Assembly: GCF_014137975.1 (NCBI RefSeq)
Contig: NZ_JACGWZ010000009.1
Coordinates: 1 to 64,000, forward strand
Direction: 5' to 3'
Length of the DNA: 64,000 nucleotides
Source: Halosaccharopolyspora lacisalsi
GTDB lineage: Bacteria > Actinomycetota > Actinomycetes > Mycobacteriales > Pseudonocardiaceae
The position numbers were made by a program, and so were the translations under genes. Shown here in pieces: positions 1 through 64,000 of the stretch. The notes beneath the pieces are model-generated. The model ran no database searches. It saw only the letters and a program-made list of their open reading frames with translations, and was not told the DNA's origin. The first letter of the stretch is position 1, and each line of letters starts with the position of its first letter.

Positions 1-479
1 CGGTGGCCGAGCGCGCCGAACTGCCGCTCGCGTCCACCACGTACTACTTCACCTCGCTGGACGACCTGGTCACCGAGGCCGTCAGGTACGAGGCCGGTGA
101 GGAGCTCGAAGCGGGACGGCGACGCCTGGAGCAGCTCACCGAGGAGCACCGCGGTACCGAGACCGTCACAGAGCTGATGCTGGATCTGCTGCTGGGCGTC
201 CGCTCCCGCGACGGTGGGGTCGAGCCGGTGTTGCTGCGCTACGAGCGGCTGGTCGGCGCGCCCCGGCGCCCCTATCTGGCGCCGCTGATGCGGGAACTCT
301 CCGCGCAGCTCCACGACCTGCTGGCCGAGATCCTCGCGCACTGCGGCATGGAAGTCGGCCGCGACCGCATGTTCGAACTGATCGCGCTGGTCGACGGTAC
401 GGTCGTCAACGCGCTGAACGAGAGCGATCCCGATCCGCGTGGTGCCGCGCGGCGAATGCTGCGTTCCCAACTGGAGTGA
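1..479 (+). CDS. TetR-family regulator, C-terminal part (5' end cut by window start)
   Basis: The frame is open from the first bases. It encodes the end of the helix-turn-helix (AVAERAELPLASTTYYF, where the turn and recognition helix lie) and the whole ligand-binding C-terminal domain. It is identical to residues about 37-194 of the complete regulator at 19718-20302, so this is the mirror copy, truncated only because the window starts here. In the complete copy the gene lies just downstream of an SMR-type exporter gene, which suggests that it regulates that exporter. Confidence 0.85.
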   Translation, partial: VAERAELPLASTTYYFTSLDDLVTEAVRYEAGEELEAGRRRLEQLTEEHRGTETVTELMLDLLLGVRSRDGGVEPVLLRYERLVGAPRRPYLAPLMRELSAQLHDLLAEILAHCGMEVGRDRMFELIALVDGTVVNALNESDPDPRGAARRMLRSQLE

Positions 480-572
480 TCGCGCGCGGAAAGTCTCTCC
501 GCGCTCACGCAACCCCTCTTCGCTTTCCGGCGCGTAGTAGGGGCCGGTAGTGCGGAAAGGGGCCATCGACCG

Positions 573-1117
573 ATGCGGAGTTCAGTACGAGGAATCGTTT
601 CGCGTGTTCGCCAGAGACCAGGCCGCGGCGCTGCGTCGCTCGGCGTACCTGCTGTTGCGGTGACTGGCACCTGGCGAGGATCTCGCTTCAAAACACCTTC
701 ACCAAGCTTTATCGGGCCTGGAAGCGGGTGGACGACACGACGAAGGAGGCCTACGCGCGCAAGGCCCTGATGCGTGCGTGGTTGGACGAACGACGACGTC
801 CCTGGCGCCGGGTGGAGAACCGCCAGCGGGGTGATCCCGGACTCCGGTAGTACCGGGTCCGATCCCGAGGTGGCGGGGCAACGCGCGCGGACGCGGAATC
901 TCGTCGCGCACGCGTTGACCGAGGTGCCGCCACGGAGCGGGCGGTGCTCGTACTGCGCTACTGGGAGGACCTGCCGATCGCCGAAGTGGCGGCGGCGCTG
1001 AGGTGTTCCGAAGGCACGGTCAAGAGCCAGAGCTCGCGCGGGTTGCAGAGCCTGCGGGAGGCGATCGCGCGGTACGACCCCGACCTGGTCGGTGTCGACG
1101 CGGAAGGGACAGCGTGA
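573..1117 (+). pseudogene. SigE-family sigma factor, frameshifted mirror copy
   Basis: This is the counterpart of the intact 180-residue sigma factor at 19085-19627. Compared with that copy it has an extra G after ATGCG, an extra T in CTGTTGCGG, a lost C in CCTGGCGAGG, an extra C in CTCGCTTC, an extra C in CCGCCAGC and a lost C in CACGGAGC, so the frame is broken several times. Further one-base differences lie just upstream (480-570). Most errors are single-base indels in short homopolymers, the pattern expected of uncorrected long-read error at a contig end. Real decay is the alternative. The 3' end, including the SEGTVKSQSSRG region-4 helix, is intact. Confidence 0.85.
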
Positions 1118-1896
1118 TGGACGAGCAGACACTGCGCGCCGGCATGCGCGACGCCCTCGACGACGAACCACCGCTGGGACTCGAGCCCGACCGGATCGCC
1201 GACGAGGCCAGGAGAGCCCAGCGCAGGCGTCGGGCGACCTTCGGCACGGGCGTGGCCACGCTCGCGGTTCTCGCGGGAGCCGCCACGATCCCCGCCGTGA
1301 CGGGACCGCACCACCGGGAGGTGATCCCGGCCGCACCTTCGGTGGTCACCGACGTCCCCACCGAGGGCGCGGTCCCGCCGAAGCTGTCGCAGGACGAACT
1401 CGACCAGCGTCGCCGGATGCTCGAGAACCACGCGGCGAAGGCGGTGCGCAGGGTCGCACCGAAGCTCGACGACGTGAGTCTGGAGCATTCGGGGCTCATC
1501 GGCATCGGCGCGCCCCGGCCCCGCATGCCCCGGAAGCTGAACATGAGCGTGGGTTTCACCGACAGCACCGGGCCGACCGCGGTCTCCGTCGAGGTCGGCA
1601 CCGCGGGCACCTTCGACAAGGCTCCGTCCGAATCCTGCGACGACACGCTGACCTGCGAGGTCGTGAACCGCCCGGACAGGTCCGTGCTGGTTCGCGACGC
1701 GGTGCTGGTGGGGCCGCGGTCCGCCGTGACGGAGTCGGTGTCGCACTACCGCACCGATGGCACCGTCGTCAGGGTCACGGCCTTCACCTACGACCCGGCC
1801 ACGCCTTCAGCGGACGAGGTGCGCGAGAACCCCGCGCTCAGTGAGGAGCAACTCACCGGCCTGGCCACCGACCCGAAGTTCACGTTGGGCAAGTGA
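1117..1896 (+). CDS. Membrane-anchored protein paired with SigE-family sigma factor (mirror copy)
   Basis: This 259-residue protein is identical to the copy at 18306-19085, which carries the fuller annotation. The ATG overlaps the TGA of the upstream sigma gene (TGATG), so the two are translationally coupled. One membrane segment (GVATLAVLAGAATIPAV, residues about 45-61) follows an Arg-rich stretch and separates a cytoplasmic N-terminus from a large outer domain with two cysteines. It may act as an anti-sigma factor by position, but no known anti-sigma fold is recognised. Confidence 0.8.
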   Translation: MDEQTLRAGMRDALDDEPPLGLEPDRIADEARRAQRRRRATFGTGVATLAVLAGAATIPAVTGPHHREVIPAAPSVVTDVPTEGAVPPKLSQDELDQRRRMLENHAAKAVRRVAPKLDDVSLEHSGLIGIGAPRPRMPRKLNMSVGFTDSTGPTAVSVEVGTAGTFDKAPSESCDDTLTCEVVNRPDRSVLVRDAVLVGPRSAVTESVSHYRTDGTVVRVTAFTYDPATPSADEVRENPALSEEQLTGLATDPKFTLGK

Positions 1897-1999
1897 CTCC
1901 GCAACGCCGCGCCCGCGCCCGCGACCCGGGCGCGGCACGGCCGCGTCGGGCGGACCAGGTGCACCGCCCCGAGTGGCACCGCACGTATCCTCGACGGTC

Positions 2000-3433
2000 G
2001 TGACGGACAAGCCCAGCATCCCCAACGTCCTGGCCAACCGCTACGCCTCGCCCGAGCTGGTCGAGCTGTGGTCACCGGCGCACAAGGTCGTTCTGGAGCG
2101 AAGGCTGTGGTTGGCGGTGCTGCGCGCGCAGGCCGACCTCGGCATCGACGTTCCCGAGCAGGCACTGGCCGACTACGAGCGGGTGCTGGAACGGGTCGAC
2201 CTGGACTCCATCGCGGAGCGGGAGCGCGTGACCCGGCACGACGTGAAGGCGCGCATCGAGGAGTTCAACGCGCTGGCCGGTCACGAGCACGTGCACAAGG
2301 GCATGACCTCGCGCGACCTGACGGAGAACGTCGAGCAGTTGCAGGTGCGCCGCAGCCTGGAGCACGTGCGCGACCGCACGGTCGCCGTGCTCGCGCGGCT
2401 GGCCCAGCTCGCCTCCGAACACGGCGAGCTGGTCATGGCGGGACGTTCGCACAACGTCGCGGCCCAGGCCACCACGCTGGGCAAGCGCTTCGCCACCGCC
2501 GCCGACGAACTGCTCGCCGGGTTCCACCGGCTCGAGGAGCTGCTGAGCCGCTACCCGCTGCGCGGCATCAAGGGTCCGGTCGGCACGGCCCAGGACGCGC
2601 TGGACCTCGTCGGAGGCGACCGGGACAAGCTGGCCGAGCTGGAGCGCCGGGTGGCCGGTCACCTCGGTTTCGGCAAGGTGCTGACCAGCGTCGGTCAGGT
2701 GTACCCGCGCTCGCTGGACTACGAGGTGCTGACCACGCTGTCCCAGCTGTCCGCCGCCCCGTCGAGCCTGGCCAAGACGATCCGGCTGATGGCTGGTCAG
2801 GAGCTGGTCACCGAGGGGTTCAAGCCCGGTCAGGTCGGCTCCAGCGCGATGCCGCACAAGATGAACACCCGTTCCTGCGAGCGCGTCAACGGCCTGGCCG
2901 TGGTGCTGCGCGGGCACGTGTCGATGGCGAGCGAGATCGCCGGTGACCAGTGGAATGAGGGCGACGTGTCCTGCTCGGTGGTGCGCCGGGTCGCGCTGCC
3001 GGACGCCTTCTTCGCCTTCGACGGGTTGCTGGAGACCTTCCTGACGGTGCTCGACGAGTTCGGCGCCTACCCCGCCGTGATCTCCCGCGAGCTGGACCGC
3101 TACCTGCCGTTCCTGGCCACCACGAAGGTGCTCATGGCCGCGGTGCGGGCCGGGGTCGGGCGCGAGACCGCGCACGAGGCCATCAAGGAGAACGCCGTCG
3201 CCGTCGCGCTGGACATGCGCGAGCGGGGTATCGAGGGCAACGACCTGCTCGACCGGCTCGCCGCCGACGAGCGACTGCCGCTGGACCGCGACCAGCTCGG
3301 CGCGCTGCTGGACGACCGGCTCGACTTCACCGGAGCGGCCACCGACCAGGTCCGCGACCTCGTCGCCGAGGTCGACAGGATCACCACCCGCCATCCCGAG
3401 GCCGCCGCCTACACCCCCTCCGACATCCTGTGA
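2000..3433 (+). CDS. purB: Adenylosuccinate lyase (mirror copy)
   Basis: The gene encodes 477 residues from GTG 2000 and is identical to the copy at 16769-18202. The enzyme cleaves SAICAR to AICAR and adenylosuccinate to AMP, both with release of fumarate. The superfamily signature SSAMPHKMN is intact, as are the TSRDLTENV and AGRSHNVAAQATT motifs that carry the general acid/base and substrate contacts. The start was chosen because homology begins at the residues after GTG. The longer upstream frame is out-of-frame coding of the preceding gene. Confidence 0.93.
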   Translation: MTDKPSIPNVLANRYASPELVELWSPAHKVVLERRLWLAVLRAQADLGIDVPEQALADYERVLERVDLDSIAERERVTRHDVKARIEEFNALAGHEHVHKGMTSRDLTENVEQLQVRRSLEHVRDRTVAVLARLAQLASEHGELVMAGRSHNVAAQATTLGKRFATAADELLAGFHRLEELLSRYPLRGIKGPVGTAQDALDLVGGDRDKLAELERRVAGHLGFGKVLTSVGQVYPRSLDYEVLTTLSQLSAAPSSLAKTIRLMAGQELVTEGFKPGQVGSSAMPHKMNTRSCERVNGLAVVLRGHVSMASEIAGDQWNEGDVSCSVVRRVALPDAFFAFDGLLETFLTVLDEFGAYPAVISRELDRYLPFLATTKVLMAAVRAGVGRETAHEAIKENAVAVALDMRERGIEGNDLLDRLAADERLPLDRDQLGALLDDRLDFTGAATDQVRDLVAEVDRITTRHPEAAAYTPSDIL

Positions 3434-3456
3434 GACGTCGAGCCCGGTGAGCGTGG

Positions 3457-4461
3457 TCAGCTCCCGTGGCTGGTCCCCTCCGCACCGCGACGGGCGTACA
3501 GGCTGGTCAGCGTGACGGTCGCCAGGATGACCACGATGACCGCCAGGGAGAGCGCGGTGGGAACGGTCGGCACGGCGGGCCAGATTCCGTGGGCCCAGTG
3601 CAGCACCAGCTTCACCCCGATGAACGCGAGGATCAGCGCCAGGCCGTGGTTGAGGTGGACGAGCTTGGCCAGCGCGGTGTGCAGCACGAAGTACAGGGCC
3701 CGCAGCCCCAGCAGGGCGAAGGCGTTGGTGGTGAACACCAGGTAGGGATCCTCGGTGATGCCGTAGACGGCGGGCACGGAGTCGACGGCGAAGACCACGT
3801 CCACGGCGAAGATCGCCACGACCACGACGGTCAGCGGGGTCAGGGCGCGCCGTCGGCCTTCGCGCACCGTCAGCCGGGCGCCGCGGTAGTCGTCGGTGAC
3901 CGGCATCAGCCGGCGCAGCAGCCGCACCGAACGCATCTGCGAGACGTCGTGGTCGAAGGCGCTCCCGCTGAGCGCTTCGTGCAGGACCTTGACGGCGGTG
4001 CCGAACAGGATCGCGCCGAACACCAGAAATGCCCAGGTCCCGGCCTGCAGCAGGGCGGCCCCGGCGGCGATGAAGACGCCGCGCAGCACCAGCGCCCCGA
4101 TGATGCCGTACAGCAGCACGCGCTGCTGCAGCGCCGCCGGGACGGAGAAGCCGGACAGCACGAGCATGAACACGAACAGGTTGTCCACCGACAGCGACTT
4201 CTCCACCACGAACCCGGTGAGGAACTCCAGCGCCTGGCTCGTGCCGAACGTCAGCCACAGGAGCACGCCGAAGATCAGTGGTAGCGCGAGGTAGAACACC
4301 GACCACCCCACGGCCTCGCGCATCGAGACCTCGTGGGGGCGGCGGGTCACCAGGAAGTCGGTGGCCAGCAGGGCGAGCAGGACGGCGATGCTGACCGCCC
4401 ACAACAGCGGCGATCCGATCGATTCCGACGGAGCGGCGAGAGCAGCGGTGGGACCGGGCAC
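3457..4461 (-). CDS. TerC/Alx-family membrane protein, probable Mn2+ exporter (mirror copy)
   Basis: The gene encodes 334 residues from GTG 4461, which has a strong GAGGAGG five bases upstream. An ATG at 4479 has no good ribosome site. The protein is polytopic with the TerC signatures SLSVDNLFVF and VFAVDSVPAVYG, whose acidic residues are thought to bind the metal. It lies directly downstream of a probable yybP-ykoY riboswitch (4486-4590), as many TerC-family manganese exporters do. It is identical to 15741-16745 and convergent with purB. Confidence 0.88.
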   Translation of the reverse strand: MPGPTAALAAPSESIGSPLLWAVSIAVLLALLATDFLVTRRPHEVSMREAVGWSVFYLALPLIFGVLLWLTFGTSQALEFLTGFVVEKSLSVDNLFVFMLVLSGFSVPAALQQRVLLYGIIGALVLRGVFIAAGAALLQAGTWAFLVFGAILFGTAVKVLHEALSGSAFDHDVSQMRSVRLLRRLMPVTDDYRGARLTVREGRRRALTPLTVVVVAIFAVDVVFAVDSVPAVYGITEDPYLVFTTNAFALLGLRALYFVLHTALAKLVHLNHGLALILAFIGVKLVLHWAHGIWPAVPTVPTALSLAVIVVILATVTLTSLYARRGAEGTSHGS

Positions 4462-4485
4462 GGAAGCCTCCTCGAACATCGTTCG

Positions 4486-4590
4486 CGTTCGAGGTCTCCT
4501 TCGCCCACCGCGGACGGCCTCCCGGGGACATCGGCGGATGTCCGGACTGACCGGGTCGACCCGAGGAAGTACTCCCCTCGCACGCGAGTG
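4486..4590 (-). promoter_or_regulatory. yybP-ykoY (Mn2+) riboswitch (mirror copy)
   Basis: Read on the minus strand, this leader contains the conserved first box AGGGGAGTA (in GCGAGGGGAGTACTTCCTCG) and, just before the gene, the second box GGGCGAAGGAGACCTC. A hairpin (GGACATCCGCCGATGTCC) lies between them. These boxes and their order match the manganese-sensing yybP-ykoY class as remembered from actinobacterial TerC leaders. The downstream gene family fits. No covariance search was possible. Confidence 0.7.
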
Positions 4591-4703
4591 TCGCGTATCC
4601 GGCCTGTTCAGCCAACCCGAGCCCGTTGCTCCACCGACGAGCGAGCCCGCACCGCTCGGCGCCAACGGTTGGGCGAGCTCGGTGGTGTGCCCGCGCGGCG
4701 GGA

Positions 4704-5048
4704 TCAGTCGAAGTCGATGTGCACGTGTACGTGGCCCTGGTCGTCTCGGGTCGCGAGCGCGTCGCCGGTGCGTTGTTCACCGGCCACTTCGAGCGTGGCG
4801 GCTCGGCGCTGGTGTCGGAAGTTGCGCCACCAGCGCTTCCGGTCCGGCAGCTGCACCTTGATGACGATGCCGTCGCTGGTGCGGTGGAAGCCGACGACCA
4901 GTGAGAAGTGGCGACCGGACCGGTGCCCCCGGTAGGAGAGGACCGCCATGCCGAGGCGGCCGGTGGTCGAGGGCCAGCGGGAGAACTTTCTCACCAACGG
5001 CATGGCGATCTTGTTGACCCAGCGGCCGGCAGTGGTAACGGTTGTCAT
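4704..5048 (-). CDS. DUF385-like split-barrel protein, possible F420/flavin-dependent reductase (mirror copy)
   Basis: The gene encodes 114 residues starting at ATG 5048 with AGGAG upstream. The order GRLGMAVLSYRGHRSGRHFSLVVGF, then WWRNFRHQ, then AATLEV resembles the deazaflavin-dependent nitroreductase (DUF385) split barrel: a Gly-Arg-x-Ser-Gly turn, then a W-x-N segment, then a strand ending in Glu-Val. It is short for the family (usually 130-150 residues), so cofactor use is uncertain. It is divergent from pobA and identical to 15154-15498. Confidence 0.65.
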   Translation of the reverse strand: MTTVTTAGRWVNKIAMPLVRKFSRWPSTTGRLGMAVLSYRGHRSGRHFSLVVGFHRTSDGIVIKVQLPDRKRWWRNFRHQRRAATLEVAGEQRTGDALATRDDQGHVHVHIDFD

Positions 5049-5271
5049 CGTGACGACTCCTGTCTCGGCAGTGGGTGGTTCGCGTTCGGTCGGGCACCGC
5101 ACGGCCCGCGGTCGCCGGCCGGAGCGCGTCGAAGCGGCACGAGGGTTCGTACTTCCCGCCGGTGCGAAGGTCACCCACGGGACGCGGAGTCACCGAGCCG
5201 AGTCCGGTCACCTCACATGACAGCAACGAGGAAGAAGCCATGCACGTTCCCGGAGAAGAGGGCAGCTCCTG

Positions 5272-6459
5272 ATGTCCACCCGTACCAAAGTCGCCGTCGT
5301 CGGTGCCGGTCCCGCGGGGCTGACGGTGGCGAACCTGCTCAACCACAGCGGAATCGACTGCGTCCTGCTGGAGGAGCGGAGCCGAACCCACATCGAGCAG
5401 CGCCCCAGAGCCGGTTTCATCGAGGAGTGGGCGGTACGCGCGCTGGACGAGCACGGTCTGGCCGACCGGCTGCTGCGCACCGCCGGGACGCAGACCTTCT
5501 CCGAGTTCCGCTTCGACGGGGCCCGCCACTTCTTCCGCTACGGGGACCTCTCGGGCCACCGGCACTTCGTCTACCCGCAGCAGGAGCTCGTGACCGACCT
5601 GGTCGCGACCTACGTCGACGACGGGGGCGGTGACGCGCGCTTCGAGGTCGCCGACGTGCGGCTGCACGACCTGGACACCGACGCCCCGGCCGTCACCTAC
5701 ACCGACCGGGACGGGCGGGAGCAGCGCGTCGACTGCGACTTCGTCGCCGGGTGCGACGGTGCGCAGGGAGTCTCCCGCAAGCACATGCCGCCCGATGCCG
5801 TGGTCGCCCGGCACGACTACGGCATCGGGTGGTTGGCCCTGCTGGCCGAAGCGCCGCCGTCCGCCGACGGCGTCCTGTTCGGCGTCCACCCCCGCGGGTT
5901 CGCCGCGCACATGGCCCGCTCGGACCGGGTCACCCGCTTCTACCTGCAGTGCCCGCCCGGGGACACCGAGGACTCCTGGCCCGACGAGCGGGTGTGGCGG
6001 GAGCTGCAGGCCCGGCTCGCGGTCCCCGGCGGGGAGATCACCGAGGGCGAGCTGATCGAGAAGCGCGTCCTGGACATGCACAACTACGTGGTGGAGCCCA
6101 TGTCGCACGGCCGGCTGCATCTGGCGGGCGAGGCGGCGCACCTGGTGGCTCCCATCGCCGCCAAGGGCATGAACCTCGCCCTGCACGACGCGCTGCTGCT
6201 GGCCGATGCGTTCGGGGCGCACTACCGGGGCGATGACGCGAAGCTGGACGGGTACTCGGACACCTGCCTGAGCCGGGTGTGGCAGTACCAGGAGTTCTCC
6301 CAGTGGCTCTCCGACGTCTTCCACAGCTCCACGCAGGATCCGCCGTCCGATCCGTTCCGGGCGCGGCTCGCGCAGGCGCGGTTGCGCAGGCTGCTCGGCT
6401 CCGAGGCCACGGCGACGGCGCTGGCCGAGGTCTACATCGGCAAGCGCGCCGACTTCTGA
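5272..6459 (+). CDS. pobA: 4-hydroxybenzoate 3-monooxygenase-like flavoprotein (mirror copy)
   Basis: The gene encodes 395 residues, the usual PobA length, and is identical to 13743-14930, where it is described in full. It has a Rossmann GAGPAGL near residue 11, the class A CDGAQG motif near 160, and LAGEAAHLVAPIAAKGMN near residue 285. The last has Glu where the family normally has Asp. Confidence 0.85.
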   Translation: MSTRTKVAVVGAGPAGLTVANLLNHSGIDCVLLEERSRTHIEQRPRAGFIEEWAVRALDEHGLADRLLRTAGTQTFSEFRFDGARHFFRYGDLSGHRHFVYPQQELVTDLVATYVDDGGGDARFEVADVRLHDLDTDAPAVTYTDRDGREQRVDCDFVAGCDGAQGVSRKHMPPDAVVARHDYGIGWLALLAEAPPSADGVLFGVHPRGFAAHMARSDRVTRFYLQCPPGDTEDSWPDERVWRELQARLAVPGGEITEGELIEKRVLDMHNYVVEPMSHGRLHLAGEAAHLVAPIAAKGMNLALHDALLLADAFGAHYRGDDAKLDGYSDTCLSRVWQYQEFSQWLSDVFHSSTQDPPSDPFRARLAQARLRRLLGSEATATALAEVYIGKRADF

Positions 6460-6475
6460 GGGACGGCCACGTCCC
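6460..6475. terminator. Short hairpin between convergent pobA and tenA-family genes (mirror copy)
   Basis: The stem GGGACG, loop GCCA and stem CGTCCC start within the pobA stop codon, between convergent genes. There is no T-run. It is a plausible but weak terminator, repeated at 13727-13742. Confidence 0.4.
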
Positions 6476-6497
6476 TCCGGCATCCCGCGAGCCCCCG

Positions 6498-7148
6498 CTA
6501 CGACCAGTGGGCGTTGAAGAAGTCCAGTTCGTAGCGGGTGGCGAGCTGGAACAGCCGCAGGCACCGGGCCTGCTCGCGCTCGTCCAGGGTGGCGCCGACG
6601 CGGTCGAGCTCGGCGCACAGCCACCGGACCCACTCGTTGAAGGCCGCGTTGTTGTGCAGCGTGATCCACTCGCTGTGCAGGAAGTTGTACGGCAACCGCT
6701 CGGGTGCCCGAGCGGCCCACTGCTGGTAACTCCACTCGGCGACCACCAGCACCGTCAGGACGTCGGCGTAGCTGCCGCGCGTGTTCATGTCGGCCATCAG
6801 CTCGCGGAACGCCTCGGTCGCCTCGTGCCGCTCGGGAACGCTGCGCTCGGCCGCCGGCACTTCCAGCTCGTCGAAGGCCCGCTGGAAGTACGTGTTCTCG
6901 TCACTGGTGACCACGGTGATGCTGCCCGCGATCGCCAGCCGTGACGGGTAGGCGTCGGCCCTGGCCAGCGCCGCCCCGAGCAGGGCGAGGAACTGGTCGA
7001 CGAACTGGTAGTCCTGCACCAGGTAGGAGCGCATTCTCGAGTTCGGCATCGAGCCGTCGAACAGCGCGTCGGTGAAGGGATGGTGGACCACGGCGGTCCA
7101 GTCCGGTTCGCTGCGGGAACGCAGCCATTCGGTGAAGCTCCCGGTCAC
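6498..7148 (-). CDS. TenA-family protein of the Cys-less (TenA_E) type (mirror copy)
   Basis: The gene encodes 216 residues from GTG 7148, preceded by AAAGGA. A longer frame from 7187 lacks a ribosome site. The all-helical TenA fold is indicated by HPFTDALFDGSMP, YLVQDYQFVDQFLALLG and the C-terminal HSEWITLHNN. The catalytic Cys of classical thiaminase II is replaced within VVAEWSYQQW, typical of the TenA_E branch, so thiamin-salvage activity is uncertain. It is identical to 13054-13704 and divergent from purC. Confidence 0.85.
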   Translation of the reverse strand: MTGSFTEWLRSRSEPDWTAVVHHPFTDALFDGSMPNSRMRSYLVQDYQFVDQFLALLGAALARADAYPSRLAIAGSITVVTSDENTYFQRAFDELEVPAAERSVPERHEATEAFRELMADMNTRGSYADVLTVLVVAEWSYQQWAARAPERLPYNFLHSEWITLHNNAAFNEWVRWLCAELDRVGATLDEREQARCLRLFQLATRYELDFFNAHWS

Positions 7149-7244
7149 TGTGGGGTCCTTTCGAGCCACGGTCGTCGTGTGCACCATGCCGCATCGGCGG
7201 CCCGCCCGGCGCGGTGAAGCACCCTATGCGGCAAAATTCGAGCC

Positions 7245-8138
7245 GTGGTCACCCTCGCCGAGTACCCCCTGATCGCTGCGGGCAAGGTCCGACAGCTGCA
7301 CGCCGTGGACGACGAGCACCTGCTGATGGTGGCTTCCGATCGCATCTCCGCCTACGACCACGTGCTGGCCACCCCCATTCCGGACAAGGGCCGGGTGCTC
7401 ACGGCGATGAGCGTGTTCTGGTTCGAGCTGTTGTCCTCCGAAGTGGACAACCACCTGGTCTCCGCCGACGATCCGCGCGTCCCGGACGAGGTGCGCGGCC
7501 GCGCGCTGCTCGTGCGCAGGCTGGAGATGCTGCCGGTGGAGTGCGTCGCGCGCGGCTACCTCACCGGATCCGGGCTGATCGACTACCGCGCCACCGGCAC
7601 TGTCTGCGGCGTGGAGCTGCCGAACGGACTCACCGAGTCCTCCCGGCTGCCAGAACCGATCTTCACACCGGCGACGAAGGCCGAGCTGGGCGAGCACGAC
7701 GAGAACGTCAGTTTCGCCGCGGTCGCCCGCACCGTGGGTGACGAGCGCGCCGAGCAGCTGCGCGAGCTGACGCTGCGGCTCTACCGGCGAGCGGCCGAGC
7801 ACGCCGAGAGCAGGGGCGTCATCCTCGCCGACACCAAGTTCGAGTTCGGCCTCTCCGAGCGGGGCGACCTCGTGCTGGGGGACGAGGTGCTCACTCCCGA
7901 CTCCTCGCGGTACTGGCCCGCCGACGGCTACGAGCCCGGCCGGGTTCAGCCGTCCTTCGACAAGCAGTACGTCCGGGACTGGCTGACCTCGCCCGCCTCC
8001 GGCTGGGACAGGTCCTCGGAGCAGCCCCCACCGGAGCTTCCCGACGAGGTGGTGGCCAACACCCGCGCCCGCTACGTCGAAGCCTACGAGCGCATCACCG
8101 GTCGCGATCTGGCTGACTGGCCCGGCCCCGGCGCGTGA
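7245..8138 (+). CDS. purC: SAICAR synthase (mirror copy)
   Basis: The gene encodes 297 residues from GTG 7245 and is identical to 12064-12957. The enzyme joins CAIR and aspartate with ATP to give SAICAR, the substrate of PurB, whose gene lies nearby in the same arm. It is recognised by GKVRQL, the [12 protein letters not shown] box near residue 28, [12 protein letters not shown] near 100, the [10 protein letters not shown] box near 190 and the [12 protein letters not shown] segment. Confidence 0.94.
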
Positions 8139-8240
8139 GTCCCGCTCGTCATCCGTCCGGGTGGATTACGGCGGGCGTTGACCTCGATCGGGTCCGATCG
8201 TTACCGCTCCGTCGAGCGCACGACACTCGAATCAGGCCTA

Positions 8241-9029
8241 ATGGACGGCGTGAGCACGTGGCTCGTGGTGTCGCTGTCCGGACTGGAGAACCGAACCCTG
8301 GACCGCTGCGCGGAATTCGCCGCGGAACTGCGGTGTCGCGGGGTTCCGCTGACCCTGCTCGTGGCTCCTCGCCCCGAGCGGGCGGAGCCTCCCAGGCCGG
8401 ACTCGCCCGTGCAGCGGTGGGTCCGGGGCAGGGTCGCCGACGGCGACGCGATCGCGCTGCACGGTTTCGAGCACTCGGTTCCGGCGGACGGCTTGCTGCC
8501 CCGGCTCGTCACGGGGCGCGGTGCCGAGTTCGCCACGCTTCCCGCTCACGAGGCGGGACTGCGGTTGATCGCCGCTCTGGCCACTGTGGAGCGACTCGGG
8601 TTGCGCGTCGAGACCTTCGTGCCGCCGCGCTGGCTGGCCTCGCCCGGCACCCTCTCGGCGCTTCGTCACCACGGCTTCACCGTGTGCGCCGACGGTACGG
8701 CGGTGCACGAGCTCGACGCGGGGCTGGTGCACCGCGCCCGAGTGCACTCCTTCGGCTCCGGTGAACGCGGCGAGGTCCGGCGCTGCCGCTCCCTGGTGTC
8801 GCGCGTCGGTCGCACGGTCCGGCGCGACCTCCCTGTGCGGCTGGCGGTCGACGCGGCCGATCTGCAACGGCCGCTACCGGGACGAGCCGTTCTCGACGCC
8901 GTCGACCTCGCCCTGGAGCAGGGCGCCGTCCCGCGGAGCTACGACGATTTCGCCTCGCGGGTCCCGCGCCCGCGTGGTGCGGAGCCTTCGGGCAACGTCG
9001 CCGTCAACATCGACCCGCTGTCGCGCTGA
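8241..9029 (+). CDS. DUF2334 polysaccharide-deacetylase-like protein (mirror copy)
   Basis: The gene encodes 262 residues from ATG 8241 (GTG 8250 is an alternative). It resembles DUF2334 NodB-like deacetylases: a strand followed by RCRGVPLTLLVAP, then DAIALHGFEHS with the metal-binding His pair, then VETFVPPRWLASPGTLSALRHHGF. No signal peptide is visible, so it may be cytoplasmic. The substrate is unknown. It is identical to 11173-11961. Confidence 0.75.
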   Translation: MDGVSTWLVVSLSGLENRTLDRCAEFAAELRCRGVPLTLLVAPRPERAEPPRPDSPVQRWVRGRVADGDAIALHGFEHSVPADGLLPRLVTGRGAEFATLPAHEAGLRLIAALATVERLGLRVETFVPPRWLASPGTLSALRHHGFTVCADGTAVHELDAGLVHRARVHSFGSGERGEVRRCRSLVSRVGRTVRRDLPVRLAVDAADLQRPLPGRAVLDAVDLALEQGAVPRSYDDFASRVPRPRGAEPSGNVAVNIDPLSR

Positions 9030-9165
9030 CCAGGTATTTTCCCGTTCATGTCGATATGAAAACCCCTTCATGGTGCTTTCAGGGGTACTTCATCGGCAGC
9101 ACCGAAGCTGGTTGGTGTCGGGGCGCCGAGACGGTGGTGCCCCGCTACGGCGGGAAGGTGCAATC

Positions 9166-9597
9166 ATGCGTACGAAGTCCAGGGGCGTCTGGGTGGTCGC
9201 GGCGATCGTGGGAGCGGTCGGCCTCACCGGTACCGGCATCGCGATGGCCGGCGACGATGGTGCCCGGCCGGCTCCGGTTCCGGCCTCGGCTCCGGCTGCG
9301 GAACGGCCGGCCCCGGCGCCCGTTCCGCAGCAGTCGGCTCCGCAGCAGCTGGAGCGGGACGACGACGCCGACGACCGCGACGACGTCGACGACCGCGACG
9401 ACGTCGACGACCGCGACGACGTCGACGACCGCGACGACGTCGACGACCGCGACGACGTCGACGACCGCGACGACGTCGACGACCGCGACGACGTCGACGA
9501 CCGCGACGACGTCGACGACCGCGACGACGTCGACGACCGCGACGACGCCGACGACCGCGACGACGTCGACGACCGCGACGACAGGAACGACGACTGA
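9166..9597 (+). CDS. Secreted Asp/Arg hexapeptide-repeat protein (mirror copy)
   Basis: The gene encodes 143 residues starting at ATG 9166 behind GGGAAGGTG. A signal peptide (hydrophobic VVAAIVGAVGLTGTGIAMA, cleavage likely after AMA) leads to a Pro/Ala-rich spacer and then 12 repeats of (V/A)DDRDD encoded by an 18-bp tandem repeat. No family is recognised. The strongly acidic repeat could bind cations or wall polymers, or suit a salty milieu. It is identical to 10605-11036. Confidence 0.75.
   Translation: MRTKSRGVWVVAAIVGAVGLTGTGIAMAGDDGARPAPVPASAPAAERPAPAPVPQQSAPQQLERDDDADDRDDVDDRDDVDDRDDVDDRDDVDDRDDVDDRDDVDDRDDVDDRDDVDDRDDVDDRDDADDRDDVDDRDDRNDD
9367..9582 (+). repeat. 18-bp tandem repeat, 12 units (mirror copy)
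   Basis: There are twelve head-to-tail units of GTCGACGACCGCGACGAC. Units 1 and 11 begin GCC in place of GTC, and the rest appear identical. All three reading phases of 18 bp stay open on one or both strands, which creates false long Thr-Ala and Ser-Arg frames. Confidence 0.95.
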
Positions 9598-9616
9598 CCG
9601 ATGTTCGCCGGTGAAC

Positions 9617-9653
9617 GGAGGCGTTCTGGCGGTGTGAGTGCCAAAACGCCTCC
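9617..9653. terminator. Bidirectional terminator hairpin (mirror copy)
   Basis: The stem GGAGGCGTT and TGGC pairs with GCCA and AACGCCTCC around a 9-base loop with one internal mismatch. It sits between the convergent repeat-protein and metallo-beta-lactamase genes. Confidence 0.75.
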
Positions 9654-9682
9654 GCTCGCCCCCGGGAAGTTCCGGTGAGCCG

Positions 9683-10321
9683 CTACGGGGAGGTCGGTTC
9701 TCCCCTGTTGAGCACGGTGACGCTGGTGTCCCGGGGACCGAGCTGGTCGAACATCCTGTAGTGCATCTCGGGCATCGCGAGCACCGCCTCGTGGATCGGG
9801 ACGGTGACTCGCGGCCCGACCGCGCGCAGGAAGTCCACCGCCTCGGACAGCTTCAGCCAGGGCGCCCCGGTCGGAAGCCCCAGCACGTCGATGCGCTGCT
9901 CGGGAACGTGGAACGAGTCGCCGGGGTGGTAGAAGGCACCGTGGTCGACGATGTAGCCGATGTTGGCCACGGCCGGGAGATCGGGGTGGATGGCGGCGTG
10001 CTGTCCTCCGACGACGTTGACCGCCGCCCCGGCCGGCTCCAGCGCGTCACCGGGACGCACCGTCTCGGGGGTCAGCCCGGACTCGGCCAGGCTCTCCGCC
10101 GACTCCGAGTCGGCGATGAGCCCGGCTCCCGGGTTGGCCTCGAGCAACGGGAGCAGCCGCCGGGTGTCCAGGTGGTCGGGGTGCTTGTGGGTGATCAGCA
10201 CCGCGTCCAGCCCCCGGAGTTGTTCGAAGTCGGTGGAGAAGGATCCCGGGTCGATCAGCAACCGGGCCGAGCCGGCCTCGACCAGGACGCAGGAGTGCCC
10301 GTAATGAGTAATCCGCACCAT
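9683..10321 (-). CDS. Metallo-beta-lactamase-fold hydrolase (UlaG/YycJ-like)
   Basis: The gene encodes 212 residues from ATG 10321 with GAGGAGAG upstream. This is the only complete single-copy gene in the loop between the two arms. It has the MBL-fold metal motif THKHPDHLD (HxHxDH variant) near residue 45, a further His near 108 (GGQHAAIH), YHPGDSFHVP near 131 and a late IHEAV His near 176, so a dinuclear Zn site is likely. It belongs to the small L-ascorbate-lactonase/UlaG-like branch; the substrate is unknown. It starts 8 bases after a TetR-gene stop codon whose TGA is part of its ribosome site, so the two are an operon. Its last 14 bases (9683-9696) fall inside the left arm and are therefore repeated at 10506-10519. 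Confidence 0.85.
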   Translation of the reverse strand: MVRITHYGHSCVLVEAGSARLLIDPGSFSTDFEQLRGLDAVLITHKHPDHLDTRRLLPLLEANPGAGLIADSESAESLAESGLTPETVRPGDALEPAGAAVNVVGGQHAAIHPDLPAVANIGYIVDHGAFYHPGDSFHVPEQRIDVLGLPTGAPWLKLSEAVDFLRAVGPRVTVPIHEAVLAMPEMHYRMFDQLGPRDTSVTVLNRGEPTSP

Positions 10322-10329
10322 AACTCTCC

Positions 10330-10505
10330 TCAGCGTTCCGCGGGTTTCCACCGGCGTCCCTCGACCATATCGCCGAATCCCATCCAGACCATGTTCATCA
10401 GCCGCATCGACAGACCGTCGGCGGTGTGCTCGGGATGGTCGATCCACCAGTCCAGCATGGACTCGCCCGCGCCGACGAGCGCGGCGGCGAACGGTTCCAT
10501 CTGCT
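10330..10505 (-). pseudogene. TetR-family regulator, C-terminal fragment cut at the fold point
   Basis: About 58 residues, from EQMEPFAAALVGAGE to VEGRRWKPAER, match the end of a TetR C-terminal domain (the segment MNMVWMGFGDMVEGRRW is characteristic). Beyond 10505 the sequence switches abruptly to the right arm, so the DNA-binding half is missing. The first residues of the open frame (MSRYGEV) come from arm sequence. Either the regulator is truly broken here or, more likely, its 5' part lies on the native molecule and was lost at an assembly fold-back. It is transcribed into the MBL gene. Confidence 0.7.
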
Positions 10506-10548
10506 CGACCTCCCCGTAGCGGCTCACCGGAACTTCCCGGGGGCGAGC

Positions 10549-10585
10549 GGAGGCGTTTTGGCACTCACACCGCCAGAACGCCTCC
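10549..10585. terminator. Terminator hairpin
   Basis: Mirror of 9617-9653: a GGAGGCGTT/AACGCCTCC stem following the repeat-protein gene. Confidence 0.75.
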
Positions 10586-10604
10586 GTTCACCGGCGAACA
10601 TCGG

Positions 10605-11036
10605 TCAGTCGTCGTTCCTGTCGTCGCGGTCGTCGACGTCGTCGCGGTCGTCGGCGTCGTCGCGGTCGTCGACGTCGTCGCGGTCGTCGACGTCGTCGCG
10701 GTCGTCGACGTCGTCGCGGTCGTCGACGTCGTCGCGGTCGTCGACGTCGTCGCGGTCGTCGACGTCGTCGCGGTCGTCGACGTCGTCGCGGTCGTCGACG
10801 TCGTCGCGGTCGTCGACGTCGTCGCGGTCGTCGGCGTCGTCGTCCCGCTCCAGCTGCTGCGGAGCCGACTGCTGCGGAACGGGCGCCGGGGCCGGCCGTT
10901 CCGCAGCCGGAGCCGAGGCCGGAACCGGAGCCGGCCGGGCACCATCGTCGCCGGCCATCGCGATGCCGGTACCGGTGAGGCCGACCGCTCCCACGATCGC
11001 CGCGACCACCCAGACGCCCCTGGACTTCGTACGCAT
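10605..11036 (-). CDS. Secreted Asp/Arg hexapeptide-repeat protein
   Basis: This 143-residue protein has three parts. A Sec signal peptide spans residues 1-28 (MRTKSRG, then a hydrophobic core ending in TGIAMA). A Pro/Ala/Gln-rich linker spans residues about 29-64. An acidic C-terminal tract has twelve near-perfect (V/A)DDRDD hexapeptides and ends in RNDD. There is no transmembrane anchor and no sortase signal. The repeat alternates acidic pairs with single Arg residues, giving a net charge near -3 per six residues. No homologue family is recognised. Cation binding, wall-polymer binding or osmotic adaptation are guesses. Codon use in the repeat is exclusively GAC/CGC/GTC, as expected of recent tandem duplication. 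A hairpin terminator follows. Confidence 0.75.
   Translation of the reverse strand: MRTKSRGVWVVAAIVGAVGLTGTGIAMAGDDGARPAPVPASAPAAERPAPAPVPQQSAPQQLERDDDADDRDDVDDRDDVDDRDDVDDRDDVDDRDDVDDRDDVDDRDDVDDRDDVDDRDDVDDRDDADDRDDVDDRDDRNDD
10620..10835 (-). repeat. 18-bp tandem repeat, 12 units
   Basis: Mirror of 9367-9582. It encodes the hexapeptide repeats, with ten GTC-initial and two GCC-initial units. Confidence 0.95.
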
Positions 11037-11172
11037 GATTGCACCTTCCCGCCGTAGCGGGGCACCACCGTCTCGGCGCCCCGACACCAACCAGCTTCGG
11101 TGCTGCCGATGAAGTACCCCTGAAAGCACCATGAAGGGGTTTTCATATCGACATGAACGGGAAAATACCTGG

Positions 11173-11961
11173 TCAGCGCGACAGCGGGTCGATGTTGACG
11201 GCGACGTTGCCCGAAGGCTCCGCACCACGCGGGCGCGGGACCCGCGAGGCGAAATCGTCGTAGCTCCGCGGGACGGCGCCCTGCTCCAGGGCGAGGTCGA
11301 CGGCGTCGAGAACGGCTCGTCCCGGTAGCGGCCGTTGCAGATCGGCCGCGTCGACCGCCAGCCGCACAGGGAGGTCGCGCCGGACCGTGCGACCGACGCG
11401 CGACACCAGGGAGCGGCAGCGCCGGACCTCGCCGCGTTCACCGGAGCCGAAGGAGTGCACTCGGGCGCGGTGCACCAGCCCCGCGTCGAGCTCGTGCACC
11501 GCCGTACCGTCGGCGCACACGGTGAAGCCGTGGTGACGAAGCGCCGAGAGGGTGCCGGGCGAGGCCAGCCAGCGCGGCGGCACGAAGGTCTCGACGCGCA
11601 ACCCGAGTCGCTCCACAGTGGCCAGAGCGGCGATCAACCGCAGTCCCGCCTCGTGAGCGGGAAGCGTGGCGAACTCGGCACCGCGCCCCGTGACGAGCCG
11701 GGGCAGCAAGCCGTCCGCCGGAACCGAGTGCTCGAAACCGTGCAGCGCGATCGCGTCGCCGTCGGCGACCCTGCCCCGGACCCACCGCTGCACGGGCGAG
11801 TCCGGCCTGGGAGGCTCCGCCCGCTCGGGGCGAGGAGCCACGAGCAGGGTCAGCGGAACCCCGCGACACCGCAGTTCCGCGGCGAATTCCGCGCAGCGGT
11901 CCAGGGTTCGGTTCTCCAGTCCGGACAGCGACACCACGAGCCACGTGCTCACGCCGTCCAT
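11173..11961 (-). CDS. DUF2334 polysaccharide-deacetylase-like protein
   Basis: This 262-residue protein resembles DUF2334 members of the NodB/CE4 superfamily. Residues 5-15 form the first strand (STWLVVSLSGL). ALHGFEHS near residue 75 supplies the His-x-x-x-His metal ligands. VPPRWLASPGTL near residue 132 matches the conserved aromatic/Pro segment, and a C-terminal FASRVPR closes the barrel. The first catalytic Asp of CE4 enzymes is not obvious, so activity is uncertain. It lies 102 bp downstream of purC on the same strand. ATG 11961 is preferred because homology starts there, although no clear ribosome site precedes it (GTG 11952 is possible). Confidence 0.75.
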   Translation of the reverse strand: MDGVSTWLVVSLSGLENRTLDRCAEFAAELRCRGVPLTLLVAPRPERAEPPRPDSPVQRWVRGRVADGDAIALHGFEHSVPADGLLPRLVTGRGAEFATLPAHEAGLRLIAALATVERLGLRVETFVPPRWLASPGTLSALRHHGFTVCADGTAVHELDAGLVHRARVHSFGSGERGEVRRCRSLVSRVGRTVRRDLPVRLAVDAADLQRPLPGRAVLDAVDLALEQGAVPRSYDDFASRVPRPRGAEPSGNVAVNIDPLSR

Positions 11962-12063
11962 TAGGCCTGATTCGAGTGTCGTGCGCTCGACGGAGCGGTA
12001 ACGATCGGACCCGATCGAGGTCAACGCCCGCCGTAATCCACCCGGACGGATGACGAGCGGGAC

Positions 12064-12957
12064 TCACGCGCCGGGGCCGGGCCAGTCAGCCAGATCGCGA
12101 CCGGTGATGCGCTCGTAGGCTTCGACGTAGCGGGCGCGGGTGTTGGCCACCACCTCGTCGGGAAGCTCCGGTGGGGGCTGCTCCGAGGACCTGTCCCAGC
12201 CGGAGGCGGGCGAGGTCAGCCAGTCCCGGACGTACTGCTTGTCGAAGGACGGCTGAACCCGGCCGGGCTCGTAGCCGTCGGCGGGCCAGTACCGCGAGGA
12301 GTCGGGAGTGAGCACCTCGTCCCCCAGCACGAGGTCGCCCCGCTCGGAGAGGCCGAACTCGAACTTGGTGTCGGCGAGGATGACGCCCCTGCTCTCGGCG
12401 TGCTCGGCCGCTCGCCGGTAGAGCCGCAGCGTCAGCTCGCGCAGCTGCTCGGCGCGCTCGTCACCCACGGTGCGGGCGACCGCGGCGAAACTGACGTTCT
12501 CGTCGTGCTCGCCCAGCTCGGCCTTCGTCGCCGGTGTGAAGATCGGTTCTGGCAGCCGGGAGGACTCGGTGAGTCCGTTCGGCAGCTCCACGCCGCAGAC
12601 AGTGCCGGTGGCGCGGTAGTCGATCAGCCCGGATCCGGTGAGGTAGCCGCGCGCGACGCACTCCACCGGCAGCATCTCCAGCCTGCGCACGAGCAGCGCG
12701 CGGCCGCGCACCTCGTCCGGGACGCGCGGATCGTCGGCGGAGACCAGGTGGTTGTCCACTTCGGAGGACAACAGCTCGAACCAGAACACGCTCATCGCCG
12801 TGAGCACCCGGCCCTTGTCCGGAATGGGGGTGGCCAGCACGTGGTCGTAGGCGGAGATGCGATCGGAAGCCACCATCAGCAGGTGCTCGTCGTCCACGGC
12901 GTGCAGCTGTCGGACCTTGCCCGCAGCGATCAGGGGGTACTCGGCGAGGGTGACCAC
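12064..12957 (-). CDS. purC: SAICAR synthase
   Basis: Phosphoribosylaminoimidazole-succinocarboxamide synthase carries out step 7 of IMP synthesis (CAIR + Asp + ATP to SAICAR). At 297 residues it is a usual length for actinobacteria, which have a slightly extended N-terminus. The N-terminal ATP-grasp-like lobe carries [20 protein letters not shown] and the following RISAYDHVL box. The central lobe carries [14 protein letters not shown] and the C-terminal lobe carries [10 protein letters not shown]. It starts with GTG 12957. The gene is divergent from the TenA-family gene, and purB lies about 3.8 kb further along the right arm. purS, purQ and purL are at 37-40 kb, so most middle steps of purine synthesis are encoded in this neighbourhood. 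Confidence 0.94.
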
Positions 12958-13053
12958 GGCTCGAATTTTGCCGCATAGGGTGCTTCACCGCGCCGGGCGG
13001 GCCGCCGATGCGGCATGGTGCACACGACGACCGTGGCTCGAAAGGACCCCACA

Positions 13054-13704
13054 GTGACCGGGAGCTTCACCGAATGGCTGCGTTCCCGCAGCGAACCGGA
13101 CTGGACCGCCGTGGTCCACCATCCCTTCACCGACGCGCTGTTCGACGGCTCGATGCCGAACTCGAGAATGCGCTCCTACCTGGTGCAGGACTACCAGTTC
13201 GTCGACCAGTTCCTCGCCCTGCTCGGGGCGGCGCTGGCCAGGGCCGACGCCTACCCGTCACGGCTGGCGATCGCGGGCAGCATCACCGTGGTCACCAGTG
13301 ACGAGAACACGTACTTCCAGCGGGCCTTCGACGAGCTGGAAGTGCCGGCGGCCGAGCGCAGCGTTCCCGAGCGGCACGAGGCGACCGAGGCGTTCCGCGA
13401 GCTGATGGCCGACATGAACACGCGCGGCAGCTACGCCGACGTCCTGACGGTGCTGGTGGTCGCCGAGTGGAGTTACCAGCAGTGGGCCGCTCGGGCACCC
13501 GAGCGGTTGCCGTACAACTTCCTGCACAGCGAGTGGATCACGCTGCACAACAACGCGGCCTTCAACGAGTGGGTCCGGTGGCTGTGCGCCGAGCTCGACC
13601 GCGTCGGCGCCACCCTGGACGAGCGCGAGCAGGCCCGGTGCCTGCGGCTGTTCCAGCTCGCCACCCGCTACGAACTGGACTTCTTCAACGCCCACTGGTC
13701 GTAG
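13054..13704 (+). CDS. TenA-family protein of the Cys-less (TenA_E) type
   Basis: This 216-residue all-alpha TenA/heme-oxygenase-fold protein starts at GTG 13054 after AAAGGA. An upstream in-frame ATG at 13015 lacks a ribosome site and would add unconserved residues. Conserved landmarks are the N-terminal HPFTDALFDG, QDYQFVDQF near residue 47, the helix VLVVAEWSYQQWA near 138, and HSEWITLHNNAAFNEWV near 162. Classical TenA hydrolyses aminopyrimidines with a Cys in the helix that here reads VVAEWS, so the Cys is absent and a nearby Glu is kept. That pattern fits the TenA_E branch, whose reaction is less well defined. No other thiamin gene is nearby. Confidence 0.85.
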   Translation: MTGSFTEWLRSRSEPDWTAVVHHPFTDALFDGSMPNSRMRSYLVQDYQFVDQFLALLGAALARADAYPSRLAIAGSITVVTSDENTYFQRAFDELEVPAAERSVPERHEATEAFRELMADMNTRGSYADVLTVLVVAEWSYQQWAARAPERLPYNFLHSEWITLHNNAAFNEWVRWLCAELDRVGATLDEREQARCLRLFQLATRYELDFFNAHWS

Positions 13705-13742
13705 CGGGGGCTCGCGGGATGCCGGAGGGACGTGGCCGTCCC

Positions 13743-14930
13743 TCAGAAGTCGGCGCGCTTGCCGATGTAGACCTCGGCCAGCGCCGTCGCCGTGGCCTCG
13801 GAGCCGAGCAGCCTGCGCAACCGCGCCTGCGCGAGCCGCGCCCGGAACGGATCGGACGGCGGATCCTGCGTGGAGCTGTGGAAGACGTCGGAGAGCCACT
13901 GGGAGAACTCCTGGTACTGCCACACCCGGCTCAGGCAGGTGTCCGAGTACCCGTCCAGCTTCGCGTCATCGCCCCGGTAGTGCGCCCCGAACGCATCGGC
14001 CAGCAGCAGCGCGTCGTGCAGGGCGAGGTTCATGCCCTTGGCGGCGATGGGAGCCACCAGGTGCGCCGCCTCGCCCGCCAGATGCAGCCGGCCGTGCGAC
14101 ATGGGCTCCACCACGTAGTTGTGCATGTCCAGGACGCGCTTCTCGATCAGCTCGCCCTCGGTGATCTCCCCGCCGGGGACCGCGAGCCGGGCCTGCAGCT
14201 CCCGCCACACCCGCTCGTCGGGCCAGGAGTCCTCGGTGTCCCCGGGCGGGCACTGCAGGTAGAAGCGGGTGACCCGGTCCGAGCGGGCCATGTGCGCGGC
14301 GAACCCGCGGGGGTGGACGCCGAACAGGACGCCGTCGGCGGACGGCGGCGCTTCGGCCAGCAGGGCCAACCACCCGATGCCGTAGTCGTGCCGGGCGACC
14401 ACGGCATCGGGCGGCATGTGCTTGCGGGAGACTCCCTGCGCACCGTCGCACCCGGCGACGAAGTCGCAGTCGACGCGCTGCTCCCGCCCGTCCCGGTCGG
14501 TGTAGGTGACGGCCGGGGCGTCGGTGTCCAGGTCGTGCAGCCGCACGTCGGCGACCTCGAAGCGCGCGTCACCGCCCCCGTCGTCGACGTAGGTCGCGAC
14601 CAGGTCGGTCACGAGCTCCTGCTGCGGGTAGACGAAGTGCCGGTGGCCCGAGAGGTCCCCGTAGCGGAAGAAGTGGCGGGCCCCGTCGAAGCGGAACTCG
14701 GAGAAGGTCTGCGTCCCGGCGGTGCGCAGCAGCCGGTCGGCCAGACCGTGCTCGTCCAGCGCGCGTACCGCCCACTCCTCGATGAAACCGGCTCTGGGGC
14801 GCTGCTCGATGTGGGTTCGGCTCCGCTCCTCCAGCAGGACGCAGTCGATTCCGCTGTGGTTGAGCAGGTTCGCCACCGTCAGCCCCGCGGGACCGGCACC
14901 GACGACGGCGACTTTGGTACGGGTGGACAT
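13743..14930 (-). CDS. pobA: 4-hydroxybenzoate 3-monooxygenase-like flavoprotein
   Basis: This 395-residue class A flavin monooxygenase is predicted to convert 4-hydroxybenzoate to protocatechuate with NAD(P)H and O2. The N-terminal FAD Rossmann motif is VAVVGAGPAGLTVANLL (residues 7-23). Residues about 40-50 (HIEQRPRAGFIEE) match the family's R-A-G segment that contacts FAD. CDGAQG near 160 is the DG motif, which binds both FAD and NADPH. LHLAGEAAHLVAPIAAKGMNLALHDA near 280-305 is the GD motif region, but with Glu for the usual Asp. Length and colinearity favour PobA over other hydroxylases. No protocatechuate-cleavage or PcaU/PobR-type regulator genes are adjacent, so substrate assignment rests on homology alone. 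It is divergent from the DUF385-like gene with about 220 bp between. Confidence 0.85.
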   Translation of the reverse strand: MSTRTKVAVVGAGPAGLTVANLLNHSGIDCVLLEERSRTHIEQRPRAGFIEEWAVRALDEHGLADRLLRTAGTQTFSEFRFDGARHFFRYGDLSGHRHFVYPQQELVTDLVATYVDDGGGDARFEVADVRLHDLDTDAPAVTYTDRDGREQRVDCDFVAGCDGAQGVSRKHMPPDAVVARHDYGIGWLALLAEAPPSADGVLFGVHPRGFAAHMARSDRVTRFYLQCPPGDTEDSWPDERVWRELQARLAVPGGEITEGELIEKRVLDMHNYVVEPMSHGRLHLAGEAAHLVAPIAAKGMNLALHDALLLADAFGAHYRGDDAKLDGYSDTCLSRVWQYQEFSQWLSDVFHSSTQDPPSDPFRARLAQARLRRLLGSEATATALAEVYIGKRADF

Positions 14931-15153
14931 CAGGAGCTGCCCTCTTCTCCGGGAACGTGCATGGCTTCTTCCTCGTTGCTGTCATGTGAGGTGACCGGAC
15001 TCGGCTCGGTGACTCCGCGTCCCGTGGGTGACCTTCGCACCGGCGGGAAGTACGAACCCTCGTGCCGCTTCGACGCGCTCCGGCCGGCGACCGCGGGCCG
15101 TGCGGTGCCCGACCGAACGCGAACCACCCACTGCCGAGACAGGAGTCGTCACG

Positions 15154-15498
15154 ATGACAACCGTTACCACTGCCGGCCGCTGGGTCAACAAGATCGCCAT
15201 GCCGTTGGTGAGAAAGTTCTCCCGCTGGCCCTCGACCACCGGCCGCCTCGGCATGGCGGTCCTCTCCTACCGGGGGCACCGGTCCGGTCGCCACTTCTCA
15301 CTGGTCGTCGGCTTCCACCGCACCAGCGACGGCATCGTCATCAAGGTGCAGCTGCCGGACCGGAAGCGCTGGTGGCGCAACTTCCGACACCAGCGCCGAG
15401 CCGCCACGCTCGAAGTGGCCGGTGAACAACGCACCGGCGACGCGCTCGCGACCCGAGACGACCAGGGCCACGTACACGTGCACATCGACTTCGACTGA
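15154..15498 (+). CDS. DUF385-like split-barrel protein, possible F420/flavin-dependent reductase
   Basis: This 114-residue soluble protein starts at ATG 15154 with AGGAG upstream. Its pattern (N-terminal amphipathic helix with MPLVRKFSRWPST, then LSYRGHRSGRHFSLVVGF, then IKVQLPDRKRWWRNFRHQ, then AATLEV) follows the DUF385 split-barrel family of F420-dependent nitroreductase/quinone reductases. In that family the G-R-x-S-G turn and the W-x-N-x-x segment lie at the cofactor cleft. The protein ends soon after the last strand, with DQGHVHVHIDFD as a short His/Asp-rich tail. No partner gene is co-directional upstream; TerC and its leader follow downstream. Confidence 0.65.
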   Translation: MTTVTTAGRWVNKIAMPLVRKFSRWPSTTGRLGMAVLSYRGHRSGRHFSLVVGFHRTSDGIVIKVQLPDRKRWWRNFRHQRRAATLEVAGEQRTGDALATRDDQGHVHVHIDFD

Positions 15499-15611
15499 TC
15501 CCGCCGCGCGGGCACACCACCGAGCTCGCCCAACCGTTGGCGCCGAGCGGTGCGGGCTCGCTCGTCGGTGGAGCAACGGGCTCGGGTTGGCTGAACAGGC
15601 CGGATACGCGA

Positions 15612-15716
15612 CACTCGCGTGCGAGGGGAGTACTTCCTCGGGTCGACCCGGTCAGTCCGGACATCCGCCGATGTCCCCGGGAGGCCGTCCGCGGTGGGCG
15701 AAGGAGACCTCGAACG
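15612..15716 (+). promoter_or_regulatory. yybP-ykoY (Mn2+) riboswitch
   Basis: The leader upstream of the TerC-family gene reads AGGGGAGTACTTCCTCGGG in its 5' part, then a GGACATCCGCCGATGTCC hairpin, and GGGCGAAGGAGACCTC in its 3' part. In the yybP-ykoY class these conserved stretches form the two L-shaped loops that clamp Mn2+. It ends about 25 bases before the GTG start, so control of translation or antitermination is possible. Assignment is by motif recall only. Confidence 0.7.
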
Positions 15717-15740
15717 CGAACGATGTTCGAGGAGGCTTCC

Positions 15741-16745
15741 GTGCCCGGTCCCACCGCTGCTCTCGCCGCTCCGTCGGAATCGATCGGATCGCCGCTGTTG
15801 TGGGCGGTCAGCATCGCCGTCCTGCTCGCCCTGCTGGCCACCGACTTCCTGGTGACCCGCCGCCCCCACGAGGTCTCGATGCGCGAGGCCGTGGGGTGGT
15901 CGGTGTTCTACCTCGCGCTACCACTGATCTTCGGCGTGCTCCTGTGGCTGACGTTCGGCACGAGCCAGGCGCTGGAGTTCCTCACCGGGTTCGTGGTGGA
16001 GAAGTCGCTGTCGGTGGACAACCTGTTCGTGTTCATGCTCGTGCTGTCCGGCTTCTCCGTCCCGGCGGCGCTGCAGCAGCGCGTGCTGCTGTACGGCATC
16101 ATCGGGGCGCTGGTGCTGCGCGGCGTCTTCATCGCCGCCGGGGCCGCCCTGCTGCAGGCCGGGACCTGGGCATTTCTGGTGTTCGGCGCGATCCTGTTCG
16201 GCACCGCCGTCAAGGTCCTGCACGAAGCGCTCAGCGGGAGCGCCTTCGACCACGACGTCTCGCAGATGCGTTCGGTGCGGCTGCTGCGCCGGCTGATGCC
16301 GGTCACCGACGACTACCGCGGCGCCCGGCTGACGGTGCGCGAAGGCCGACGGCGCGCCCTGACCCCGCTGACCGTCGTGGTCGTGGCGATCTTCGCCGTG
16401 GACGTGGTCTTCGCCGTCGACTCCGTGCCCGCCGTCTACGGCATCACCGAGGATCCCTACCTGGTGTTCACCACCAACGCCTTCGCCCTGCTGGGGCTGC
16501 GGGCCCTGTACTTCGTGCTGCACACCGCGCTGGCCAAGCTCGTCCACCTCAACCACGGCCTGGCGCTGATCCTCGCGTTCATCGGGGTGAAGCTGGTGCT
16601 GCACTGGGCCCACGGAATCTGGCCCGCCGTGCCGACCGTTCCCACCGCGCTCTCCCTGGCGGTCATCGTGGTCATCCTGGCGACCGTCACGCTGACCAGC
16701 CTGTACGCCCGTCGCGGTGCGGAGGGGACCAGCCACGGGAGCTGA
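15741..16745 (+). CDS. TerC/Alx-family membrane protein, probable Mn2+ exporter
   Basis: This 334-residue polytopic membrane protein has about eight hydrophobic segments. The two TerC hallmark segments are EKSLSVDNLFVFML (residues about 75-88) and VVFAVDSVPAVYGITEDPYLVFTTNAFALLGLRALYF (about 215-250), where the membrane Asp residues are proposed to coordinate metal. E. coli Alx and B. subtilis YkoY/MeeF of this family export manganese, in the latter case to metalate exoenzymes. The upstream Mn2+ riboswitch supports the same role here. The GTG 15741 start has GAGGAGG at ideal spacing. The 3' end is convergent with purB, with 23 bp between stops and no clear terminator. Confidence 0.88.
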   Translation: MPGPTAALAAPSESIGSPLLWAVSIAVLLALLATDFLVTRRPHEVSMREAVGWSVFYLALPLIFGVLLWLTFGTSQALEFLTGFVVEKSLSVDNLFVFMLVLSGFSVPAALQQRVLLYGIIGALVLRGVFIAAGAALLQAGTWAFLVFGAILFGTAVKVLHEALSGSAFDHDVSQMRSVRLLRRLMPVTDDYRGARLTVREGRRRALTPLTVVVVAIFAVDVVFAVDSVPAVYGITEDPYLVFTTNAFALLGLRALYFVLHTALAKLVHLNHGLALILAFIGVKLVLHWAHGIWPAVPTVPTALSLAVIVVILATVTLTSLYARRGAEGTSHGS

Positions 16746-16768
16746 CCACGCTCACCGGGCTCGACGTC

Positions 16769-18202
16769 TCACAGGATGTCGGAGGGGGTGTAGGCGGCGG
16801 CCTCGGGATGGCGGGTGGTGATCCTGTCGACCTCGGCGACGAGGTCGCGGACCTGGTCGGTGGCCGCTCCGGTGAAGTCGAGCCGGTCGTCCAGCAGCGC
16901 GCCGAGCTGGTCGCGGTCCAGCGGCAGTCGCTCGTCGGCGGCGAGCCGGTCGAGCAGGTCGTTGCCCTCGATACCCCGCTCGCGCATGTCCAGCGCGACG
17001 GCGACGGCGTTCTCCTTGATGGCCTCGTGCGCGGTCTCGCGCCCGACCCCGGCCCGCACCGCGGCCATGAGCACCTTCGTGGTGGCCAGGAACGGCAGGT
17101 AGCGGTCCAGCTCGCGGGAGATCACGGCGGGGTAGGCGCCGAACTCGTCGAGCACCGTCAGGAAGGTCTCCAGCAACCCGTCGAAGGCGAAGAAGGCGTC
17201 CGGCAGCGCGACCCGGCGCACCACCGAGCAGGACACGTCGCCCTCATTCCACTGGTCACCGGCGATCTCGCTCGCCATCGACACGTGCCCGCGCAGCACC
17301 ACGGCCAGGCCGTTGACGCGCTCGCAGGAACGGGTGTTCATCTTGTGCGGCATCGCGCTGGAGCCGACCTGACCGGGCTTGAACCCCTCGGTGACCAGCT
17401 CCTGACCAGCCATCAGCCGGATCGTCTTGGCCAGGCTCGACGGGGCGGCGGACAGCTGGGACAGCGTGGTCAGCACCTCGTAGTCCAGCGAGCGCGGGTA
17501 CACCTGACCGACGCTGGTCAGCACCTTGCCGAAACCGAGGTGACCGGCCACCCGGCGCTCCAGCTCGGCCAGCTTGTCCCGGTCGCCTCCGACGAGGTCC
17601 AGCGCGTCCTGGGCCGTGCCGACCGGACCCTTGATGCCGCGCAGCGGGTAGCGGCTCAGCAGCTCCTCGAGCCGGTGGAACCCGGCGAGCAGTTCGTCGG
17701 CGGCGGTGGCGAAGCGCTTGCCCAGCGTGGTGGCCTGGGCCGCGACGTTGTGCGAACGTCCCGCCATGACCAGCTCGCCGTGTTCGGAGGCGAGCTGGGC
17801 CAGCCGCGCGAGCACGGCGACCGTGCGGTCGCGCACGTGCTCCAGGCTGCGGCGCACCTGCAACTGCTCGACGTTCTCCGTCAGGTCGCGCGAGGTCATG
17901 CCCTTGTGCACGTGCTCGTGACCGGCCAGCGCGTTGAACTCCTCGATGCGCGCCTTCACGTCGTGCCGGGTCACGCGCTCCCGCTCCGCGATGGAGTCCA
18001 GGTCGACCCGTTCCAGCACCCGCTCGTAGTCGGCCAGTGCCTGCTCGGGAACGTCGATGCCGAGGTCGGCCTGCGCGCGCAGCACCGCCAACCACAGCCT
18101 TCGCTCCAGAACGACCTTGTGCGCCGGTGACCACAGCTCGACCAGCTCGGGCGAGGCGTAGCGGTTGGCCAGGACGTTGGGGATGCTGGGCTTGTCCGTC
18201 AC
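16769..18202 (-). CDS. purB: Adenylosuccinate lyase
   Basis: This 477-residue enzyme of the fumarase/aspartase superfamily acts twice in purine synthesis (SAICAR to AICAR; adenylosuccinate to AMP). Helical domain 1 contains HDVKARIEEFN near residue 75 and GMTSRDLTENV near 95. Domain 2 contains MAGRSHNVAAQATT near 145 and the flexible signature loop GSSAMPHKMN near 278, followed by VLRGHVSMASEIAGDQWNEGDVSCS, which carries the catalytic region. The C-terminal domain ends in TPSDIL. GTG 18202 was chosen because family similarity begins with IPNVLANRYASPEL. About 100 bp of GC-rich DNA separates it from the sigma-partner gene. Confidence 0.93.
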   Translation of the reverse strand: MTDKPSIPNVLANRYASPELVELWSPAHKVVLERRLWLAVLRAQADLGIDVPEQALADYERVLERVDLDSIAERERVTRHDVKARIEEFNALAGHEHVHKGMTSRDLTENVEQLQVRRSLEHVRDRTVAVLARLAQLASEHGELVMAGRSHNVAAQATTLGKRFATAADELLAGFHRLEELLSRYPLRGIKGPVGTAQDALDLVGGDRDKLAELERRVAGHLGFGKVLTSVGQVYPRSLDYEVLTTLSQLSAAPSSLAKTIRLMAGQELVTEGFKPGQVGSSAMPHKMNTRSCERVNGLAVVLRGHVSMASEIAGDQWNEGDVSCSVVRRVALPDAFFAFDGLLETFLTVLDEFGAYPAVISRELDRYLPFLATTKVLMAAVRAGVGRETAHEAIKENAVAVALDMRERGIEGNDLLDRLAADERLPLDRDQLGALLDDRLDFTGAATDQVRDLVAEVDRITTRHPEAAAYTPSDIL

Positions 18203-18305
18203 GACCGTCGAGGATACGTGCGGTGCCACTCGGGGCGGTGCACCTGGTCCGCCCGACGCGGCCGTGCCGCGCCCGGGTCGCGGGCGCGGGCGCGGCGTTG
18301 CGGAG

Positions 18306-19085
18306 TCACTTGCCCAACGTGAACTTCGGGTCGGTGGCCAGGCCGGTGAGTTGCTCCTCACTGAGCGCGGGGTTCTCGCGCACCTCGTCCGCTGAAGGCG
18401 TGGCCGGGTCGTAGGTGAAGGCCGTGACCCTGACGACGGTGCCATCGGTGCGGTAGTGCGACACCGACTCCGTCACGGCGGACCGCGGCCCCACCAGCAC
18501 CGCGTCGCGAACCAGCACGGACCTGTCCGGGCGGTTCACGACCTCGCAGGTCAGCGTGTCGTCGCAGGATTCGGACGGAGCCTTGTCGAAGGTGCCCGCG
18601 GTGCCGACCTCGACGGAGACCGCGGTCGGCCCGGTGCTGTCGGTGAAACCCACGCTCATGTTCAGCTTCCGGGGCATGCGGGGCCGGGGCGCGCCGATGC
18701 CGATGAGCCCCGAATGCTCCAGACTCACGTCGTCGAGCTTCGGTGCGACCCTGCGCACCGCCTTCGCCGCGTGGTTCTCGAGCATCCGGCGACGCTGGTC
18801 GAGTTCGTCCTGCGACAGCTTCGGCGGGACCGCGCCCTCGGTGGGGACGTCGGTGACCACCGAAGGTGCGGCCGGGATCACCTCCCGGTGGTGCGGTCCC
18901 GTCACGGCGGGGATCGTGGCGGCTCCCGCGAGAACCGCGAGCGTGGCCACGCCCGTGCCGAAGGTCGCCCGACGCCTGCGCTGGGCTCTCCTGGCCTCGT
19001 CGGCGATCCGGTCGGGCTCGAGTCCCAGCGGTGGTTCGTCGTCGAGGGCGTCGCGCATGCCGGCGCGCAGTGTCTGCTCGTCCAT
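18306..19085 (-). CDS. Membrane-anchored partner of SigE-family sigma factor
   Basis: This 259-residue protein is translationally coupled to the sigma gene (its ATG shares the A of that gene's TGA). The cytoplasmic part is residues 1-42 and Arg-rich at its end (ARRAQRRRRATFG). A single membrane helix spans about 45-61 and an extracytoplasmic domain of about 195 residues follows. That domain has a CDDTLTCEV cysteine pair, which may form a disulfide. The layout matches membrane proteins encoded downstream of actinobacterial SigE-family sigma factors, which often act as anti-sigma factors or signal receptors. No ZAS zinc motif (HxxxCxxC) is present, so a classical zinc anti-sigma role is not supported. 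A paralogous cassette with the same layout lies at 20869-22058. Confidence 0.8.
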   Translation of the reverse strand: MDEQTLRAGMRDALDDEPPLGLEPDRIADEARRAQRRRRATFGTGVATLAVLAGAATIPAVTGPHHREVIPAAPSVVTDVPTEGAVPPKLSQDELDQRRRMLENHAAKAVRRVAPKLDDVSLEHSGLIGIGAPRPRMPRKLNMSVGFTDSTGPTAVSVEVGTAGTFDKAPSESCDDTLTCEVVNRPDRSVLVRDAVLVGPRSAVTESVSHYRTDGTVVRVTAFTYDPATPSADEVRENPALSEEQLTGLATDPKFTLGK

Positions 19086-19627
19086 CACGCTGTCCCTTCC
19101 GCGTCGACACCGACCAGGTCGGGGTCGTACCGCGCGATCGCCTCCCGCAGGCTCTGCAACCCGCGCGAGCTCTGGCTCTTGACCGTGCCTTCGGAACACC
19201 TCAGCGCCGCCGCCACTTCGGCGATCGGCAGGTCCTCCCAGTAGCGCAGTACGAGCACCGCCCGCTGCCGTGGCGGCACCTCGGTCAACGCGTGCGCGAC
19301 GAGATTCCGCGTCCGCGCGCGTTGCCCCGCCACCTCGGGATCGGACCCGGTACTACCGGAGTCCGGGATCACCCCGCTGCGGTTCTCCACCCGGCGCCAG
19401 GGACGTCGTCGTTCGTCCAACCACGCACGCATCAGGGCCTTGCGCGCGTAGGCCTCCTTCGTCGTGTCGTCCACCCGCTTCCAGGCCCGATAAAGCTTGG
19501 TGAAGGTGTTTTGAACGAGATCCTCGGCCAGGTGCCAGTCACCGCACAGCAGGTACGCCGAGCGACGCAGCGCCGCGGCCTGGTCTCTGGCGAACACGCG
19601 AAACGATTCCTCGTACTGAACTCGCAT
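19085..19627 (-). CDS. SigE-family ECF sigma factor (intact copy)
   Basis: This 180-residue sigma-70 family protein is of the actinobacterial SigE-like ECF group. Region 2 covers about 7-75 with RRSAYLLCGDWHLAEDLVQNTFTKLY; region 2.4 includes DERRRPWRR. Region 4 covers about 115-168: VPPRQRAVLVLRYWEDLPIAEVAAALRCSEGTVKSQSSRGLQSLRE, a complete helix-turn-helix. It directs RNA polymerase to a regulon that presumably includes its own operon. The start is ATG 19627; upstream is a short 90-bp gap to the TetR gene stop. A paralogue at 21540-22058 shares the GDWH and RPWRR motifs. The left-arm copy of this gene is frameshifted. Confidence 0.9.
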   Translation of the reverse strand: MRVQYEESFRVFARDQAAALRRSAYLLCGDWHLAEDLVQNTFTKLYRAWKRVDDTTKEAYARKALMRAWLDERRRPWRRVENRSGVIPDSGSTGSDPEVAGQRARTRNLVAHALTEVPPRQRAVLVLRYWEDLPIAEVAAALRCSEGTVKSQSSRGLQSLREAIARYDPDLVGVDAEGTA

Positions 19628-19717
19628 CGGTCGATGCCCCTTTCCGCACTACCGCCCCCTACTACGCGCCGGAAGCGAAGAGGGTTGCGTGAGCGCGGAG
19701 AGACTTTCCGCGCGCGA

Positions 19718-20302
19718 TCACTCCAGTTGGGAACGCAGCATTCGCCGCGCGGCACCACGCGGATCGGGATCGCTCTCGTTCAGCGCGTTGACGACCGTAC
19801 CGTCGACCAGCGCGATCAGTTCGAACATGCGGTCGCGGCCGACTTCCATGCCGCAGTGCGCGAGGATCTCGGCCAGCAGGTCGTGGAGCTGCGCGGAGAG
19901 TTCCCGCATCAGCGGCGCCAGATAGGGGCGCCGGGGCGCGCCGACCAGCCGCTCGTAGCGCAGCAACACCGGCTCGACCCCACCGTCGCGGGAGCGGACG
20001 CCCAGCAGCAGATCCAGCATCAGCTCTGTGACGGTCTCGGTACCGCGGTGCTCCTCGGTGAGCTGCTCCAGGCGTCGCCGTCCCGCTTCGAGCTCCTCAC
20101 CGGCCTCGTACCTGACGGCCTCGGTGACCAGGTCGTCCAGCGAGGTGAAGTAGTACGTGGTGGACGCGAGCGGCAGTTCGGCGCGCTCGGCCACCGCACG
20201 GTGGCGGATGGCGTCGAAGCCGCCCTCCGCCAACAGTTGCGCCGCGGCCCGCACCAACGTCTGCCGCCGCCGCTCGCCCTTCGGAGTACTGGCCGCCGTC
20301 AT
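19718..20302 (-). CDS. TetR-family regulator downstream of an SMR exporter
   Basis: This 194-residue protein starts at ATG 20302 (ATG 20323 is possible but lacks a ribosome site). The N-terminal TetR helix-turn-helix includes RRQTLVRAAAQLLAEGGFDAIRHRAVAERAELPLASTTYYFTSLDDLVTEAV (residues about 13-65), with the usual YYF at the end of the recognition helix. The C-terminal domain is mostly helical with R-x-Y-E-R and FELIALVDGTVVNAL. It lies 50 bp downstream of the SMR gene on the same strand, so it is probably an autoregulated local repressor. A candidate palindromic operator lies upstream of the SMR gene at 20739-20756. The right arm of the inverted repeat ends inside this gene at 20196. Confidence 0.88.
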   Translation of the reverse strand: MTAASTPKGERRRQTLVRAAAQLLAEGGFDAIRHRAVAERAELPLASTTYYFTSLDDLVTEAVRYEAGEELEAGRRRLEQLTEEHRGTETVTELMLDLLLGVRSRDGGVEPVLLRYERLVGAPRRPYLAPLMRELSAQLHDLLAEILAHCGMEVGRDRMFELIALVDGTVVNALNESDPDPRGAARRMLRSQLE

Positions 20303-20352
20303 GGTCGCCGATCCTATTCCCACTGCTCCACCGCCGACCGGCGCCGACCGGT

Positions 20353-20685
20353 TCAGTGACCGTCACCGGTGAGGTTCAGTCCGATGACCCCGGACACGAT
20401 GAGCACGAGCGACAGGGTCTTGATCACGGAGGTTCCCTCGCCGAGCCAGACCATGCCGATCACCGCCGTCAGGGCGGCCCCGATGCCGGTCCAGACCGCG
20501 TAGGCGGGGCCCGCGGGCAGCACCCGCATCGCCCAGGCCAGCCCCGAGAAGCTCAGCCCGGCCAGCACGAGGAACGACGCGCTGGGCACCAGCTTGCTGA
20601 ACCCCTCCGAGAGCTTCAGCGAGATGGCCCACCCCGCCTCCAGGACCCCGGAGAGCATCAGCACGATCCACGCCATCCTCGGCAC
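20353..20685 (-). CDS. SMR-family exporter, Gdx/SugE (guanidinium) type
   Basis: This 110-residue protein has four transmembrane helices and no soluble domains, the exact architecture of small multidrug resistance proteins, which work as antiparallel dimers. Helix 1 carries the essential Glu in GVLEAGWAISLKLSEGF; the EAGWA context and the following LK...GF are closer to Gdx/SugE guanidinium exporters than to EmrE. Helix 3 contains LPAGPAYAVWTGIGA, the SMR signature. The GTG start is at 20685 (GAGGGAC just upstream), and ATG 20676 is an alternative. It is followed by a TetR-family gene. No guanidine riboswitch was recognised in the leader, so the substrate could also be a quaternary amine. Confidence 0.85.
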   Translation of the reverse strand: MPRMAWIVLMLSGVLEAGWAISLKLSEGFSKLVPSASFLVLAGLSFSGLAWAMRVLPAGPAYAVWTGIGAALTAVIGMVWLGEGTSVIKTLSLVLIVSGVIGLNLTGDGH

Positions 20686-20738
20686 CGTCCCTCGACTCGT
20701 CGCGGGCGGTCCGTTCCCACCCGCCGAATGGCACTACC

Positions 20739-20756
20739 GTACCAATAAAATGGCAC
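20739..20756. promoter_or_regulatory. Candidate TetR operator upstream of the SMR gene
   Basis: On the minus strand the site reads GTGCCA, TTTTAT, TGGTAC: 6-bp arms with one mismatch around an AT-rich centre in otherwise GC-rich DNA. A second GTGCCATT half-site lies 16 bp closer to the gene. Size and position fit an operator for the TetR protein encoded downstream. Confidence 0.5.
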
Positions 20757-20868
20757 AGTCGTACTTCTTTGGTGGGCGAGAACACCGCCCCGCTCGTGTC
20801 GGCGCGGACGGTTGCGATTTTCCCTAAAGTTGTGGATCCCCGCGCGGCGAGTTGACAGCGGCGAGCCG

Positions 20869-21525
20869 TCAGAACCGCTTGGCGAGATCACCGGCGATGG
20901 CGGAGAGCCGATCACCGTAGGGAGCCTGCGCTCCGGGGTCGGGATCGCTGCGCACCATGACGACGCGGCCGCTGTTCGCACGCTCGACGGCCAGCTTCGT
21001 GCCGTCCGGCATCCGGGACGTGCCGGGCTCGCGCCGTTCCGGCGGAACCGTGGCGACCGGGCTGACGATCGCCGTCACCCTGCCCTTCGACTCCCCCTCG
21101 ACGAGCCGGAAGGAGGCGGCCCGCGAGGCCGTCGGGCACTCCCGCGCCGCCAGCGGCATGTTCCCCGACGTGTGGGGCAACCGCGTCGCCAGGGCCTTCG
21201 CGAGCCGTTCGTCCGGACCGCAGCCACCCCCGGGCAGACCGAGCACGGACGGACCGCTGTCGGTGCCACCCGTGCGGGGCATCGGTTGTTGGGCGGTGGT
21301 TCGGGGCGACGGTCCCGCCTGCGGCTCCGAGGGCAGCATCCCCGTGCCGGCGCCGATCCCGACCGCGAGCACCGCCGCGGCCACCAGCGAACCACCCGTG
21401 GCCGCCATCCGGCGGCGTGCCGTCACCCGACGCGACCGGGCGGCGATGTCGGCCGCGTCGAACGCCGCCGGAGGCGCGGTCCGCGCCGCATCGCGGAACA
21501 GCTCCTCGAGCTCCCGCTCCTTCAC
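20869..21525 (-). CDS. Membrane-anchored partner of the second SigE-family sigma factor
   Basis: This 218-residue protein starts at GTG 21525 with a strong GGAGGTGCG seven bases upstream, 14 bp after the sigma-gene stop. Residues 1-38 are cytoplasmic (ELEELFRDAARTAPPAAFDAADIAARSRRVTARRR). One membrane helix spans about 43-62 (GGSLVAAAVLAVGIGAGTGM). A Pro/Ser-rich linker then leads to an outer domain with two Cys (GGGCGPDERLAKALATRL and ARECPTASR). It has the same layout as the 18306-19085 protein, but the two show little sequence identity. It is probably a regulator of its sigma factor, by position. No zinc-anti-sigma motif is seen. Confidence 0.78.
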   Translation of the reverse strand: MKERELEELFRDAARTAPPAAFDAADIAARSRRVTARRRMAATGGSLVAAAVLAVGIGAGTGMLPSEPQAGPSPRTTAQQPMPRTGGTDSGPSVLGLPGGGCGPDERLAKALATRLPHTSGNMPLAARECPTASRAASFRLVEGESKGRVTAIVSPVATVPPERREPGTSRMPDGTKLAVERANSGRVVMVRSDPDPGAQAPYGDRLSAIAGDLAKRF

Positions 21526-21539
21526 TTAACCGCACCTCC

Positions 21540-22058
21540 TCACGACATCGACCGCAGATCACCGAGGGCGTCACCGAGCGCTCCCCGAAGGGCCTCCAGG
21601 CCCCTCGCGGACTGGCTCTTCACATTGCCCTCGCTACAGCGCATGACCTCGGCGACCCCCGCGACGTCGAGTCCCTCCAGATACCGCAGCACCAGCACGG
21701 CCCGCTGCTTCGGCGGAACCTGCTGAAGCCCGGCCAACAGCGTCCGCCGCGTGGCCACGGTCCCGGCCACGTCCTCGGAGTCCGACGGCGAGTCCGGCAA
21801 CGCCTCGACGCTACGCTCGCGCCGCCAGGGTCGGCGCGATTCGTCGATCATGGCCCTGGTGAGGGTGCGCCGGACGTAGGCGTCGAGTGCGTCCTTGTCC
21901 CGCACCTTGCGCCACCGGCGATGCAGGGCGATGAACGCCGTCTGGGCAAGATCATCCGCGCGGTGCCAGTCACCGCACATCATGTATGCCATCCGACGCA
22001 CCGCCTCCCGCCGAGCCGCGAAGTACTCCGCGAACTCCTGCTCTTCGCGTTGGTCCAC
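21540..22058 (-). CDS. SigE-family ECF sigma factor (second)
   Basis: This 172-residue protein has region 2 with AVRRMAYMMCGDWHRADDLAQTAFIALHRRWRKVRD, region 2.4 DESRRPWRR, and region 4 with LQQVPPKQRAVLVLRYLEGLDVAGVAEVMRCSEGNVKSQSARGLEALR. The last has the same V-K-S-Q-S recognition helix as the paralogue at 19085-19627. The two sigma/partner cassettes flank the SMR-TetR operon, which suggests an old local duplication followed by divergence. It is divergent from the threonine aldolase gene with a 158-bp intergenic region. No family-specific promoter could be picked by eye. Confidence 0.9.
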   Translation of the reverse strand: MDQREEQEFAEYFAARREAVRRMAYMMCGDWHRADDLAQTAFIALHRRWRKVRDKDALDAYVRRTLTRAMIDESRRPWRRERSVEALPDSPSDSEDVAGTVATRRTLLAGLQQVPPKQRAVLVLRYLEGLDVAGVAEVMRCSEGNVKSQSARGLEALRGALGDALGDLRSMS

Positions 22059-22216
22059 GCGGACTCTCCGCTTCTGTGTGCTGACACGTACGTAGACGGC
22101 AGGCCGGGCCTCAACGGTTGCACGTCGGTTTCACCGAATTCATCCGCCCCCCTTAGCGTGCGATTCGCGACGGCACCCGTTGCCGAATCCCCGTGCGGAT
22201 ATGGTGTGATATTTTC

Positions 22217-23242
22217 GTGACCACTTCGGCGCCTATCGATCTCCGTTCCGACACTGTCACTCGCCCAGACCGGCAGATGTCCGCGGCGATGGCCGCTGCC
22301 GAGGTCGGCGACGACGTGCTGGACCACGACCCGACGATGCGTGCTCTGGAGACCAGAACCGCCCAGCTGCTCGGGACCAGCGACTCCCTCTGGGTGCCCA
22401 GCGGCACCATGGGGAACCTGATCGCGTTGTCCCTGCACCTGCGACGTGGTGACCGGTTCCTGGCGCCCCGGGGTGCTCACGTGCTGACCCACGAACTCGG
22501 TTCGGCGGCGTGGCTGGCGGGGGGCATGCCGGAAGCGCTGGCCTGCGCGGCCGGCCCGGGCAGGCCCACACCCGAGCTCGTGCGCTCGTACAACGACGAG
22601 AGCTCCCGCTACGACGCGCTGCGCACGACGCTGCTGTGCCTGGAGAACACGCACAACGCCGCGGGTGGGACCGCCATCCCTCCGGACGAGCACGCGCGAC
22701 TCGCGGCGGCGGCTCGCGACAGCGGTCTACGGGTCCACCTCGACGGCGCGCGGATCTGGCACGCCGCGGCAGCGCTGGGTGTGCCACCCGCCGCGCTGAC
22801 CGTGGGGGTCGACACGGTGCAGACCTGCCTGAGCAAGGGGTTGGGGGCGCCGGTCGGGTCGGTCGTGGCCGGGTCGGCCGAGTTCGTCGCCGAGGCCCGT
22901 CGGATGCGCAAGATGCTCGGCGGCGGCGTCCGTCAGGGTGGCGTCCTGGCCGCGGCCGGGATCGTGGCCCTCGACCGCCTCGAAGCGCTGGCCGAGGACC
23001 ACGACAACGCCGCGCGCCTGGCCAGGGGGCTGACCGAGCTCGGCTGGGAGGTCGACACCCCGCAGACGAACATCGTGCTGGCCACGGTGCCCGACACGAG
23101 CCGGACCCTGGAGCGACTGCGGGCCGTCGGAGTCCTCGGCGTCCCCATGGCGGGACGGCTGCGCTTCGTCACCCACCGCGACGTCACCACCGACGACGTC
23201 GACGAGGCGCTGCGCAGGATCGACTCCGGACAGAACCGGTGA
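22217..23242 (+). CDS. ltaE: Low-specificity L-threonine aldolase
   Basis: This 341-residue PLP enzyme (fold type I) cleaves L-threonine/L-allo-threonine to glycine and acetaldehyde. It is recognised by IDLRSDTVTRPDRQMSAAM at the N-terminus, GDDVLDHDPT near residue 32, SGTMGNLIAL near 64, the PLP-binding LHLDGARIWHAA near 172, and the Schiff-base Lys in CLSKGLGAPVGS near 206. GTG 22217 is taken as the start because IDLRSDT normally lies close to the N-terminus. It has no Shine-Dalgarno sequence, so it may be leaderless. Another in-frame ATG at 22193 would add eight unconserved residues. Confidence 0.9.
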   Translation: MTTSAPIDLRSDTVTRPDRQMSAAMAAAEVGDDVLDHDPTMRALETRTAQLLGTSDSLWVPSGTMGNLIALSLHLRRGDRFLAPRGAHVLTHELGSAAWLAGGMPEALACAAGPGRPTPELVRSYNDESSRYDALRTTLLCLENTHNAAGGTAIPPDEHARLAAAARDSGLRVHLDGARIWHAAAALGVPPAALTVGVDTVQTCLSKGLGAPVGSVVAGSAEFVAEARRMRKMLGGGVRQGGVLAAAGIVALDRLEALAEDHDNAARLARGLTELGWEVDTPQTNIVLATVPDTSRTLERLRAVGVLGVPMAGRLRFVTHRDVTTDDVDEALRRIDSGQNR

Positions 23243-23261
23243 AGCCCCGGGCCGGGACCGG

Positions 23262-23441
23262 TCACCGCTCGATTTGCTTGCGGTCCTTCTTCGCCCAGCC
23301 GATCGCCGCCGTAGCCAGGAACAGCCCACCGCCGATCACCGCGATCCAGAACAGTCCCTTGACCACGAAACCGATCACGGCGCCGGCCACGGAGACCACC
23401 AGCCACAGCGCCAGCAGCCCTCCGATCACCTTCCACCACAT
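23262..23441 (-). CDS. Small two-helix membrane protein
   Basis: This 59-residue protein starts at ATG 23441 behind GAAGGGGTGAGGTGCC. It contains MWWKVIGGLLALWLVVSVAG and a second hydrophobic stretch (LFWIAVIGGGLFLATAAIGW), and ends in the charged KKDRKQIER. Small proteins of this type are common and uncharacterised in actinomycetes. It is convergent with the threonine aldolase gene, 19 bp apart. Confidence 0.75.
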   Translation of the reverse strand: MWWKVIGGLLALWLVVSVAGAVIGFVVKGLFWIAVIGGGLFLATAAIGWAKKDRKQIER

Positions 23442-23595
23442 GGCACCTCACCCCTTCGTCGAAGCCGCCACGATCCCGTGACCGCGGGCTTCCCCCTCAG
23501 CTTGCCAGACGCCGGGGCGTGCGGGGCCCCTCGGAAGCTCGATATCGGGGAAAATTCCGGGGCACCGGGGAAACGAGGGTTCGGCGAGCAGGAAA

Positions 23596-24636
23596 TCAGC
23601 GACCTGGGACGACGACGGCACGGCCGTTGACCTCGCCGCGTTCCAGCCGTTCGTACGCGCCGGGGGCGTCCTCGATCCCGTACACCTCGACCTCGGACCG
23701 CACCGCACCCTGCCGGACCAGGCGCACCAGCTCGATCAGCTCGTCACGGGCACCCCAGTAGGGCGCGGAGACCGCGCACTCGTACGGGACCCGGCCGAAA
23801 CCGACGGGCAGACTGCCACCGCCCACGCCGAGGATCGTCAAATCGGACTCCACCCCCGCACAGCCCACGGCCGTGGCACCGGTGGCGTCATTGCCGACCA
23901 CGTCGAGGACGAGCTCGGCACCGCGCCCCTCGGTGAGTGCGCGGACCTTCGACGCGGCGTGCTCGTCGGAGTACAGCACCTCGGCGGCCCCCGCGCGCCG
24001 AGCCGCCTCCAGCTTCGCCTCGCCGACGTCCATGGCCACGACCCGCGCCGGGGACAGCGCCCGCAGCAACTGGATGGCGATGTGGCCGAGACCGCCCGCG
24101 CCGATGACGACCGCCGTGCTTCCCGGTACCAGCTTGGGCAGCGAGTGCTTGATCGCGTGATACGGCGTCAGCCCCGCGTCGGTGAACGGCACCGTCCGCA
24201 CCGGATCGAGGTCGCCGATCGGCACGAGGTGCCGCGCCGAGTCGACGAGCAGGTAGTCGGCGAGAGCACCGGGAGCGCCCAGGCCGGGCGGGTCGATCCC
24301 CAGCTCGGCCGCTCGCAGGCAGTAGTTCTCCTTGCCGCGCGCGCAGTAATGACACAGACCGCATCCCCACGGGCCGTACACGATCACCGAGTCCCCGTGG
24401 GAGATCCCTTCGACCCCGCCCCCGAGAGCCGCGACGCGGCCCGCGCCCTCGTGTCCGAGAGTCATCGGCAGCGGGAACGGGTACTGCTCGGCGGACCAGC
24501 TCATGACCGCGATGTCGGAGTGGCACAACCCGGCGGCGGTGACTTCGAGCAGCACCTGGCCCGGGCCGGGCTCGGGAGCGGCGACCTCGCGGACCTCCGG
24601 CGGCTCACCCACGGTGTGGTACTGGACGGCACGCAT
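23596..24636 (-). CDS. Zinc-dependent alcohol dehydrogenase (MDR superfamily)
   Basis: This 346-residue cytosolic NAD(P)-dependent dehydrogenase starts at ATG 24636 with GGAGGAG upstream. Catalytic zinc ligands are the Cys in GLCHSD (residue about 38) and the His/Glu pair in LGHEGAG (about 61). The structural zinc site is the C-x2-C-x2-C-x7-C lobe GCGLCHYCARGKENYC near 92. The Rossmann segment is AVVIGAGGLGHIAIQLL near 170, followed by VVAMDVG, whose Asp favours NAD over NADP. The C-terminal region has VEVYGIEDAPGAYERL. The branch resembles AdhP and propanol-preferring enzymes; the substrate cannot be fixed. It is divergent from the large beta-helix gene. Confidence 0.9.
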   Translation of the reverse strand: MRAVQYHTVGEPPEVREVAAPEPGPGQVLLEVTAAGLCHSDIAVMSWSAEQYPFPLPMTLGHEGAGRVAALGGGVEGISHGDSVIVYGPWGCGLCHYCARGKENYCLRAAELGIDPPGLGAPGALADYLLVDSARHLVPIGDLDPVRTVPFTDAGLTPYHAIKHSLPKLVPGSTAVVIGAGGLGHIAIQLLRALSPARVVAMDVGEAKLEAARRAGAAEVLYSDEHAASKVRALTEGRGAELVLDVVGNDATGATAVGCAGVESDLTILGVGGGSLPVGFGRVPYECAVSAPYWGARDELIELVRLVRQGAVRSEVEVYGIEDAPGAYERLERGEVNGRAVVVPGR

Positions 24637-24898
24637 ACCCACTCCTCCCCTCACCGGACACGTTACTGGTTCTCCGGGAGCTCGGCTCCGGGCCGAGAGC
24701 GTCCATTCGGGACCGGCCCACCGCACCCTCCACTCGAAAAAGCCCGTCGGTCTACTGCAACCGGGTGAGCGCGGGAACTCCTCGCCGAGATCACACGTCC
24801 ACGTGGAAGAGGTGTTCGATCGGATACCTTGCGTGTCGGGTGATCGTCAGCGCCGACGATCACCAGCGCTGGCGACCATCAATGCTGGAGGGCGAGAA

Positions 24899-27169
24899 GT
24901 GCCGGGAAGACCCTGGGAGGGCAACGGATCGCCGACCGTCGCCGAACAGCGCCTCGACGAACTCCTCGGCCAGGGCAGACCCTGGGGCAACCGCCGCGCC
25001 GAGGAGCCGGTACGGCTCGACGTCCACGCCGACTTCCACGACCCGAGCCAGGAGGTCCGCGGGGAGTACCTCACGCGCAGACTCGTGGAGTCCCCCGACG
25101 AGGGTGGCTGGCTGCCGTTCTGGCGTCGCAGCGCGCAACCGCCGGTGATCCGGGTTCGCGACTCGGTCATCACCGGCGGGCTCGACCTGCGAGCGGCGGA
25201 ACTGCCGTACCTGCTGGAGTTCGTGCGCTGCCGCTTCGAGGAGACGCCCGACCTGCGCCAGGCGCAGCTGGCCGGACTGGTGCTCTCGCACTGCCGCCTG
25301 CCCGGCGCGAGAGCCCGGAACATGCGCACCACCAACGACACGGTGTTGTACAGCTGCACCAGCACCGGTCTGGTCAGCCTCACCGACGCCCAGATCGGCG
25401 GCTCGCTGGAACTCATCGACAACAGCCTGCACAACCCCGGGTACCGGGCCGTGCACGCCGATCGACTCTCGGTCGGCGGGGCGCTGCTGGCGATGCGGCT
25501 GCGGGTGTCCGGCGAATTCCGGATTCCCGGGGCGAAGATCGGCGGCAACGTCAACCTGTGCGGCGCCGTCCTGCGCAATCGGGGCCGCTACGCCTTCAAC
25601 GGCAACGGCATCCAGATCAGCGGCTCGCTGCGCGCCGGTGTCGATCCCGATCGCGGCGGCGTGTTCTCCGCGGCGGGCGTGATCTTCATGCCCAGCGCGC
25701 ACCTGGCCGGTGACCTGCGGATGCGTGATGCCGTGCTGGAGCCGGGAGTACGTCCGCCGAAGCGGGACGAGTCCACCCACGACGATCCCGTCAGCACCCT
25801 CATCCTCGACCGCAGCGAGATCAACGGGGACGCCCAGCTCGACCAGGGATTCTTCAGCGGTGGCACGATCCGCATGGTCAGCACCCGCATCAGCGGTGAC
25901 CTGCGCATGAGCGGCTCCACGATCGATCTGAGCTGGTCGCGCTCGTCGACGGACTCGGTCGAGCGGCCACTGCGCTCGATGCACATCGACGGTGCCGAGG
26001 TGCTCGGCAACGTCGAGGCCATCGGAGCCACGCTGCACGGCCAGCTGCGCATGATCGACGCTCGGGTGGGCGGTAGTTTCCAGCTCAACGAGGCCGCTCT
26101 CGTGGGCCCGCGCACCGACGTCCTGCAAGCCAACCGGATACGGGTGGGCAGCAACCTGGACTGCCGTGACGCCGACATCACGGGAACGCTGCAGCTTCAG
26201 GGCGTCCACGTGGGCGCCAACCTCGACCTGCGCTCCACCGTGCTGACCAAACCCGCCTGGCACCGGCACCGCGGGGCCTACAAGTCCTCATTGGACCTCC
26301 GCGCGGGCAACGTGGGGCACGACCTGGTGTGCGCAGCGGGACGGAGGGCGTTCAGCGCCGAGGGAGAGGTGCAACTGCGGCGCGCGGTGATCGGCCGGCA
26401 GACGAACCTGTGGGGAGCGCAGCTCGGCGAGGGCAGCGCGACCAACGCGCTCAACGCGTTCGGTCTGAGCACGCAGGAGCTGGCGATGCGTCCGCCCGAG
26501 CCACCACGTGGCCGGATCCTGCTGCGGCAGGCCCACTGCGAACTCCTCGAGGACAACGCCACGCTGTGGGAGGCCACGGGTGGGGTCGACGTGGAGGACT
26601 TCGTCTACGGCAACTTCTCCAAGCCGATCGAGTCCACCGACACCGAGCGGGTCCGGCAGCGGCTGGAATGGCTGCGCACCACCTCCGGTACGTACCAACC
26701 CGGACCGTACGACCAACTGGCCGCGGTGTTCCGGGAGAACGGCAACGAGGAACACGCCGTGACCGTGCTGATCGAGAAGCAGCGGCGCAGGTACCGGGCG
26801 GTCGCCCAAACCGTCCGGCCGCCGCTGCGGGCGACGGTCCGAGTGTGGAGCCTGTTGCAGCTGATCACGGTCAGCTACGGCTACCGGCCGGGGCGAGCAC
26901 TGATGTGGCTGCTGCTGTTCGCCGCAGGAGGGACGGCGTGGTTCAGCCTGCACGAGCTCGAACCGCTCAACGAAGAGGACGATCCCGTGTGGAATCCAGT
27001 TCTCTACACCGTGGACCAACTTTTGCCGATCATCAATCTCGGTCACGACGTGATGTGGCGCGCCGCGGGCGGTTCCCAGTGGATCACGACGGTGCTGATC
27101 GCGGCGGGCTGGGTTCTGGCCACCACCGTCGCGGCAGGGATCACCCGCTCATTGCGCCGCGAACGCTGA
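24899..27169 (+). CDS. Beta-helix repeat protein with C-terminal membrane helices
   Basis: This 756-residue protein starts at GTG 24899 with GGAGGG nine bases upstream. Residues about 60-600 consist of loosely repeated units (VITGGLDLRAAEL, QIGGSLELIDNSL, KIGGNVNLCGAVL, HLAGDLRMRDAVL, EINGDAQLDQGFF, RISGDLRMSGSTI and similar, about 20-40 residues apart). This is the pattern of a right-handed beta-helix built from G-x-L-x-h-x-x-A turns. Two transmembrane segments follow near residues 668-685 and 727-747 with an acidic loop between. Similar actinomycete proteins are often labelled membrane-associated oxidoreductase without evidence; no cofactor motif is visible. It is probably a membrane-tethered cytoplasmic scaffold, but the function is unknown. 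Confidence 0.75.
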   Translation: MPGRPWEGNGSPTVAEQRLDELLGQGRPWGNRRAEEPVRLDVHADFHDPSQEVRGEYLTRRLVESPDEGGWLPFWRRSAQPPVIRVRDSVITGGLDLRAAELPYLLEFVRCRFEETPDLRQAQLAGLVLSHCRLPGARARNMRTTNDTVLYSCTSTGLVSLTDAQIGGSLELIDNSLHNPGYRAVHADRLSVGGALLAMRLRVSGEFRIPGAKIGGNVNLCGAVLRNRGRYAFNGNGIQISGSLRAGVDPDRGGVFSAAGVIFMPSAHLAGDLRMRDAVLEPGVRPPKRDESTHDDPVSTLILDRSEINGDAQLDQGFFSGGTIRMVSTRISGDLRMSGSTIDLSWSRSSTDSVERPLRSMHIDGAEVLGNVEAIGATLHGQLRMIDARVGGSFQLNEAALVGPRTDVLQANRIRVGSNLDCRDADITGTLQLQGVHVGANLDLRSTVLTKPAWHRHRGAYKSSLDLRAGNVGHDLVCAAGRRAFSAEGEVQLRRAVIGRQTNLWGAQLGEGSATNALNAFGLSTQELAMRPPEPPRGRILLRQAHCELLEDNATLWEATGGVDVEDFVYGNFSKPIESTDTERVRQRLEWLRTTSGTYQPGPYDQLAAVFRENGNEEHAVTVLIEKQRRRYRAVAQTVRPPLRATVRVWSLLQLITVSYGYRPGRALMWLLLFAAGGTAWFSLHELEPLNEEDDPVWNPVLYTVDQLLPIINLGHDVMWRAAGGSQWITTVLIAAGWVLATTVAAGITRSLRRER

Positions 27170-27171
27170 GA

Positions 27172-27227
27172 GCGAAAGAGGGAGTGGGCAATCCTCGCGG
27201 ATCGGCCCACTCCCCGGTTGCTTTCGC
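27172..27227. terminator. Large bidirectional terminator hairpin
   Basis: An outer stem GCGAAAG/CTTTCGC encloses an inner perfect 10-bp stem GGGAGTGGGC/GCCCACTCCC. The hairpin lies between convergent genes. Confidence 0.8.
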
Positions 27228-27234
27228 GGATTCC

Positions 27235-27426
27235 TCATCCGGCCATCCCCGTCGGGGAATTGTCACGGGATGTTCCGACCGATCGCTCCGCCGAGCGCGG
27301 AGACTGGATGCCGTCGACCCCTCCACTTTCGGGGTCATCGACACCGTCGTCCGCGTCTCGCGGGGTCACCAACAACACCGCGACGGCGGCGAACACCCCC
27401 AGCACCAGGATCGCCAGTCCGGCCAT
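27235..27426 (-). CDS. Small single-helix membrane protein
   Basis: This 63-residue protein starts at ATG 27426 with GGGAGGTG eight bases upstream. MAGLAILVLGVFAAVAVLLV forms an N-terminal helix, followed by a hydrophilic tail rich in Asp, Ser and Arg (TPRDADDGVDDPESGG). The strong ribosome site and the terminator behind it support a real gene. Function unknown. Confidence 0.65.
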   Translation of the reverse strand: MAGLAILVLGVFAAVAVLLVTPRDADDGVDDPESGGVDGIQSPRSAERSVGTSRDNSPTGMAG

Positions 27427-27738
27427 GACGCACCTCCCTCGGGTTTTCGCTTGCTGATTCCCGAACACTCCCCAAGACGCGCGCGACGCCGGGAGGTTCC
27501 AGATCATCGCGGTTTTTCCCGTCACGGCCGGAAAAATCGCGCACCGGCCCTCCGACGGTGATTCGACCGGCGGAACGCCGCCGTGGCAACATCGTCGATC
27601 AAGCGCGTGCATCGAGACACAGCGGTACGGGCGATGAACCGCACGGGCGCAGCCGACGGAGAACGATTCCCCCGGAGCCTGAAATCTCTTCGGGAAAGCA
27701 CGTGGTGACCACTCACGACGTATTCGGGAGAACGAGCA
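27427..27738. other. Intergenic region, no gene recognised
   Basis: This 312-bp divergent region lies between the small membrane protein and the BRO antirepressor gene. It presumably holds both promoters. The only clear element is GGGAG ten bases before GTG 27739. Confidence 0.5.
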
Positions 27739-28749
27739 GTGACGGACGTCCGGACCTTCACGTTCATGAACCAGGCCTCGATCCGGGTGGTCGAGCGCGA
27801 CCGCCGGCCGTGGTTCGTGGCCCTCGACGTGTGCACGGCCCCGGGGCTAGAAAAACCGGTGCGGAGCACACGCTACCTCGACGAAGAAGAAAAACTGCAC
27901 GTCAGCCCGACGGTGCTTAGTAAGCACCGTCGGGCAGGAGTTGGTCCACAGGGCTACTTGTTGATCGACGAATCAGGTCTGTACTCACTTGTTCTGCGTA
28001 GCCGCAGGCCCGCAGCGAAGCAGTTCAAGCACTGGGTGACCCGCGAGGTGCTGCCGACGATCCGCCGGACGGGTGCCTACGTCGACCCGCGCCGGGTGGA
28101 CACCACCGACCCGGAAGCCGTGGCGAAGGCCGCGTGGGAAGCGGCGCAGACGGCGCGGGAGCTGCTCGTCGAGGAGCGCGCGAAGCGCTGGGAGGTCGAG
28201 CAGGCCCGTGAGCAGGACAGGCCGAAAGTGCTGGTCGCGAACGAGTTCTTCGGCAGCAGTGGTCTGATGGGCCTGCGCGAGGCGGCCCGCGCGTTCGGGA
28301 TGCGGCAGAGCGGCTTCACGGGCCCGCTGCGCCGATGGGGCTGGCTCGACCAGCAGAGCGTCGGCGCCAAGGCGTACGCAACGGAGTCCGGCTACATGGA
28401 GAACAAGGTGTACCTGACCGCCGGTGGCCAGACGATCAGCGGCAAATTGATCCGCAAGGGGGTCGCCCGGGTCGCGCGGAAGCTGGTCGATGCGGGAGAA
28501 CGCTCCACACGACCCGCCGAGCATTCTCGACACATCCCTGTGGACAACTCATCACTGCTGATCCAGCGCACGGATCGTCCACAAACCGCACGTCACCCGA
28601 CTGTCGCCACTACTGGCAGTCGGGGAGCGGCGTCTGTGGACAGGTCTCGCAGCACCACGCCAGGATCCGCGAAGCCGCAGGTCATGCCGACTGCGTTTAC
28701 TGAACGGGGTCGGCCAGGACCCCTGTGGACAACTCCACCAAGGGTGTGA
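27739..28749 (+). CDS. Phage-type antirepressor: BRO-N domain plus KilAC/ANT-like domain
   Basis: This 336-residue protein starts at GTG 27739 with GGGAG upstream. Residues 1-115 match the BRO N-terminal (prophage antirepressor) DNA-binding domain: FTFMNQASIRVVERDRRPWFVALDVC, then YLLIDESGLYSLVLRSRRPAAKQFKHWVTREVLPTIRRTGAY, which is the most conserved part. Residues about 120-155 are an Ala/Glu/Arg-rich coiled segment. Residues about 160-255 (VLVANEFFGSSGLMGLREAARAFGMRQSGFTGPLRRWGWL to KGVARVARKL) match the phage antirepressor C-terminal KilAC domain. The last 80 residues are a low-complexity tail. No other phage gene surrounds it, so it is a stranded or domesticated element, as often seen in Pseudonocardiaceae. 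The gene contains a perfect 31-bp palindrome and DnaA-box-like words. Confidence 0.85.
   Translation: MTDVRTFTFMNQASIRVVERDRRPWFVALDVCTAPGLEKPVRSTRYLDEEEKLHVSPTVLSKHRRAGVGPQGYLLIDESGLYSLVLRSRRPAAKQFKHWVTREVLPTIRRTGAYVDPRRVDTTDPEAVAKAAWEAAQTARELLVEERAKRWEVEQAREQDRPKVLVANEFFGSSGLMGLREAARAFGMRQSGFTGPLRRWGWLDQQSVGAKAYATESGYMENKVYLTAGGQTISGKLIRKGVARVARKLVDAGERSTRPAEHSRHIPVDNSSLLIQRTDRPQTARHPTVATTGSRGAASVDRSRSTTPGSAKPQVMPTAFTERGRPGPLWTTPPRV
27905..27935. repeat. Perfect 31-bp palindrome inside the BRO gene
   Basis: GCCCGACGGTGCTTA, one central G, then TAAGCACCGTCGGGC. There are fifteen paired bases with no mismatch, within codons for SPTVLSKHRRAG, where the BRO-N domain normally has a variable loop. 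Confidence 0.9.
28539..28732. repeat. Cluster of four DnaA-box-like 9-mers
   Basis: TGTGGACAA at 28539-28547 and at 28724-28732 (reverse of TTGTCCACA, the actinobacterial DnaA box), TCGTCCACA at 28575-28583 and TGTGGACAG at 28635-28643. A weaker TGGTCCACA lies at 27942-27950. All lie in the low-complexity 3' part of the antirepressor gene or near its palindrome. Confidence 0.6.
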
Positions 28750-28768
28750 CCGTTACTGACACCCTTGG
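28738..28768. terminator. Terminator hairpin overlapping the BRO stop codon
   Basis: CCAAGGGTGT pairs perfectly with ACACCCTTGG around an 11-base loop. The TGA stop (28747-28749) starts within the left stem. Confidence 0.75.
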
Positions 28769-28987
28769 CGTTGCCCTGCGGTTCCACCGCCACTCGACGC
28801 GACCGCCGAGGAGCTGACCGGCGGGCGCGAGACTCCGAGCAGTGCTCCCTGTTCACGAAGCAAACTCACACGAATTGGTGTGTTCACGACCACATCGAAC
28901 AACCCCGTGTCGCCCCGAGCGTCTTCGGAAGAGACGGCCGTCCAGACAGAGCTACGCGAAAGAGTGACACAGCAGGGAGTTACGACC

Positions 28988-29524
28988 GTGGGTAAGCGCA
29001 CGAGTTTCCGGAAAATGGGGACCGCCGCAGCAGCAGTGGGCGCGGCCGTACTGGTGAGTGCGTCGACGGCCGGAGCGGCGCAGGCGATGCCGAGCGACCA
29101 CCCGAACTTCGACCGGTACTGCACCTCCGATCAGGTCCACGTCACGACCACGCGCCTGGACTCGGGGATGGGCAAGAGCGGAACCCAGCTGGTGTTCACG
29201 GCCCGCCCCGGACAGAGCTGCCTGCTCGGCGGGGCACCGGGAGTGACCTTCACCGACCCGGCGGGGCACGCGCTGGACATTCCGACACGGCCCACGAGCG
29301 ACCAGCGCACGCCTGTGCGCGTGGACCAGGAGCACTCCGCGACGGCTTCGCTCAGCTTCCAGCGCGTGAACATGAACACCGGGCGGCAGCTATCCGGCCC
29401 GACCCCCGCGTCGATGGCGGTCACCCTGCCCGCGCCGATGAAGGTGTACACGGTCACCGTGCCCTGGATCAGTGGCGTCGAGGTGCCCAGCACGGTCCAC
29501 GTCACCCCCGTCAGCGCCCGGTAG
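28988..29524 (+). CDS. Secreted DUF4232 protein
   Basis: This 178-residue protein starts at GTG 28988 with GGGAG upstream. The signal peptide is residues 1-34 (MGKRTSFRKMGTAAAAVGAAVLVSASTAGAAQA, with cleavage after AQA). The mature part follows the DUF4232 pattern: RYCTSDQVHVTTTRLDSGMGKSGTQLVFTARPGQSCLLGGAPGVTFTDPAGHAL. The paired Cys, one before the first strand and one before the GxPGV turn, probably form a disulfide in a beta-sandwich. Such proteins are abundant in actinomycete secretomes, often as lipoproteins; here there is no lipobox. Function unknown. A terminator hairpin at 29536-29573 separates it from convergent pckG. Confidence 0.85.
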   Translation: MGKRTSFRKMGTAAAAVGAAVLVSASTAGAAQAMPSDHPNFDRYCTSDQVHVTTTRLDSGMGKSGTQLVFTARPGQSCLLGGAPGVTFTDPAGHALDIPTRPTSDQRTPVRVDQEHSATASLSFQRVNMNTGRQLSGPTPASMAVTLPAPMKVYTVTVPWISGVEVPSTVHVTPVSAR

Positions 29525-29535
29525 GACAAAACCAG

Positions 29536-29573
29536 AACGGGGCCGTCAGTGACGAAACACCGACGACCCCGTT
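29536..29573. terminator. Bidirectional terminator hairpin
   Basis: AACGGGG(C)CGTC pairs with GACG(A)CCCCGTT between the convergent DUF4232 and pckG genes. Confidence 0.75.
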
Positions 29574-29595
29574 CCCCTCGTCGAGCTAACCCGAG

Positions 29596-31425
29596 TCAGC
29601 CGTTGAGGCGCTGCTTGAGCGCCTCCAGCTCGTCGCGCATCGAGTCGGGCAGGTCGTCACCGACGAACTCGAACCAATCCTCGATCCGCGGGATCTCGGC
29701 CTTCCACTCCTCGTCGTCCACGTGCAGCGCGGTCTCCACGTCCTCTCGCGGAGTGTCCAGACCGGAGAGATCGATCTGGTCGGCCGTGGGAACCCGCCCG
29801 ACGGAGGTGTCCTCGGCGGCGGCGTTGCCCTCCATGCGGTCGACGATCCACTTGAGCACGCGGGAGTTCTCGCTGAAGCCCGGCCACACGATCTTCTCGC
29901 CGGACTCGTCACGGCGGAACCAGTTCACGTAGTAGATCTGGGGCATCTTGGAGGCGTCGTGCTCCTTGCCCAGATTGACCCAGTGCTGGAAGTAGTCGCC
30001 GACGTTGTAGCCGAGGAACGGCAGCATCGCCATCGGGTCGCGCCGGACCTCGCCGACGTTGCCCGCGGCGGCGGCCGTCTTCTCCGAGGACATCGTCGCG
30101 CCCATGAACACACCGTGCTGCCAGTCGAAGGCCTCGTTGACCAGCGGAACCGTGGTCTTGCGGCGACCGCCGAACAGGATCGCCGAGATCGGCACGCCCT
30201 GCGGGTCGTCCCACTCCGGCGCCATGATCGGGCACTGCGACATCGGCGTGCAGTAGCGCGCGTTCGGGTGGGAGGCCTTCTCCTCCGAGTCCGGCGTCCA
30301 GTCGCGCTGCTTCCAGTCGATCAGGTGCTGCGGCTGACCCTCGAGGCCCTCCCACCACACGTCGTCGTCATCGGTGAGCGCGACGTTGGTGAAGATCGAG
30401 TTGCCCTGCTCGATGGTGCGCATCGCGTTCGGGTTGGTGTTCCAGTTGGTGCCGGGGGCGACGCCGAAGAAGCCCGCCTCCGGGTTCACCGCGTAGAGCC
30501 TGCCGTCGCTGCCGAAACGCATCCAGGCGATGTCGTCGCCGAGCGTCTCGACCCTCCAGCCCGGCAGCGTCGGTTCCAGCATGGCCAGGTTCGTCTTGCC
30601 GCAGGCCGAGGGGAACGCGGCGGCCACGTAGTGGACCTTGTTCTCCGGCGAGATCAACTTGAGGATGAGCATGTGCTCGGCCAGCCAGCCCTCGTCGTGG
30701 GCCATCGCCGAGGCGATACGCAGCGAGTAGCACTTTTTGCCGAGCAGCGCGTTGCCGCCGTAACCGGAGCCGAAGCTCCAGATCATCCGCTCCTCGGGGA
30801 AGTGGGTGATGTATTTGGTGTCGTTGCAGGGCCAGGCGACGTCCTGCTCGTCCGGCTCCAGCGGCGCGCCCACGGAGTGCAGCGCGGGCACGAACTCGAC
30901 GTCACCGTCCTCGCTGAAGCGTTCCAGTACCCGCGGTCCCATCCGGGTCATGATGTGCATCGAGACGACGACGTACTCGGAGTCGGTGATCTCGATCCCG
31001 AGCCGAGGCGGTTCGGCCTCCACCGGCCCCATGCAGAAGGGCACGACGTACATCGTGCGACCCCGCATGCAGCCCCTGTAGAGCTCGGTCATGGTCGCCT
31101 TCATCTCTTCCGGCGGCATCCAGTTGTTGGTGACACCGGCGTCCCGCTTCTCGCGGGAACAGATGAAGGTGCGCTCCTCGACGCGAGCGACGTCGCTGGG
31201 GTCCGAGGCCGTCCAGAACGAGTTCGGCTTCTTGGAGTCGTCCAGACGCTTGAAGGTGCCCGCCTCGACCAGGCGGTCGGTCAGTCGCTGCCACTCCTCC
31301 TGCGAGCCGTCGCACCACACCACCTGCTCGGGGGTGGTCAGCTCCGCAACCTCGCGTACCCACGACTGTAGACGTTCGTGCGTGACAGGTGCCTGGTCGA
31401 GACCGGGGATGGTCAAAGCGGTCAT
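29596..31425 (-). CDS. pckG: Phosphoenolpyruvate carboxykinase (GTP)
   Basis: This 609-residue cytosolic enzyme converts oxaloacetate + GTP to PEP + CO2 + GDP and controls gluconeogenic and anaplerotic flux. The start is ATG 31425 with AGGAG 11 bases upstream. Diagnostic segments are [21 protein letters not shown] near residue 218, the P-loop-like kinase-1 motif [13 protein letters not shown] near 270 with its reactive Cys, the metal-binding EDDIAWM-like [10 protein letters not shown] near 296, [14 protein letters not shown] near 425, and [27 protein letters not shown] near 507. Length and the CGKTN motif identify the GTP rather than the ATP class. A conspicuous stem-loop lies in the upstream region. 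Confidence 0.96.
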
Positions 31426-31501
31426 CGCGTCGTGTCTCCTGACTGGGCGCCACAGCCCGAATTTCACGCCACCGGCGCCCCAGAGGCGTTTTCAGGGAAA
31501 G

Positions 31502-31536
31502 CTTCGCTCCATCCGGAAAGCCGGATGGAAACGAAG
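31502..31536. promoter_or_regulatory. Stem-loop upstream of pckG
   Basis: CTTCG, CT, CCATCCGG, loop AAAG, CCGGATGG, AAA, CGAAG: a 13-bp stem with one internal loop, about 80 bp before the pckG ATG. It may be a transcript-leader structure or an operator. The rest of the 342-bp gap between pckG and the next gene shows nothing else recognisable. Confidence 0.5.
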
Positions 31537-31767
31537 TGGGGATGCAACGAGAGTAACGGCCGTGAGCGGCCACAGCGGAGATCAGTGCTGTCGCTTCCCT
31601 CACAGGAACGATAAGGGAATCGATTCAGTTGGCTCCCATCCCGAAAAAAGGCCGGAAATCCGCCCGTCAAGCCCTCTCCGCGCACAAGTATTTCCGGCGA
31701 ACCGGACATGATCTCGGCGGCTTCCGGTTCGCGTACCGAACAGCCGCTGAATCGTTCACCGAACCGA

Positions 31768-32454
31768 TCACTTCCAGGCCGAGTCGGGAGCGGCCTGCTG
31801 GTAACCGGCGGAGCGTGCCGATTCGGGGCGGTCCTGCTCCTCGAACCGCCACACCTCGTCCCCCTCGGCCGACCGCTCCGGCGCGTACTCGCCCCGCTGG
31901 TCGAGCCGCCCCTGCTCGACCACGGTCCACTGCCCCTCCCCGGTGTGGTGGGCGACGGTGACCTCCCCGGAGTCGCTGATCTCGACCAGCTGGTCGGCCG
32001 AACCGTCGCCGTCGACGTCGGTGACCATCATCTGGCCGGTCTCGGTGTCCACGATCGCGGTGTCGGGCTTGCCGTCGTCGTTGGTGTCCTCCGTGGGAGG
32101 ACCGACGCTGTGATCCCCCTCCGGGGTGTCCACGAACAGCGACTTCGCGTCCGCGTCGTCGCCGGTGTCCACGGCGCCGGGCTGCTGGGGCGGTTCGGCC
32201 ACCCATTCCCCGGTGGTCTCGTCGTAACCGGCCTGGCTGGTGACTTCGCCCCGGGAGTCGATGGTGCGCATGACATCGGCTCGGCCGTCGGCGTCGGCGT
32301 CGGTGTAGGCGAGGAAGCCGTCCCCGGTCATCACCGCGACCGTCTCGTCGACGCCGTTGCCGTCGACGTCGTAGTTGGCCTCGGCCGTGTACTCCTGGCC
32401 ATCGACGGTGACCTGAACGTCGCCATCGCCGGCGCCCGTGTTCTCGACGTACAT
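31768..32454 (-). CDS. DUF6802-like protein with calcium-loop repeats
   Basis: This 228-residue hydrophilic, acidic protein starts at ATG 32454 (GAGGGGAA nine bases upstream). It contains at least four D-x-D-x-(D/N)-G-x-x-D loops: NYDVDGNGVDETVAVM near residue 26, YTDADADGRADVMRTI near 49, EDTNDDGKPDTAIVDT near 118 and VTDVDGDGSADQLVEI near 144. These resemble EF-hand/dockerin or FG-GAP-like calcium sites, each followed by a beta-strand pair. There is no signal peptide or membrane helix, so it is either cytoplasmic or exported by a non-Sec route. Such proteins sit beside varied genes in Pseudonocardiales and have no known role. Confidence 0.7.
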   Translation of the reverse strand: MYVENTGAGDGDVQVTVDGQEYTAEANYDVDGNGVDETVAVMTGDGFLAYTDADADGRADVMRTIDSRGEVTSQAGYDETTGEWVAEPPQQPGAVDTGDDADAKSLFVDTPEGDHSVGPPTEDTNDDGKPDTAIVDTETGQMMVTDVDGDGSADQLVEISDSGEVTVAHHTGEGQWTVVEQGRLDQRGEYAPERSAEGDEVWRFEEQDRPESARSAGYQQAAPDSAWK

Positions 32455-32564
32455 GCCCGTTCCCCTCGATCGGCTCGCGCAACGATCCGTTGCGTTCCCT
32501 TGTTGTGACGCAGCGTAAGACAAGTTGGTTCCCCGTTCGACGAATCACCCACATCCGACCGCCG

Positions 32565-34466
32565 TCAACCGGAGCGGTCGCGGATCCCACGGATGTCGGC
32601 CAGCAGTCGTTCGATCCGCTCGCGACCCGCCTTGGCCTCGTCCAGCCTACGGTTGACGGTCTGCAGCTCGTGACTACGCTCGGCGGCGTCCATCTTCAGC
32701 GCTTGGTCGACTTCGCGCAGCTCGCCCTCGATGGCCTCGATCCGCTTGCTCAACACCTCGTCCAGCGCCAGCGAGAACTGCTGTTCTGCCTCGATGAGCT
32801 GTTCGGAGACCAGCTGGTCGAGCGTGGAGCGCGCGTCGGCGATCGCCTCCGTCAACCACTGCTTCATGTGCTGCTTGTCCGCGACGTGCTTGCGGGTGCG
32901 GGCCATCCACCAGCCCGCTCCCAGTCCGAGCACGATCGTGACCGGCAGCACCACCGGGTTCAGCGCGGCCACTCCCACCCCCGCCAGCGGCAGCGCCGCC
33001 GCACGGCCGACGCCGAGACCACCGGAGACCCCCATGAACACCAGCAGCTTGTCCTCGGCCGTGGGCGGGCGCTTCTCCGGTGGCCGCAGCGCCACGGACC
33101 GCCGGGTTCCCCTGGCGAACTGGGAGCGGATCACGGCGAGCTCGTCGTGGGAGAACAGCTCGGCCAGCGATGACTCGGCCACCGCACCCAACCTGGCCGA
33201 CAGCGTCGCCGACACCCGTGAGGAGACCAGCTGCAGGGCCGCGTCGACGTGGCGGGGAAGCTCGACCAGCTGGGCGCGGTCGGCGGCATCGATGGCACGG
33301 CGGAACCAGTTCTGCACCTCGCGCACCTGTTTGGTGACCTCGTGACTGGTCTCCACCCTGGCGCGCTGGATCTCTCCGCGCAGCTTGAGCTGCCACCCCC
33401 TGGTGGACGACCGGCGCGCGGCGTTGAGTTCGTCGCGCCGGGTCCGCAACGACTCCGCTTCGTCCTCGCCGACCGTCAACGCGCGCTTCTCGGCTTCCAA
33501 CCGCGAGGTCAGCTCGTCCAGCACGGTGGACAGCGCACGCAGCGTGTTCGCCGCACCGAGCATCGCCGGACGTCCCGCGACGAGCTGTTCCAGGGACGAA
33601 CGCAGTTCGGTCACGCCCGAGCGCTGCCGCAGCAGCTCGCCGGTTCGCTCGTCGGCGGCCTCAGCCGCGGTCTCGGCCATCCTGGCCGAGACCGCGTGGA
33701 TCGGTACCTCGGCGAAGCGCGGGGCGTGCTCGGCCAGCAGCCTGCGGTTCTCCTCCAGCACCCGTCTCCAGCCGCGGTGCCGGTCGGCCTTGGCCAGGAC
33801 GAAGAGCACCGTCTCCACCCGGTCACCGACGTTGCGCAGGAAGTCGAGCTCACCGCGGGTGAGCGGGGCGGAGGCATCGACGACGAACAACAGCGCCGTC
33901 GCGGAGGCGGCCGCCTCGGCGGCGAGTTCACCGTGCACGGACTCCAGCCCCCCGACACCGGGCGTGTCCACCACCGTCACCCGTTCGAGCAGCTCCAGGG
34001 GTGCGCGCACCCGCACGTAACCGGGTGGCCTGCCCTCCGGAAGTCCGTGGGTGGCCGAGACCCTGGAGGCCAGCTCACCGAGGTCGAGGGGAACCGGATC
34101 CCGGTGCTCGGGATGGCAACCGTGGGCGCTCCACTCCGGGCCGTGCTCGAACATCAGATACGTTGCCGTGGCGGTCTCGGCGTCCGCGGGAGACAGGCCC
34201 GGGCTACCGATCAGAGCGTTGACCAGCGAACTCTTACCCCGGTTGGTCTCACCGACCACCGCGACGCTCGGCACCTCCGGAGGAGTGCGCCGAACCCGGT
34301 CCACCCACTCGGCCGCCTTCGGATCCACCTCCCGGACCAACGACAACAGCTTGTCCCTGGTGCGCTTGACCAGCTGGGGCAGTGGTGTCGCCGCACCGGA
34401 ACCCGCGATGGACGGCCCGGAAGGTGCTCCGGTCGTGGTCGTGGCTTCTCGGCTCTCGGAGGTCAT
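32565..34466 (-). CDS. Dynamin-like GTPase (IniA-like)
   Basis: This 633-residue protein is the last gene of a three-gene operon; its ATG overlaps the preceding stop (ATGA). The GTPase domain occupies about 60-300: P-loop GETNRGKSS near 73, G3 motif DTPGVGG near 170, G4-like AKAD near 227. A long helical stalk with coiled-coil character covers about 340-470 (LEAEKRALTVGEDEAESLRTRRDELNAARR). A hydrophobic paddle follows near 490-520 (AALPLAGVGVAALNPVVLPVTIVLGLGAGWW). A C-terminal coiled coil ends the protein. This is the bacterial dynamin-like protein plan, closest in organisation to mycobacterial IniA. These proteins tether or fuse membranes and protect against envelope stress. Confidence 0.85.
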   Translation of the reverse strand: MTSESREATTTTGAPSGPSIAGSGAATPLPQLVKRTRDKLLSLVREVDPKAAEWVDRVRRTPPEVPSVAVVGETNRGKSSLVNALIGSPGLSPADAETATATYLMFEHGPEWSAHGCHPEHRDPVPLDLGELASRVSATHGLPEGRPPGYVRVRAPLELLERVTVVDTPGVGGLESVHGELAAEAAASATALLFVVDASAPLTRGELDFLRNVGDRVETVLFVLAKADRHRGWRRVLEENRRLLAEHAPRFAEVPIHAVSARMAETAAEAADERTGELLRQRSGVTELRSSLEQLVAGRPAMLGAANTLRALSTVLDELTSRLEAEKRALTVGEDEAESLRTRRDELNAARRSSTRGWQLKLRGEIQRARVETSHEVTKQVREVQNWFRRAIDAADRAQLVELPRHVDAALQLVSSRVSATLSARLGAVAESSLAELFSHDELAVIRSQFARGTRRSVALRPPEKRPPTAEDKLLVFMGVSGGLGVGRAAALPLAGVGVAALNPVVLPVTIVLGLGAGWWMARTRKHVADKQHMKQWLTEAIADARSTLDQLVSEQLIEAEQQFSLALDEVLSKRIEAIEGELREVDQALKMDAAERSHELQTVNRRLDEAKAGRERIERLLADIRGIRDRSG

Positions 34467-35068
34467 CGACGCGACCGCGGTGACTCGGCGACGACGAGTT
34501 GGTACACGGTCACGACCGGAGGGCGCACCAGGCGGTCCCGATCGGCGAAGCCGACGACCTCGGTCTCGGCGATCAACCCGTCCCGATCCGGATCGTCGGT
34601 GTCCACCGTGCCGGCCGCTTCGTGGTGGCAGGGGTCGAAGCGCTCCCCGTCCGGCCGCAGCACCTTCACGCCGATCCCGTCCATGCCCTCGGACAGCCGC
34701 TCGGCCACCCCGATGCTGCGGGCACGGTCCAGTGCGTACATGCACAGTTCGATCAACTTCGCCCGTTCCGCGAGCGCCCGGTTCAGCGGGTCGCTGACGG
34801 CCTCACTGCCCACGACGGTCATGTCGGCTCCCCACTCGGTCCTGCCCGACTCGGGATCCGTCCGGTCGGGGTTCGCTGCCTCGGTGTGTTCCGGGGCCGC
34901 ACCGTCCCCGGCAGTGGTGTGCACGGCACACGAGTCCACTTCCGGTGAAGACGCAGGCGAGGACGACTCGGTTCCACCAACGTGTGAATTTTCCTGACCG
35001 TCGTTACTCTGTGAATCCACGCCGGGGGGATCCGGGGGTGACCGCCGCAACCACCGCATCACGATCAT
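34463..35068 (-). CDS. GrpE-like protein encoded between two dynamins
   Basis: This 201-residue protein starts at ATG 35068, overlapping the upstream stop (ATGA). Another ATG at 35059 has GGAAGG at better spacing. Residues 1-85 are disordered and rich in Ser, Thr, Glu and Pro. Residues about 100-200 carry the GrpE C-terminal beta-domain signature: MDGIGVKVLRPDGERFDPCHHEAAGTVDTDDPDRDGLIAETEVVGFADRDRLVRPPVVTVYQLV, with the FDP-x-x-HEA box. GrpE is the nucleotide exchange factor of DnaK. No Hsp70 gene lies within the window, so the partner is unknown. It may instead be an adaptor for the dynamin pair. Confidence 0.8.
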   Translation of the reverse strand: MIVMRWLRRSPPDPPGVDSQSNDGQENSHVGGTESSSPASSPEVDSCAVHTTAGDGAAPEHTEAANPDRTDPESGRTEWGADMTVVGSEAVSDPLNRALAERAKLIELCMYALDRARSIGVAERLSEGMDGIGVKVLRPDGERFDPCHHEAAGTVDTDDPDRDGLIAETEVVGFADRDRLVRPPVVTVYQLVVAESPRSRR

Positions 35069-36588
35069 CCTTCCCCGCTCGCCCGGAGGCACTTCCAGAT
35101 CAGGAAGTAGGCGCGGTGCACCACGTGCGCGATCCGGCTCTGCGCGGGTGTGGCGCCGAGGGAGGCGAACGAACGCCACCACTTCGCGCGATCCAGCGCG
35201 TGCTCCGCCAGCTCGCGGGGACCGCGCCCGCTCATTCCGAGCTGTTCGGGGATGTCGCCGCAGCCACCGACGCGCAGTACCTCCGCGGTGAGGTCCGCGG
35301 GCAACTCCACCGTCCCCGAGGTGACCAGCGTCAGCGCCTCCAACACCCGGAGCTGGTGCGCCTCGGGCTTGGTCAGCAGGACCTCGATCGCGTCGTGCAC
35401 CCTGCTGCGCTCGCCGTCGTCCCCGGAGGACTGGGCCAGCGCCGTCAGCGAAGCCAGTCCGGCCGCCGCCTTGATGCCGTCCGTGCGGACGCGGAACAGC
35501 GAGTCCAACCTGCCGCGAACCGCCTCCAGCCCGGAGGAGTCCAGCAGGAGACGCCGCAGTCGGCCCGCCGTGATCGCGGGGTCCGCGTCGATGGCCTCCA
35601 GCGCACGCCCGATCCCGTAGAGGTCCATCCGCTCCAGCAGCCCGCTTCGGACGTTCGCGGGAACGTCGCAGTCCCAGTCGGTGAACAGGTCGGCCGACAT
35701 CAGCAGCATCTCCCGCGTGCTCGCGTCCAGCCCGGCGAGCTCGTGCAGCGCGGCGGCGTCGGCGGAGGTGAACTCGCCGGTCTCGGCGGTCTCCGCGAGC
35801 AGCCCGACGACCGGGACGACATCGGCGACCCTGGGCTTGAGCACCTCGGCCTGACCCTCGGCCAACGTCCACGCGGCCCGCCACGGGTCGCCCTCGGCTC
35901 CGGACACCGAGTCCGGCTCGACGGTGTCGACCTTGTTCAGCACCGCGAGCGCGTTGACCGGCCCCGAGTCCCGGCTGCCGGTGGCGCTCGTGAAGGCGGA
36001 CAGGATCTGCCGGTCGTCGGCACGAACCTGCTGGGTGACCACGTACAGCACCGCCTCGGCGCCGACGACCGCGCTGCGCGAGACCGAATCCAGCTCGTCG
36101 TCCGTACCCAGCACCTGCTCCGTCCGGGTGACCGAACCGGAGTCCAGCGATCCCAGTCCCGGCGTGTCGATCACCGTGAGATCGCGCAGCACCGCGTTGG
36201 TCAGGTACGCCTCCAGGTGCGAGATCCTGTCGACGTCGATGCCCAGATCGGCGGGAATGGCGCCGTCGGAGTCGAACGGCACCGCCCGGCTGCCGCCGTC
36301 GTGGAAGACCACCTCGACGCGGTCGACGGTCCCGTACCGGAAGCGGGTCACCAACCTCGTGCACTCGCCGACGTCGGTCGGTGCCACCCTGCGCCCGATC
36401 AACGCGTTGACCAAAGTGGACTTCCCGGACTTGATGCGGCCCGCCACCGCCACCTGCAACGGCGCGGACAACCGCCGCAGCACGTCGTCGAGTCCCGCCG
36501 CGGTCGCCGCGCAGACCTGCGGCCGCAGGCCCTCGCACAGCTGCGCCACGGCCGTCGACAGTGGACCGCGCGTATGTTCGGTGCTCAC
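35065..36588 (-). CDS. Dynamin-like GTPase (IniC-like)
   Basis: This 507-residue protein is the first gene of the operon. The GTPase domain spans about 45-270: P-loop VAVAGRIKSGKSTLVNALIG near 46, switch-1 Thr in GECTRLVTRFRYG near 75, G3 DTPGLGSLDSG near 140, G4 LNKVDTVE near 215. The rest is helical with no obvious hydrophobic paddle, so membrane binding probably depends on its partner at 32565-34466, as proposed for the IniA/IniC pair of mycobacteria. The C-terminal ARIAHVVHRAYFLIWKCLRA-like end is conserved in such partners. The upstream 173 bp separate it from a divergent small membrane protein gene. Confidence 0.85.
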   Translation of the reverse strand: MSTEHTRGPLSTAVAQLCEGLRPQVCAATAAGLDDVLRRLSAPLQVAVAGRIKSGKSTLVNALIGRRVAPTDVGECTRLVTRFRYGTVDRVEVVFHDGGSRAVPFDSDGAIPADLGIDVDRISHLEAYLTNAVLRDLTVIDTPGLGSLDSGSVTRTEQVLGTDDELDSVSRSAVVGAEAVLYVVTQQVRADDRQILSAFTSATGSRDSGPVNALAVLNKVDTVEPDSVSGAEGDPWRAAWTLAEGQAEVLKPRVADVVPVVGLLAETAETGEFTSADAAALHELAGLDASTREMLLMSADLFTDWDCDVPANVRSGLLERMDLYGIGRALEAIDADPAITAGRLRRLLLDSSGLEAVRGRLDSLFRVRTDGIKAAAGLASLTALAQSSGDDGERSRVHDAIEVLLTKPEAHQLRVLEALTLVTSGTVELPADLTAEVLRVGGCGDIPEQLGMSGRGPRELAEHALDRAKWWRSFASLGATPAQSRIAHVVHRAYFLIWKCLRASGEG

Positions 36589-36761
36589 CTCGGCCCCTTC
36601 GCTCCGGCGTGCTTACCGCGCCGGGAGCCCATTTTGCCACTGCGTAATCGCCCGAGTACGCGAAGTTCCTTCAGACGGCGGTTTGATCGATCGGGGACGA
36701 CGGGTAGTCCTGACCATGCGCGGGAAACCCGGCGCGCACCGCGCGGAAGGACGGAAGGACG

Positions 36762-37145
36762 ATGGAACCGAACGTGCAGTCCCACATCGTGTTCCTGGTC
36801 GTCGGCATCGTGCTCGTGTTCGTCGACGGGCACCTCATTCGACGCAGCGGAGCGACCTACCTCGAGGAGGTCTACCCCGACCCGCGGGTCGCCGACTCGG
36901 TCAACCGCCTCATCAGTGTCCTGTTTCACCTGGCCGTACTCGGCGTGCTCGCCCTCATCTCGACGATCGACATGAGCGCGGGCAACGCGTTCGAGGCGGT
37001 CGTGGCCCGGCTCGGCGTCGTGCTGCTCGTGCTGGCGCTGGCCCACGGCATCACGATCTGGGCCATGACGAGGCTCCGTTCCCGGCAGCGGGCGCTGCAC
37101 CTGCGTGCGGAGATCGACGAGGACAGGACGAACCAGTCTCCCTGA
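36762..37145 (+). CDS. Three-helix membrane protein
   Basis: This 127-residue protein has hydrophobic segments at about 9-23 (IVFLVVGIVLVFVDG), 50-68 (LISVLFHLAVLGVLALIST) and 82-101 (RLGVVLLVLALAHGITIW). The tail is basic then acidic (RLRSRQRALHLRAEIDED). The start is ATG 36762 after GGAAGGAC. It is not recognised beyond being a conserved type of actinomycete membrane protein. It lies 173 bp upstream of purS on the same strand. Confidence 0.7.
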   Translation: MEPNVQSHIVFLVVGIVLVFVDGHLIRRSGATYLEEVYPDPRVADSVNRLISVLFHLAVLGVLALISTIDMSAGNAFEAVVARLGVVLLVLALAHGITIWAMTRLRSRQRALHLRAEIDEDRTNQSP

Positions 37146-37318
37146 GCCCGTCGGCGGTCGCCGGTTCCGCAGGCGGGTGCACTCGTGCGGGCGAGCCCGG
37201 CGACCTCGGCGGACGTGACCCACACCGCATACCCAGCCTCCTCGCGTCAGGTGAACATGCAGGTCAGGTATGCTCTAACACGTACTGCTGGCCATCGCAC
37301 GGAACCGGAGCAGCGCCC

Positions 37319-37558
37319 GTGGCCCGAGTCGTTGTCGACGTCATGCCCAAGCAGGAGATCCTCGATCCGCAGGGACAGGCCGTGGCGAGTGCCCTGCCCC
37401 GACTGGGTTTCGAGGGCATCTCCGAGGTCCGTCAGGGGAAGCGTTTCGAGTTGGAGGTCGCCGCCGACGTCGACGACGAGACGCTGTCCAGGATCGCGGA
37501 GACGATGCTGGCCAACCCGGTGATCGAGGACTGGACCGTACGGCGGGAGGAAGCATGA
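37319..37558 (+). CDS. purS: Phosphoribosylformylglycinamidine synthase, PurS subunit
   Basis: This 79-residue protein starts at GTG 37319 with GGAG upstream. [31 protein letters not shown] is typical of PurS, whose dimer bridges PurQ and PurL and channels ammonia. [15 protein letters not shown] and a C-terminal NPVIEDWTV complete the ferredoxin-like fold. Its stop overlaps the purQ ATG (ATGA). Confidence 0.93.
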
Positions 37559-38244
37559 CCGTCGCCACCGGTGCCCGCATCGGAGTCGTCACCTTCCCCG
37601 GCACCCTGGACGACGTGGACGCGCAGCGGGCGGTACGTCGCGCCGGCGCCGAACCCGTCGCCCTGTGGCACGGCGATCACGACCTGCAGGGGGTCGACGC
37701 CGTGGTCGTGCCGGGCGGTTTCTCCTACGGTGACTACCTGCGCTGCGGCGCCATCGCCAAGTACTCCCCGGTCATGACGGAGCTGGTGCTGGCCACGGGC
37801 CGGGGCCTGCCGGTGCTCGGCATCTGCAACGGCTTCCAGGTGCTCTGCGAGTCCGGACTGCTCCCGGGAGCGCTGACCCGCAACGCCGGACTGCACTACG
37901 TCTGCCGCGACCAGTGGCTGCGGGCCGAGAACACCACGTCGACCTGGAGCACCCGTTACGAGCCGGGAGCCGAGGTGCTCATCCCGGTCAAGCACGGCGA
38001 GGGCTCCTACGTGGCCGACGAGGACACCCTCGACGAGCTCGAGAGCTCCGGCCGCGTGCTGTTCCGCTACGTCGGCGGCAACCCGAACGGCTCTCGGCGC
38101 GACATCGCGGGCATCACCGACACCGCGGGCAGGGTGGCCGGTCTGATGCCGCACCCCGAGCACGCGGTCGACCCGCTGACCGGCCCGACCGACGACGGCC
38201 TCGGCATGTTCCTGTCCGCCCTCGACGCACTGGTGACAGCGTGA
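37555..38244 (+). CDS. purQ: Phosphoribosylformylglycinamidine synthase, glutaminase subunit
   Basis: This 229-residue class I glutamine amidotransferase supplies ammonia to PurL. The nucleophile Cys is in [11 protein letters not shown] (residue about 86), with the catalytic His/Glu in MPHPEHAVD near 205. The N-terminal [16 protein letters not shown] and [16 protein letters not shown] are PurQ signatures. It overlaps purS at its start and purL at its end (GTGA), so all three are translationally coupled. Confidence 0.95.
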
Positions 38245-40544
38245 CCCACAGCGATCTCCCCGAAACCGTCCGGCCCGACAGCGTCGAACACGCCAGGGAG
38301 ACGCCGGAGCTGGCCCAACCGCACCGGGAACTGGGGCTCGCCGAAGACGAGTACCAGCGGATCCGCGACATCCTGGGGCGGCGGCCCACCGAGGCCGAGC
38401 TGGCGATGTACTCGGTGATGTGGAGCGAGCACTGCTCCTACAAGTCCTCCAAACCGCACCTGAAGTACTTCGGCACCACGACCACGCCCGAGATGCGCTC
38501 CAAGATGCTGGCCGGTATCGGCGAGAACGCCGGCGTGGTCGACATCGGCGACGGCTGGGCGGTCACGTTCAAGCTGGAAAGCCACAACCACCCCTCCTAC
38601 GTGGAGCCCTACCAGGGAGCGGCCACCGGGGTCGGCGGCATCGTCCGCGACATCATGGCGATGGGGGCCCGTCCGGTGGCGGTCGCCGATCCGCTGCGCT
38701 TCGGTCCCGCCGACGCGCCGGACACCCGACGGGTGCTGCCGGGCGTGGTCGCCGGGGTCGGCGGCTACGGCAACTGCCTGGGGCTGCCCAACATCGGCGG
38801 TGAGGTCGTCTTCGACGAGTCCTACGCCAGCAACCCGCTGGTCAACGCGATGTGCGTGGGTGTGCTGCCCTCGCAGGACCTGCACCTGGCGCACGCCAGT
38901 GGTACCGGCAACAAGCTGGTCCTGTTCGGCGCCCGCACGGGGCTGGACGGCATCGGCGGGGTGTCGGTGCTGGCGTCGGAGACCTTCGAGGGCGACGAGT
39001 CCGGCGGCGGCCACAAGAAGCTGCCCAGCGTGCAGGTCGGCGACCCGTTCACCGAGAAGGTCCTCATCGAGTGCTGCCGGGAGCTCTACGGCGCCGGGCT
39101 GGTCCTGGGGATCCAGGACCTCGGTGGCGCCGGGCTGTCCTGCGCGACCTCCGAGCTGGCCTCCGCCGGTGACGGCGGAATGCGGGTCGACCTCGACGAG
39201 GTGCCGCTGCGGGCGAGTGGGATGAACGCCGCCGAGATCCTGTCCAGCGAGTCGCAGGAGCGCATGTGCGCTGTCGTGCGCCCCGGTGACGTGGAGGCCT
39301 TCATGAAGGTCTGCGCGAAGTGGGACGTCCCCGCGACCGTCATCGGCGAGGTCACCGACGGCGAGAACCTGGAGATCTACTCCGGCGACGAGCTCGTGGT
39401 GGACGTGCCACCGCGCACGGTCGCCCACGAGGGGCCGGTCTACGACCGACCGGTGGAACGGCCCGCCGAGCAGGACCTGATCGCCGCGGACAATCCGAAC
39501 ACGCTGGAGCGACCGGAGACGCCGGAGCAGCTGCGGGCCACGCTGCTGCGGATGACCGCCTCCCCGAACCTCGCATCCCGCGAATGGGTGACCAGCCAGT
39601 ACGACCGCTACGTGCGCGGCAACACCGTGCTGGCCCAGCCGTCGGACGGCGGTGTGCTGCGGGTCGACGAGGACAGCGGGCGCGGTATCGCGGTGGCCAC
39701 CGACTGCAACGCCCGCTACACGCGACTCGACCCGTACGAGGGCGCGCGGCTGGCACTGGCCGAGGCCTACCGCAACGTCGCGGTCACCGGCGCCACCCCG
39801 ATGGCGGTGACCAACTGCCTGAACTTCGGCTCGCCCGAGGACCCCGGCGTGATGTGGCAGTTCCAGCAGGCCGTGCGCGGGCTGGCCGACGGCTGCGTCG
39901 AGCTGGGCATCCCGGTCACAGGCGGCAACGTCAGCTTCTACAACCAGACCGGGGCCAAGCCGATCCTGCCGACCCCGGTCGTCGGTGTGCTCGGCACGAT
40001 CGACGACGTCACCCGCCGGATTCCCACCGGCGTCGGCGAGGAGGCGGGCGAGACCCTGCTGCTGCTCGGCGAGACCGGCGAGGAGTTCGGCGGCTCGGAG
40101 TGGGCTCGCGCCGAGCACGACCACCTGGGCGGAAAGCCGCCGCAGGTGGACCTGGCCCGGGAGAGGCTGCTCGCCGAGGTGCTGCGCACGGGATCGCGGG
40201 ACGGCATGGTCTCGGCGGCCCACGACCTGTCCGAGGGCGGGCTGGCCCAGACGCTGGTGGAGACGACGCTGATCGGCGAGTGCGGCGCGCGCGTGGTGCT
40301 GCCCGAGGGGGCGGACCCGTTCGTGTGGCTGTTCTCGGAGTCGGCCGGACGAGTGCTCGTCGCGGTTCCGCGCAGCGAGGAGTTGCGCTTCACCGAGATG
40401 TGCGTGGCCAGGGAGCTGCCGTGCACCAAGATCGGCGTGGTCGACGCCGAGTCGGAATCGCTGGAGATCCAGGACGTCGCCGACATCCCGCTGACCGAGC
40501 TGCGCGAAGCCTGGGAAGGCACCTTCCCCCGCCTCTTCGACTGA
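38241..40544 (+). CDS. purL: Phosphoribosylformylglycinamidine synthase, PurL subunit
   Basis: This 767-residue small-type PurL lacks the fused glutaminase of enterobacterial enzymes and works with PurS and PurQ. It makes FGAM from FGAR, ATP and glutamine-derived ammonia. It starts at GTG 38241, overlapping the purQ stop. Landmarks are [16 protein letters not shown] near residue 62, [27 protein letters not shown] near 112, [15 protein letters not shown] near 293, and [14 protein letters not shown] near 517 with [11 protein letters not shown]. Two repeated AIRS-like domains are present. The C-terminus ends [11 protein letters not shown]. No terminator is obvious; an intergenic repeat element follows. 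Confidence 0.96.
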
Positions 40545-40587
40545 GCTTTCGAGGTTTCCCCGATCGGCCTGCGTAGGGGTCTGGTGG

Positions 40588-40759
40588 GGAACCTCGGGCG
40601 TCGTCTCGCTCCGTCAGGCAAGCGGCGAAGCCGCTTCCCACCAGGCACGCAACGGGACCCACCGCGGGTTCTCAGGCGCGGGCCTCGCGAGGACAGCTGG
40701 GACGTGGCGTTAGCTACTCGATGTCCCAGATCCCACAGCGAGGCCCCGCCTGAGGTTCC
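40588..40759. repeat. Fold-back intergenic element after purL
   Basis: This 172-bp stretch has inverted ends (GGAACCTCGGGCG and CGCCTGAGGTTCC, one mismatch). It holds a perfect AAGCGGC-GAA-GCCGCTT hairpin (40620-40636) and a long near-perfect stem pairing 40671-40688 (CTCAGGCGCGGGCCTCGC) with 40738-40754. It has no coding potential and is not repeated elsewhere in this window. It may be a REP/MITE-like dispersed element, or a complex terminator. Confidence 0.6.
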
Positions 40760-40794
40760 GCTACTTACGCCCTAAGCAGCCGTTCCGAGAACCC

Positions 40795-41613
40795 TCATTT
40801 CCCCTTGGCCAGGCGCTTGAGGCCCTCGTAGGAGCCGTTGAAGAAGTTCTTGTCCAGCGGCTTCGAGGTGTACTGCCAGAAGGTGTGGAACCCCCAGTCG
40901 TGGGGGAGCTCGCCGATGTGGTCGGCGTAGCGGGCGACCCACAGCGGACTGGTCGAGCTGAAGTCGCCGCTGACGCACTTGTTCCACCAGTGCGTGCTCG
41001 TGTAGATCACCGGGTAACGACCGGTGCGGGCGTGGTAGGTGTCGCTGAAGGACTTGATCCACGCGGTCATCCGACGCGGTGACTTGCCGTAGCAGTCGGG
41101 TCCGTAGGGGTTGTACTCCACGTCCAGGGCGCCCGGCAGCGTCCTGCCGTCGGGCGACCAACCACCGCCGTGGTCGATGAAGTAGTTCGCCTGTGCGGCG
41201 CCGCTGGAGCGGTCCGGCAGGGCGAAGTGGTAAGCCCCCCGGATCATGCCCACTCCGTGGGAACCGTTGTACTGATGTGCGAAGTCGGGGCTGGTGTAGC
41301 CGGTGCCTTCGGTGGCCTTGACGTAGGCGAACCTCACGCCCCGGTCCCACCAGTGCCGCCAGTTCACGGTGCCCTGGTGACCGCTGACATCGATCCCGGG
41401 CACCGACGGCACGCTCGGAGCCGGTTCGAGGGATCGCTTTTCGCCCGTATCCTCGTGCTTGCGGATCTGCGAGCCCATGGCGTGATCACCCACCGGTGGT
41501 GGCGGGGGCACGGCTGCCTGGGCGGTGACGCCGACCAGTAGGGCACTTCCACAGAGAATCGGCAGTATGGAGCTCAGTACTCGCAGGTGTCGACGTCCAC
41601 TCGGCTGGTTCAT
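40795..41613 (-). CDS. Secreted GH25 muramidase (lysozyme)
   Basis: This 272-residue protein has a signal peptide at residues 1-33 (RHLRVLSSILPILCGSALLVGVTAQA), a Pro-rich linker (VPPPPPVGDH), then a GH25 domain from about 70. Catalytic and active-site motifs are GIDVSGHQGTVNW (first Asp near 74), FAYVKATEGTGYTSPDFA near 95, IRGAYHFAL near 124, and GALDVEYNPYG near 160, whose D-x-E pair is catalytic. A Cys pair (CYG and KCVSG) may form a disulfide. The TFWQYTS motif near the end is typical. It cleaves the MurNAc-GlcNAc bond of peptidoglycan. No separate wall-binding repeat is present. Confidence 0.92.
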   Translation of the reverse strand: MNQPSGRRHLRVLSSILPILCGSALLVGVTAQAAVPPPPPVGDHAMGSQIRKHEDTGEKRSLEPAPSVPSVPGIDVSGHQGTVNWRHWWDRGVRFAYVKATEGTGYTSPDFAHQYNGSHGVGMIRGAYHFALPDRSSGAAQANYFIDHGGGWSPDGRTLPGALDVEYNPYGPDCYGKSPRRMTAWIKSFSDTYHARTGRYPVIYTSTHWWNKCVSGDFSSTSPLWVARYADHIGELPHDWGFHTFWQYTSKPLDKNFFNGSYEGLKRLAKGK

Positions 41614-41932
41614 ATTGGTCCCCCGGGAATCGGCCCACCGCCGGAGTGACGGCTGCTTACCGGAAAGTGTGGCAAGAGCTTAACGCACATACGAGCACTC
41701 TTGTGGCTTTTTAACCTGAAGGAGGGAACGCCACCCTCTAAGGTGGGACGGTGACGACAGACCGGAACCACCTCGTCGAAGCCGGGGAGACGCTCTTGCG
41801 CACACCATCCGAGCAACGGTCCCCATCACCGCGAGTAACCGGTGGTACGTGTTCGACCCGGACGCCCCCTCGGCCGTATGCTCCCGACGTGGCTGGCGCA
41901 AACGAGCACTACGAGCGGAGGGCGCCGCGGGG
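41614..41932. other. Intergenic region between GH25 and GGDEF-EAL genes
   Basis: This 319-bp divergent region has an AT-richer patch at 41670-41730 (CTTTTTAACCTGAAGG), which is a likely promoter zone. A small CCACC-CTCTAA-GGTGG hairpin lies near 41731-41747. No gene was recognised. Open frames starting at 41849 and 41842 lack ribosome sites. Confidence 0.45.
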
Positions 41933-44119
41933 ATGACCGGGTGGACAGCGCCCCTGCCGGGCGCTCGCGAAGCCACTGCCGTGGAGCGGGATGGCCGCCA
42001 CGGTTTCGCCGCCGCCTGGGCACAGGCCCTCGTCGGCACCAGCTACGTTCCCATGACCAGCGCGGAGGTCGAGGAACACCTGCGGGGCCACACCGACCGG
42101 CTGGTCGAGGTGCTGCTGAGTGAGCCGCTGGACACCGCCGCGGCGGATGCCGTCGGTGCCGACCTGGTCGCGATGCACTTCACCAGCGCCGCGTCCCTGT
42201 CCGGGACGATCACCACGATCGGTGCACGGATGCTGCCGCTGCTGGGGCTGGGCGAGGACGCGACGCTGCGGGATCGGGTCTCGACGATCCAGGCGGTGAT
42301 CTGCTCGGGGTTCATGCAGGCCGTGCGCAAGCGCACCCTCGACGAGCAGGAGGCGATTCGTCAGGCGGTGCTGGACGCGCGGGACGCGGTGGAGCAGGCG
42401 CTGCGGACCAGCGAGGCCCGTTTCCGGACGATCTTCTCCGAGGCGGCGATCGGCATCGGCATCGCCGACACCGAGGGCAGGATCATAGAGGGCAACGCCT
42501 CACTGCGACGCATCCTCGGGCGCACGGCCGACGAGCTGCGGTCCACGACGGTGCACGACCTGATGGAATCGGACGACATCGAGGCGGTGTGGCACTGGTA
42601 CCAGCAGCTGATCCGGGGCGAGTGCGACCAGTACCGGGTGGAGAAGCAGTTCACCCGCCCCGACGGGGGCCGCTCCTGGACCGAGCTGATCGTGTCCCTG
42701 GTGCGCGACGAGGAGGGCCTCCCGCTGTACCAGGTCGCGCTGGTGGAGGACGTCACCGACCGCAAGCTGTTGCAGGACAGGTTGCGTCACCAGGCGCTGC
42801 ACGACCCGCTGACCGGCCTGCCCAACCGCGCGCTGTTCCTGGAGCGCCTGGAGGAGGCGCTGGGAGACGGGGACGTCGCCGAGAATCCCGACGAGCGACG
42901 GGTCGCGCTGTGCTACATGGACCTCGACAGCTTCAAGGTCGTCAACGACAGCCTCGGGCACCTCGTCGGTGACGAGTTGCTGACGACGGTGGGCAACCGT
43001 CTCGCGGAGTCGATCAGCGGCCCCGACCGGCTGGTGGCCCGGATGGGTGGTGACGAGTTCCTGATCCTGCTCCAGGGCTCCCGGGGCGCCGAGCAGGCCG
43101 TCGAACTCGCCGAGCAGGCCCTGGCGACCCTGGTGGATCCCATCCACATCGACGGGCAGGAGCTGTCGGTCTCGGCCAGCATCGGCATCGTGGAACGCCC
43201 GACACGAGAGCAGACACCGGTCGGCCTGATGCGCGACGCCGACGTGACCCTGTACTGGGCCAAGGCCGAGGGCAAGGACCGGTGGACGCTGTTCGACACC
43301 GAACGCAGCGCCACGGAGGTCGCCCAGTTCCGGTTGTCGGCGAGCATGCCCGCCGCGCTGGAACACGAGGAGTTCTACGTCGAGTACCAGCCGCTGGTGG
43401 GACTGCGGGCCGAGGACGTGGCCGGAGTGGAAGCGTTGGTGCGCTGGTGGCACCCGGAGCTGGGACGCCTCGGCCCGGACCGGTTCATCGGCCTGGCCGA
43501 GGAGACCGGCCTGATCGTGTCACTGGGCCGCTGGGTACTGCGGCAGGCGTGCTACCAGGCCAAGTACTGGCAGGAGGAGTTCGGAGCCGCCGCACCGTTC
43601 GTCAGCGTCAATCTCGCCGTGCGCCAGTCCCGGGATCCCCAGTTGGTCGCGGACGTGGCCGAGATCCTCCACGAAACGGGGCTGGACCCGGGCAAGCTCC
43701 AGCTGGAGCTCACGGAGAGCGCGATCATGAGCACCGCCGACGAACCGCTCGAAGCGCTCCGCGAGCTGGCGCGCATGGGGGTGCGCATCGCCATCGACGA
43801 CTTCGGGACCGGCTACTCCAACCTCGCCTACCTGCGGCACCTGCCGGTGCACGAGCTCAAGGTCGCGGGATCCTTCATGGAGGGGATCCGCGACGACGAG
43901 CCCGATCCCGTGGACGAGCACATCGTGCGTACCCTGGTCGAACTGGCCCACACACTGGGTCTGACGGTCACGGCCGAAGGCGTGGAGACCCGCGAGCAGG
44001 CGCGTCGCATGGCCGTCATCGGCTGCGAGACCGGTCAGGGATGGTTCTTCGCGCGACCCGGAACACCCGATGCGATCCGCTCCCTCATCGTTCGAAGCGG
44101 CACGGAACCCGAGCGCTGA
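41933..44119 (+). CDS. PAS-GGDEF-EAL cyclic-di-GMP enzyme
   Basis: This 728-residue protein starts at ATG 41933 (GGAGG upstream). Residues 1-155 are a helical N-terminal domain without transmembrane helices. A PAS domain covers about 165-285 (ARFRTIFSEAAIGIGIADTEGRIIEGNASLRRILG). A GGDEF domain covers about 295-455 with an intact RMGGDEFLILL and no RxxD inhibitory site. An EAL domain covers about 475-720 with VEALVRWWHPE, NLAVRQ, ELTES, the DDFGTGYSNL loop and GVET, so the metal ligands are present. The usual LKIDxxF reads LKVAGSF (Asp to Ala). It can probably make or degrade c-di-GMP according to PAS input. It is convergent with another GGDEF gene. Confidence 0.9.
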   Translation: MTGWTAPLPGAREATAVERDGRHGFAAAWAQALVGTSYVPMTSAEVEEHLRGHTDRLVEVLLSEPLDTAAADAVGADLVAMHFTSAASLSGTITTIGARMLPLLGLGEDATLRDRVSTIQAVICSGFMQAVRKRTLDEQEAIRQAVLDARDAVEQALRTSEARFRTIFSEAAIGIGIADTEGRIIEGNASLRRILGRTADELRSTTVHDLMESDDIEAVWHWYQQLIRGECDQYRVEKQFTRPDGGRSWTELIVSLVRDEEGLPLYQVALVEDVTDRKLLQDRLRHQALHDPLTGLPNRALFLERLEEALGDGDVAENPDERRVALCYMDLDSFKVVNDSLGHLVGDELLTTVGNRLAESISGPDRLVARMGGDEFLILLQGSRGAEQAVELAEQALATLVDPIHIDGQELSVSASIGIVERPTREQTPVGLMRDADVTLYWAKAEGKDRWTLFDTERSATEVAQFRLSASMPAALEHEEFYVEYQPLVGLRAEDVAGVEALVRWWHPELGRLGPDRFIGLAEETGLIVSLGRWVLRQACYQAKYWQEEFGAAAPFVSVNLAVRQSRDPQLVADVAEILHETGLDPGKLQLELTESAIMSTADEPLEALRELARMGVRIAIDDFGTGYSNLAYLRHLPVHELKVAGSFMEGIRDDEPDPVDEHIVRTLVELAHTLGLTVTAEGVETREQARRMAVIGCETGQGWFFARPGTPDAIRSLIVRSGTEPER

Positions 44120-44123
44120 CATC

Positions 44124-44154
44124 GTTCCCGCCCGGGGCCGGTCTCGACGGGAAC
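44124..44154. terminator. Terminator hairpin between convergent c-di-GMP genes
   Basis: GTTCCCG and CGGGAAC form a 7-bp stem around a 17-base GC-rich loop between stop codons at 44119 and 44163. Confidence 0.5.
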
Positions 44155-44162
44155 CTCCGGCA

Positions 44163-45017
44163 CTAGCTGTGCTGGAGGTGGTGTTGAGCCCGCTCGATGA
44201 CGGAGTGCACCGAGGCCTGACCGTCCGTGGTGACCCAGGACACCCGCAGGTTCGGGCGGAACTGCTTGGCCTCGATCCGTACCGACCGGGTGGCGACCTC
44301 CCGGACCCGCCTGGCGAAGTCGACGCCCGCGCCGGTGGGGTGATCGGCGATGACGGCGAACTCGTCCCCTCCGTAACGAGCGACGGTCTGATCGTCCCGG
44401 AGCCCCTGCCGCAGTTGCGCGGCGATCTCGGCCAGCAGTCGATCACCCTTGGCGAAACCGTGCTCGTTGTTGAACGCGCTCAGCCGCCGGACGTCGGCGA
44501 TCACCAGCGTCGTCAGCGTGCCTCCCACGCGGGAGCGCACCAGCGTCTGCTCCAGTCTGTCCAGCAACAACGCCCGTCCCGGCAACCCGGTCAGCGGATC
44601 CAGCAACCCCTGGCCGTGCGACACACCGGTGTGCACCGGTCGCAACAACATCAGCGCCCTGTCACGCCCGTGCGCCGAGACCGGGTGATAATCGATCCAG
44701 ACCCGGCTCGAAGGCTGTCCGGACCAGAAGATCACCGCCGGAGTGGACAACGACGATCCGGCCCGCAACACCTGGCCGGCCAGCTCGGCCCAGTCCGGCA
44801 TGGCCGAGCCGGTGTCATCGGACATCGACCACCCGTAGGGGCGCACTCCGGTGAGCAGGTCGGACTTGCTCAGCCGCATCAGCCCCGCCGCGACGTCGTT
44901 GGTAGCCAACACCTGACCGTGCGCATCGGTGAGCAGGACGCCGAGATCCAGGCCGCCGATGAGCTCGTCCCAGATCGGGGTGAGCTGAGACGGCACGGAG
45001 GCATCCACGACACTCAT
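44163..45017 (-). CDS. PAS-like/GGDEF diguanylate cyclase
   Basis: This 284-residue soluble protein has an N-terminal PAS-like sensor (ELIGGLDLGVLLTDAHGQVLATNDVAAGLMRLS, residues about 18-50). The GGDEF domain is from about 130, with LLDPLTGLPGRALLLDRLEQ, VIADVRRLSAFNNEHGFAKGD and the active ARYGGDEFAVIAD loop. Most of the GGDEF metal and substrate positions are kept, so it is likely active. The inhibitory RxxD is not present at the usual spacing. It starts at ATG 45017 and is divergent from the GT87 gene. The proximity of a GGDEF-EAL gene suggests that both set a shared c-di-GMP pool. Confidence 0.88.
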   Translation of the reverse strand: MSVVDASVPSQLTPIWDELIGGLDLGVLLTDAHGQVLATNDVAAGLMRLSKSDLLTGVRPYGWSMSDDTGSAMPDWAELAGQVLRAGSSLSTPAVIFWSGQPSSRVWIDYHPVSAHGRDRALMLLRPVHTGVSHGQGLLDPLTGLPGRALLLDRLEQTLVRSRVGGTLTTLVIADVRRLSAFNNEHGFAKGDRLLAEIAAQLRQGLRDDQTVARYGGDEFAVIADHPTGAGVDFARRVREVATRSVRIEAKQFRPNLRVSWVTTDGQASVHSVIERAQHHLQHS

Positions 45018-45284
45018 TTGGCTCTACCCTCCCCACCAAACGGAGTAATGTCTCTGAGCCTCTCTTCTGCGAGGGCCGGAATTCAAGAGGAGTGCTACCC
45101 CACGTAATGGTGATTTATGCAGTGGATCAACGACCCTACGTGAGCAGAGACCGAACGCCGCCACCTGATCCGGCATGACGGGCGTCACGTCCCGCCCACG
45201 CGCACGGGGCCGCGAACTCAGCCCCCTTACCCTGGACGCGGTCGCCGAACTCGCCACGACCCAGAGCAACCCGGACGGTGCCCC

Positions 45285-46583
45285 GTGCCCTTGACTGAAC
45301 GAGCCGAGCCCCAGCGATCCCTGGGTCAACGAATCCGTGAACACCGAAAATTACTCGCTGTGATCGGAATGTGCGAGTTGATCGCGGTCGTCATGGTCTC
45401 GGCCATCGATCCGCACGCCCACATCGACGGCGAGGTGTACCAACTCGGTGCGCAGGCGTGGTTGTCCGGTCACGACATCTACCAACACCTGCCGCCCACC
45501 GACTCCGGGCTGCGACTGCCCTTCATCTACCCGCCCTTCGCGGCGATCGTGTTCACCCCACTGGCCGTGGTGCCCAAGCCGGTGGCGATCGCCATGATCA
45601 TGGTCGTCACCCATCTGTGTCTGTTGGCCACGCTCTACGTGGTGCTGCGGGCGTCGACGTTCCTGCGATCCCACCGCCATTCGGCGCTACTGGTGACGGC
45701 GGCCCTGCTGCCGCTGGCCACCGTTACCGAACCGGTGAAGGAGACCATCACCTACGCCCAGATCAACGTGGTGCTCATGGCGCTGGTCGCCGTCGACTGC
45801 CTGTGGCGGGTGGACGGGCCCAGGAAGCTGCCCTACCCGCGTGGCCTGCTGATCGGGCTGGCCGCCGGGCTGAAGCTCACCCCTGCGGCGTTCCTGCTGC
45901 TGTTCCTGCTGCGCAGGGACTACCGCACCATCGTGACCTCGATCGTGACGTTCCTGGGCACGATGCTGCTCGGTGTGGTGCTGGCCTTCGACGCCGCCAA
46001 GCGCTTCTGGCTCCACGAGGTGTTCTCCACCAGCGGTGTCTCCTTCGGCCCGAAGTTCCAGGGCGACGCGTCCATGTACGCGGGCAACCAGTCGGTGCGC
46101 GCCCTGCTGAGCCGGATGCAGGTTCCCGAGCCGTGGCAGACGGTGATCTTCGGTCTGCTCGTCGTGGCACTGCTGGTACTGGCGGTGCTGGGGATGCTGC
46201 ACGCGCTGCGCCGACGAGACTTGCCGACGGCGCTGGCGACCAATGCCGTCCTCGGCCTCCTGGTCTCGCCGATCTCCTGGTCGCACCACTGGGTGTGGGC
46301 GGTACCGGCCCTGGTGCTGCTGGGCGGGAGCGCGTGGCGGAACAGGAACTGGCCGCTGATGCTGGCCACGGTGCTGGTAGCCGAGTTCTTCGCGCTGGGG
46401 CCGCACTGGCACGTCCCCCAGGGCGAGGGGCTGGAACTGACCTGGAACGCCTTCGAGCACTTCATCGGCAACGCCTACGTGTACTTCGGCGCGGCTTACC
46501 TGCTCTACAACGCGCACGCCTGGTGGCGTGCGCGCCACGAGGCACCGGCGCGAAACTCCTCCGACGAGCACGCCACCGTGTAA
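45285..46583 (+). CDS. GT87-family polyprenol-phosphate mannosyltransferase-like protein
   Basis: This 432-residue polytopic membrane protein has about ten hydrophobic segments. It matches the DUF2029/GT87 family (mycobacterial PimE-type alpha-1,2-mannosyltransferases using polyprenyl-phosphomannose). The conserved acidic residue in the first outer loop is present (HIDGEVYQLGAQAWLSGHDIYQ), as are LPFIYPPFAAIVFTPLA, TYAQINVVLMALV, GLAAGLKLTPAAFLLLFLLRRDYR, GNQSVRALLSR and SPISWSHHWVWAVPALV. It probably decorates a phosphatidylinositol mannoside, lipomannan-type or similar glycolipid outside the membrane. It starts at GTG 45285 without a clear ribosome site. A strong bidirectional terminator follows. 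Confidence 0.87.
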   Translation: MPLTERAEPQRSLGQRIREHRKLLAVIGMCELIAVVMVSAIDPHAHIDGEVYQLGAQAWLSGHDIYQHLPPTDSGLRLPFIYPPFAAIVFTPLAVVPKPVAIAMIMVVTHLCLLATLYVVLRASTFLRSHRHSALLVTAALLPLATVTEPVKETITYAQINVVLMALVAVDCLWRVDGPRKLPYPRGLLIGLAAGLKLTPAAFLLLFLLRRDYRTIVTSIVTFLGTMLLGVVLAFDAAKRFWLHEVFSTSGVSFGPKFQGDASMYAGNQSVRALLSRMQVPEPWQTVIFGLLVVALLVLAVLGMLHALRRRDLPTALATNAVLGLLVSPISWSHHWVWAVPALVLLGGSAWRNRNWPLMLATVLVAEFFALGPHWHVPQGEGLELTWNAFEHFIGNAYVYFGAAYLLYNAHAWWRARHEAPARNSSDEHATV

Positions 46584-46602
46584 CCGCGCGTACCGCGCGA
46601 AA

Positions 46603-46641
46603 AGCTCGGGCCGGGAAGTCCACGACTTCCCGGCCCGAGCT
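46603..46641. terminator. Strong bidirectional terminator
   Basis: The perfect 17-bp stem AGCTCGGGCCGGGAAGT / ACTTCCCGGCCCGAGCT, with a 5-base loop, lies between convergent genes. Confidence 0.88.
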
Positions 46642-46705
46642 CGTCCGCTGGCCCTTCACGCCTCCTCGAAGCGGCTCGTGCCGCTCGGGGAGCGCGCGTG
46701 CGCGG

Positions 46706-48052
46706 TCAGGCCCTGCCGGCCACGTCCCGCAGCAGCGCCCCGGCCCTCAGCTGCTCCGTCACCGGGTTTCCGAACACGGAGGCCAGGGTCTCGCCCTGTG
46801 CGACGGTGACGGTCGGGAGCGCACCGCCGTCGTCGACGACCGGCAGGGACATCCCACCCGTGGGAGCGGTGCGGGTGGACCGGCGGAAGGGGTTGCGGGC
46901 GACCTCGTCGCGCTCGGGCAACGCGACGGCGAGCTCGTCCGCCGTGAACACCACGACCTCGGAGAGCTCGGGCGCCGTCGAGAACGCCGGTGCCGCCGCG
47001 GGCTCGTCGGCCCGCGGCTCGGGCAGCAGCTCTCCCCGCAGGACCTGGGTGATGCGGCTCGGTTCGGACTCCTCGGCGCGCGGAGCCGGAGCGACGACGA
47101 GCTCCGCGGCCTCCGACGGGTTCGGGATCTCGGTGACCTGGTGCTGCATGTCACCGGGAACGTGCAGGGGGAGGAACTCCTGGGCCTCCCGGCGCGCGGC
47201 CGGAACGGTCGACACGGCCGAGTCGAGCAGCTCCCGGGGGACGGTGTGCAGCTTCTTGGCCGGCAGCCCGGCCGAGGTGAGGTCCACGGTCCGCGGGGAG
47301 AGGAGAGGCTCCCCGGCCGGAGCGGGGACGGTCTTGCCGAGGCTGGACTTCCAGAGCTCGACGATGCTCTGCGTGGACTCGGCGGCGAACCCATCGACGG
47401 TGGCGGGGTCGACAGCCGGAACCACGAGCGGAGCTTCGTGATCACGGATCGTGGGAACGACGATGGCGCCGCGAGTGTCGTGGACCACGTCGCCAATGGC
47501 GTCCGACGAGTTCGACGAGCGGTGAAACCCCTCCGCCGGACTCCCGGACTCGGCCTCGAGCGCGTGCCGCCCGCTCGAGGCCGGCGGACCGGACGTGGTC
47601 TCGGAGGGATCCGGCCGCGGGGCGCGTTCCGTGGTCGGCTCCGGGTCGATGACGGGGATCTCCGTCGTCTCGGGATCCGTCGAGCGGTGCCGGCCGGTGG
47701 TGGGCTGCTCGGGAACTCGCGGGATCTCCTGGGTCAGCACGTCATCGACGACGGGGATCACTTCGGTGACCGGGTCGATGGGTCCGGTCAGCGCGGCGAC
47801 AGTGTGCTTGCCGGGGGCCGGGTTGTTCCGCGGCGTGTCCGTCGGGAACAGCTCACCGGCGAAGCACAGACCGTTGCGGCGCGGGGTGCCGTCGTCGAGG
47901 ACGTCGGCGCCCTGGGGAAACGTCGTTTCCCCCAGCGGTGGGGCCGGGCGGTCCGGACAGTCCTCGGACGCCGAGGCCACGCCGCTTCCCGCGGCCAACA
48001 TGCCGCCGGTAACCAGGGCGGCCCGAACACCGCGCTTTGCCCAAGTCTGCAT
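46706..48052 (-). CDS. Secreted Pro/Thr-rich protein of unknown function
   Basis: This 448-residue protein starts at ATG 48052 with GAAGGAG nine bases upstream. The signal peptide is residues 1-29 (KRGVRAALVTGGMLAAGSGVASA). The mature N-terminus has two Cys (SEDCPDRPAPPLGETTFPQGADVLDD and NGLCFAGELFP), with PTDTPRNNPAPGKHTVAALTG following. The middle (about 80-180) is a disordered Pro/Glu/Thr region, and the rest is low-complexity with scattered hydrophobic patches. No anchor, repeat or catalytic motif was recognised. The gene immediately upstream on the same strand (48253-49275) encodes a similarly built secreted protein, so the two probably act together at the cell surface. Confidence 0.72.
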   Translation of the reverse strand: MQTWAKRGVRAALVTGGMLAAGSGVASASEDCPDRPAPPLGETTFPQGADVLDDGTPRRNGLCFAGELFPTDTPRNNPAPGKHTVAALTGPIDPVTEVIPVVDDVLTQEIPRVPEQPTTGRHRSTDPETTEIPVIDPEPTTERAPRPDPSETTSGPPASSGRHALEAESGSPAEGFHRSSNSSDAIGDVVHDTRGAIVVPTIRDHEAPLVVPAVDPATVDGFAAESTQSIVELWKSSLGKTVPAPAGEPLLSPRTVDLTSAGLPAKKLHTVPRELLDSAVSTVPAARREAQEFLPLHVPGDMQHQVTEIPNPSEAAELVVAPAPRAEESEPSRITQVLRGELLPEPRADEPAAAPAFSTAPELSEVVVFTADELAVALPERDEVARNPFRRSTRTAPTGGMSLPVVDDGGALPTVTVAQGETLASVFGNPVTEQLRAGALLRDVAGRA

Positions 48053-48252
48053 CGAAAATTTCTCCTTCGGGGTGTTTTCGCGGGATGCGAGGAGAGGTGC
48101 GTCGGAACGTCTTGTGGACACCACGCCGGCTCGGCCGTTCGCCGTGGAGCGCGGTCGACGCGTCGTGTCACACGGCTTGGGCGGGATCGTGGGAAGGCGG
48201 CCGGACTCGGACGAGTCGCGAGCGCGCAGCGGATCACCGCCACACGAGGGGG

Positions 48253-49275
48253 TCAGTCCGGGTTCGTACCGGGTTGCGGCTTCGGCCCACCGGTCAGCGC
48301 GGGGGTGGTGCGGCGCGTGGTGGTGCTGCCACGAGTTTCGGAGAGCAGCGCCGCACCGAACAGCCAGCAGAGGCCCACACCACCGTTCGAGCCACCGCTG
48401 TCACCGGTGGCACCTCCGCACCCGGACGAGAGTGGTGCGGGCATCGGAACCAGCGGTTGCCACCACGGCAGCGGCCGGGGTTCCGGGGGAACGTCGGCAC
48501 CGTCCCGAACACCGACGGTGTCCGGGGACGGAGTCGGCCGGCTCTCGGTGGTGCCGATCGATTGCGAGGCCGGCACGGGCGCGGGGTCCGTACGAGGCAT
48601 CGGCGAAGCGTCCCGGTGATCCGGAAGCACCTGCGCGTTCTCGTTCGGCGCGTGCTCCGGGCAGTCGGCGTTCCGGTCCGGGGCGACGATCGGCAGCGTC
48701 TCGGAAACGTCGGGGACGAGGGGGTCCAGTGACTGCTCGACGGGTTCGAGTCCGGTGCCGACGCTCTCGGTCACCTTCCGGACCGGTTCGAGGACCTCGC
48801 CGGTCACCTCCCCGGCCGGTTCGAGCACCGGTCGGGTCACCTCATCGACCGGTTCGAGCACCGGTCGAGCCTGCCGGACGAGCTCGTGCACGGAGTCGCT
48901 CACCGGCGCGGTCACCGCACCGGAGTCCCGCTCGGGGGTGGAAGCGATCTCGTCCGTCACCCTCTCGACCCGGGTGAGGATCCTCGTCGCGTCGAGCTCG
49001 GTCGGATCGAGCGTCGCCGGGCCGGACGAGTTCGACCCGTCCTGCCCCGACTCCTCCACGGGGTCGACGGGACCGCGCGAGGACGTCTCGACCATCTCGG
49101 CCACGTCGACGGGCTGGTCCTCCTCGCCGAACGACGTGGTCTCCGCCGTCGCGATACCGGCTCCGAGCAACCACACCGCCGAGGTTCCCGCCACCGCGGT
49201 GCCGGTGAAGACCAGAGCACGGTTCAGCAGCCGCCGCAGGCGGCCGGATTCCGTGCTCCGCTCGGTTCCGGACAT
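48253..49275 (-). CDS. Secreted protein with EPV-type repeats, unknown function
   Basis: This 340-residue protein starts at ATG 49275 (AGGAGG 12 bases upstream). The signal peptide or anchor is residues about 18-44 (ALVFTGTAVAGTSAVWLLGAGIATA). An amphipathic repeat region near 130-190 contains RPVLEPVDEVT, RPVLEPAGEVT, GEVLEPVRKVT and TGLEPVEQSLDPL, a degenerate 11-residue period that could form a helical rod. A NADCPEHAPNENAQVLP motif and a Gly/Ser-rich CGGATGDSGGSNGGVGLCWLFGAAL segment near the end carry three of its Cys. No sortase signal is seen. It is probably a surface protein co-expressed with the 46706-48052 product. Confidence 0.7.
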   Translation of the reverse strand: MSGTERSTESGRLRRLLNRALVFTGTAVAGTSAVWLLGAGIATAETTSFGEEDQPVDVAEMVETSSRGPVDPVEESGQDGSNSSGPATLDPTELDATRILTRVERVTDEIASTPERDSGAVTAPVSDSVHELVRQARPVLEPVDEVTRPVLEPAGEVTGEVLEPVRKVTESVGTGLEPVEQSLDPLVPDVSETLPIVAPDRNADCPEHAPNENAQVLPDHRDASPMPRTDPAPVPASQSIGTTESRPTPSPDTVGVRDGADVPPEPRPLPWWQPLVPMPAPLSSGCGGATGDSGGSNGGVGLCWLFGAALLSETRGSTTTRRTTPALTGGPKPQPGTNPD

Positions 49276-49534
49276 GGGCTTCGCGAGCCTCCTGGTATCG
49301 GGTACATGGACCGTGATCGGCGGGCTCGACCGACGTGCTCAACCGAAACCGACCGTGATCTTCGCGCTACCGAACGGAACTCTGCCAAAAGATCCACCGC
49401 CGGCGCAGCTTCTCCACGGCAATATCGCCACATCGTGTGACCAGCCATCGTTGCATGTTCGGAGAGTGACGAGTTCGTGTCCTGACGACGACGTCGCGGA
49501 TCTCCGCCCCACGAGATGACGATCTCCCGCTACG

Positions 49535-50701
49535 GTGGCGGGCGTGAGCGACCCCAGGAACATCGGTTCGGAAGACGCCGCCCGCATCCCTCCCGCCCTG
49601 CGGCTGTCGGCCGCGGTGAGCTGGCGCGTGCTGCTGGTGCTCGGCCTGCTGTACGTGCTCGGTGTGGTCGTGGGCAGACTCTTCATCGTGGTGGTTCCGG
49701 TCGCCATCGCCCTGCTGCTGGCCGCGCTGCTCGCCCCCGCGGTCTCCGCGCTGCACCGGCTGCGGGTCCCGCGCTCGCTGGCCACGGCGATCGTGCTCGT
49801 GGGCGGGTTGGCGGCGCTGGGCGGACTGCTCACGTTCGTGATCAACGCCTTCATCGCGGGACTGCCCGACATGCAGACCCAGATCGTGCGCAGTATCGAC
49901 AACATCCACCAGTGGCTGCTCAACGGCCCGCTTCCCCTGAACCAGCAACAGCTCGACGAGTACGTGCTCCAGATCCAGGAGTGGTTGAAGGGAAACCGAG
50001 CGTGGTTGACCTCGGGGGCGTTGGCCACGGCCAGTTCCTTGGGCACCTTCCTGACCGGCCTGGCGCTCATGCTGTTCACGCTGATCTTCTTCCTGCACGA
50101 CGGGCGCCGCATCTGGAAGTTCCTGCTGCGCATGCTGCCCGCTTCCTCTCGCGATCGGATCGACGCGGCGGGAATGCGGGGGTTCGCCTCGCTGTCCGGC
50201 TACATTCGCGGCACCGGTCTCGTCGCAGTGGGGGACGCGCTGGGCATCGGCATCGGTCTGGCGGTGCTGGGAGTGCCGCTGGCGGTGCCGCTGGCGGCGC
50301 TGGTGTTCCTCTCCGCCTTCGTCCCGATCGTCGGTGCCATCGCCTCCGGGGCCGTGGCTGTCCTCGTCGCACTCGTCACCAAGGGGCCGATCACGGGGCT
50401 GCTGGTGCTCGCGGTGGTCCTCGGCGTGCAGCAGATCGAAGGCAACGTGCTGCAACCCCTGGTGATCGGGCGCGCGGTCAAGCTGCACCCGCTGGCGGTC
50501 GTGCTGGCGATCAGTGCCGGCGTGGTCGTCGCCGGGATCGCCGGAGCCCTGCTGGCGGTGCCGCTGCTGGCCGTGCTGAACGCCGCGATCCGATCGCTGG
50601 CCGCCGGGGAGGACGACGCCGACGCGGTGTCCTCGCTACGGCCACGCGACTCCCTCCCCGCGAAGGAGGAACCCGCCGAGACCGGCACCGTCGAGGAGTG
50701 A
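49535..50701 (+). CDS. AI-2E family transporter (PerM-like)
   Basis: This 388-residue polytopic protein has about eight hydrophobic segments: a helical pair at about 30-75, a long outer loop with the amphipathic LPDMQTQIVRSIDNIHQWL, FLTGLALMLFTLIFFLHDGRR near 170, then a C-terminal block GLAVLGVPLAVPLAALVFLSAFVPIVGAIASG and VQQIEGNVLQPLVIGRAVKLHPLAVVLAI, the family's most conserved stretch. Members export autoinducer-2 (TqsA) or act as Na+/H+ antiporters, so the substrate cannot be assigned. GTG 49535 or 49544 could be the start; neither has a strong ribosome site. It is convergent with a GGDEF gene. Confidence 0.85.
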   Translation: MAGVSDPRNIGSEDAARIPPALRLSAAVSWRVLLVLGLLYVLGVVVGRLFIVVVPVAIALLLAALLAPAVSALHRLRVPRSLATAIVLVGGLAALGGLLTFVINAFIAGLPDMQTQIVRSIDNIHQWLLNGPLPLNQQQLDEYVLQIQEWLKGNRAWLTSGALATASSLGTFLTGLALMLFTLIFFLHDGRRIWKFLLRMLPASSRDRIDAAGMRGFASLSGYIRGTGLVAVGDALGIGIGLAVLGVPLAVPLAALVFLSAFVPIVGAIASGAVAVLVALVTKGPITGLLVLAVVLGVQQIEGNVLQPLVIGRAVKLHPLAVVLAISAGVVVAGIAGALLAVPLLAVLNAAIRSLAAGEDDADAVSSLRPRDSLPAKEEPAETGTVEE

Positions 50702-50729
50702 CCCGCTCGGACCCGCTCCGCGGGACCTC

Positions 50730-51926
50730 CTACGCCATCGTGACGGCGTTGCGACCACCGGACTTGGCGGCCAACAGCGCCGCGTCGGCGGCCACCAGCA
50801 GATCCGGCAACTCGTAACCGAACCGCACCGAGGTCGCCACCCCGATGCTCACGGTCACGTCGTCGAGCTCGCACGGGCGGCCGTGGACGTCCTGCGCCGG
50901 CACGGACAGCGAGGCGGTCGCCGCCCGAACGCGCTGCGCGACCGCACGAGCGACCTCGGTGTCGGCCCCGGGAAGCAGCACCACGAACTCCTCACCGCCG
51001 AAGCGCCCCACCACGTCCTCCTTGCGCACGCTGCCGCGCAGCATCAGCGCCACGGCGGCCAGCACCGCGTCCCCGGCGAGATGGCCGATCTCGTCGTTGA
51101 CCCGCTTGAAGTGGTCGAGGTCGAGCAGCAGCACGGCGGCGGGATGCCCCCGGTTTCCGACGCGCACCAGTTCCGCACGAGCGCGCCGCTCCCAGTGCAT
51201 CGCGTTGGCCAGCCCGGTCTTGCCGTCGCGCTGCGCGGAGCGGCGCCACTGCGGCAGCTGACCGGCCAGGTCCAGCAGCGCCAGCGGCGGCACCGCCAAC
51301 AGCGCCGAGGCGGGGTACGCGTCCACCGCCATCGCCAGCAGGCCACCCAGGCTCGCCGCCACGATGCCCAGCAGGACGTCGATCGGCTCGCCCAGCACTC
51401 CCCGGCGAGAGGCGTCCGGGCTGCGCAACCGGAGTCCGACCGCGATCACGAAGGCCCGCGCCAGCAGCAGCACCGTCGCGCTCAGCACGAGCAGCACCGG
51501 GTTCCAGGACGGGTGCTGCCAGCCGATCACCCAGCGCGCCGCGAAGACCGCCAGGGTGGTCGCGGCCGTGGTGAACATCCAGCGGTACAGCTCGGGACGA
51601 TTGTCGAGCACCCCGTGCAGCGCGGGGCCGAGCAGCAACAGCACGAGCATGTTCGGCGGCAGCGTCAGTATTCCCGCCGCCAGGTAGGCAATGTGGAGCG
51701 TCCACGGGTTGCGCCGGATCTCCTTGCGCAGGTGGATCGACAACGAGGTGGCCACGATCACCACACCGGCCGTGATCGCGATCATGGCGAACAGCCGCAG
51801 CGCGCCCATGCTCGGTGGCGACGTGGTCGCGATGACCAACGTCACCACGATCAGGGCGACGGACTGCACCGCCAGCACGTAGACCAGCGCGGGTGGACGC
51901 AGTTTCCACAGCGACCAATCCCCCAT
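50730..51926 (-). CDS. Membrane-bound GGDEF diguanylate cyclase
   Basis: This 398-residue protein starts at ATG 51926 (GAAGG upstream). Six or seven transmembrane helices fill residues 10-225. The GGDEF domain occupies about 235-398: KTGLANAMHWERRARAEL, LLLDLDHFKRVNDEIGHLAGD, then VGRFGGEEFVVLLPGAD with an intact GGEEF active loop. RKED five residues before it fits the RxxD inhibitory c-di-GMP-binding site, so product inhibition is expected. This is the third c-di-GMP gene within 10 kb and the only one with a membrane sensor. It is divergent from the MacS-like kinase gene. Confidence 0.9.
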   Translation of the reverse strand: MGDWSLWKLRPPALVYVLAVQSVALIVVTLVIATTSPPSMGALRLFAMIAITAGVVIVATSLSIHLRKEIRRNPWTLHIAYLAAGILTLPPNMLVLLLLGPALHGVLDNRPELYRWMFTTAATTLAVFAARWVIGWQHPSWNPVLLVLSATVLLLARAFVIAVGLRLRSPDASRRGVLGEPIDVLLGIVAASLGGLLAMAVDAYPASALLAVPPLALLDLAGQLPQWRRSAQRDGKTGLANAMHWERRARAELVRVGNRGHPAAVLLLDLDHFKRVNDEIGHLAGDAVLAAVALMLRGSVRKEDVVGRFGGEEFVVLLPGADTEVARAVAQRVRAATASLSVPAQDVHGRPCELDDVTVSIGVATSVRFGYELPDLLVAADAALLAAKSGGRNAVTMA

Positions 51927-52101
51927 GTGCCCTTCACACCTCCCGGGAGGAGCCTCGCACTGACGACACCGGAGTGGAGCTCCACCCGTACGATCGCGCT
52001 TCGAACGCTCCCTGTCACCAACAATCGTGAATCCGATTCGGCGCCAAGGGTTGCTCCTCCGCTCTCGTACGGCAGGATGACCGCCGGGGGAAGGAGCAGT
52101 T

Positions 52102-53343
52102 GTGGCCAATCAGCGAACGACCGGCGAGCGAGTGGACTCTCGAAACACGACCAGTGACCAAACGTTACAACCTTCGACGCATCCACCGGACGGCCGGTCA
52201 CCACTGTGGCGCGCGCACAACGTCATGCGCGTCGTCATGCTCTGCTACGCGCTGATCTGGTTCACGATCCTGGTGGACGATTACGCGTACCCGTTGCTGG
52301 GAACGGCCGTACTCGTGGTCATGGCACTGTGGACCGCTTTCACGATCCATCGTTACCGACACCGTTCCGGACGGACGAACAGGTTGGTGCTGGCCGACCA
52401 GGTCGTGGTCACGGCGCTGTTCGCGATCTGCGCCCTCGTCATGACCGACGATCAACTCAAGGCCGGGCTGCCCACGGTGGTCACGATCTGGCAGGGATCG
52501 ATGGTCACCTCGGCCGCCGTGCAGTGGGGAATGCTCGGTGGCGGGATCTGCGGTGTGGTGGCCGCGGTGGGCAACCTCCTGATGCGCGGTCTCATCGACT
52601 CCAACATGGCCATGGACACGGTGCTGCACGTCGGTACCGGGCTGCTGCTCGGTCTCGCATCGGACACGGCTGTCCGCTCCACCGAGCGGCTGAGCAAGGC
52701 ACTGCGCGCGGAAGCCGCCACGGCCGAACGGGAGCGGCTGGCCCGGTCCATCCACGACAGCGTGTTGCAGGTACTCGCGCGGGTGCGCAAGCGCGGCGCG
52801 GAAATGGGCGGCGAGGCGGCCGACCTCGCCCGCCTCGCCGGTGAGCAGGAGGTCACGCTGCGCGCGCTGATCGCGTCGAGCCCCCCGGAACCGGACGAGG
52901 ACGGTGGCCAGGATCTCGCCGCCCGGTTGCAGGCGCTGAGCACCGCCAGGGTCCAGATCTCGGTCCCCGCCACACCGGTCCCACTACCAGTCGCGACGGC
53001 CTCGGACCTGTTCTCGACGGTACGAGAGGCGTTGGAGAACGCCGATCGACACGCGGGGGACGAAGCGCGGGTGTGGGTGCTGTTGGAGGATCTCACCGAA
53101 GAGGTCGTGATCAGCATCAGGGACGATGGAGAGGGCATTCCCGAAGGCAGGTTGGCCGTGGCCGAGTCGCAGGGCCGGATGGGCGTGGCCCAGTCCATCC
53201 GGGGTCGGGTCGAGGGGTTGGGTGGCACCGCCACCCTGGAAACCGCGCCCGGCGAGGGCACCGAGTGGGAGCTGCGGGTCCCTCGACCGGAGTCCTCCGA
53301 CCGGCAGCACGGCAGTGGGCACCGTGGAGGAGTGAGTCGATGA
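52102..53343 (+). CDS. MacS-family sensor histidine kinase
   Basis: This 413-residue protein starts at GTG 52102 with GGAAGGAG upstream. About five transmembrane helices (residues 38-195) form a DUF5931-like sensor region beginning SPLWRAHNVMRVVMLCYALIW. The dimerisation/phosphoacceptor helix is ERERLARSIHDSVLQVLARV near 212, with the His of the HD-x-x-x-Q box. The HATPase domain has TVREALENADRHAG near 305 and DDGEGIPEGR near 345. The stop overlaps the response-regulator ATG (ATGA). In Streptomyces MacRS controls membrane and wall proteins and morphology. Confidence 0.85.
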   Translation: MANQRTTGERVDSRNTTSDQTLQPSTHPPDGRSPLWRAHNVMRVVMLCYALIWFTILVDDYAYPLLGTAVLVVMALWTAFTIHRYRHRSGRTNRLVLADQVVVTALFAICALVMTDDQLKAGLPTVVTIWQGSMVTSAAVQWGMLGGGICGVVAAVGNLLMRGLIDSNMAMDTVLHVGTGLLLGLASDTAVRSTERLSKALRAEAATAERERLARSIHDSVLQVLARVRKRGAEMGGEAADLARLAGEQEVTLRALIASSPPEPDEDGGQDLAARLQALSTARVQISVPATPVPLPVATASDLFSTVREALENADRHAGDEARVWVLLEDLTEEVVISIRDDGEGIPEGRLAVAESQGRMGVAQSIRGRVEGLGGTATLETAPGEGTEWELRVPRPESSDRQHGSGHRGGVSR

Positions 53344-54002
53344 TCGACGTCTCGGTGATGGTGGTCGACGACCATCCGATGTGGCGCGACGGAGTGGCCA
53401 GGGACCTGCAGGAGCGCGGGTTCGAGATGGCCGCCACGGCCGGGGACGCGGAGGCCGCGCTACGCATCGCGCGGACGGTGCGGCCCGACGTGGTGCTGAT
53501 GGACCTCAACCTCGGCGACACTTCCGGGGTCGAGGCGTCCCGGCAGATCACCCAGGAGGTCTCGGGCACTCGCGTCCTGGTGCTGTCGGCCAGCGGGGAG
53601 CACAGCGACGTGCTGGAGGCGGTCAAGGCGGGTGCGTCCGGCTACCTGGTCAAGTCCGCCTCCGCGGAGGAACTGGTGGACGCGATCCGGCGCACGGCCA
53701 TGGGCGACGCCGTGTTCACCCCCGGCCTGGCCGGGCTGGTGCTGGGTGAGTACCGCCGGATGGCCGTCGCCCCGGACTCCGGCTCACGGGCCCCGACGCT
53801 GACGCCGCAGGAGACCAACGTGCTCCAGCAGGTCGCCAAGGGACTCACCGCACGGCAGATCGCCAACAAACTGGTGATTTCGCACCGCACGGTCGAGAAC
53901 CACGTTCAGTCCACCCTGCGCAAGCTACAGCTGCACAACCGCGTCGAACTCGCTCGCTACGCCATCGAGCACGGCCTCGACGGCGACGACTCCGAGAAGT
54001 GA
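53340..54002 (+). CDS. NarL/LuxR-type response regulator (MacR-like)
   Basis: This 220-residue protein has a receiver domain at 1-120 with VVDDHPMWRDGV, the phospho-Asp in VVLMDLNLGDTSG near residue 53, and LVKSASAEELVDAI with the conserved Lys. The LuxR-type helix-turn-helix is near 155-215: LTPQETNVLQQVAKGLTARQIANKLVISHRTVENHVQSTLRKLQL. It is coupled to the kinase by the ATGA overlap. A possible target site resembling the Streptomyces MacR palindrome lies at 55975-55990. Confidence 0.9.
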   Translation: MIDVSVMVVDDHPMWRDGVARDLQERGFEMAATAGDAEAALRIARTVRPDVVLMDLNLGDTSGVEASRQITQEVSGTRVLVLSASGEHSDVLEAVKAGASGYLVKSASAEELVDAIRRTAMGDAVFTPGLAGLVLGEYRRMAVAPDSGSRAPTLTPQETNVLQQVAKGLTARQIANKLVISHRTVENHVQSTLRKLQLHNRVELARYAIEHGLDGDDSEK

Positions 54003-54110
54003 AGCGGAGCAAGGCGAGGCAAGGCGGAAAGGCCACGGGTTCGCGCGGACCGTGTCCCCAGCGACACCGTGCACCACGCCCATGACGGTGCACTCTGCCC
54101 AGTAGGGCTA

Positions 54111-54157
54111 CCCGGTTTCGCGCGAAAGCGGACTTTCCCGGTTTCGCGCGAAAGCGG
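54111..54157. repeat. Two tandem 21-bp repeats, each a near-perfect palindrome
   Basis: CCCGGTTTCGCGCGAAAGCGG occurs at 54111-54131 and 54137-54157, 26 bp apart. Each contains the perfect 12-bp palindrome TTTCGCGCGAAA. They lie in the 181-bp gap between the convergent macR and ptsI genes, so they may be twin terminators, or paired protein-binding sites. Confidence 0.8.
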
Positions 54158-54183
54158 GCGAAACTCACCCGATCGGGTGCACC

Positions 54184-55821
54184 TCACTCCAGGACGGCAC
54201 GGGCCGCCCGGCGCGCGTCCACCGGACCCGCCGCGGCCAGCGCCGCTTCCGCGGCCCGGCGGTAAGTACTCAGTGGATGACCCGCCAGCGCGGATCCCAC
54301 GGCGGGCACCGCCGCCGCGACCATCGACAGGCTGCCAACGCCGAGCCCGACGAGCACGCGAGCCAGCAGCGGGTCGGCGGCGGCCTCCCCGCACACGCCC
54401 ACCGACTTGTCGAGGTCCCGGCCGGCCCGACCGACCGCGTCGATCAGCCGCAGCAGGGCGGGCTGCCAGGGATCGTTGAGCTCGGCCAGCGCCCCCAGCA
54501 TCCGATCGGCCGCGAAGACGTACTGGGCGAGGTCGTTGGTGCCGATGCTGACGAAGTCGACCGCCTCCAGGATCTCCGGTGCGCTCAACGCGGCGGCGGG
54601 AACCTCGATCATCACCCCGGCGCGGTCGACACCGGCCGCACGGGCCCGCTCGGCGAACCACCGCGCCTCCGCTGCGGTGGCCACCATGGGGGCCATCACC
54701 GAGACCTCGGCCCCGGAGTCGGCGGCGGCCGCGGCGATCGCCTCCAACTGCCGGTCGAGCACACCCGGCTGCTCGAAGGAGACGCGCAGCCCACGCACCC
54801 CCAGCGCGGGGTTCGGCTCCGTACCCGGTTCGAGAAAGGACAGTGGCTTGTCCGCGCCCGCGTCCAGGGTGCGCACCACGACGGGCTGCCCCGCGAAGGG
54901 CGTCAGCACCTCGGCGTACGCCCGGCGCTGGGTGCTCACGTCGGGTTCCTCGGCGGCGGCGAGGTAGCAGAACTCGGTGCGGAACAGGCCGACTCCCTGG
55001 GCGCCGGCCTCGACCGCCCCCTGCGCGTCGGTCACCGAGCCGACGTTGGCGAGGACCTTGACGGCGTGACCGTCGGCCGTGGCCGCCGTTCCGTCCCACT
55101 CCTCGCCCGCCACGCGGTCGACGGCCTCGACGGGCACAGGCTGGTCGGACAGGTCGACGGTGCCCGCGTCCCCGTCGACCACGGCCCCCACGGCGCTGTC
55201 GGCGGCGAGCACTCCGCGCGCGGCGACCACGGCCGGGATTCCCAGCGAACGCGCCAGGATCGCGGTGTGGCTGGTCGGCCCGCCTTCCTCGGTGACCAGC
55301 GCGAGCACCAGGGCCGGATCCAGGTCGGCGGTGTCGGCGGGAGCGAGGTCGCGGGCGAGCAACACGGCGGGCCGGTCGAGTCCGGGGACGCCGGGGGCGT
55401 CGACACCGATCAGCGAAGCGATGATCCGGTCCCGCACGTCGTGCACGTCGCGGACCCGCTCGGCGAGGTAACCGCCCGCCTCGCGCAGCGCGTCGGCGAA
55501 ACCGTTGGCGGCCTCCTGGACGGCGCGGGGCGCGGGCAGCGAACGAGTGGTGACCAGTTGCTCGGCCTGGGAGATCAGCGCCGGGTCCACCGCCATCGCG
55601 GCCGTGGTCTCCAGGACGGCCTTCGCGTCGCCCTCGACCTCGGCCGCGCGGGCCGACAGCCGACCGGCGACGTCCTCCGCGGCCGGACGAATGAGTCCCG
55701 ACTCGGCCTCGGGACTGACGGGAGCGGGTGTGGAGGGAGGTTCGGGAAGGGGTTCGGCCACGCGGACGAGAGGTCCGGCGGCACGTCCGGTACTCACTCC
55801 GACACCACTAATACTCGACAT
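54184..55821 (-). CDS. ptsI: PTS enzyme I (phosphoenolpyruvate-protein phosphotransferase)
   Basis: This 545-residue protein is the first component of the sugar phosphotransferase system and moves phosphate from PEP to HPr. The N-terminal HPr-binding and swivelling domain has the phospho-His in TEEGGPTSHTAILARSLGIPAVV near residue 180. The PEP-binding TIM barrel has VGLFRTEFCYL near 285, PVVVRTLDAGADKPLSFL near 315, FVSIGTNDLAQYVFAADR near 440 and the Cys in SVGVCGEAAADP near 485. Slightly shorter than the 570 residues of E. coli, it is normal for actinobacteria. It starts at ATG 55821. No ptsH or EII gene is adjacent. Confidence 0.93.
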   Translation of the reverse strand: MSSISGVGVSTGRAAGPLVRVAEPLPEPPSTPAPVSPEAESGLIRPAAEDVAGRLSARAAEVEGDAKAVLETTAAMAVDPALISQAEQLVTTRSLPAPRAVQEAANGFADALREAGGYLAERVRDVHDVRDRIIASLIGVDAPGVPGLDRPAVLLARDLAPADTADLDPALVLALVTEEGGPTSHTAILARSLGIPAVVAARGVLAADSAVGAVVDGDAGTVDLSDQPVPVEAVDRVAGEEWDGTAATADGHAVKVLANVGSVTDAQGAVEAGAQGVGLFRTEFCYLAAAEEPDVSTQRRAYAEVLTPFAGQPVVVRTLDAGADKPLSFLEPGTEPNPALGVRGLRVSFEQPGVLDRQLEAIAAAAADSGAEVSVMAPMVATAAEARWFAERARAAGVDRAGVMIEVPAAALSAPEILEAVDFVSIGTNDLAQYVFAADRMLGALAELNDPWQPALLRLIDAVGRAGRDLDKSVGVCGEAAADPLLARVLVGLGVGSLSMVAAAVPAVGSALAGHPLSTYRRAAEAALAAAGPVDARRAARAVLE

Positions 55822-55955
55822 GGTCTAGACCATACCTCTCTCCGTGTTCACCTGCGAGGATGGTAGGTAATTCCGTCGCGACCCTGCTCAACCGCGCGGC
55901 ACGAAAGCCCCGGGGCAGAGGGATTCTACGTCCGTCGAACGACGCGATCCGGCCA

Positions 55956-55990
55956 TTACTCATGAGTAACCAGTTGAGTAGGCGTACGGA
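55956..55990. promoter_or_regulatory. Palindromic operator cluster, possible MacR site
   Basis: A perfect 14-bp palindrome TTACTCATGAGTAA (55956-55969) is followed six bases later by TGAGTAGGCGTACGGA (55975-55990). The latter fits the remembered Streptomyces MacR pattern TGAGTACnnGTACTCA with three mismatches. The gene at 56027 starts 36 bases further on. Confidence 0.45.
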
Positions 55991-56026
55991 TCCGGTGACC
56001 CCCCGGCGACCAGCACTCTTGGGCCC

Positions 56027-56431
56027 ATGACAACACGATCGAATCAGACACTCGACCACGACTCGTCCTCCTCGATCGCGCGGATCGCCACGATGTGCGC
56101 CGACATCGGTGCGGAGCTCGACCGCCTCGGCGGTAAACCGTCCTCGCAGGACAGCACGGCCCGTGGCCCCGACCTGGTGCGCGGGGAACCCGTCGATACC
56201 AGCTATGCCGAGCCCCGCCGGTCTCCGACCGCTTCGGCGGACGGGGCCGCCTCGGCGCGGGGAACGGTGGTGGTGCTCCCAAAAGTACTGCGGCTCGACG
56301 GAGGCGCCCTCTCCGGTGCGGCACCCGGCGGAAGGGCGCGCGACGCGGCCCTGCTGCTGGCGGGGTTCGTGCTTTCGACGGCGGGCGCCCACTGTGCACG
56401 CCGTGTGTTGGCGAGACGACCTAGCAGGTAA
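56027..56431 (+). CDS. Small protein with one membrane segment
   Basis: This 134-residue protein starts at ATG 56027 and lacks a clear ribosome site. The N-terminus has SIARIATMCADIGAELDRLGG, and the middle is disordered. A hydrophobic helix near 106-122 (RDAALLLAGFVLSTAGAH) is followed by a basic end (CARRVLARRPSR). Not recognised. Support comes from the promoter-like palindromes upstream and the terminator downstream. Confidence 0.5.
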   Translation: MTTRSNQTLDHDSSSSIARIATMCADIGAELDRLGGKPSSQDSTARGPDLVRGEPVDTSYAEPRRSPTASADGAASARGTVVVLPKVLRLDGGALSGAAPGGRARDAALLLAGFVLSTAGAHCARRVLARRPSR

Positions 56432-56651
56432 CCGGTTCGGCCGTGCCTCCCCGCTCTCCGCCGCGATGTCACCGGATCCGGTGATTCTGAGCGAAATCGA
56501 TGCCCCCGTTCGGGCGTATTTTCCGGGTGGGGCGCATCGTTCCCGCGTCGGTGGGCGTCAAAATAGGTGGTTGCCGCTCGTCGGTACGCGCCACCGACGA
56601 ACGCAACCGGTCGGAACCGGCCGTAACGCCCCCCGTACGGCCGCTCCGACC

Positions 56652-56697
56652 AGCCGTGAGTCCTTCGGAATCCGAAAAAACCGAAGGACTCACGGCT
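56652..56697. terminator. Strong bidirectional terminator
   Basis: The perfect 17-bp stem AGCCGTGAGTCCTTCGG / CCGAAGGACTCACGGCT surrounds a 12-base loop ending in AAAAAA. The rest of 56432-56717 shows only a weaker CGTCGGT/ACCGACG hairpin near 56580. Confidence 0.88.
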
Positions 56698-56717
56698 CTC
56701 CCACTTCCGAAGAACCC

Positions 56718-57050
56718 CTACTGGCCCTTGCGCAGGCCCAGGGCGTTGAGCGTCCCCTCGACCGGCCCCGGCCGGTGCTCGGGCAGCGCCCCCGGAGCGT
56801 GCTCGCCCACGGCCGCCACGACCTGCTCCGCCGCCGGGTTCACCGCCGACCACTCGCCGATCACGACGGTCGGCACGGTCTCGTTGCCCTCGGCCAGCGA
56901 CCGGACCGTGGCGGCGGCCTGCTGGTCCTGCCAGATGTCGACCTCGGTGAACTCCAGGCCCCTGCGCTTGAGCCCGGCCCGCAGCGAGGTGCAGAACGGA
57001 CATCCCGGCCGGGTGTAGACGGTCACCGCGTCGGCTTGCTGCTCTCCCAT
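56718..57050 (-). CDS. Mycoredoxin/glutaredoxin-like protein (CPFC)
   Basis: This 110-residue thioredoxin-fold protein has the active site RPGCPFCTSLRAGL near residue 17 (CPFC, as in NrdH and some glutaredoxin-like proteins; mycoredoxin-1 usually has CGYC). The cis-Pro motif is ETVPTVVIG near 58. The C-terminal extension of about 30 residues ends in GTLNALGLRKGQ. It probably reduces mixed disulfides using mycothiol or thioredoxin reductase. ATG 57050 is 18 bases after the MMPL stop on the same strand, so it may be co-transcribed with the exporter. Confidence 0.85.
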   Translation of the reverse strand: MGEQQADAVTVYTRPGCPFCTSLRAGLKRRGLEFTEVDIWQDQQAAATVRSLAEGNETVPTVVIGEWSAVNPAAEQVVAAVGEHAPGALPEHRPGPVEGTLNALGLRKGQ

Positions 57051-57068
57051 GAATCTCTCCGCTCTCGG

Positions 57069-59234
57069 CTATGAGGCCGTTTCGTGCTCGCGCCGCGAGG
57101 ACGACTCCTCGGCCTCGCCGACCCCGACCCGCTGTTGCAACCGCTTCAGCGGTCCCGGCGCCCACCACGCGGCGCGACCCATCAGCTTCAACACCGCGGG
57201 CACCAGAATCATTCGCACCACGGTCGCGTCCAGCGCCAGCGCGACGATCATGCCGACGCCGACCAGCCGCATGATCGTGACGCTGGAGAACGAGAACGCG
57301 CCGGTGACCACGATCAGCAGCAACGCGGCGGCCGTGATCATCCGTCCCGTGCGGACCAGGCCGGTGCGGACCGCCTCCTCGGTGGAAGCACCTCCCGCGC
57401 GCGCCTCCACCATCCGCGACAGCAGGAAGACCTCGTAGTCGGTGGAGAGCCCGAACACCACCGAGGCCATGAGCACGATGATGCCGACCGACACCGGCGC
57501 CGGGGTCACGTTGATCAGGTCGGCACCGTAGCCCTGCACGAAGATCCAGCTCAGCACGCCGAAGGTGGCCGACAGGCTCAGCGCGCTCATCACCACCGCC
57601 TTGATCGGCAGCAGCACCGAGCCGAAGGCCAGGAACATCAGCACCAGCGTCGCGCCGATCAGCAGGGCGGCCACCCACGGCAGCTGGTCGGCGGTGGCCC
57701 GCAAGCTGTCCAGGTTCAGCGCGGTCGGCCCACCGACCAGCATCTCGCTGCCGCCCGGGGGCGTCAGACCCCGGACGTCGGTGACCGCCTGGTTGGCCTG
57801 GTCGGTGTAGGGTCCGGTGGTCAGCGACGCGTTGAGCACGACGACGTCACCACCGGCACCGCTGGACCTGGCGGTGTCGATCCCCGGCACCTGACCGACC
57901 TCGGCGGCGAACCGCTGGACGGCGGGTGCGGGCGGGGCCGAGCCGTGCCCCTGCAGCACCACCTGGACGGCGTCGCTGCTCATGCCGGGGAACTCGGTCT
58001 GCAGCGTCTCGATCGCCTGCCGCGCCGGGTCGTTCTCGGGCAGGATCCGCTCGTCGGGGGCGCCGAACTGGGTGTTCAGGAACGGGGAGCCGAGCAGCAG
58101 GAGCACGGCGACGATCGGCACCGCCGTCAGCAGCGGACGCTTCATCACGCCGTCGGCGAACCGGCGCCAGCCCCGCCCCTCGCCGGAAGCGGAACCGGAA
58201 CGCTTCCCGCGCCACGGCACGGCGAGCTTGTCGACGCGGTGGCCCAGCATCCCCAGGATCGCCGGCAACAGGGTCAGCGAGATCACGGCCGCCAGCGCCA
58301 CCGCCGACATGCCGCCGAAGGCCAGCGACCGCAGGAAGCTCTGCGGGAACAGCAGCAGCCCGCCGAGGGCTACCACCAGCAGGGTCGCGGAGAACGCCAC
58401 GGTGCGACCGGCCGTGGCCACCGAGCGACGCACAGCCTCACCGGTGGACGCTCCGGCGGCGAGTTCCTCGCGGAACCGGCCCACGATGAACAGGCCGTAG
58501 TCGATGGCCAGTCCGAGTCCGAGCAGGCTGGCCACGTTGACCGCGAAGACGTTGACCTCGGCGAACAACGAGATCAGGTGCAGCAGGCCGAGCGAGCCGA
58601 ACACGGCCAGGCCACCGACGAGCACGGGCAGCGACGCGGCGACCACACCACCGAAGATGATCACCAGCAGCACCAGCACGACCGGCAGCGAGACGGCCTC
58701 GGCCATGGCGAGGTCGTTGGTGGTGTGCTGGGTCATGGACTGCTGCACCGGGATCTGACCCGCGACGTCGGTTTCCACGCCCCGGACCTGGAACCGGCCC
58801 TCGATCCGCTCGTAGGAGTCGGTCTTGGCGCCGAGATCCGAACCGGCGAGGGTGATCGTGGCCAGTCCGCTGGTGTGGTCGGAGTTGGTCAGCTGCGGCG
58901 CCGGCGTCCGCCAGTAGGACGTGACGTCGGTGACGGCGCCGGGCGGCAGGTCTCCCAGCGTCCGCTCGATCCTGGAGGCCACCGCCGGGTCGTCGACGGT
59001 CCCGCCCTGCGGAGCGCCGTAGATGACCACCAGGTCGCCGCCCGACGAGCCGAGGGCCTCCGAAGCGACCTCCTGGGCCTGCGCGGCTTCACTGCCGGGA
59101 GCCTCGTAACCGCCCTGGCTCACCTTGTCGAAGACGCCGAGTCCCCACGCACCGCCGCCGACGACGGCGAGCAGCAGCACGATCACCACCGGAAGGCGAT
59201 GTCGGTGGGTGAGCGATCCCCAGGAAGCGAACAA
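57069..59234 (-). CDS. MMPL/RND-type membrane transporter
   Basis: This 721-residue protein has the MMPL plan: one N-terminal helix (LPVVIVLLLAVVGGGAWGLG), a large outer domain, then a block of five to six helices, repeated twice. First block: SLPVVLVLLVIIFGGVVAASLPVLVG and VASLLGLGLAIDYGLFIVGRFREEL, whose Asp-Tyr pair is the proton-relay motif. Second block: VVFGLSTDYEVFLLSRMVEAR with the matching Asp-Tyr. The TTG start at 59234 is supported by GGAGG six bases upstream; homology starts immediately after it. It probably exports lipids or drugs. It is divergent from a TetR gene whose candidate operator lies between them. Confidence 0.9.
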   Translation of the reverse strand: MFASWGSLTHRHRLPVVIVLLLAVVGGGAWGLGVFDKVSQGGYEAPGSEAAQAQEVASEALGSSGGDLVVIYGAPQGGTVDDPAVASRIERTLGDLPPGAVTDVTSYWRTPAPQLTNSDHTSGLATITLAGSDLGAKTDSYERIEGRFQVRGVETDVAGQIPVQQSMTQHTTNDLAMAEAVSLPVVLVLLVIIFGGVVAASLPVLVGGLAVFGSLGLLHLISLFAEVNVFAVNVASLLGLGLAIDYGLFIVGRFREELAAGASTGEAVRRSVATAGRTVAFSATLLVVALGGLLLFPQSFLRSLAFGGMSAVALAAVISLTLLPAILGMLGHRVDKLAVPWRGKRSGSASGEGRGWRRFADGVMKRPLLTAVPIVAVLLLLGSPFLNTQFGAPDERILPENDPARQAIETLQTEFPGMSSDAVQVVLQGHGSAPPAPAVQRFAAEVGQVPGIDTARSSGAGGDVVVLNASLTTGPYTDQANQAVTDVRGLTPPGGSEMLVGGPTALNLDSLRATADQLPWVAALLIGATLVLMFLAFGSVLLPIKAVVMSALSLSATFGVLSWIFVQGYGADLINVTPAPVSVGIIVLMASVVFGLSTDYEVFLLSRMVEARAGGASTEEAVRTGLVRTGRMITAAALLLIVVTGAFSFSSVTIMRLVGVGMIVALALDATVVRMILVPAVLKLMGRAAWWAPGPLKRLQQRVGVGEAEESSSRREHETAS

Positions 59235-59302
59235 GGCTGACCTCCGGCTGTGTTGGTAGCTGCCCAGCGCGGCGACTACGGTGTCCTGGCTACCTTGAAC
59301 TG

Positions 59303-59319
59303 AGTAAACGGCGTTCACT
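59303..59319. promoter_or_regulatory. Candidate TetR operator between MMPL and TetR genes
   Basis: AGTAAACG-G-CGTTCACT is an 8-bp inverted repeat with one mismatch. It lies in the 145-bp divergent region and overlaps the upstream sequence of both genes. Confidence 0.55.
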
Positions 59320-59379
59320 ACCGCTGTGCCCCACAGTAGCGACGAGAAGCGCGTCCAGCACCCGATGGAGTGGCACACC

Positions 59380-60105
59380 ATGAGCGAAATCACTCGGCGT
59401 GAACGAATGCGCGTCGAGACCGACCTGGAGATCCGCCAGCACGCGCGGAGGCTGCTCGTCGCGGAGGGCCGGGAGGCCGTAACCCTGCGCGCCATCGCCC
59501 GTGAGCTCGGCATCACCGCCCCGGCGCTGTATCGCTACTACGATTCGCGCGAGGACATGCTGCGGCAGCTGTGCGTCGACATCTGCGACGATCTCGCCGA
59601 CGAGCTCAACCGGGCCCTCGAAGAGGTCGGCGAGGACGACTACCGGGAGAAGCTGTTCACGGTCTGCCGCGGGTTCCGGCGGTGGGCGCTGGGACATCCG
59701 CGCGAGTTCACGCTGGTCTTCGCCTCACCCGCCGACGAGACCGGCACCGACACCGGCGAGCCCGCGCAGGACCAGTTGGGCAGCGTGTTCCTGCGCGTCA
59801 TCGGGCCGCTGATGAGCGAGGGCGCCACTCAGGTCGTCAACGAGGGGGCGCCCTCGGACCTGCACAACGACCTCGCGCCCAACCAGGAGGCGCTGGCCGC
59901 CGCGTTCACGATCAAGGGCATCGAGGTTCCGGAGGAGGCCACCGGGCCGCACGCGGTGTACTTCCTGCTGCGGTGGTGGATCAGGATCTACGGCCACGTG
60001 GCGCTGGAGGTGTTCCGGCGCTTTCCGTTCGACGTCGCCCACGCCGACCGCCTCTTCGAGTCCCTGCTCACCGAACTGACCCAGGACGTCGGTCTGGACG
60101 GGTGA
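59380..60105 (+). CDS. TetR-family regulator (WHG-type C-terminal domain)
   Basis: This 241-residue protein starts at ATG 59380 (GGAG upstream); in-frame ATGs at 59326 and 59365 are less likely. The helix-turn-helix, residues about 14-60, is IRQHARRLLVAEGREAVTLRAIARELGITAPALYRYYDSREDML. The C-terminal domain has FRRWALGHPREFTLVFASP, characteristic of the TetR_C_13/WHG group, and LRRWIRIYGHVALEVFRRFP-like ILRWWIRIYGHVALEVF. Divergent from the MMPL exporter, it is most likely its repressor, acting at 59303-59319. Confidence 0.9.
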   Translation: MSEITRRERMRVETDLEIRQHARRLLVAEGREAVTLRAIARELGITAPALYRYYDSREDMLRQLCVDICDDLADELNRALEEVGEDDYREKLFTVCRGFRRWALGHPREFTLVFASPADETGTDTGEPAQDQLGSVFLRVIGPLMSEGATQVVNEGAPSDLHNDLAPNQEALAAAFTIKGIEVPEEATGPHAVYFLLRWWIRIYGHVALEVFRRFPFDVAHADRLFESLLTELTQDVGLDG

Positions 60106-60166
60106 CCGACCGGGCGGCGATCGAAAACCGCCGACGACACCGATCGTCCCTTGTGCACTCCGGTAC

Positions 60167-60634
60167 GTGAATGATTTTTTAGAATCTCCCGAGCTGCGCA
60201 TCGCCGATGCCGACCGGAACGAGGCGCAACGCCTGCTGAGCGAGCACCTCGCGGCGGGACGACTGACTTCCGGGGAACACGAGGAGCGCGCTTCGCGGGC
60301 GTCCCAGGCGCGGACTCGGGAGGAGATTCAGACCCTGTTCGGGGACCTGCCGAACCCGCAGTCCCGATTCGACGGAGCCGCACCGCAGGCCGCCGCTCCC
60401 ACTCGTCGACAACAAGCGGCGTGGTTTCCGGAGCCGGGAGTCGACTTCGGCACGACCCCGACGTCCCGGCGGCTGTGGTACGCGATCACCGCCGTCGTCC
60501 TTCCGTGCGCGCTACTCGGAGCCGCCACGGGGCTCACACCGTCAGCGGGAAACCCGTTAGTCCTTCTCGCCGCCCTGGTGCTCTTCGCGGTGCTCTACGT
60601 ACTCCTGGTCGTCAGCGACCGCACCGCCAAGTGA
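60167..60634 (+). CDS. DUF1707 protein with two membrane helices
   Basis: This 155-residue protein starts at GTG 60167. DUF1707 is at residues about 8-60: LRIADADRNEAQRLLSEHLAAGRLTSGEHEERASRASQARTREEIQTLFGDLP. This module is common in actinobacteria and may bind nucleic acid or other proteins. A linker leads to two transmembrane helices near 107-123 and 129-148. The function is unknown. It lies downstream of the TetR gene with a 61-bp gap. Its 3' end overlaps the antisense tail of the monooxygenase frame. Confidence 0.8.
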   Translation: MNDFLESPELRIADADRNEAQRLLSEHLAAGRLTSGEHEERASRASQARTREEIQTLFGDLPNPQSRFDGAAPQAAAPTRRQQAAWFPEPGVDFGTTPTSRRLWYAITAVVLPCALLGAATGLTPSAGNPLVLLAALVLFAVLYVLLVVSDRTAK

Positions 60635-62844
60635 TCGCGAGCACCGACCGCGCACGGCCCACCCGTCGTAGTCCCCGGCCCGAGCCGGTCCAGGAAGGAC
60701 CCCGCCGCCGCGCGGTCGGGTGCCACGGCCACCTCTGCACGTGGACGTGAGGCTCTCGCTCCGGAAGCCCCATCAGCATGAAAGCCCCGTCCAAAGCAGG
60801 ACGAGCACCGCCGGCAAGCGGTATGCCCCGAATCGGTCACGGTCGGTCGACGGCCGGCCCACAGCAAATGATCAAGTTGTTCACGCCGTGCCGAACGCCC
60901 GCCGACAACCCGGTGCAGTACCGACTCGTCGATGAGGGGACGAGTCCCCGACGCCTTCGACCGTCTCGGTCCGGTCGCCAGACGCGGAACGTCGGGGTGA
61001 GGCGACCCGCCCGCGCCCTGGCCCTGTGTCCGCCGGCCTCCCGAACGTCTCGGTGTCGCGACCGGACGACGAGCTGCCGGGTCACGCCACCGCTTCAGCA
61101 GCTCGTGGAAGGCGGGGGCGCCGTGAGGGTAGGCGTGTGCGCTGTTCGGCCGGCCCAGTCCCTCGCGGTTGTAGTACCCGGGGGTGCACTCGGCGTGGAA
61201 CCACTCGTGGTCGGGGGCGTCCTCGGCCATGACGGCGAGCCAGGCGTCCTCGGCCTCGCGGGACGGTTCGATGAGGGCGTCCTCCGCTTCGGCGGCCGCG
61301 ACGAGGGCGGCCGCATGGACGGCCTGCTCGTCGAGGACGTGCGTGAAGTTGACGCTGCTGGCGTTGTGCAGGGAACCCATCTGGATCAGGTTCGGGAAGC
61401 CGTTGCTGGTGAAGCCGTGGAGGGTTCGCGGGCCCTCCCGCGCCCAGAGGTCCAGCAGTCCGGTGCCGCCCCGGCCGCGGACGGGGAGCTTGCCGGATTG
61501 GATACCGGAGACTCCGACGGAGAATCCCGTGGCGAAGATCAGGCAGTCGAGTTCGTACGCGACGTCGCCGCCGACCACACCGTGCTCGGTGATGCGCTCG
61601 ATGCCGTGGGTGTCCGCGGTATCGATCAGCGAGACGTTGTCGCGGTTGAACGCCGAGTAGTACTCGTCGGAGAAGGTGGGGCGCTTGCAGGCGTACCGGT
61701 ACCAGGGCTTGAGCTTCTCCGCCGTCTCCGGGTCGGTGACGGTCCGCTCGACGCGGGCGCGCAGCTCGTTCATCTTCGCGGCGTCGGCCACCTCGTAGGC
61801 GGCTTCGAAGTCCGGTCCCCCGTCCGGGCGGTGGAAGCTCGGCAGGAGCTTTTCCAAAAGCCCCGCCGAAGAGGTCCAGCGGTCCGCCACGAGGTCCCGG
61901 TCGACCGTCTTCTCGCCGGAGACGATGCGGAGGAAGTTCTCGCGACGCTCGCGGGCCCAGCCGTCGTGGTCGGCACCGACGTCTTCCGCGGTGGTGCGGC
62001 GGTTGGCGCGCACGTCCACGGTGGAGGGGGTGCGCTGGAAGGCGTAGACGTGCTGGGCGTCCTCGGCCAGCATCGGAACGGCCTGAACGCCGGTGGCGCC
62101 GGTGCCGACGACGCCCACGCGCTTGTCGGCGAGGCCGGTCATGCCGCCGTCCGGGGTGCCGCCGGTGTAACCGTAGTCCCAGCGCGACGTGTGGAAGGTG
62201 TGGCCCCGGAAGGTCTCGACGCCGGGTATCCCGGGCAGCTTCGGCTCGGACAGGGTGCCGGTGGCGGTGACGACGTACGTGGCGTGGAAGGCGTCGCCGC
62301 GGTCTGTGGCCACGATCCACTTCTCGGATGCTTCGTCCCAGGTGAGCGAGGTCGCCGCGGTGGAGAACAGAGCGTTCGGACAGAGGTCGAACGTCCGCGC
62401 GATGCGCATCGCGTGTTGGCGGATCTCTTCGCCGGGGGAGTACTTCCACTTCGGCACGTACCCGGTCTCGTCGAGCATCGGCAGGTAGACGTGCGACTCG
62501 ATGTCGCAGTGGATGCCCGGGTAGCGATTCCAGTACCAGGTGCCCCCGAAGTCACCGCCCTTCTCGACGACCCGGACGCGCTCCACGCCCTGCTGCCGCA
62601 TCCGCGCCCCGGCGAGTATGCCGCCGAACCCGCCACCGACCACGGCGACGTCGACGGCGTCGTGCATCGATTCGCGCTCGGCCACTTCGCCGACGTACGG
62701 GTCGGCGGCGTAGTAGCCGAATTCGGCGTCGGTGGCGTGATACTGGCGGGCGCCGTCGGACCGTACGCGGCGCTCACGTTCGAGGTGGTAGCGCCGCCTC
62801 AGCGCGGCGAGTTCGTCGGGGGTCGGTGGTTGAGCGGTCGTCAT
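60595..62844 (-). CDS. Baeyer-Villiger monooxygenase with aberrant C-terminal read-through
   Basis: The frame encodes 749 residues from ATG 62844 (AGGAG upstream). Residues 1 to about 589 are a cyclododecanone/acetone-type BVMO: first Rossmann VAVVGGGFGGILAG near 67, GGDFGGTWYWNRYPGIHCDIESHVYLP near 90, the BVMO fingerprint FRGHTFHTSRWDY near 211, second Rossmann VGVVGTGATGVQ near 238, and ending HELLKRWRD. It inserts oxygen beside a ketone using FAD and NADPH. The family's normal stop is missing: about 160 unrelated Arg/Pro-rich residues follow, encoded by the remains of a DUF5753 regulator gene. The enzyme core looks intact; whether the tail is made or harmful is unknown. Confidence 0.85.
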   Translation of the reverse strand: MTTAQPPTPDELAALRRRYHLERERRVRSDGARQYHATDAEFGYYAADPYVGEVAERESMHDAVDVAVVGGGFGGILAGARMRQQGVERVRVVEKGGDFGGTWYWNRYPGIHCDIESHVYLPMLDETGYVPKWKYSPGEEIRQHAMRIARTFDLCPNALFSTAATSLTWDEASEKWIVATDRGDAFHATYVVTATGTLSEPKLPGIPGVETFRGHTFHTSRWDYGYTGGTPDGGMTGLADKRVGVVGTGATGVQAVPMLAEDAQHVYAFQRTPSTVDVRANRRTTAEDVGADHDGWARERRENFLRIVSGEKTVDRDLVADRWTSSAGLLEKLLPSFHRPDGGPDFEAAYEVADAAKMNELRARVERTVTDPETAEKLKPWYRYACKRPTFSDEYYSAFNRDNVSLIDTADTHGIERITEHGVVGGDVAYELDCLIFATGFSVGVSGIQSGKLPVRGRGGTGLLDLWAREGPRTLHGFTSNGFPNLIQMGSLHNASSVNFTHVLDEQAVHAAALVAAAEAEDALIEPSREAEDAWLAVMAEDAPDHEWFHAECTPGYYNREGLGRPNSAHAYPHGAPAFHELLKRWRDPAARRPVATPRRSGGRRTQGQGAGGSPHPDVPRLATGPRRSKASGTRPLIDESVLHRVVGGRSARREQLDHLLWAGRRPTVTDSGHTACRRCSSCFGRGFHADGASGARASRPRAEVAVAPDRAAAGSFLDRLGPGTTTGGPCAVGARDHLAVRSLTTRST
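60640..60945 (-). pseudogene. Remnant of an XRE/DUF5753-type regulator
   Basis: In the monooxygenase frame 60830-60945 encodes TRPLIDESVLHRVVGGRSARREQLDHLL, a clear DUF5753 segment. In the next frame 60726-60830 encodes IRGIPLAGGARPALDGAFMLMGLPEREPHVHVQR, the following DUF5753 segment. One frameshift near GTGACCGATTCGG separates them. The helix-turn-helix half is absent and replaced by the monooxygenase 3' end, which suggests a deletion. Confidence 0.65.
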
Positions 62845-62906
62845 GCGGGGCCTCACTCCTGCCGGTCGGCCGCCCCGAGGTGAGCGGCGTCCGCTACGAT
62901 AACAAC

Positions 62907-62928
62907 AACCGGACAAGGTTGTCCGGTT
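62907..62928. promoter_or_regulatory. Perfect palindromic operator between BVMO and lipoprotein genes
   Basis: AACCGGACAA, GG, TTGTCCGGTT: 10-bp perfect arms with a 2-bp centre. It is 63 bp before the monooxygenase ATG and 112 bp before the lipoprotein ATG. The size fits a TetR- or MarR-type dimer. No matching regulator gene is intact nearby. Confidence 0.75.
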
Positions 62929-63039
62929 TCGTCGCGAGTGAAATGTGCCATTCGTGCGGACCCTTCCGCGCTCCTGCACGGACCACGCGAATCTCTCGGC
63001 CGGCAGCACCCCACACAGCAGAGAGGAACAGCGATCCCC

Positions 63040-64000
63040 ATGCGACGCCCCCCCCCCGGTCCGATCCCTCGCCGCGCTCGCCACCGTCGGCGCGTTGGCC
63101 CTCACCGGATGCAGTACGGGCACGGGCGAGGTCGCCGGTGACAAGGCGGTCGCCACCGGCGCGGGCAGGACCATCCGCGCCCACGAGGTCATGCAGTTGA
63201 CGGAGACGCACGACAAGACCGGGATGACCCTGCTCGAGGGGCCGACCTTCGGCGAGAACGGCGGCCTGTTCGTCGTCGACGCCACCGCACCCGCGGGCGA
63301 GCCGAAGGTGATGCGCGTCGACGTGGAGAAGGGGACTTCACGGCCGGTCCACACGGATGACCGAGGGGCTTACACCTCGGCGCAGTTCAGTCCGCACGAC
63401 GGACGGCTCTATCTGACCGACTACGCCCACGGCGAGGTCGTGAGTCTGGCCCCGGACGGCAGCGATCCGCGGACCTTCTTCTCCGGCGAGGTCGTCGGAG
63501 CGCGGATGCACCCCGACGACATCGCCTTCGACGAGCGGGGCGACTTGTACGTCAGCGACTCACGCGGCCTGTCCGAGGGCGATGCGCACGGCCGGGTGGT
63601 GCGCATCGAGCGCGACGGCGAGAAGGCCACCGTCCTCGCCGACAAGCTGGCCGCGACGAACGGGATCTCGTTCGACGCGGACTACCGCGGGCTCTGGATC
63701 AGCGAGCTCACGCGGAACCGGATCTCCTACCTGCGCCTCGACGAGATGGGAGGGGCGGCTTCCCACCACACCGCCGTCCGCGTCGACGGCGGGATCGCCC
63801 GGACCGACTCGATCGCCGTGGACGCGGACGGCAACCTCTACCAGGCACTGCACGGCCGACCCGCGATGGCCGTCTACGACCGGCACGGCGAGCGCCTGGC
63901 GACGGTCGAGGTCCCCGCCCGGACCGAGGGCCTCGAGTCGGCGACGAACGTGGCGATCACCCCCGGCGGGACCACGGCGTACGTGACCGTCAGCGGGCCC
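63040..64000 (+). CDS. SMP-30/gluconolactonase-like lipoprotein, out of frame with its start at a C10 tract (continues past window)
   Basis: ATG 63040 has AGAGGAAC upstream and codes MRRPPP. The next bases are a run of ten C. With nine (or twelve) C the frame would continue as VRSLAALATVGALALTGCSTG, a lipoprotein signal peptide with lipobox LTGC. It then enters a beta-propeller of the SMP-30/gluconolactonase/LRE type: GPTFGENGGLFVVD near residue 70, RMHPDDIAFDERGDLYVSDSRG near 155, TNGISFDADYRGLWISE near 205, TDSIAVDADGNLYQALHG near 255. As written, the start and body are in different frames. The cause is either a sequencing error or slipped-strand phase variation. The gene is divergent from the monooxygenase and may act in the same catabolic route (lactone hydrolysis). 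Confidence 0.75.
63048..63057 (+). repeat. C10 homopolymer in the lipoprotein signal peptide
   Basis: Ten consecutive C, the longest homopolymer I noticed in the window, directly after ATGCGACG. A change of one C restores the frame. Confidence 0.9.

Follow-up and report, generated by a model that had tools for sequence, protein, structure and literature searches.

A giant inverted repeat at the start of an actinomycete contig is probably a snap-back chimera in the assembly and not a duplication of purB and purC

The window, i.e., the whole stretch of DNA analysed here, comprises 64,000 nucleotides from Halosaccharopolyspora lacisalsi, an actinomycete whose assembly amounts to 5.37 Mb in 16 contigs. 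Base 1 of the window is base 1 of contig C9 (123,627 bp). From this point the sequence runs through a left arm (1-9696), a loop of 809 bp (9697-10505) and a right arm (10506-20196), and the two arms are reverse complements of each other at 99.897% identity over 9,698 aligned columns. Chance is excluded as the cause of such a mirror, and the giant, near-perfect inverted repeat with an 809-bp loop reported in a preliminary description of this DNA is borne out. The loop contains the bulk of a gene for a metallo-beta-lactamase-fold (MBL) hydrolase of 212 amino acids (9683-10321, minus strand; PF13483, E = 9.1e-24), which spans the junction 9696/9697, and the 3' end of a TetR-like regulator gene, cut at the fold-back point to its last 58 codons (10330-10505, minus strand). 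The loop has no strong second copy in the genome; its one further match is 62 bp at 77%. The right arm carries, all on the minus strand, purC (SAICAR synthetase; 12064-12957; PF01259, E = 1.9e-79), with a mirror copy at 7245-8138 on the plus strand, and a purB-like adenylosuccinate lyase gene (16769-18445; PF00206 and PF10397), with a mirror copy at 1757-3433 on the plus strand. Further out lie an intact gene for a sigma-70 family factor (19085-19627), whose left-arm copy bears indels, and a second, intact TetR gene for a product of 201 amino acids (19718-20323), which crosses position 20196; in the left arm, the copy of this gene is truncated by the beginning of the contig. A search with purC gave two matches in this genome, as against one in 54 of the 59 other family members searched.

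Aligned so that i + j = 20202, the arm copies are identical over positions 936-9696 (8,761 bp). The earlier statement that the mirror holds from about position 1000 inward was conservative, since positions 1-935 are mirrored as well, shifted by single-base indels. All 10 differences between the arms fall within 513-935 of the left arm, less than 1 kb from the contig end, and consist of nine single-base indels and one substitution. Noisy long reads characteristically contain single-base indels, and the differences at 513-935 look like long-read errors that escaped correction. True divergence of the left arm was considered and rejected, since 9 of the 10 differences are single-base indels crowded into 423 bp and the right copy agrees better with Halopolyspora (locus L028), against which it aligned with 2 gap columns vs. 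9 for the left copy. Against a further relative (L027), the right copy again scored better, yet with 30 gap columns compared to 21 for the left; alignments to L091 (Actinopolyspora) and L032 were too short for judging the better copy. We judged the right arm to be the genuine copy and the left arm to be superfluous. As had been described, the right arm runs on into unique DNA, but its outer limit at 20196 is the mirror of the contig's first base and hence no biological boundary.

Gene order in related genomes bears on the two inner junctions. The relatives carry the order MBL, purC, purB, and the arm genes lie 3' of the MBL gene in all 22 of the named relatives examined, a subset of the 80 loci kept. 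In a count read by eye over a set of 24 family members (G001-G024), MBL and purC occurred within ~5 kb on one contig in 15, the other nine being uninformative, and the two genes were convergent in 15 of 15, as they are at the left junction. Since MBL-purC-purB is the native order in relatives, the left junction at 9696/9697 is, by this comparison, native sequence. A TetR gene adjoins the MBL gene in just two of the 22 named relatives, Halopolyspora and Actinopolyspora, where it is full length and precedes MBL; several others have their best match to the TetR end on a different contig or at a distance from MBL of ~100 kb or more. Both full-length homologues extend upstream, in frame, of the point at which the window's gene stops, and their homology to the window ends 2 bases past 10505, so that the turn has ~2 bp (CG) in common with the native TetR of these two relatives. 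Since the arm genes lie 3' of MBL in relatives and the TetR gene of Halopolyspora and Actinopolyspora is full length, the right junction at 10505/10506 is, on comparative evidence, a non-native turn point of the fold-back that cuts a gene. The preliminary description had placed the TetR truncation exactly at an arm boundary, which is correct for 10505/10506 and not for 9696/9697; of these two junctions, only the former is suspect. We also sought the missing TetR start across the assembly and obtained only weak, scattered matches, the best (70-74% over 152-172 bp) lying inside contig C3, where it is probably a paralogue. These matches provided no other contig end with which to close the gap.

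Beyond the arm, synteny is less simple. The segment at 29.6-36.6 kb, which in the window lies beyond the outer end of the arm, is found on the TetR side of MBL in Halopolyspora and Actinopolyspora, while in Saccharopolyspora spinosa it is the segment at 37.3-44 kb that is on the TetR side instead. Because of the placement of 29.6-36.6 kb, our best reading (below) needs an additional inversion in this lineage. The break, at ~23243-23595, falls between two seemingly complete open reading frames (22193-23242 and 23596-24726), and for this reason we take it as a putative lineage inversion. The same placement may leave room for a real rearrangement, and would permit the right arm to be the inserted copy. 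An inverted insertion of the right arm into an otherwise ancestral order was rated lower, since the break at 23243-23595 is intergenic and the junction at 10505/10506 cuts a gene. The region beyond the arm in Halopolyspora (Z') had no counterpart in this genome save 94 bp at the arm-side gene edge and three short matches, and consequently says nothing on where the left arm would lead.

A comparison of contig ends showed that contig C1, too, starts with giant inverted repeats. One extends over 1039-21897 with its turn near 11468 and the other over 11454-32205 with its turn near 21830, giving the order X-A-A'-A-Y with a unit A of ~10.3 kb. The direct copies of A are 99.9% identical over 10,306 aligned columns, and identity among all copies, with the turn cores counted, is 99.7-99.9%. 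Both relatives compared, Halopolyspora and Actinopolyspora (stretches of 34 and 40 kb), have a single, colinear X-A-Y, and in Halopolyspora one alignment passes unbroken through the native counterpart of the first turn. This first turn sits on a short native hairpin (GCCGC...GCGGC, 10-nt loop), while the second has ~4 bp of microhomology and ~120 bp left unmirrored. When the first two copies, F1 and R, were compared, 11 of the 12 difference columns outside the turn core lay within ~1.1 kb of the first turn, an error cluster that suggests few supporting molecules; the C9 turn shows no such excess, its arms being identical right up to it. The topology of C9, A'-loop-A-Y, corresponds to that of C1 truncated where the contig begins: only A'-A is present, without the TetR-side flank, whereas the C1 sequence holds three copies between intact native flanks. 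That a fold-back occurs twice in one assembly suggests a data set prone to such structures.

To gauge how widespread such structures are, 24 pieces of the assembly were scanned for inverted repeats of at least 300 bp at 90% identity or more within a piece. They covered C8, C9 and C11-C16 in full; the remaining contigs were covered at their starts (446 kb of C1, 80 kb each of C7 and C10, 20 kb each of C2-C6) and over their final 12-20 kb (C1-C7 and C10). In these 1,298,553 bases of the 5.37 Mb, none occurred besides those at the starts of C1 and C9. Several contig ends overlap at 100% identity and were left unmerged (C2/C5, 5,780 bp; C8/C9, 3,722 bp; C12/C14, 2,626 bp; C6/C8, 2,501 bp). Contig C10 overlaps itself by 2,790 bp, and because its ends overlap in this way it is probably a circular plasmid of ~98.6 kb.

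The best reading of these observations, and one that we consider quite probable, is that snap-back chimeric molecules were built into the contig starts. By the general route, a 3' end would leave its template, pair over a few bases with the opposite strand and copy back, leaving an inverted join and an unmirrored stretch. At C9, a chimeric molecule that arose in library preparation or in amplification, or else a chimeric read, would have run from the arm through MBL into TetR and switched strands inside TetR at 10505. Having skipped 809 bp, it would have resumed on the other strand at the inner end of the arm and copied the arm in reverse, and contig C9 would then have been started from it by the assembler. 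In the real genome, the arm would be present once and the order would be TetR - MBL - purC - purB - window position 20197 onward, with the remainder of TetR in an assembly gap. The mirror stretch is really in the assembly, but most likely represents no real gene duplication. We infer that the switch happened in vitro because two events of like size sit exactly at two contig starts and nowhere else examined. This is consistent with a mirror that ends at the contig end rather than at a biological boundary, with one native junction paired with one that is non-native and has an unmirrored stretch, with the recurrence of the fold-back at the start of C1, and with the unmerged overlaps of several contig ends. 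Complementarity at the C9 switch, gauged from just two relatives, amounts to ~2 bp, compared to ~4 bp and a hairpin stem at C1. PMC6218980 reports palindromic reads at 47.8% and 43.6% in two amplified Arabidopsis PacBio sets, and at 11.8% in an amplified gorilla set vs. 0.5% in an unamplified control (whose palindromes were partly missed SMRTbell adapters), with up to 15 palindromes per read. In PMC1855051, 406 of 475 amplification chimeras (85%) were inverted, 76.8% of chimeras had complementarity of at least 2 bp, and hairpin self-priming was argued to be no major route to them; PMC13265396 describes multi-inversion reads as harmful to assembly. Against the chimera reading stand the clean C9 turn, free of error excess, the retention of flanks X and Y in C1, hairpin and ~4-bp turns, which would equally accompany a true tandem inversion duplication, and the turn near 11468 in C1, which is of the very hairpin kind held to be minor in PMC1855051. 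Geometry alone is not decisive, since a real tandem inversion duplication or yeast origin-dependent inverted-repeat amplification (ODIRA) would look alike.

The main rival is a real inverted duplication in the sequenced cells, which we regard as unlikely. Tandem inversion duplication is reportedly known from a Salmonella case. Here, the 3' end of a replicating strand would have snapped back at a short complementarity to give a tandem inversion duplication (A-A'-A); this would be complete in C1, cut by the contig start in C9, and would have doubled purB and purC. Both native flanks are kept in C1 (X-A-A'-A-Y); one of its turns coincides with a native hairpin (stem GCCGC/GCGGC), and ~4 bp are in common at another; the C9 arms are identical up to the turn; and in yeast, inverted triplications formed by snap-back are well established as a class (PMC4689423). 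However, a real duplication would have had to happen twice independently, with units of similar length (~10.3 kb and at least 10.5 kb) and each time at a contig start, the rest of the 1.30 Mb read having none. The errors in the consensus near the first turn of C1 suggest that it was supported by few reads, and the TetR gene is broken, with only weak matches to its lost part elsewhere in the assembly.

In the preliminary description, a fold-back read or an artefact of assembly at the end of a contig was given as the simplest explanation. The artefact view gains from the window's start at contig base 1, the non-native junction that cuts TetR, and the second, double fold-back at C1, but a plain hairpin read with a missed adapter, i.e., both strands of one library insert read in succession and never split, is very improbable. 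Such a read mirrors right up to its axis and leaves no loop, whereas unmirrored stretches remain in C9 (809 bp) and at the second turn of C1 (~120 bp), and the first turn of C1 coincides with a native hairpin, not with a random insert end; the one-sided loop of 809 bp is in keeping with a chimera made by snap-back or strand switching. A missed adapter would suit the unit sizes of about 10 kb, the order forward-reverse-forward in C1 and the position at contig starts, and PMC6218980 names missed SMRTbell adapters among the causes of palindromic reads when DNA was not amplified. Hardly credible at all is a natural end of a linear replicon, in the form of a hairpin telomere or of terminal inverted repeats that have fused; in its favour is that this near-perfect palindrome is large, lies at the end of a contig and comes from an actinomycete. 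A replicon end was rejected on the grounds that dnaA is on the same contig (C9:101563, ~91 kb from the palindrome), that the locus is internal to contigs in relatives, and that a closed hairpin end would have no unique 809-bp loop; in addition, the other end of C9 overlaps C8.

For users of this genome, claims of doubled genes drawn from the assembly would be wrong under the snap-back chimera reading, and the purB, purC, sigma factor and TetR pairs should be counted once until reads say otherwise. The diagnosis was possible without reads, as the native gene order of relatives shows which junction of the palindrome is false. Should the copies be real after all, a rare bacterial snap-back amplification would be in hand with both of its turn points. 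On that improbable outcome, the genome would carry two recent snap-back inverted duplications, A-A'-A at the start of C1 and A'-A at purB/purC, ~91 kb from dnaA, and the process of tandem inversion duplication would have been caught in an unselected actinomycete genome, with hairpin and microhomology turns and doubled purine genes.

Among known systems, bacterial tandem inversion duplication reportedly shares with the present case the A-A'-A order and the kept flanks (both as in C1) and short inverted repeats or microhomology at the turns, and the same holds for yeast ODIRA (PMC4689423). Unlike in either, the copies here are known from contig sequence and form two events of similar size, which within the sequence read are confined to contig starts. 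Reads with missed SMRTbell adapters are similar in their forward-reverse(-forward) order and ~10-kb units and differ in that the present loops are one-sided (809 and ~120 bp) and one turn lies on a native hairpin. Compared to palindromic long-read chimeras from amplified DNA, the present case comes from finished contig sequence, and the first C1 turn sits on a hairpin, a route treated as minor in PMC1855051. In other respects, these chimeras, as described in PMC6218980, PMC1855051 and PMC13265396, resemble what is found at C9 and C1: segments are joined in inverted orientation with a deletion or loop between them, the switch may involve short complementarity, one molecule can hold several switches, and the contiguity of the assembly suffers.

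The hairpin at window positions 9605-9662, with its inverted-repeat counterpart at 10540-10597, was found to belong to a dispersed family whose apical motif, GGCGGTGNGAGTGCC, is constant in all copies while the stems covary from copy to copy (e.g., GAACGGACCGTT/AACGGTCCGTTC, GAACGCGTCGTT/AACGACGCGTTC, and GGAGGCGTT/AACGCCTCC). A search of the whole genome returned 33 exact GGCGGTGNGAGTGCC sites (26 forward, 7 reverse), and the same motif occurred at 0 or 1 site per genome in 40 relatives. When ten stem positions were scored in 32 distinct copies, pairing was present in 301 of 320 cells, whereas 1,000 shuffles gave a mean of 267 paired cells and a maximum of 284. No match to Rfam was obtained within the window at the gathering threshold. 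The arms also carry, within their open reading frames, a tandem repeat of an 18-bp unit (9360-9582; mirror copy, 10620-10842) comprising 12.4 copies with 98% matches.

Elsewhere in the assembly, contig C1 begins with an inverted triplication (positions 1-32205) of the form X-A-A'-A-Y, in which A is a 10.3-kb unit, A' its inverted copy, and X and Y the flanks; the single-copy form of this unit is colinear in both relatives compared (n = 2). Since the two ends of contig C10 (1-101391) overlap by 2,790 bp at 100%, this contig probably represents a plasmid that is circular and about 98.6 kb in size. Ends of C2/C5, C8/C9, C6/C8, C12/C14, and C13/C15 likewise overlap at 100% yet were left unmerged, and several contigs could thereby be joined.

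Compared with Halopolyspora and Actinopolyspora, synteny is broken at about 23243-23595 of the window, and in the comparison with Halopolyspora the stretch to the right of the break starts at window position 23605. Against the same two relatives, the segment carrying TetR, the metallo-beta-lactamase-fold hydrolase, purC, and purB is flipped in orientation relative to this right-hand stretch (window 29.6-36.6 kb).
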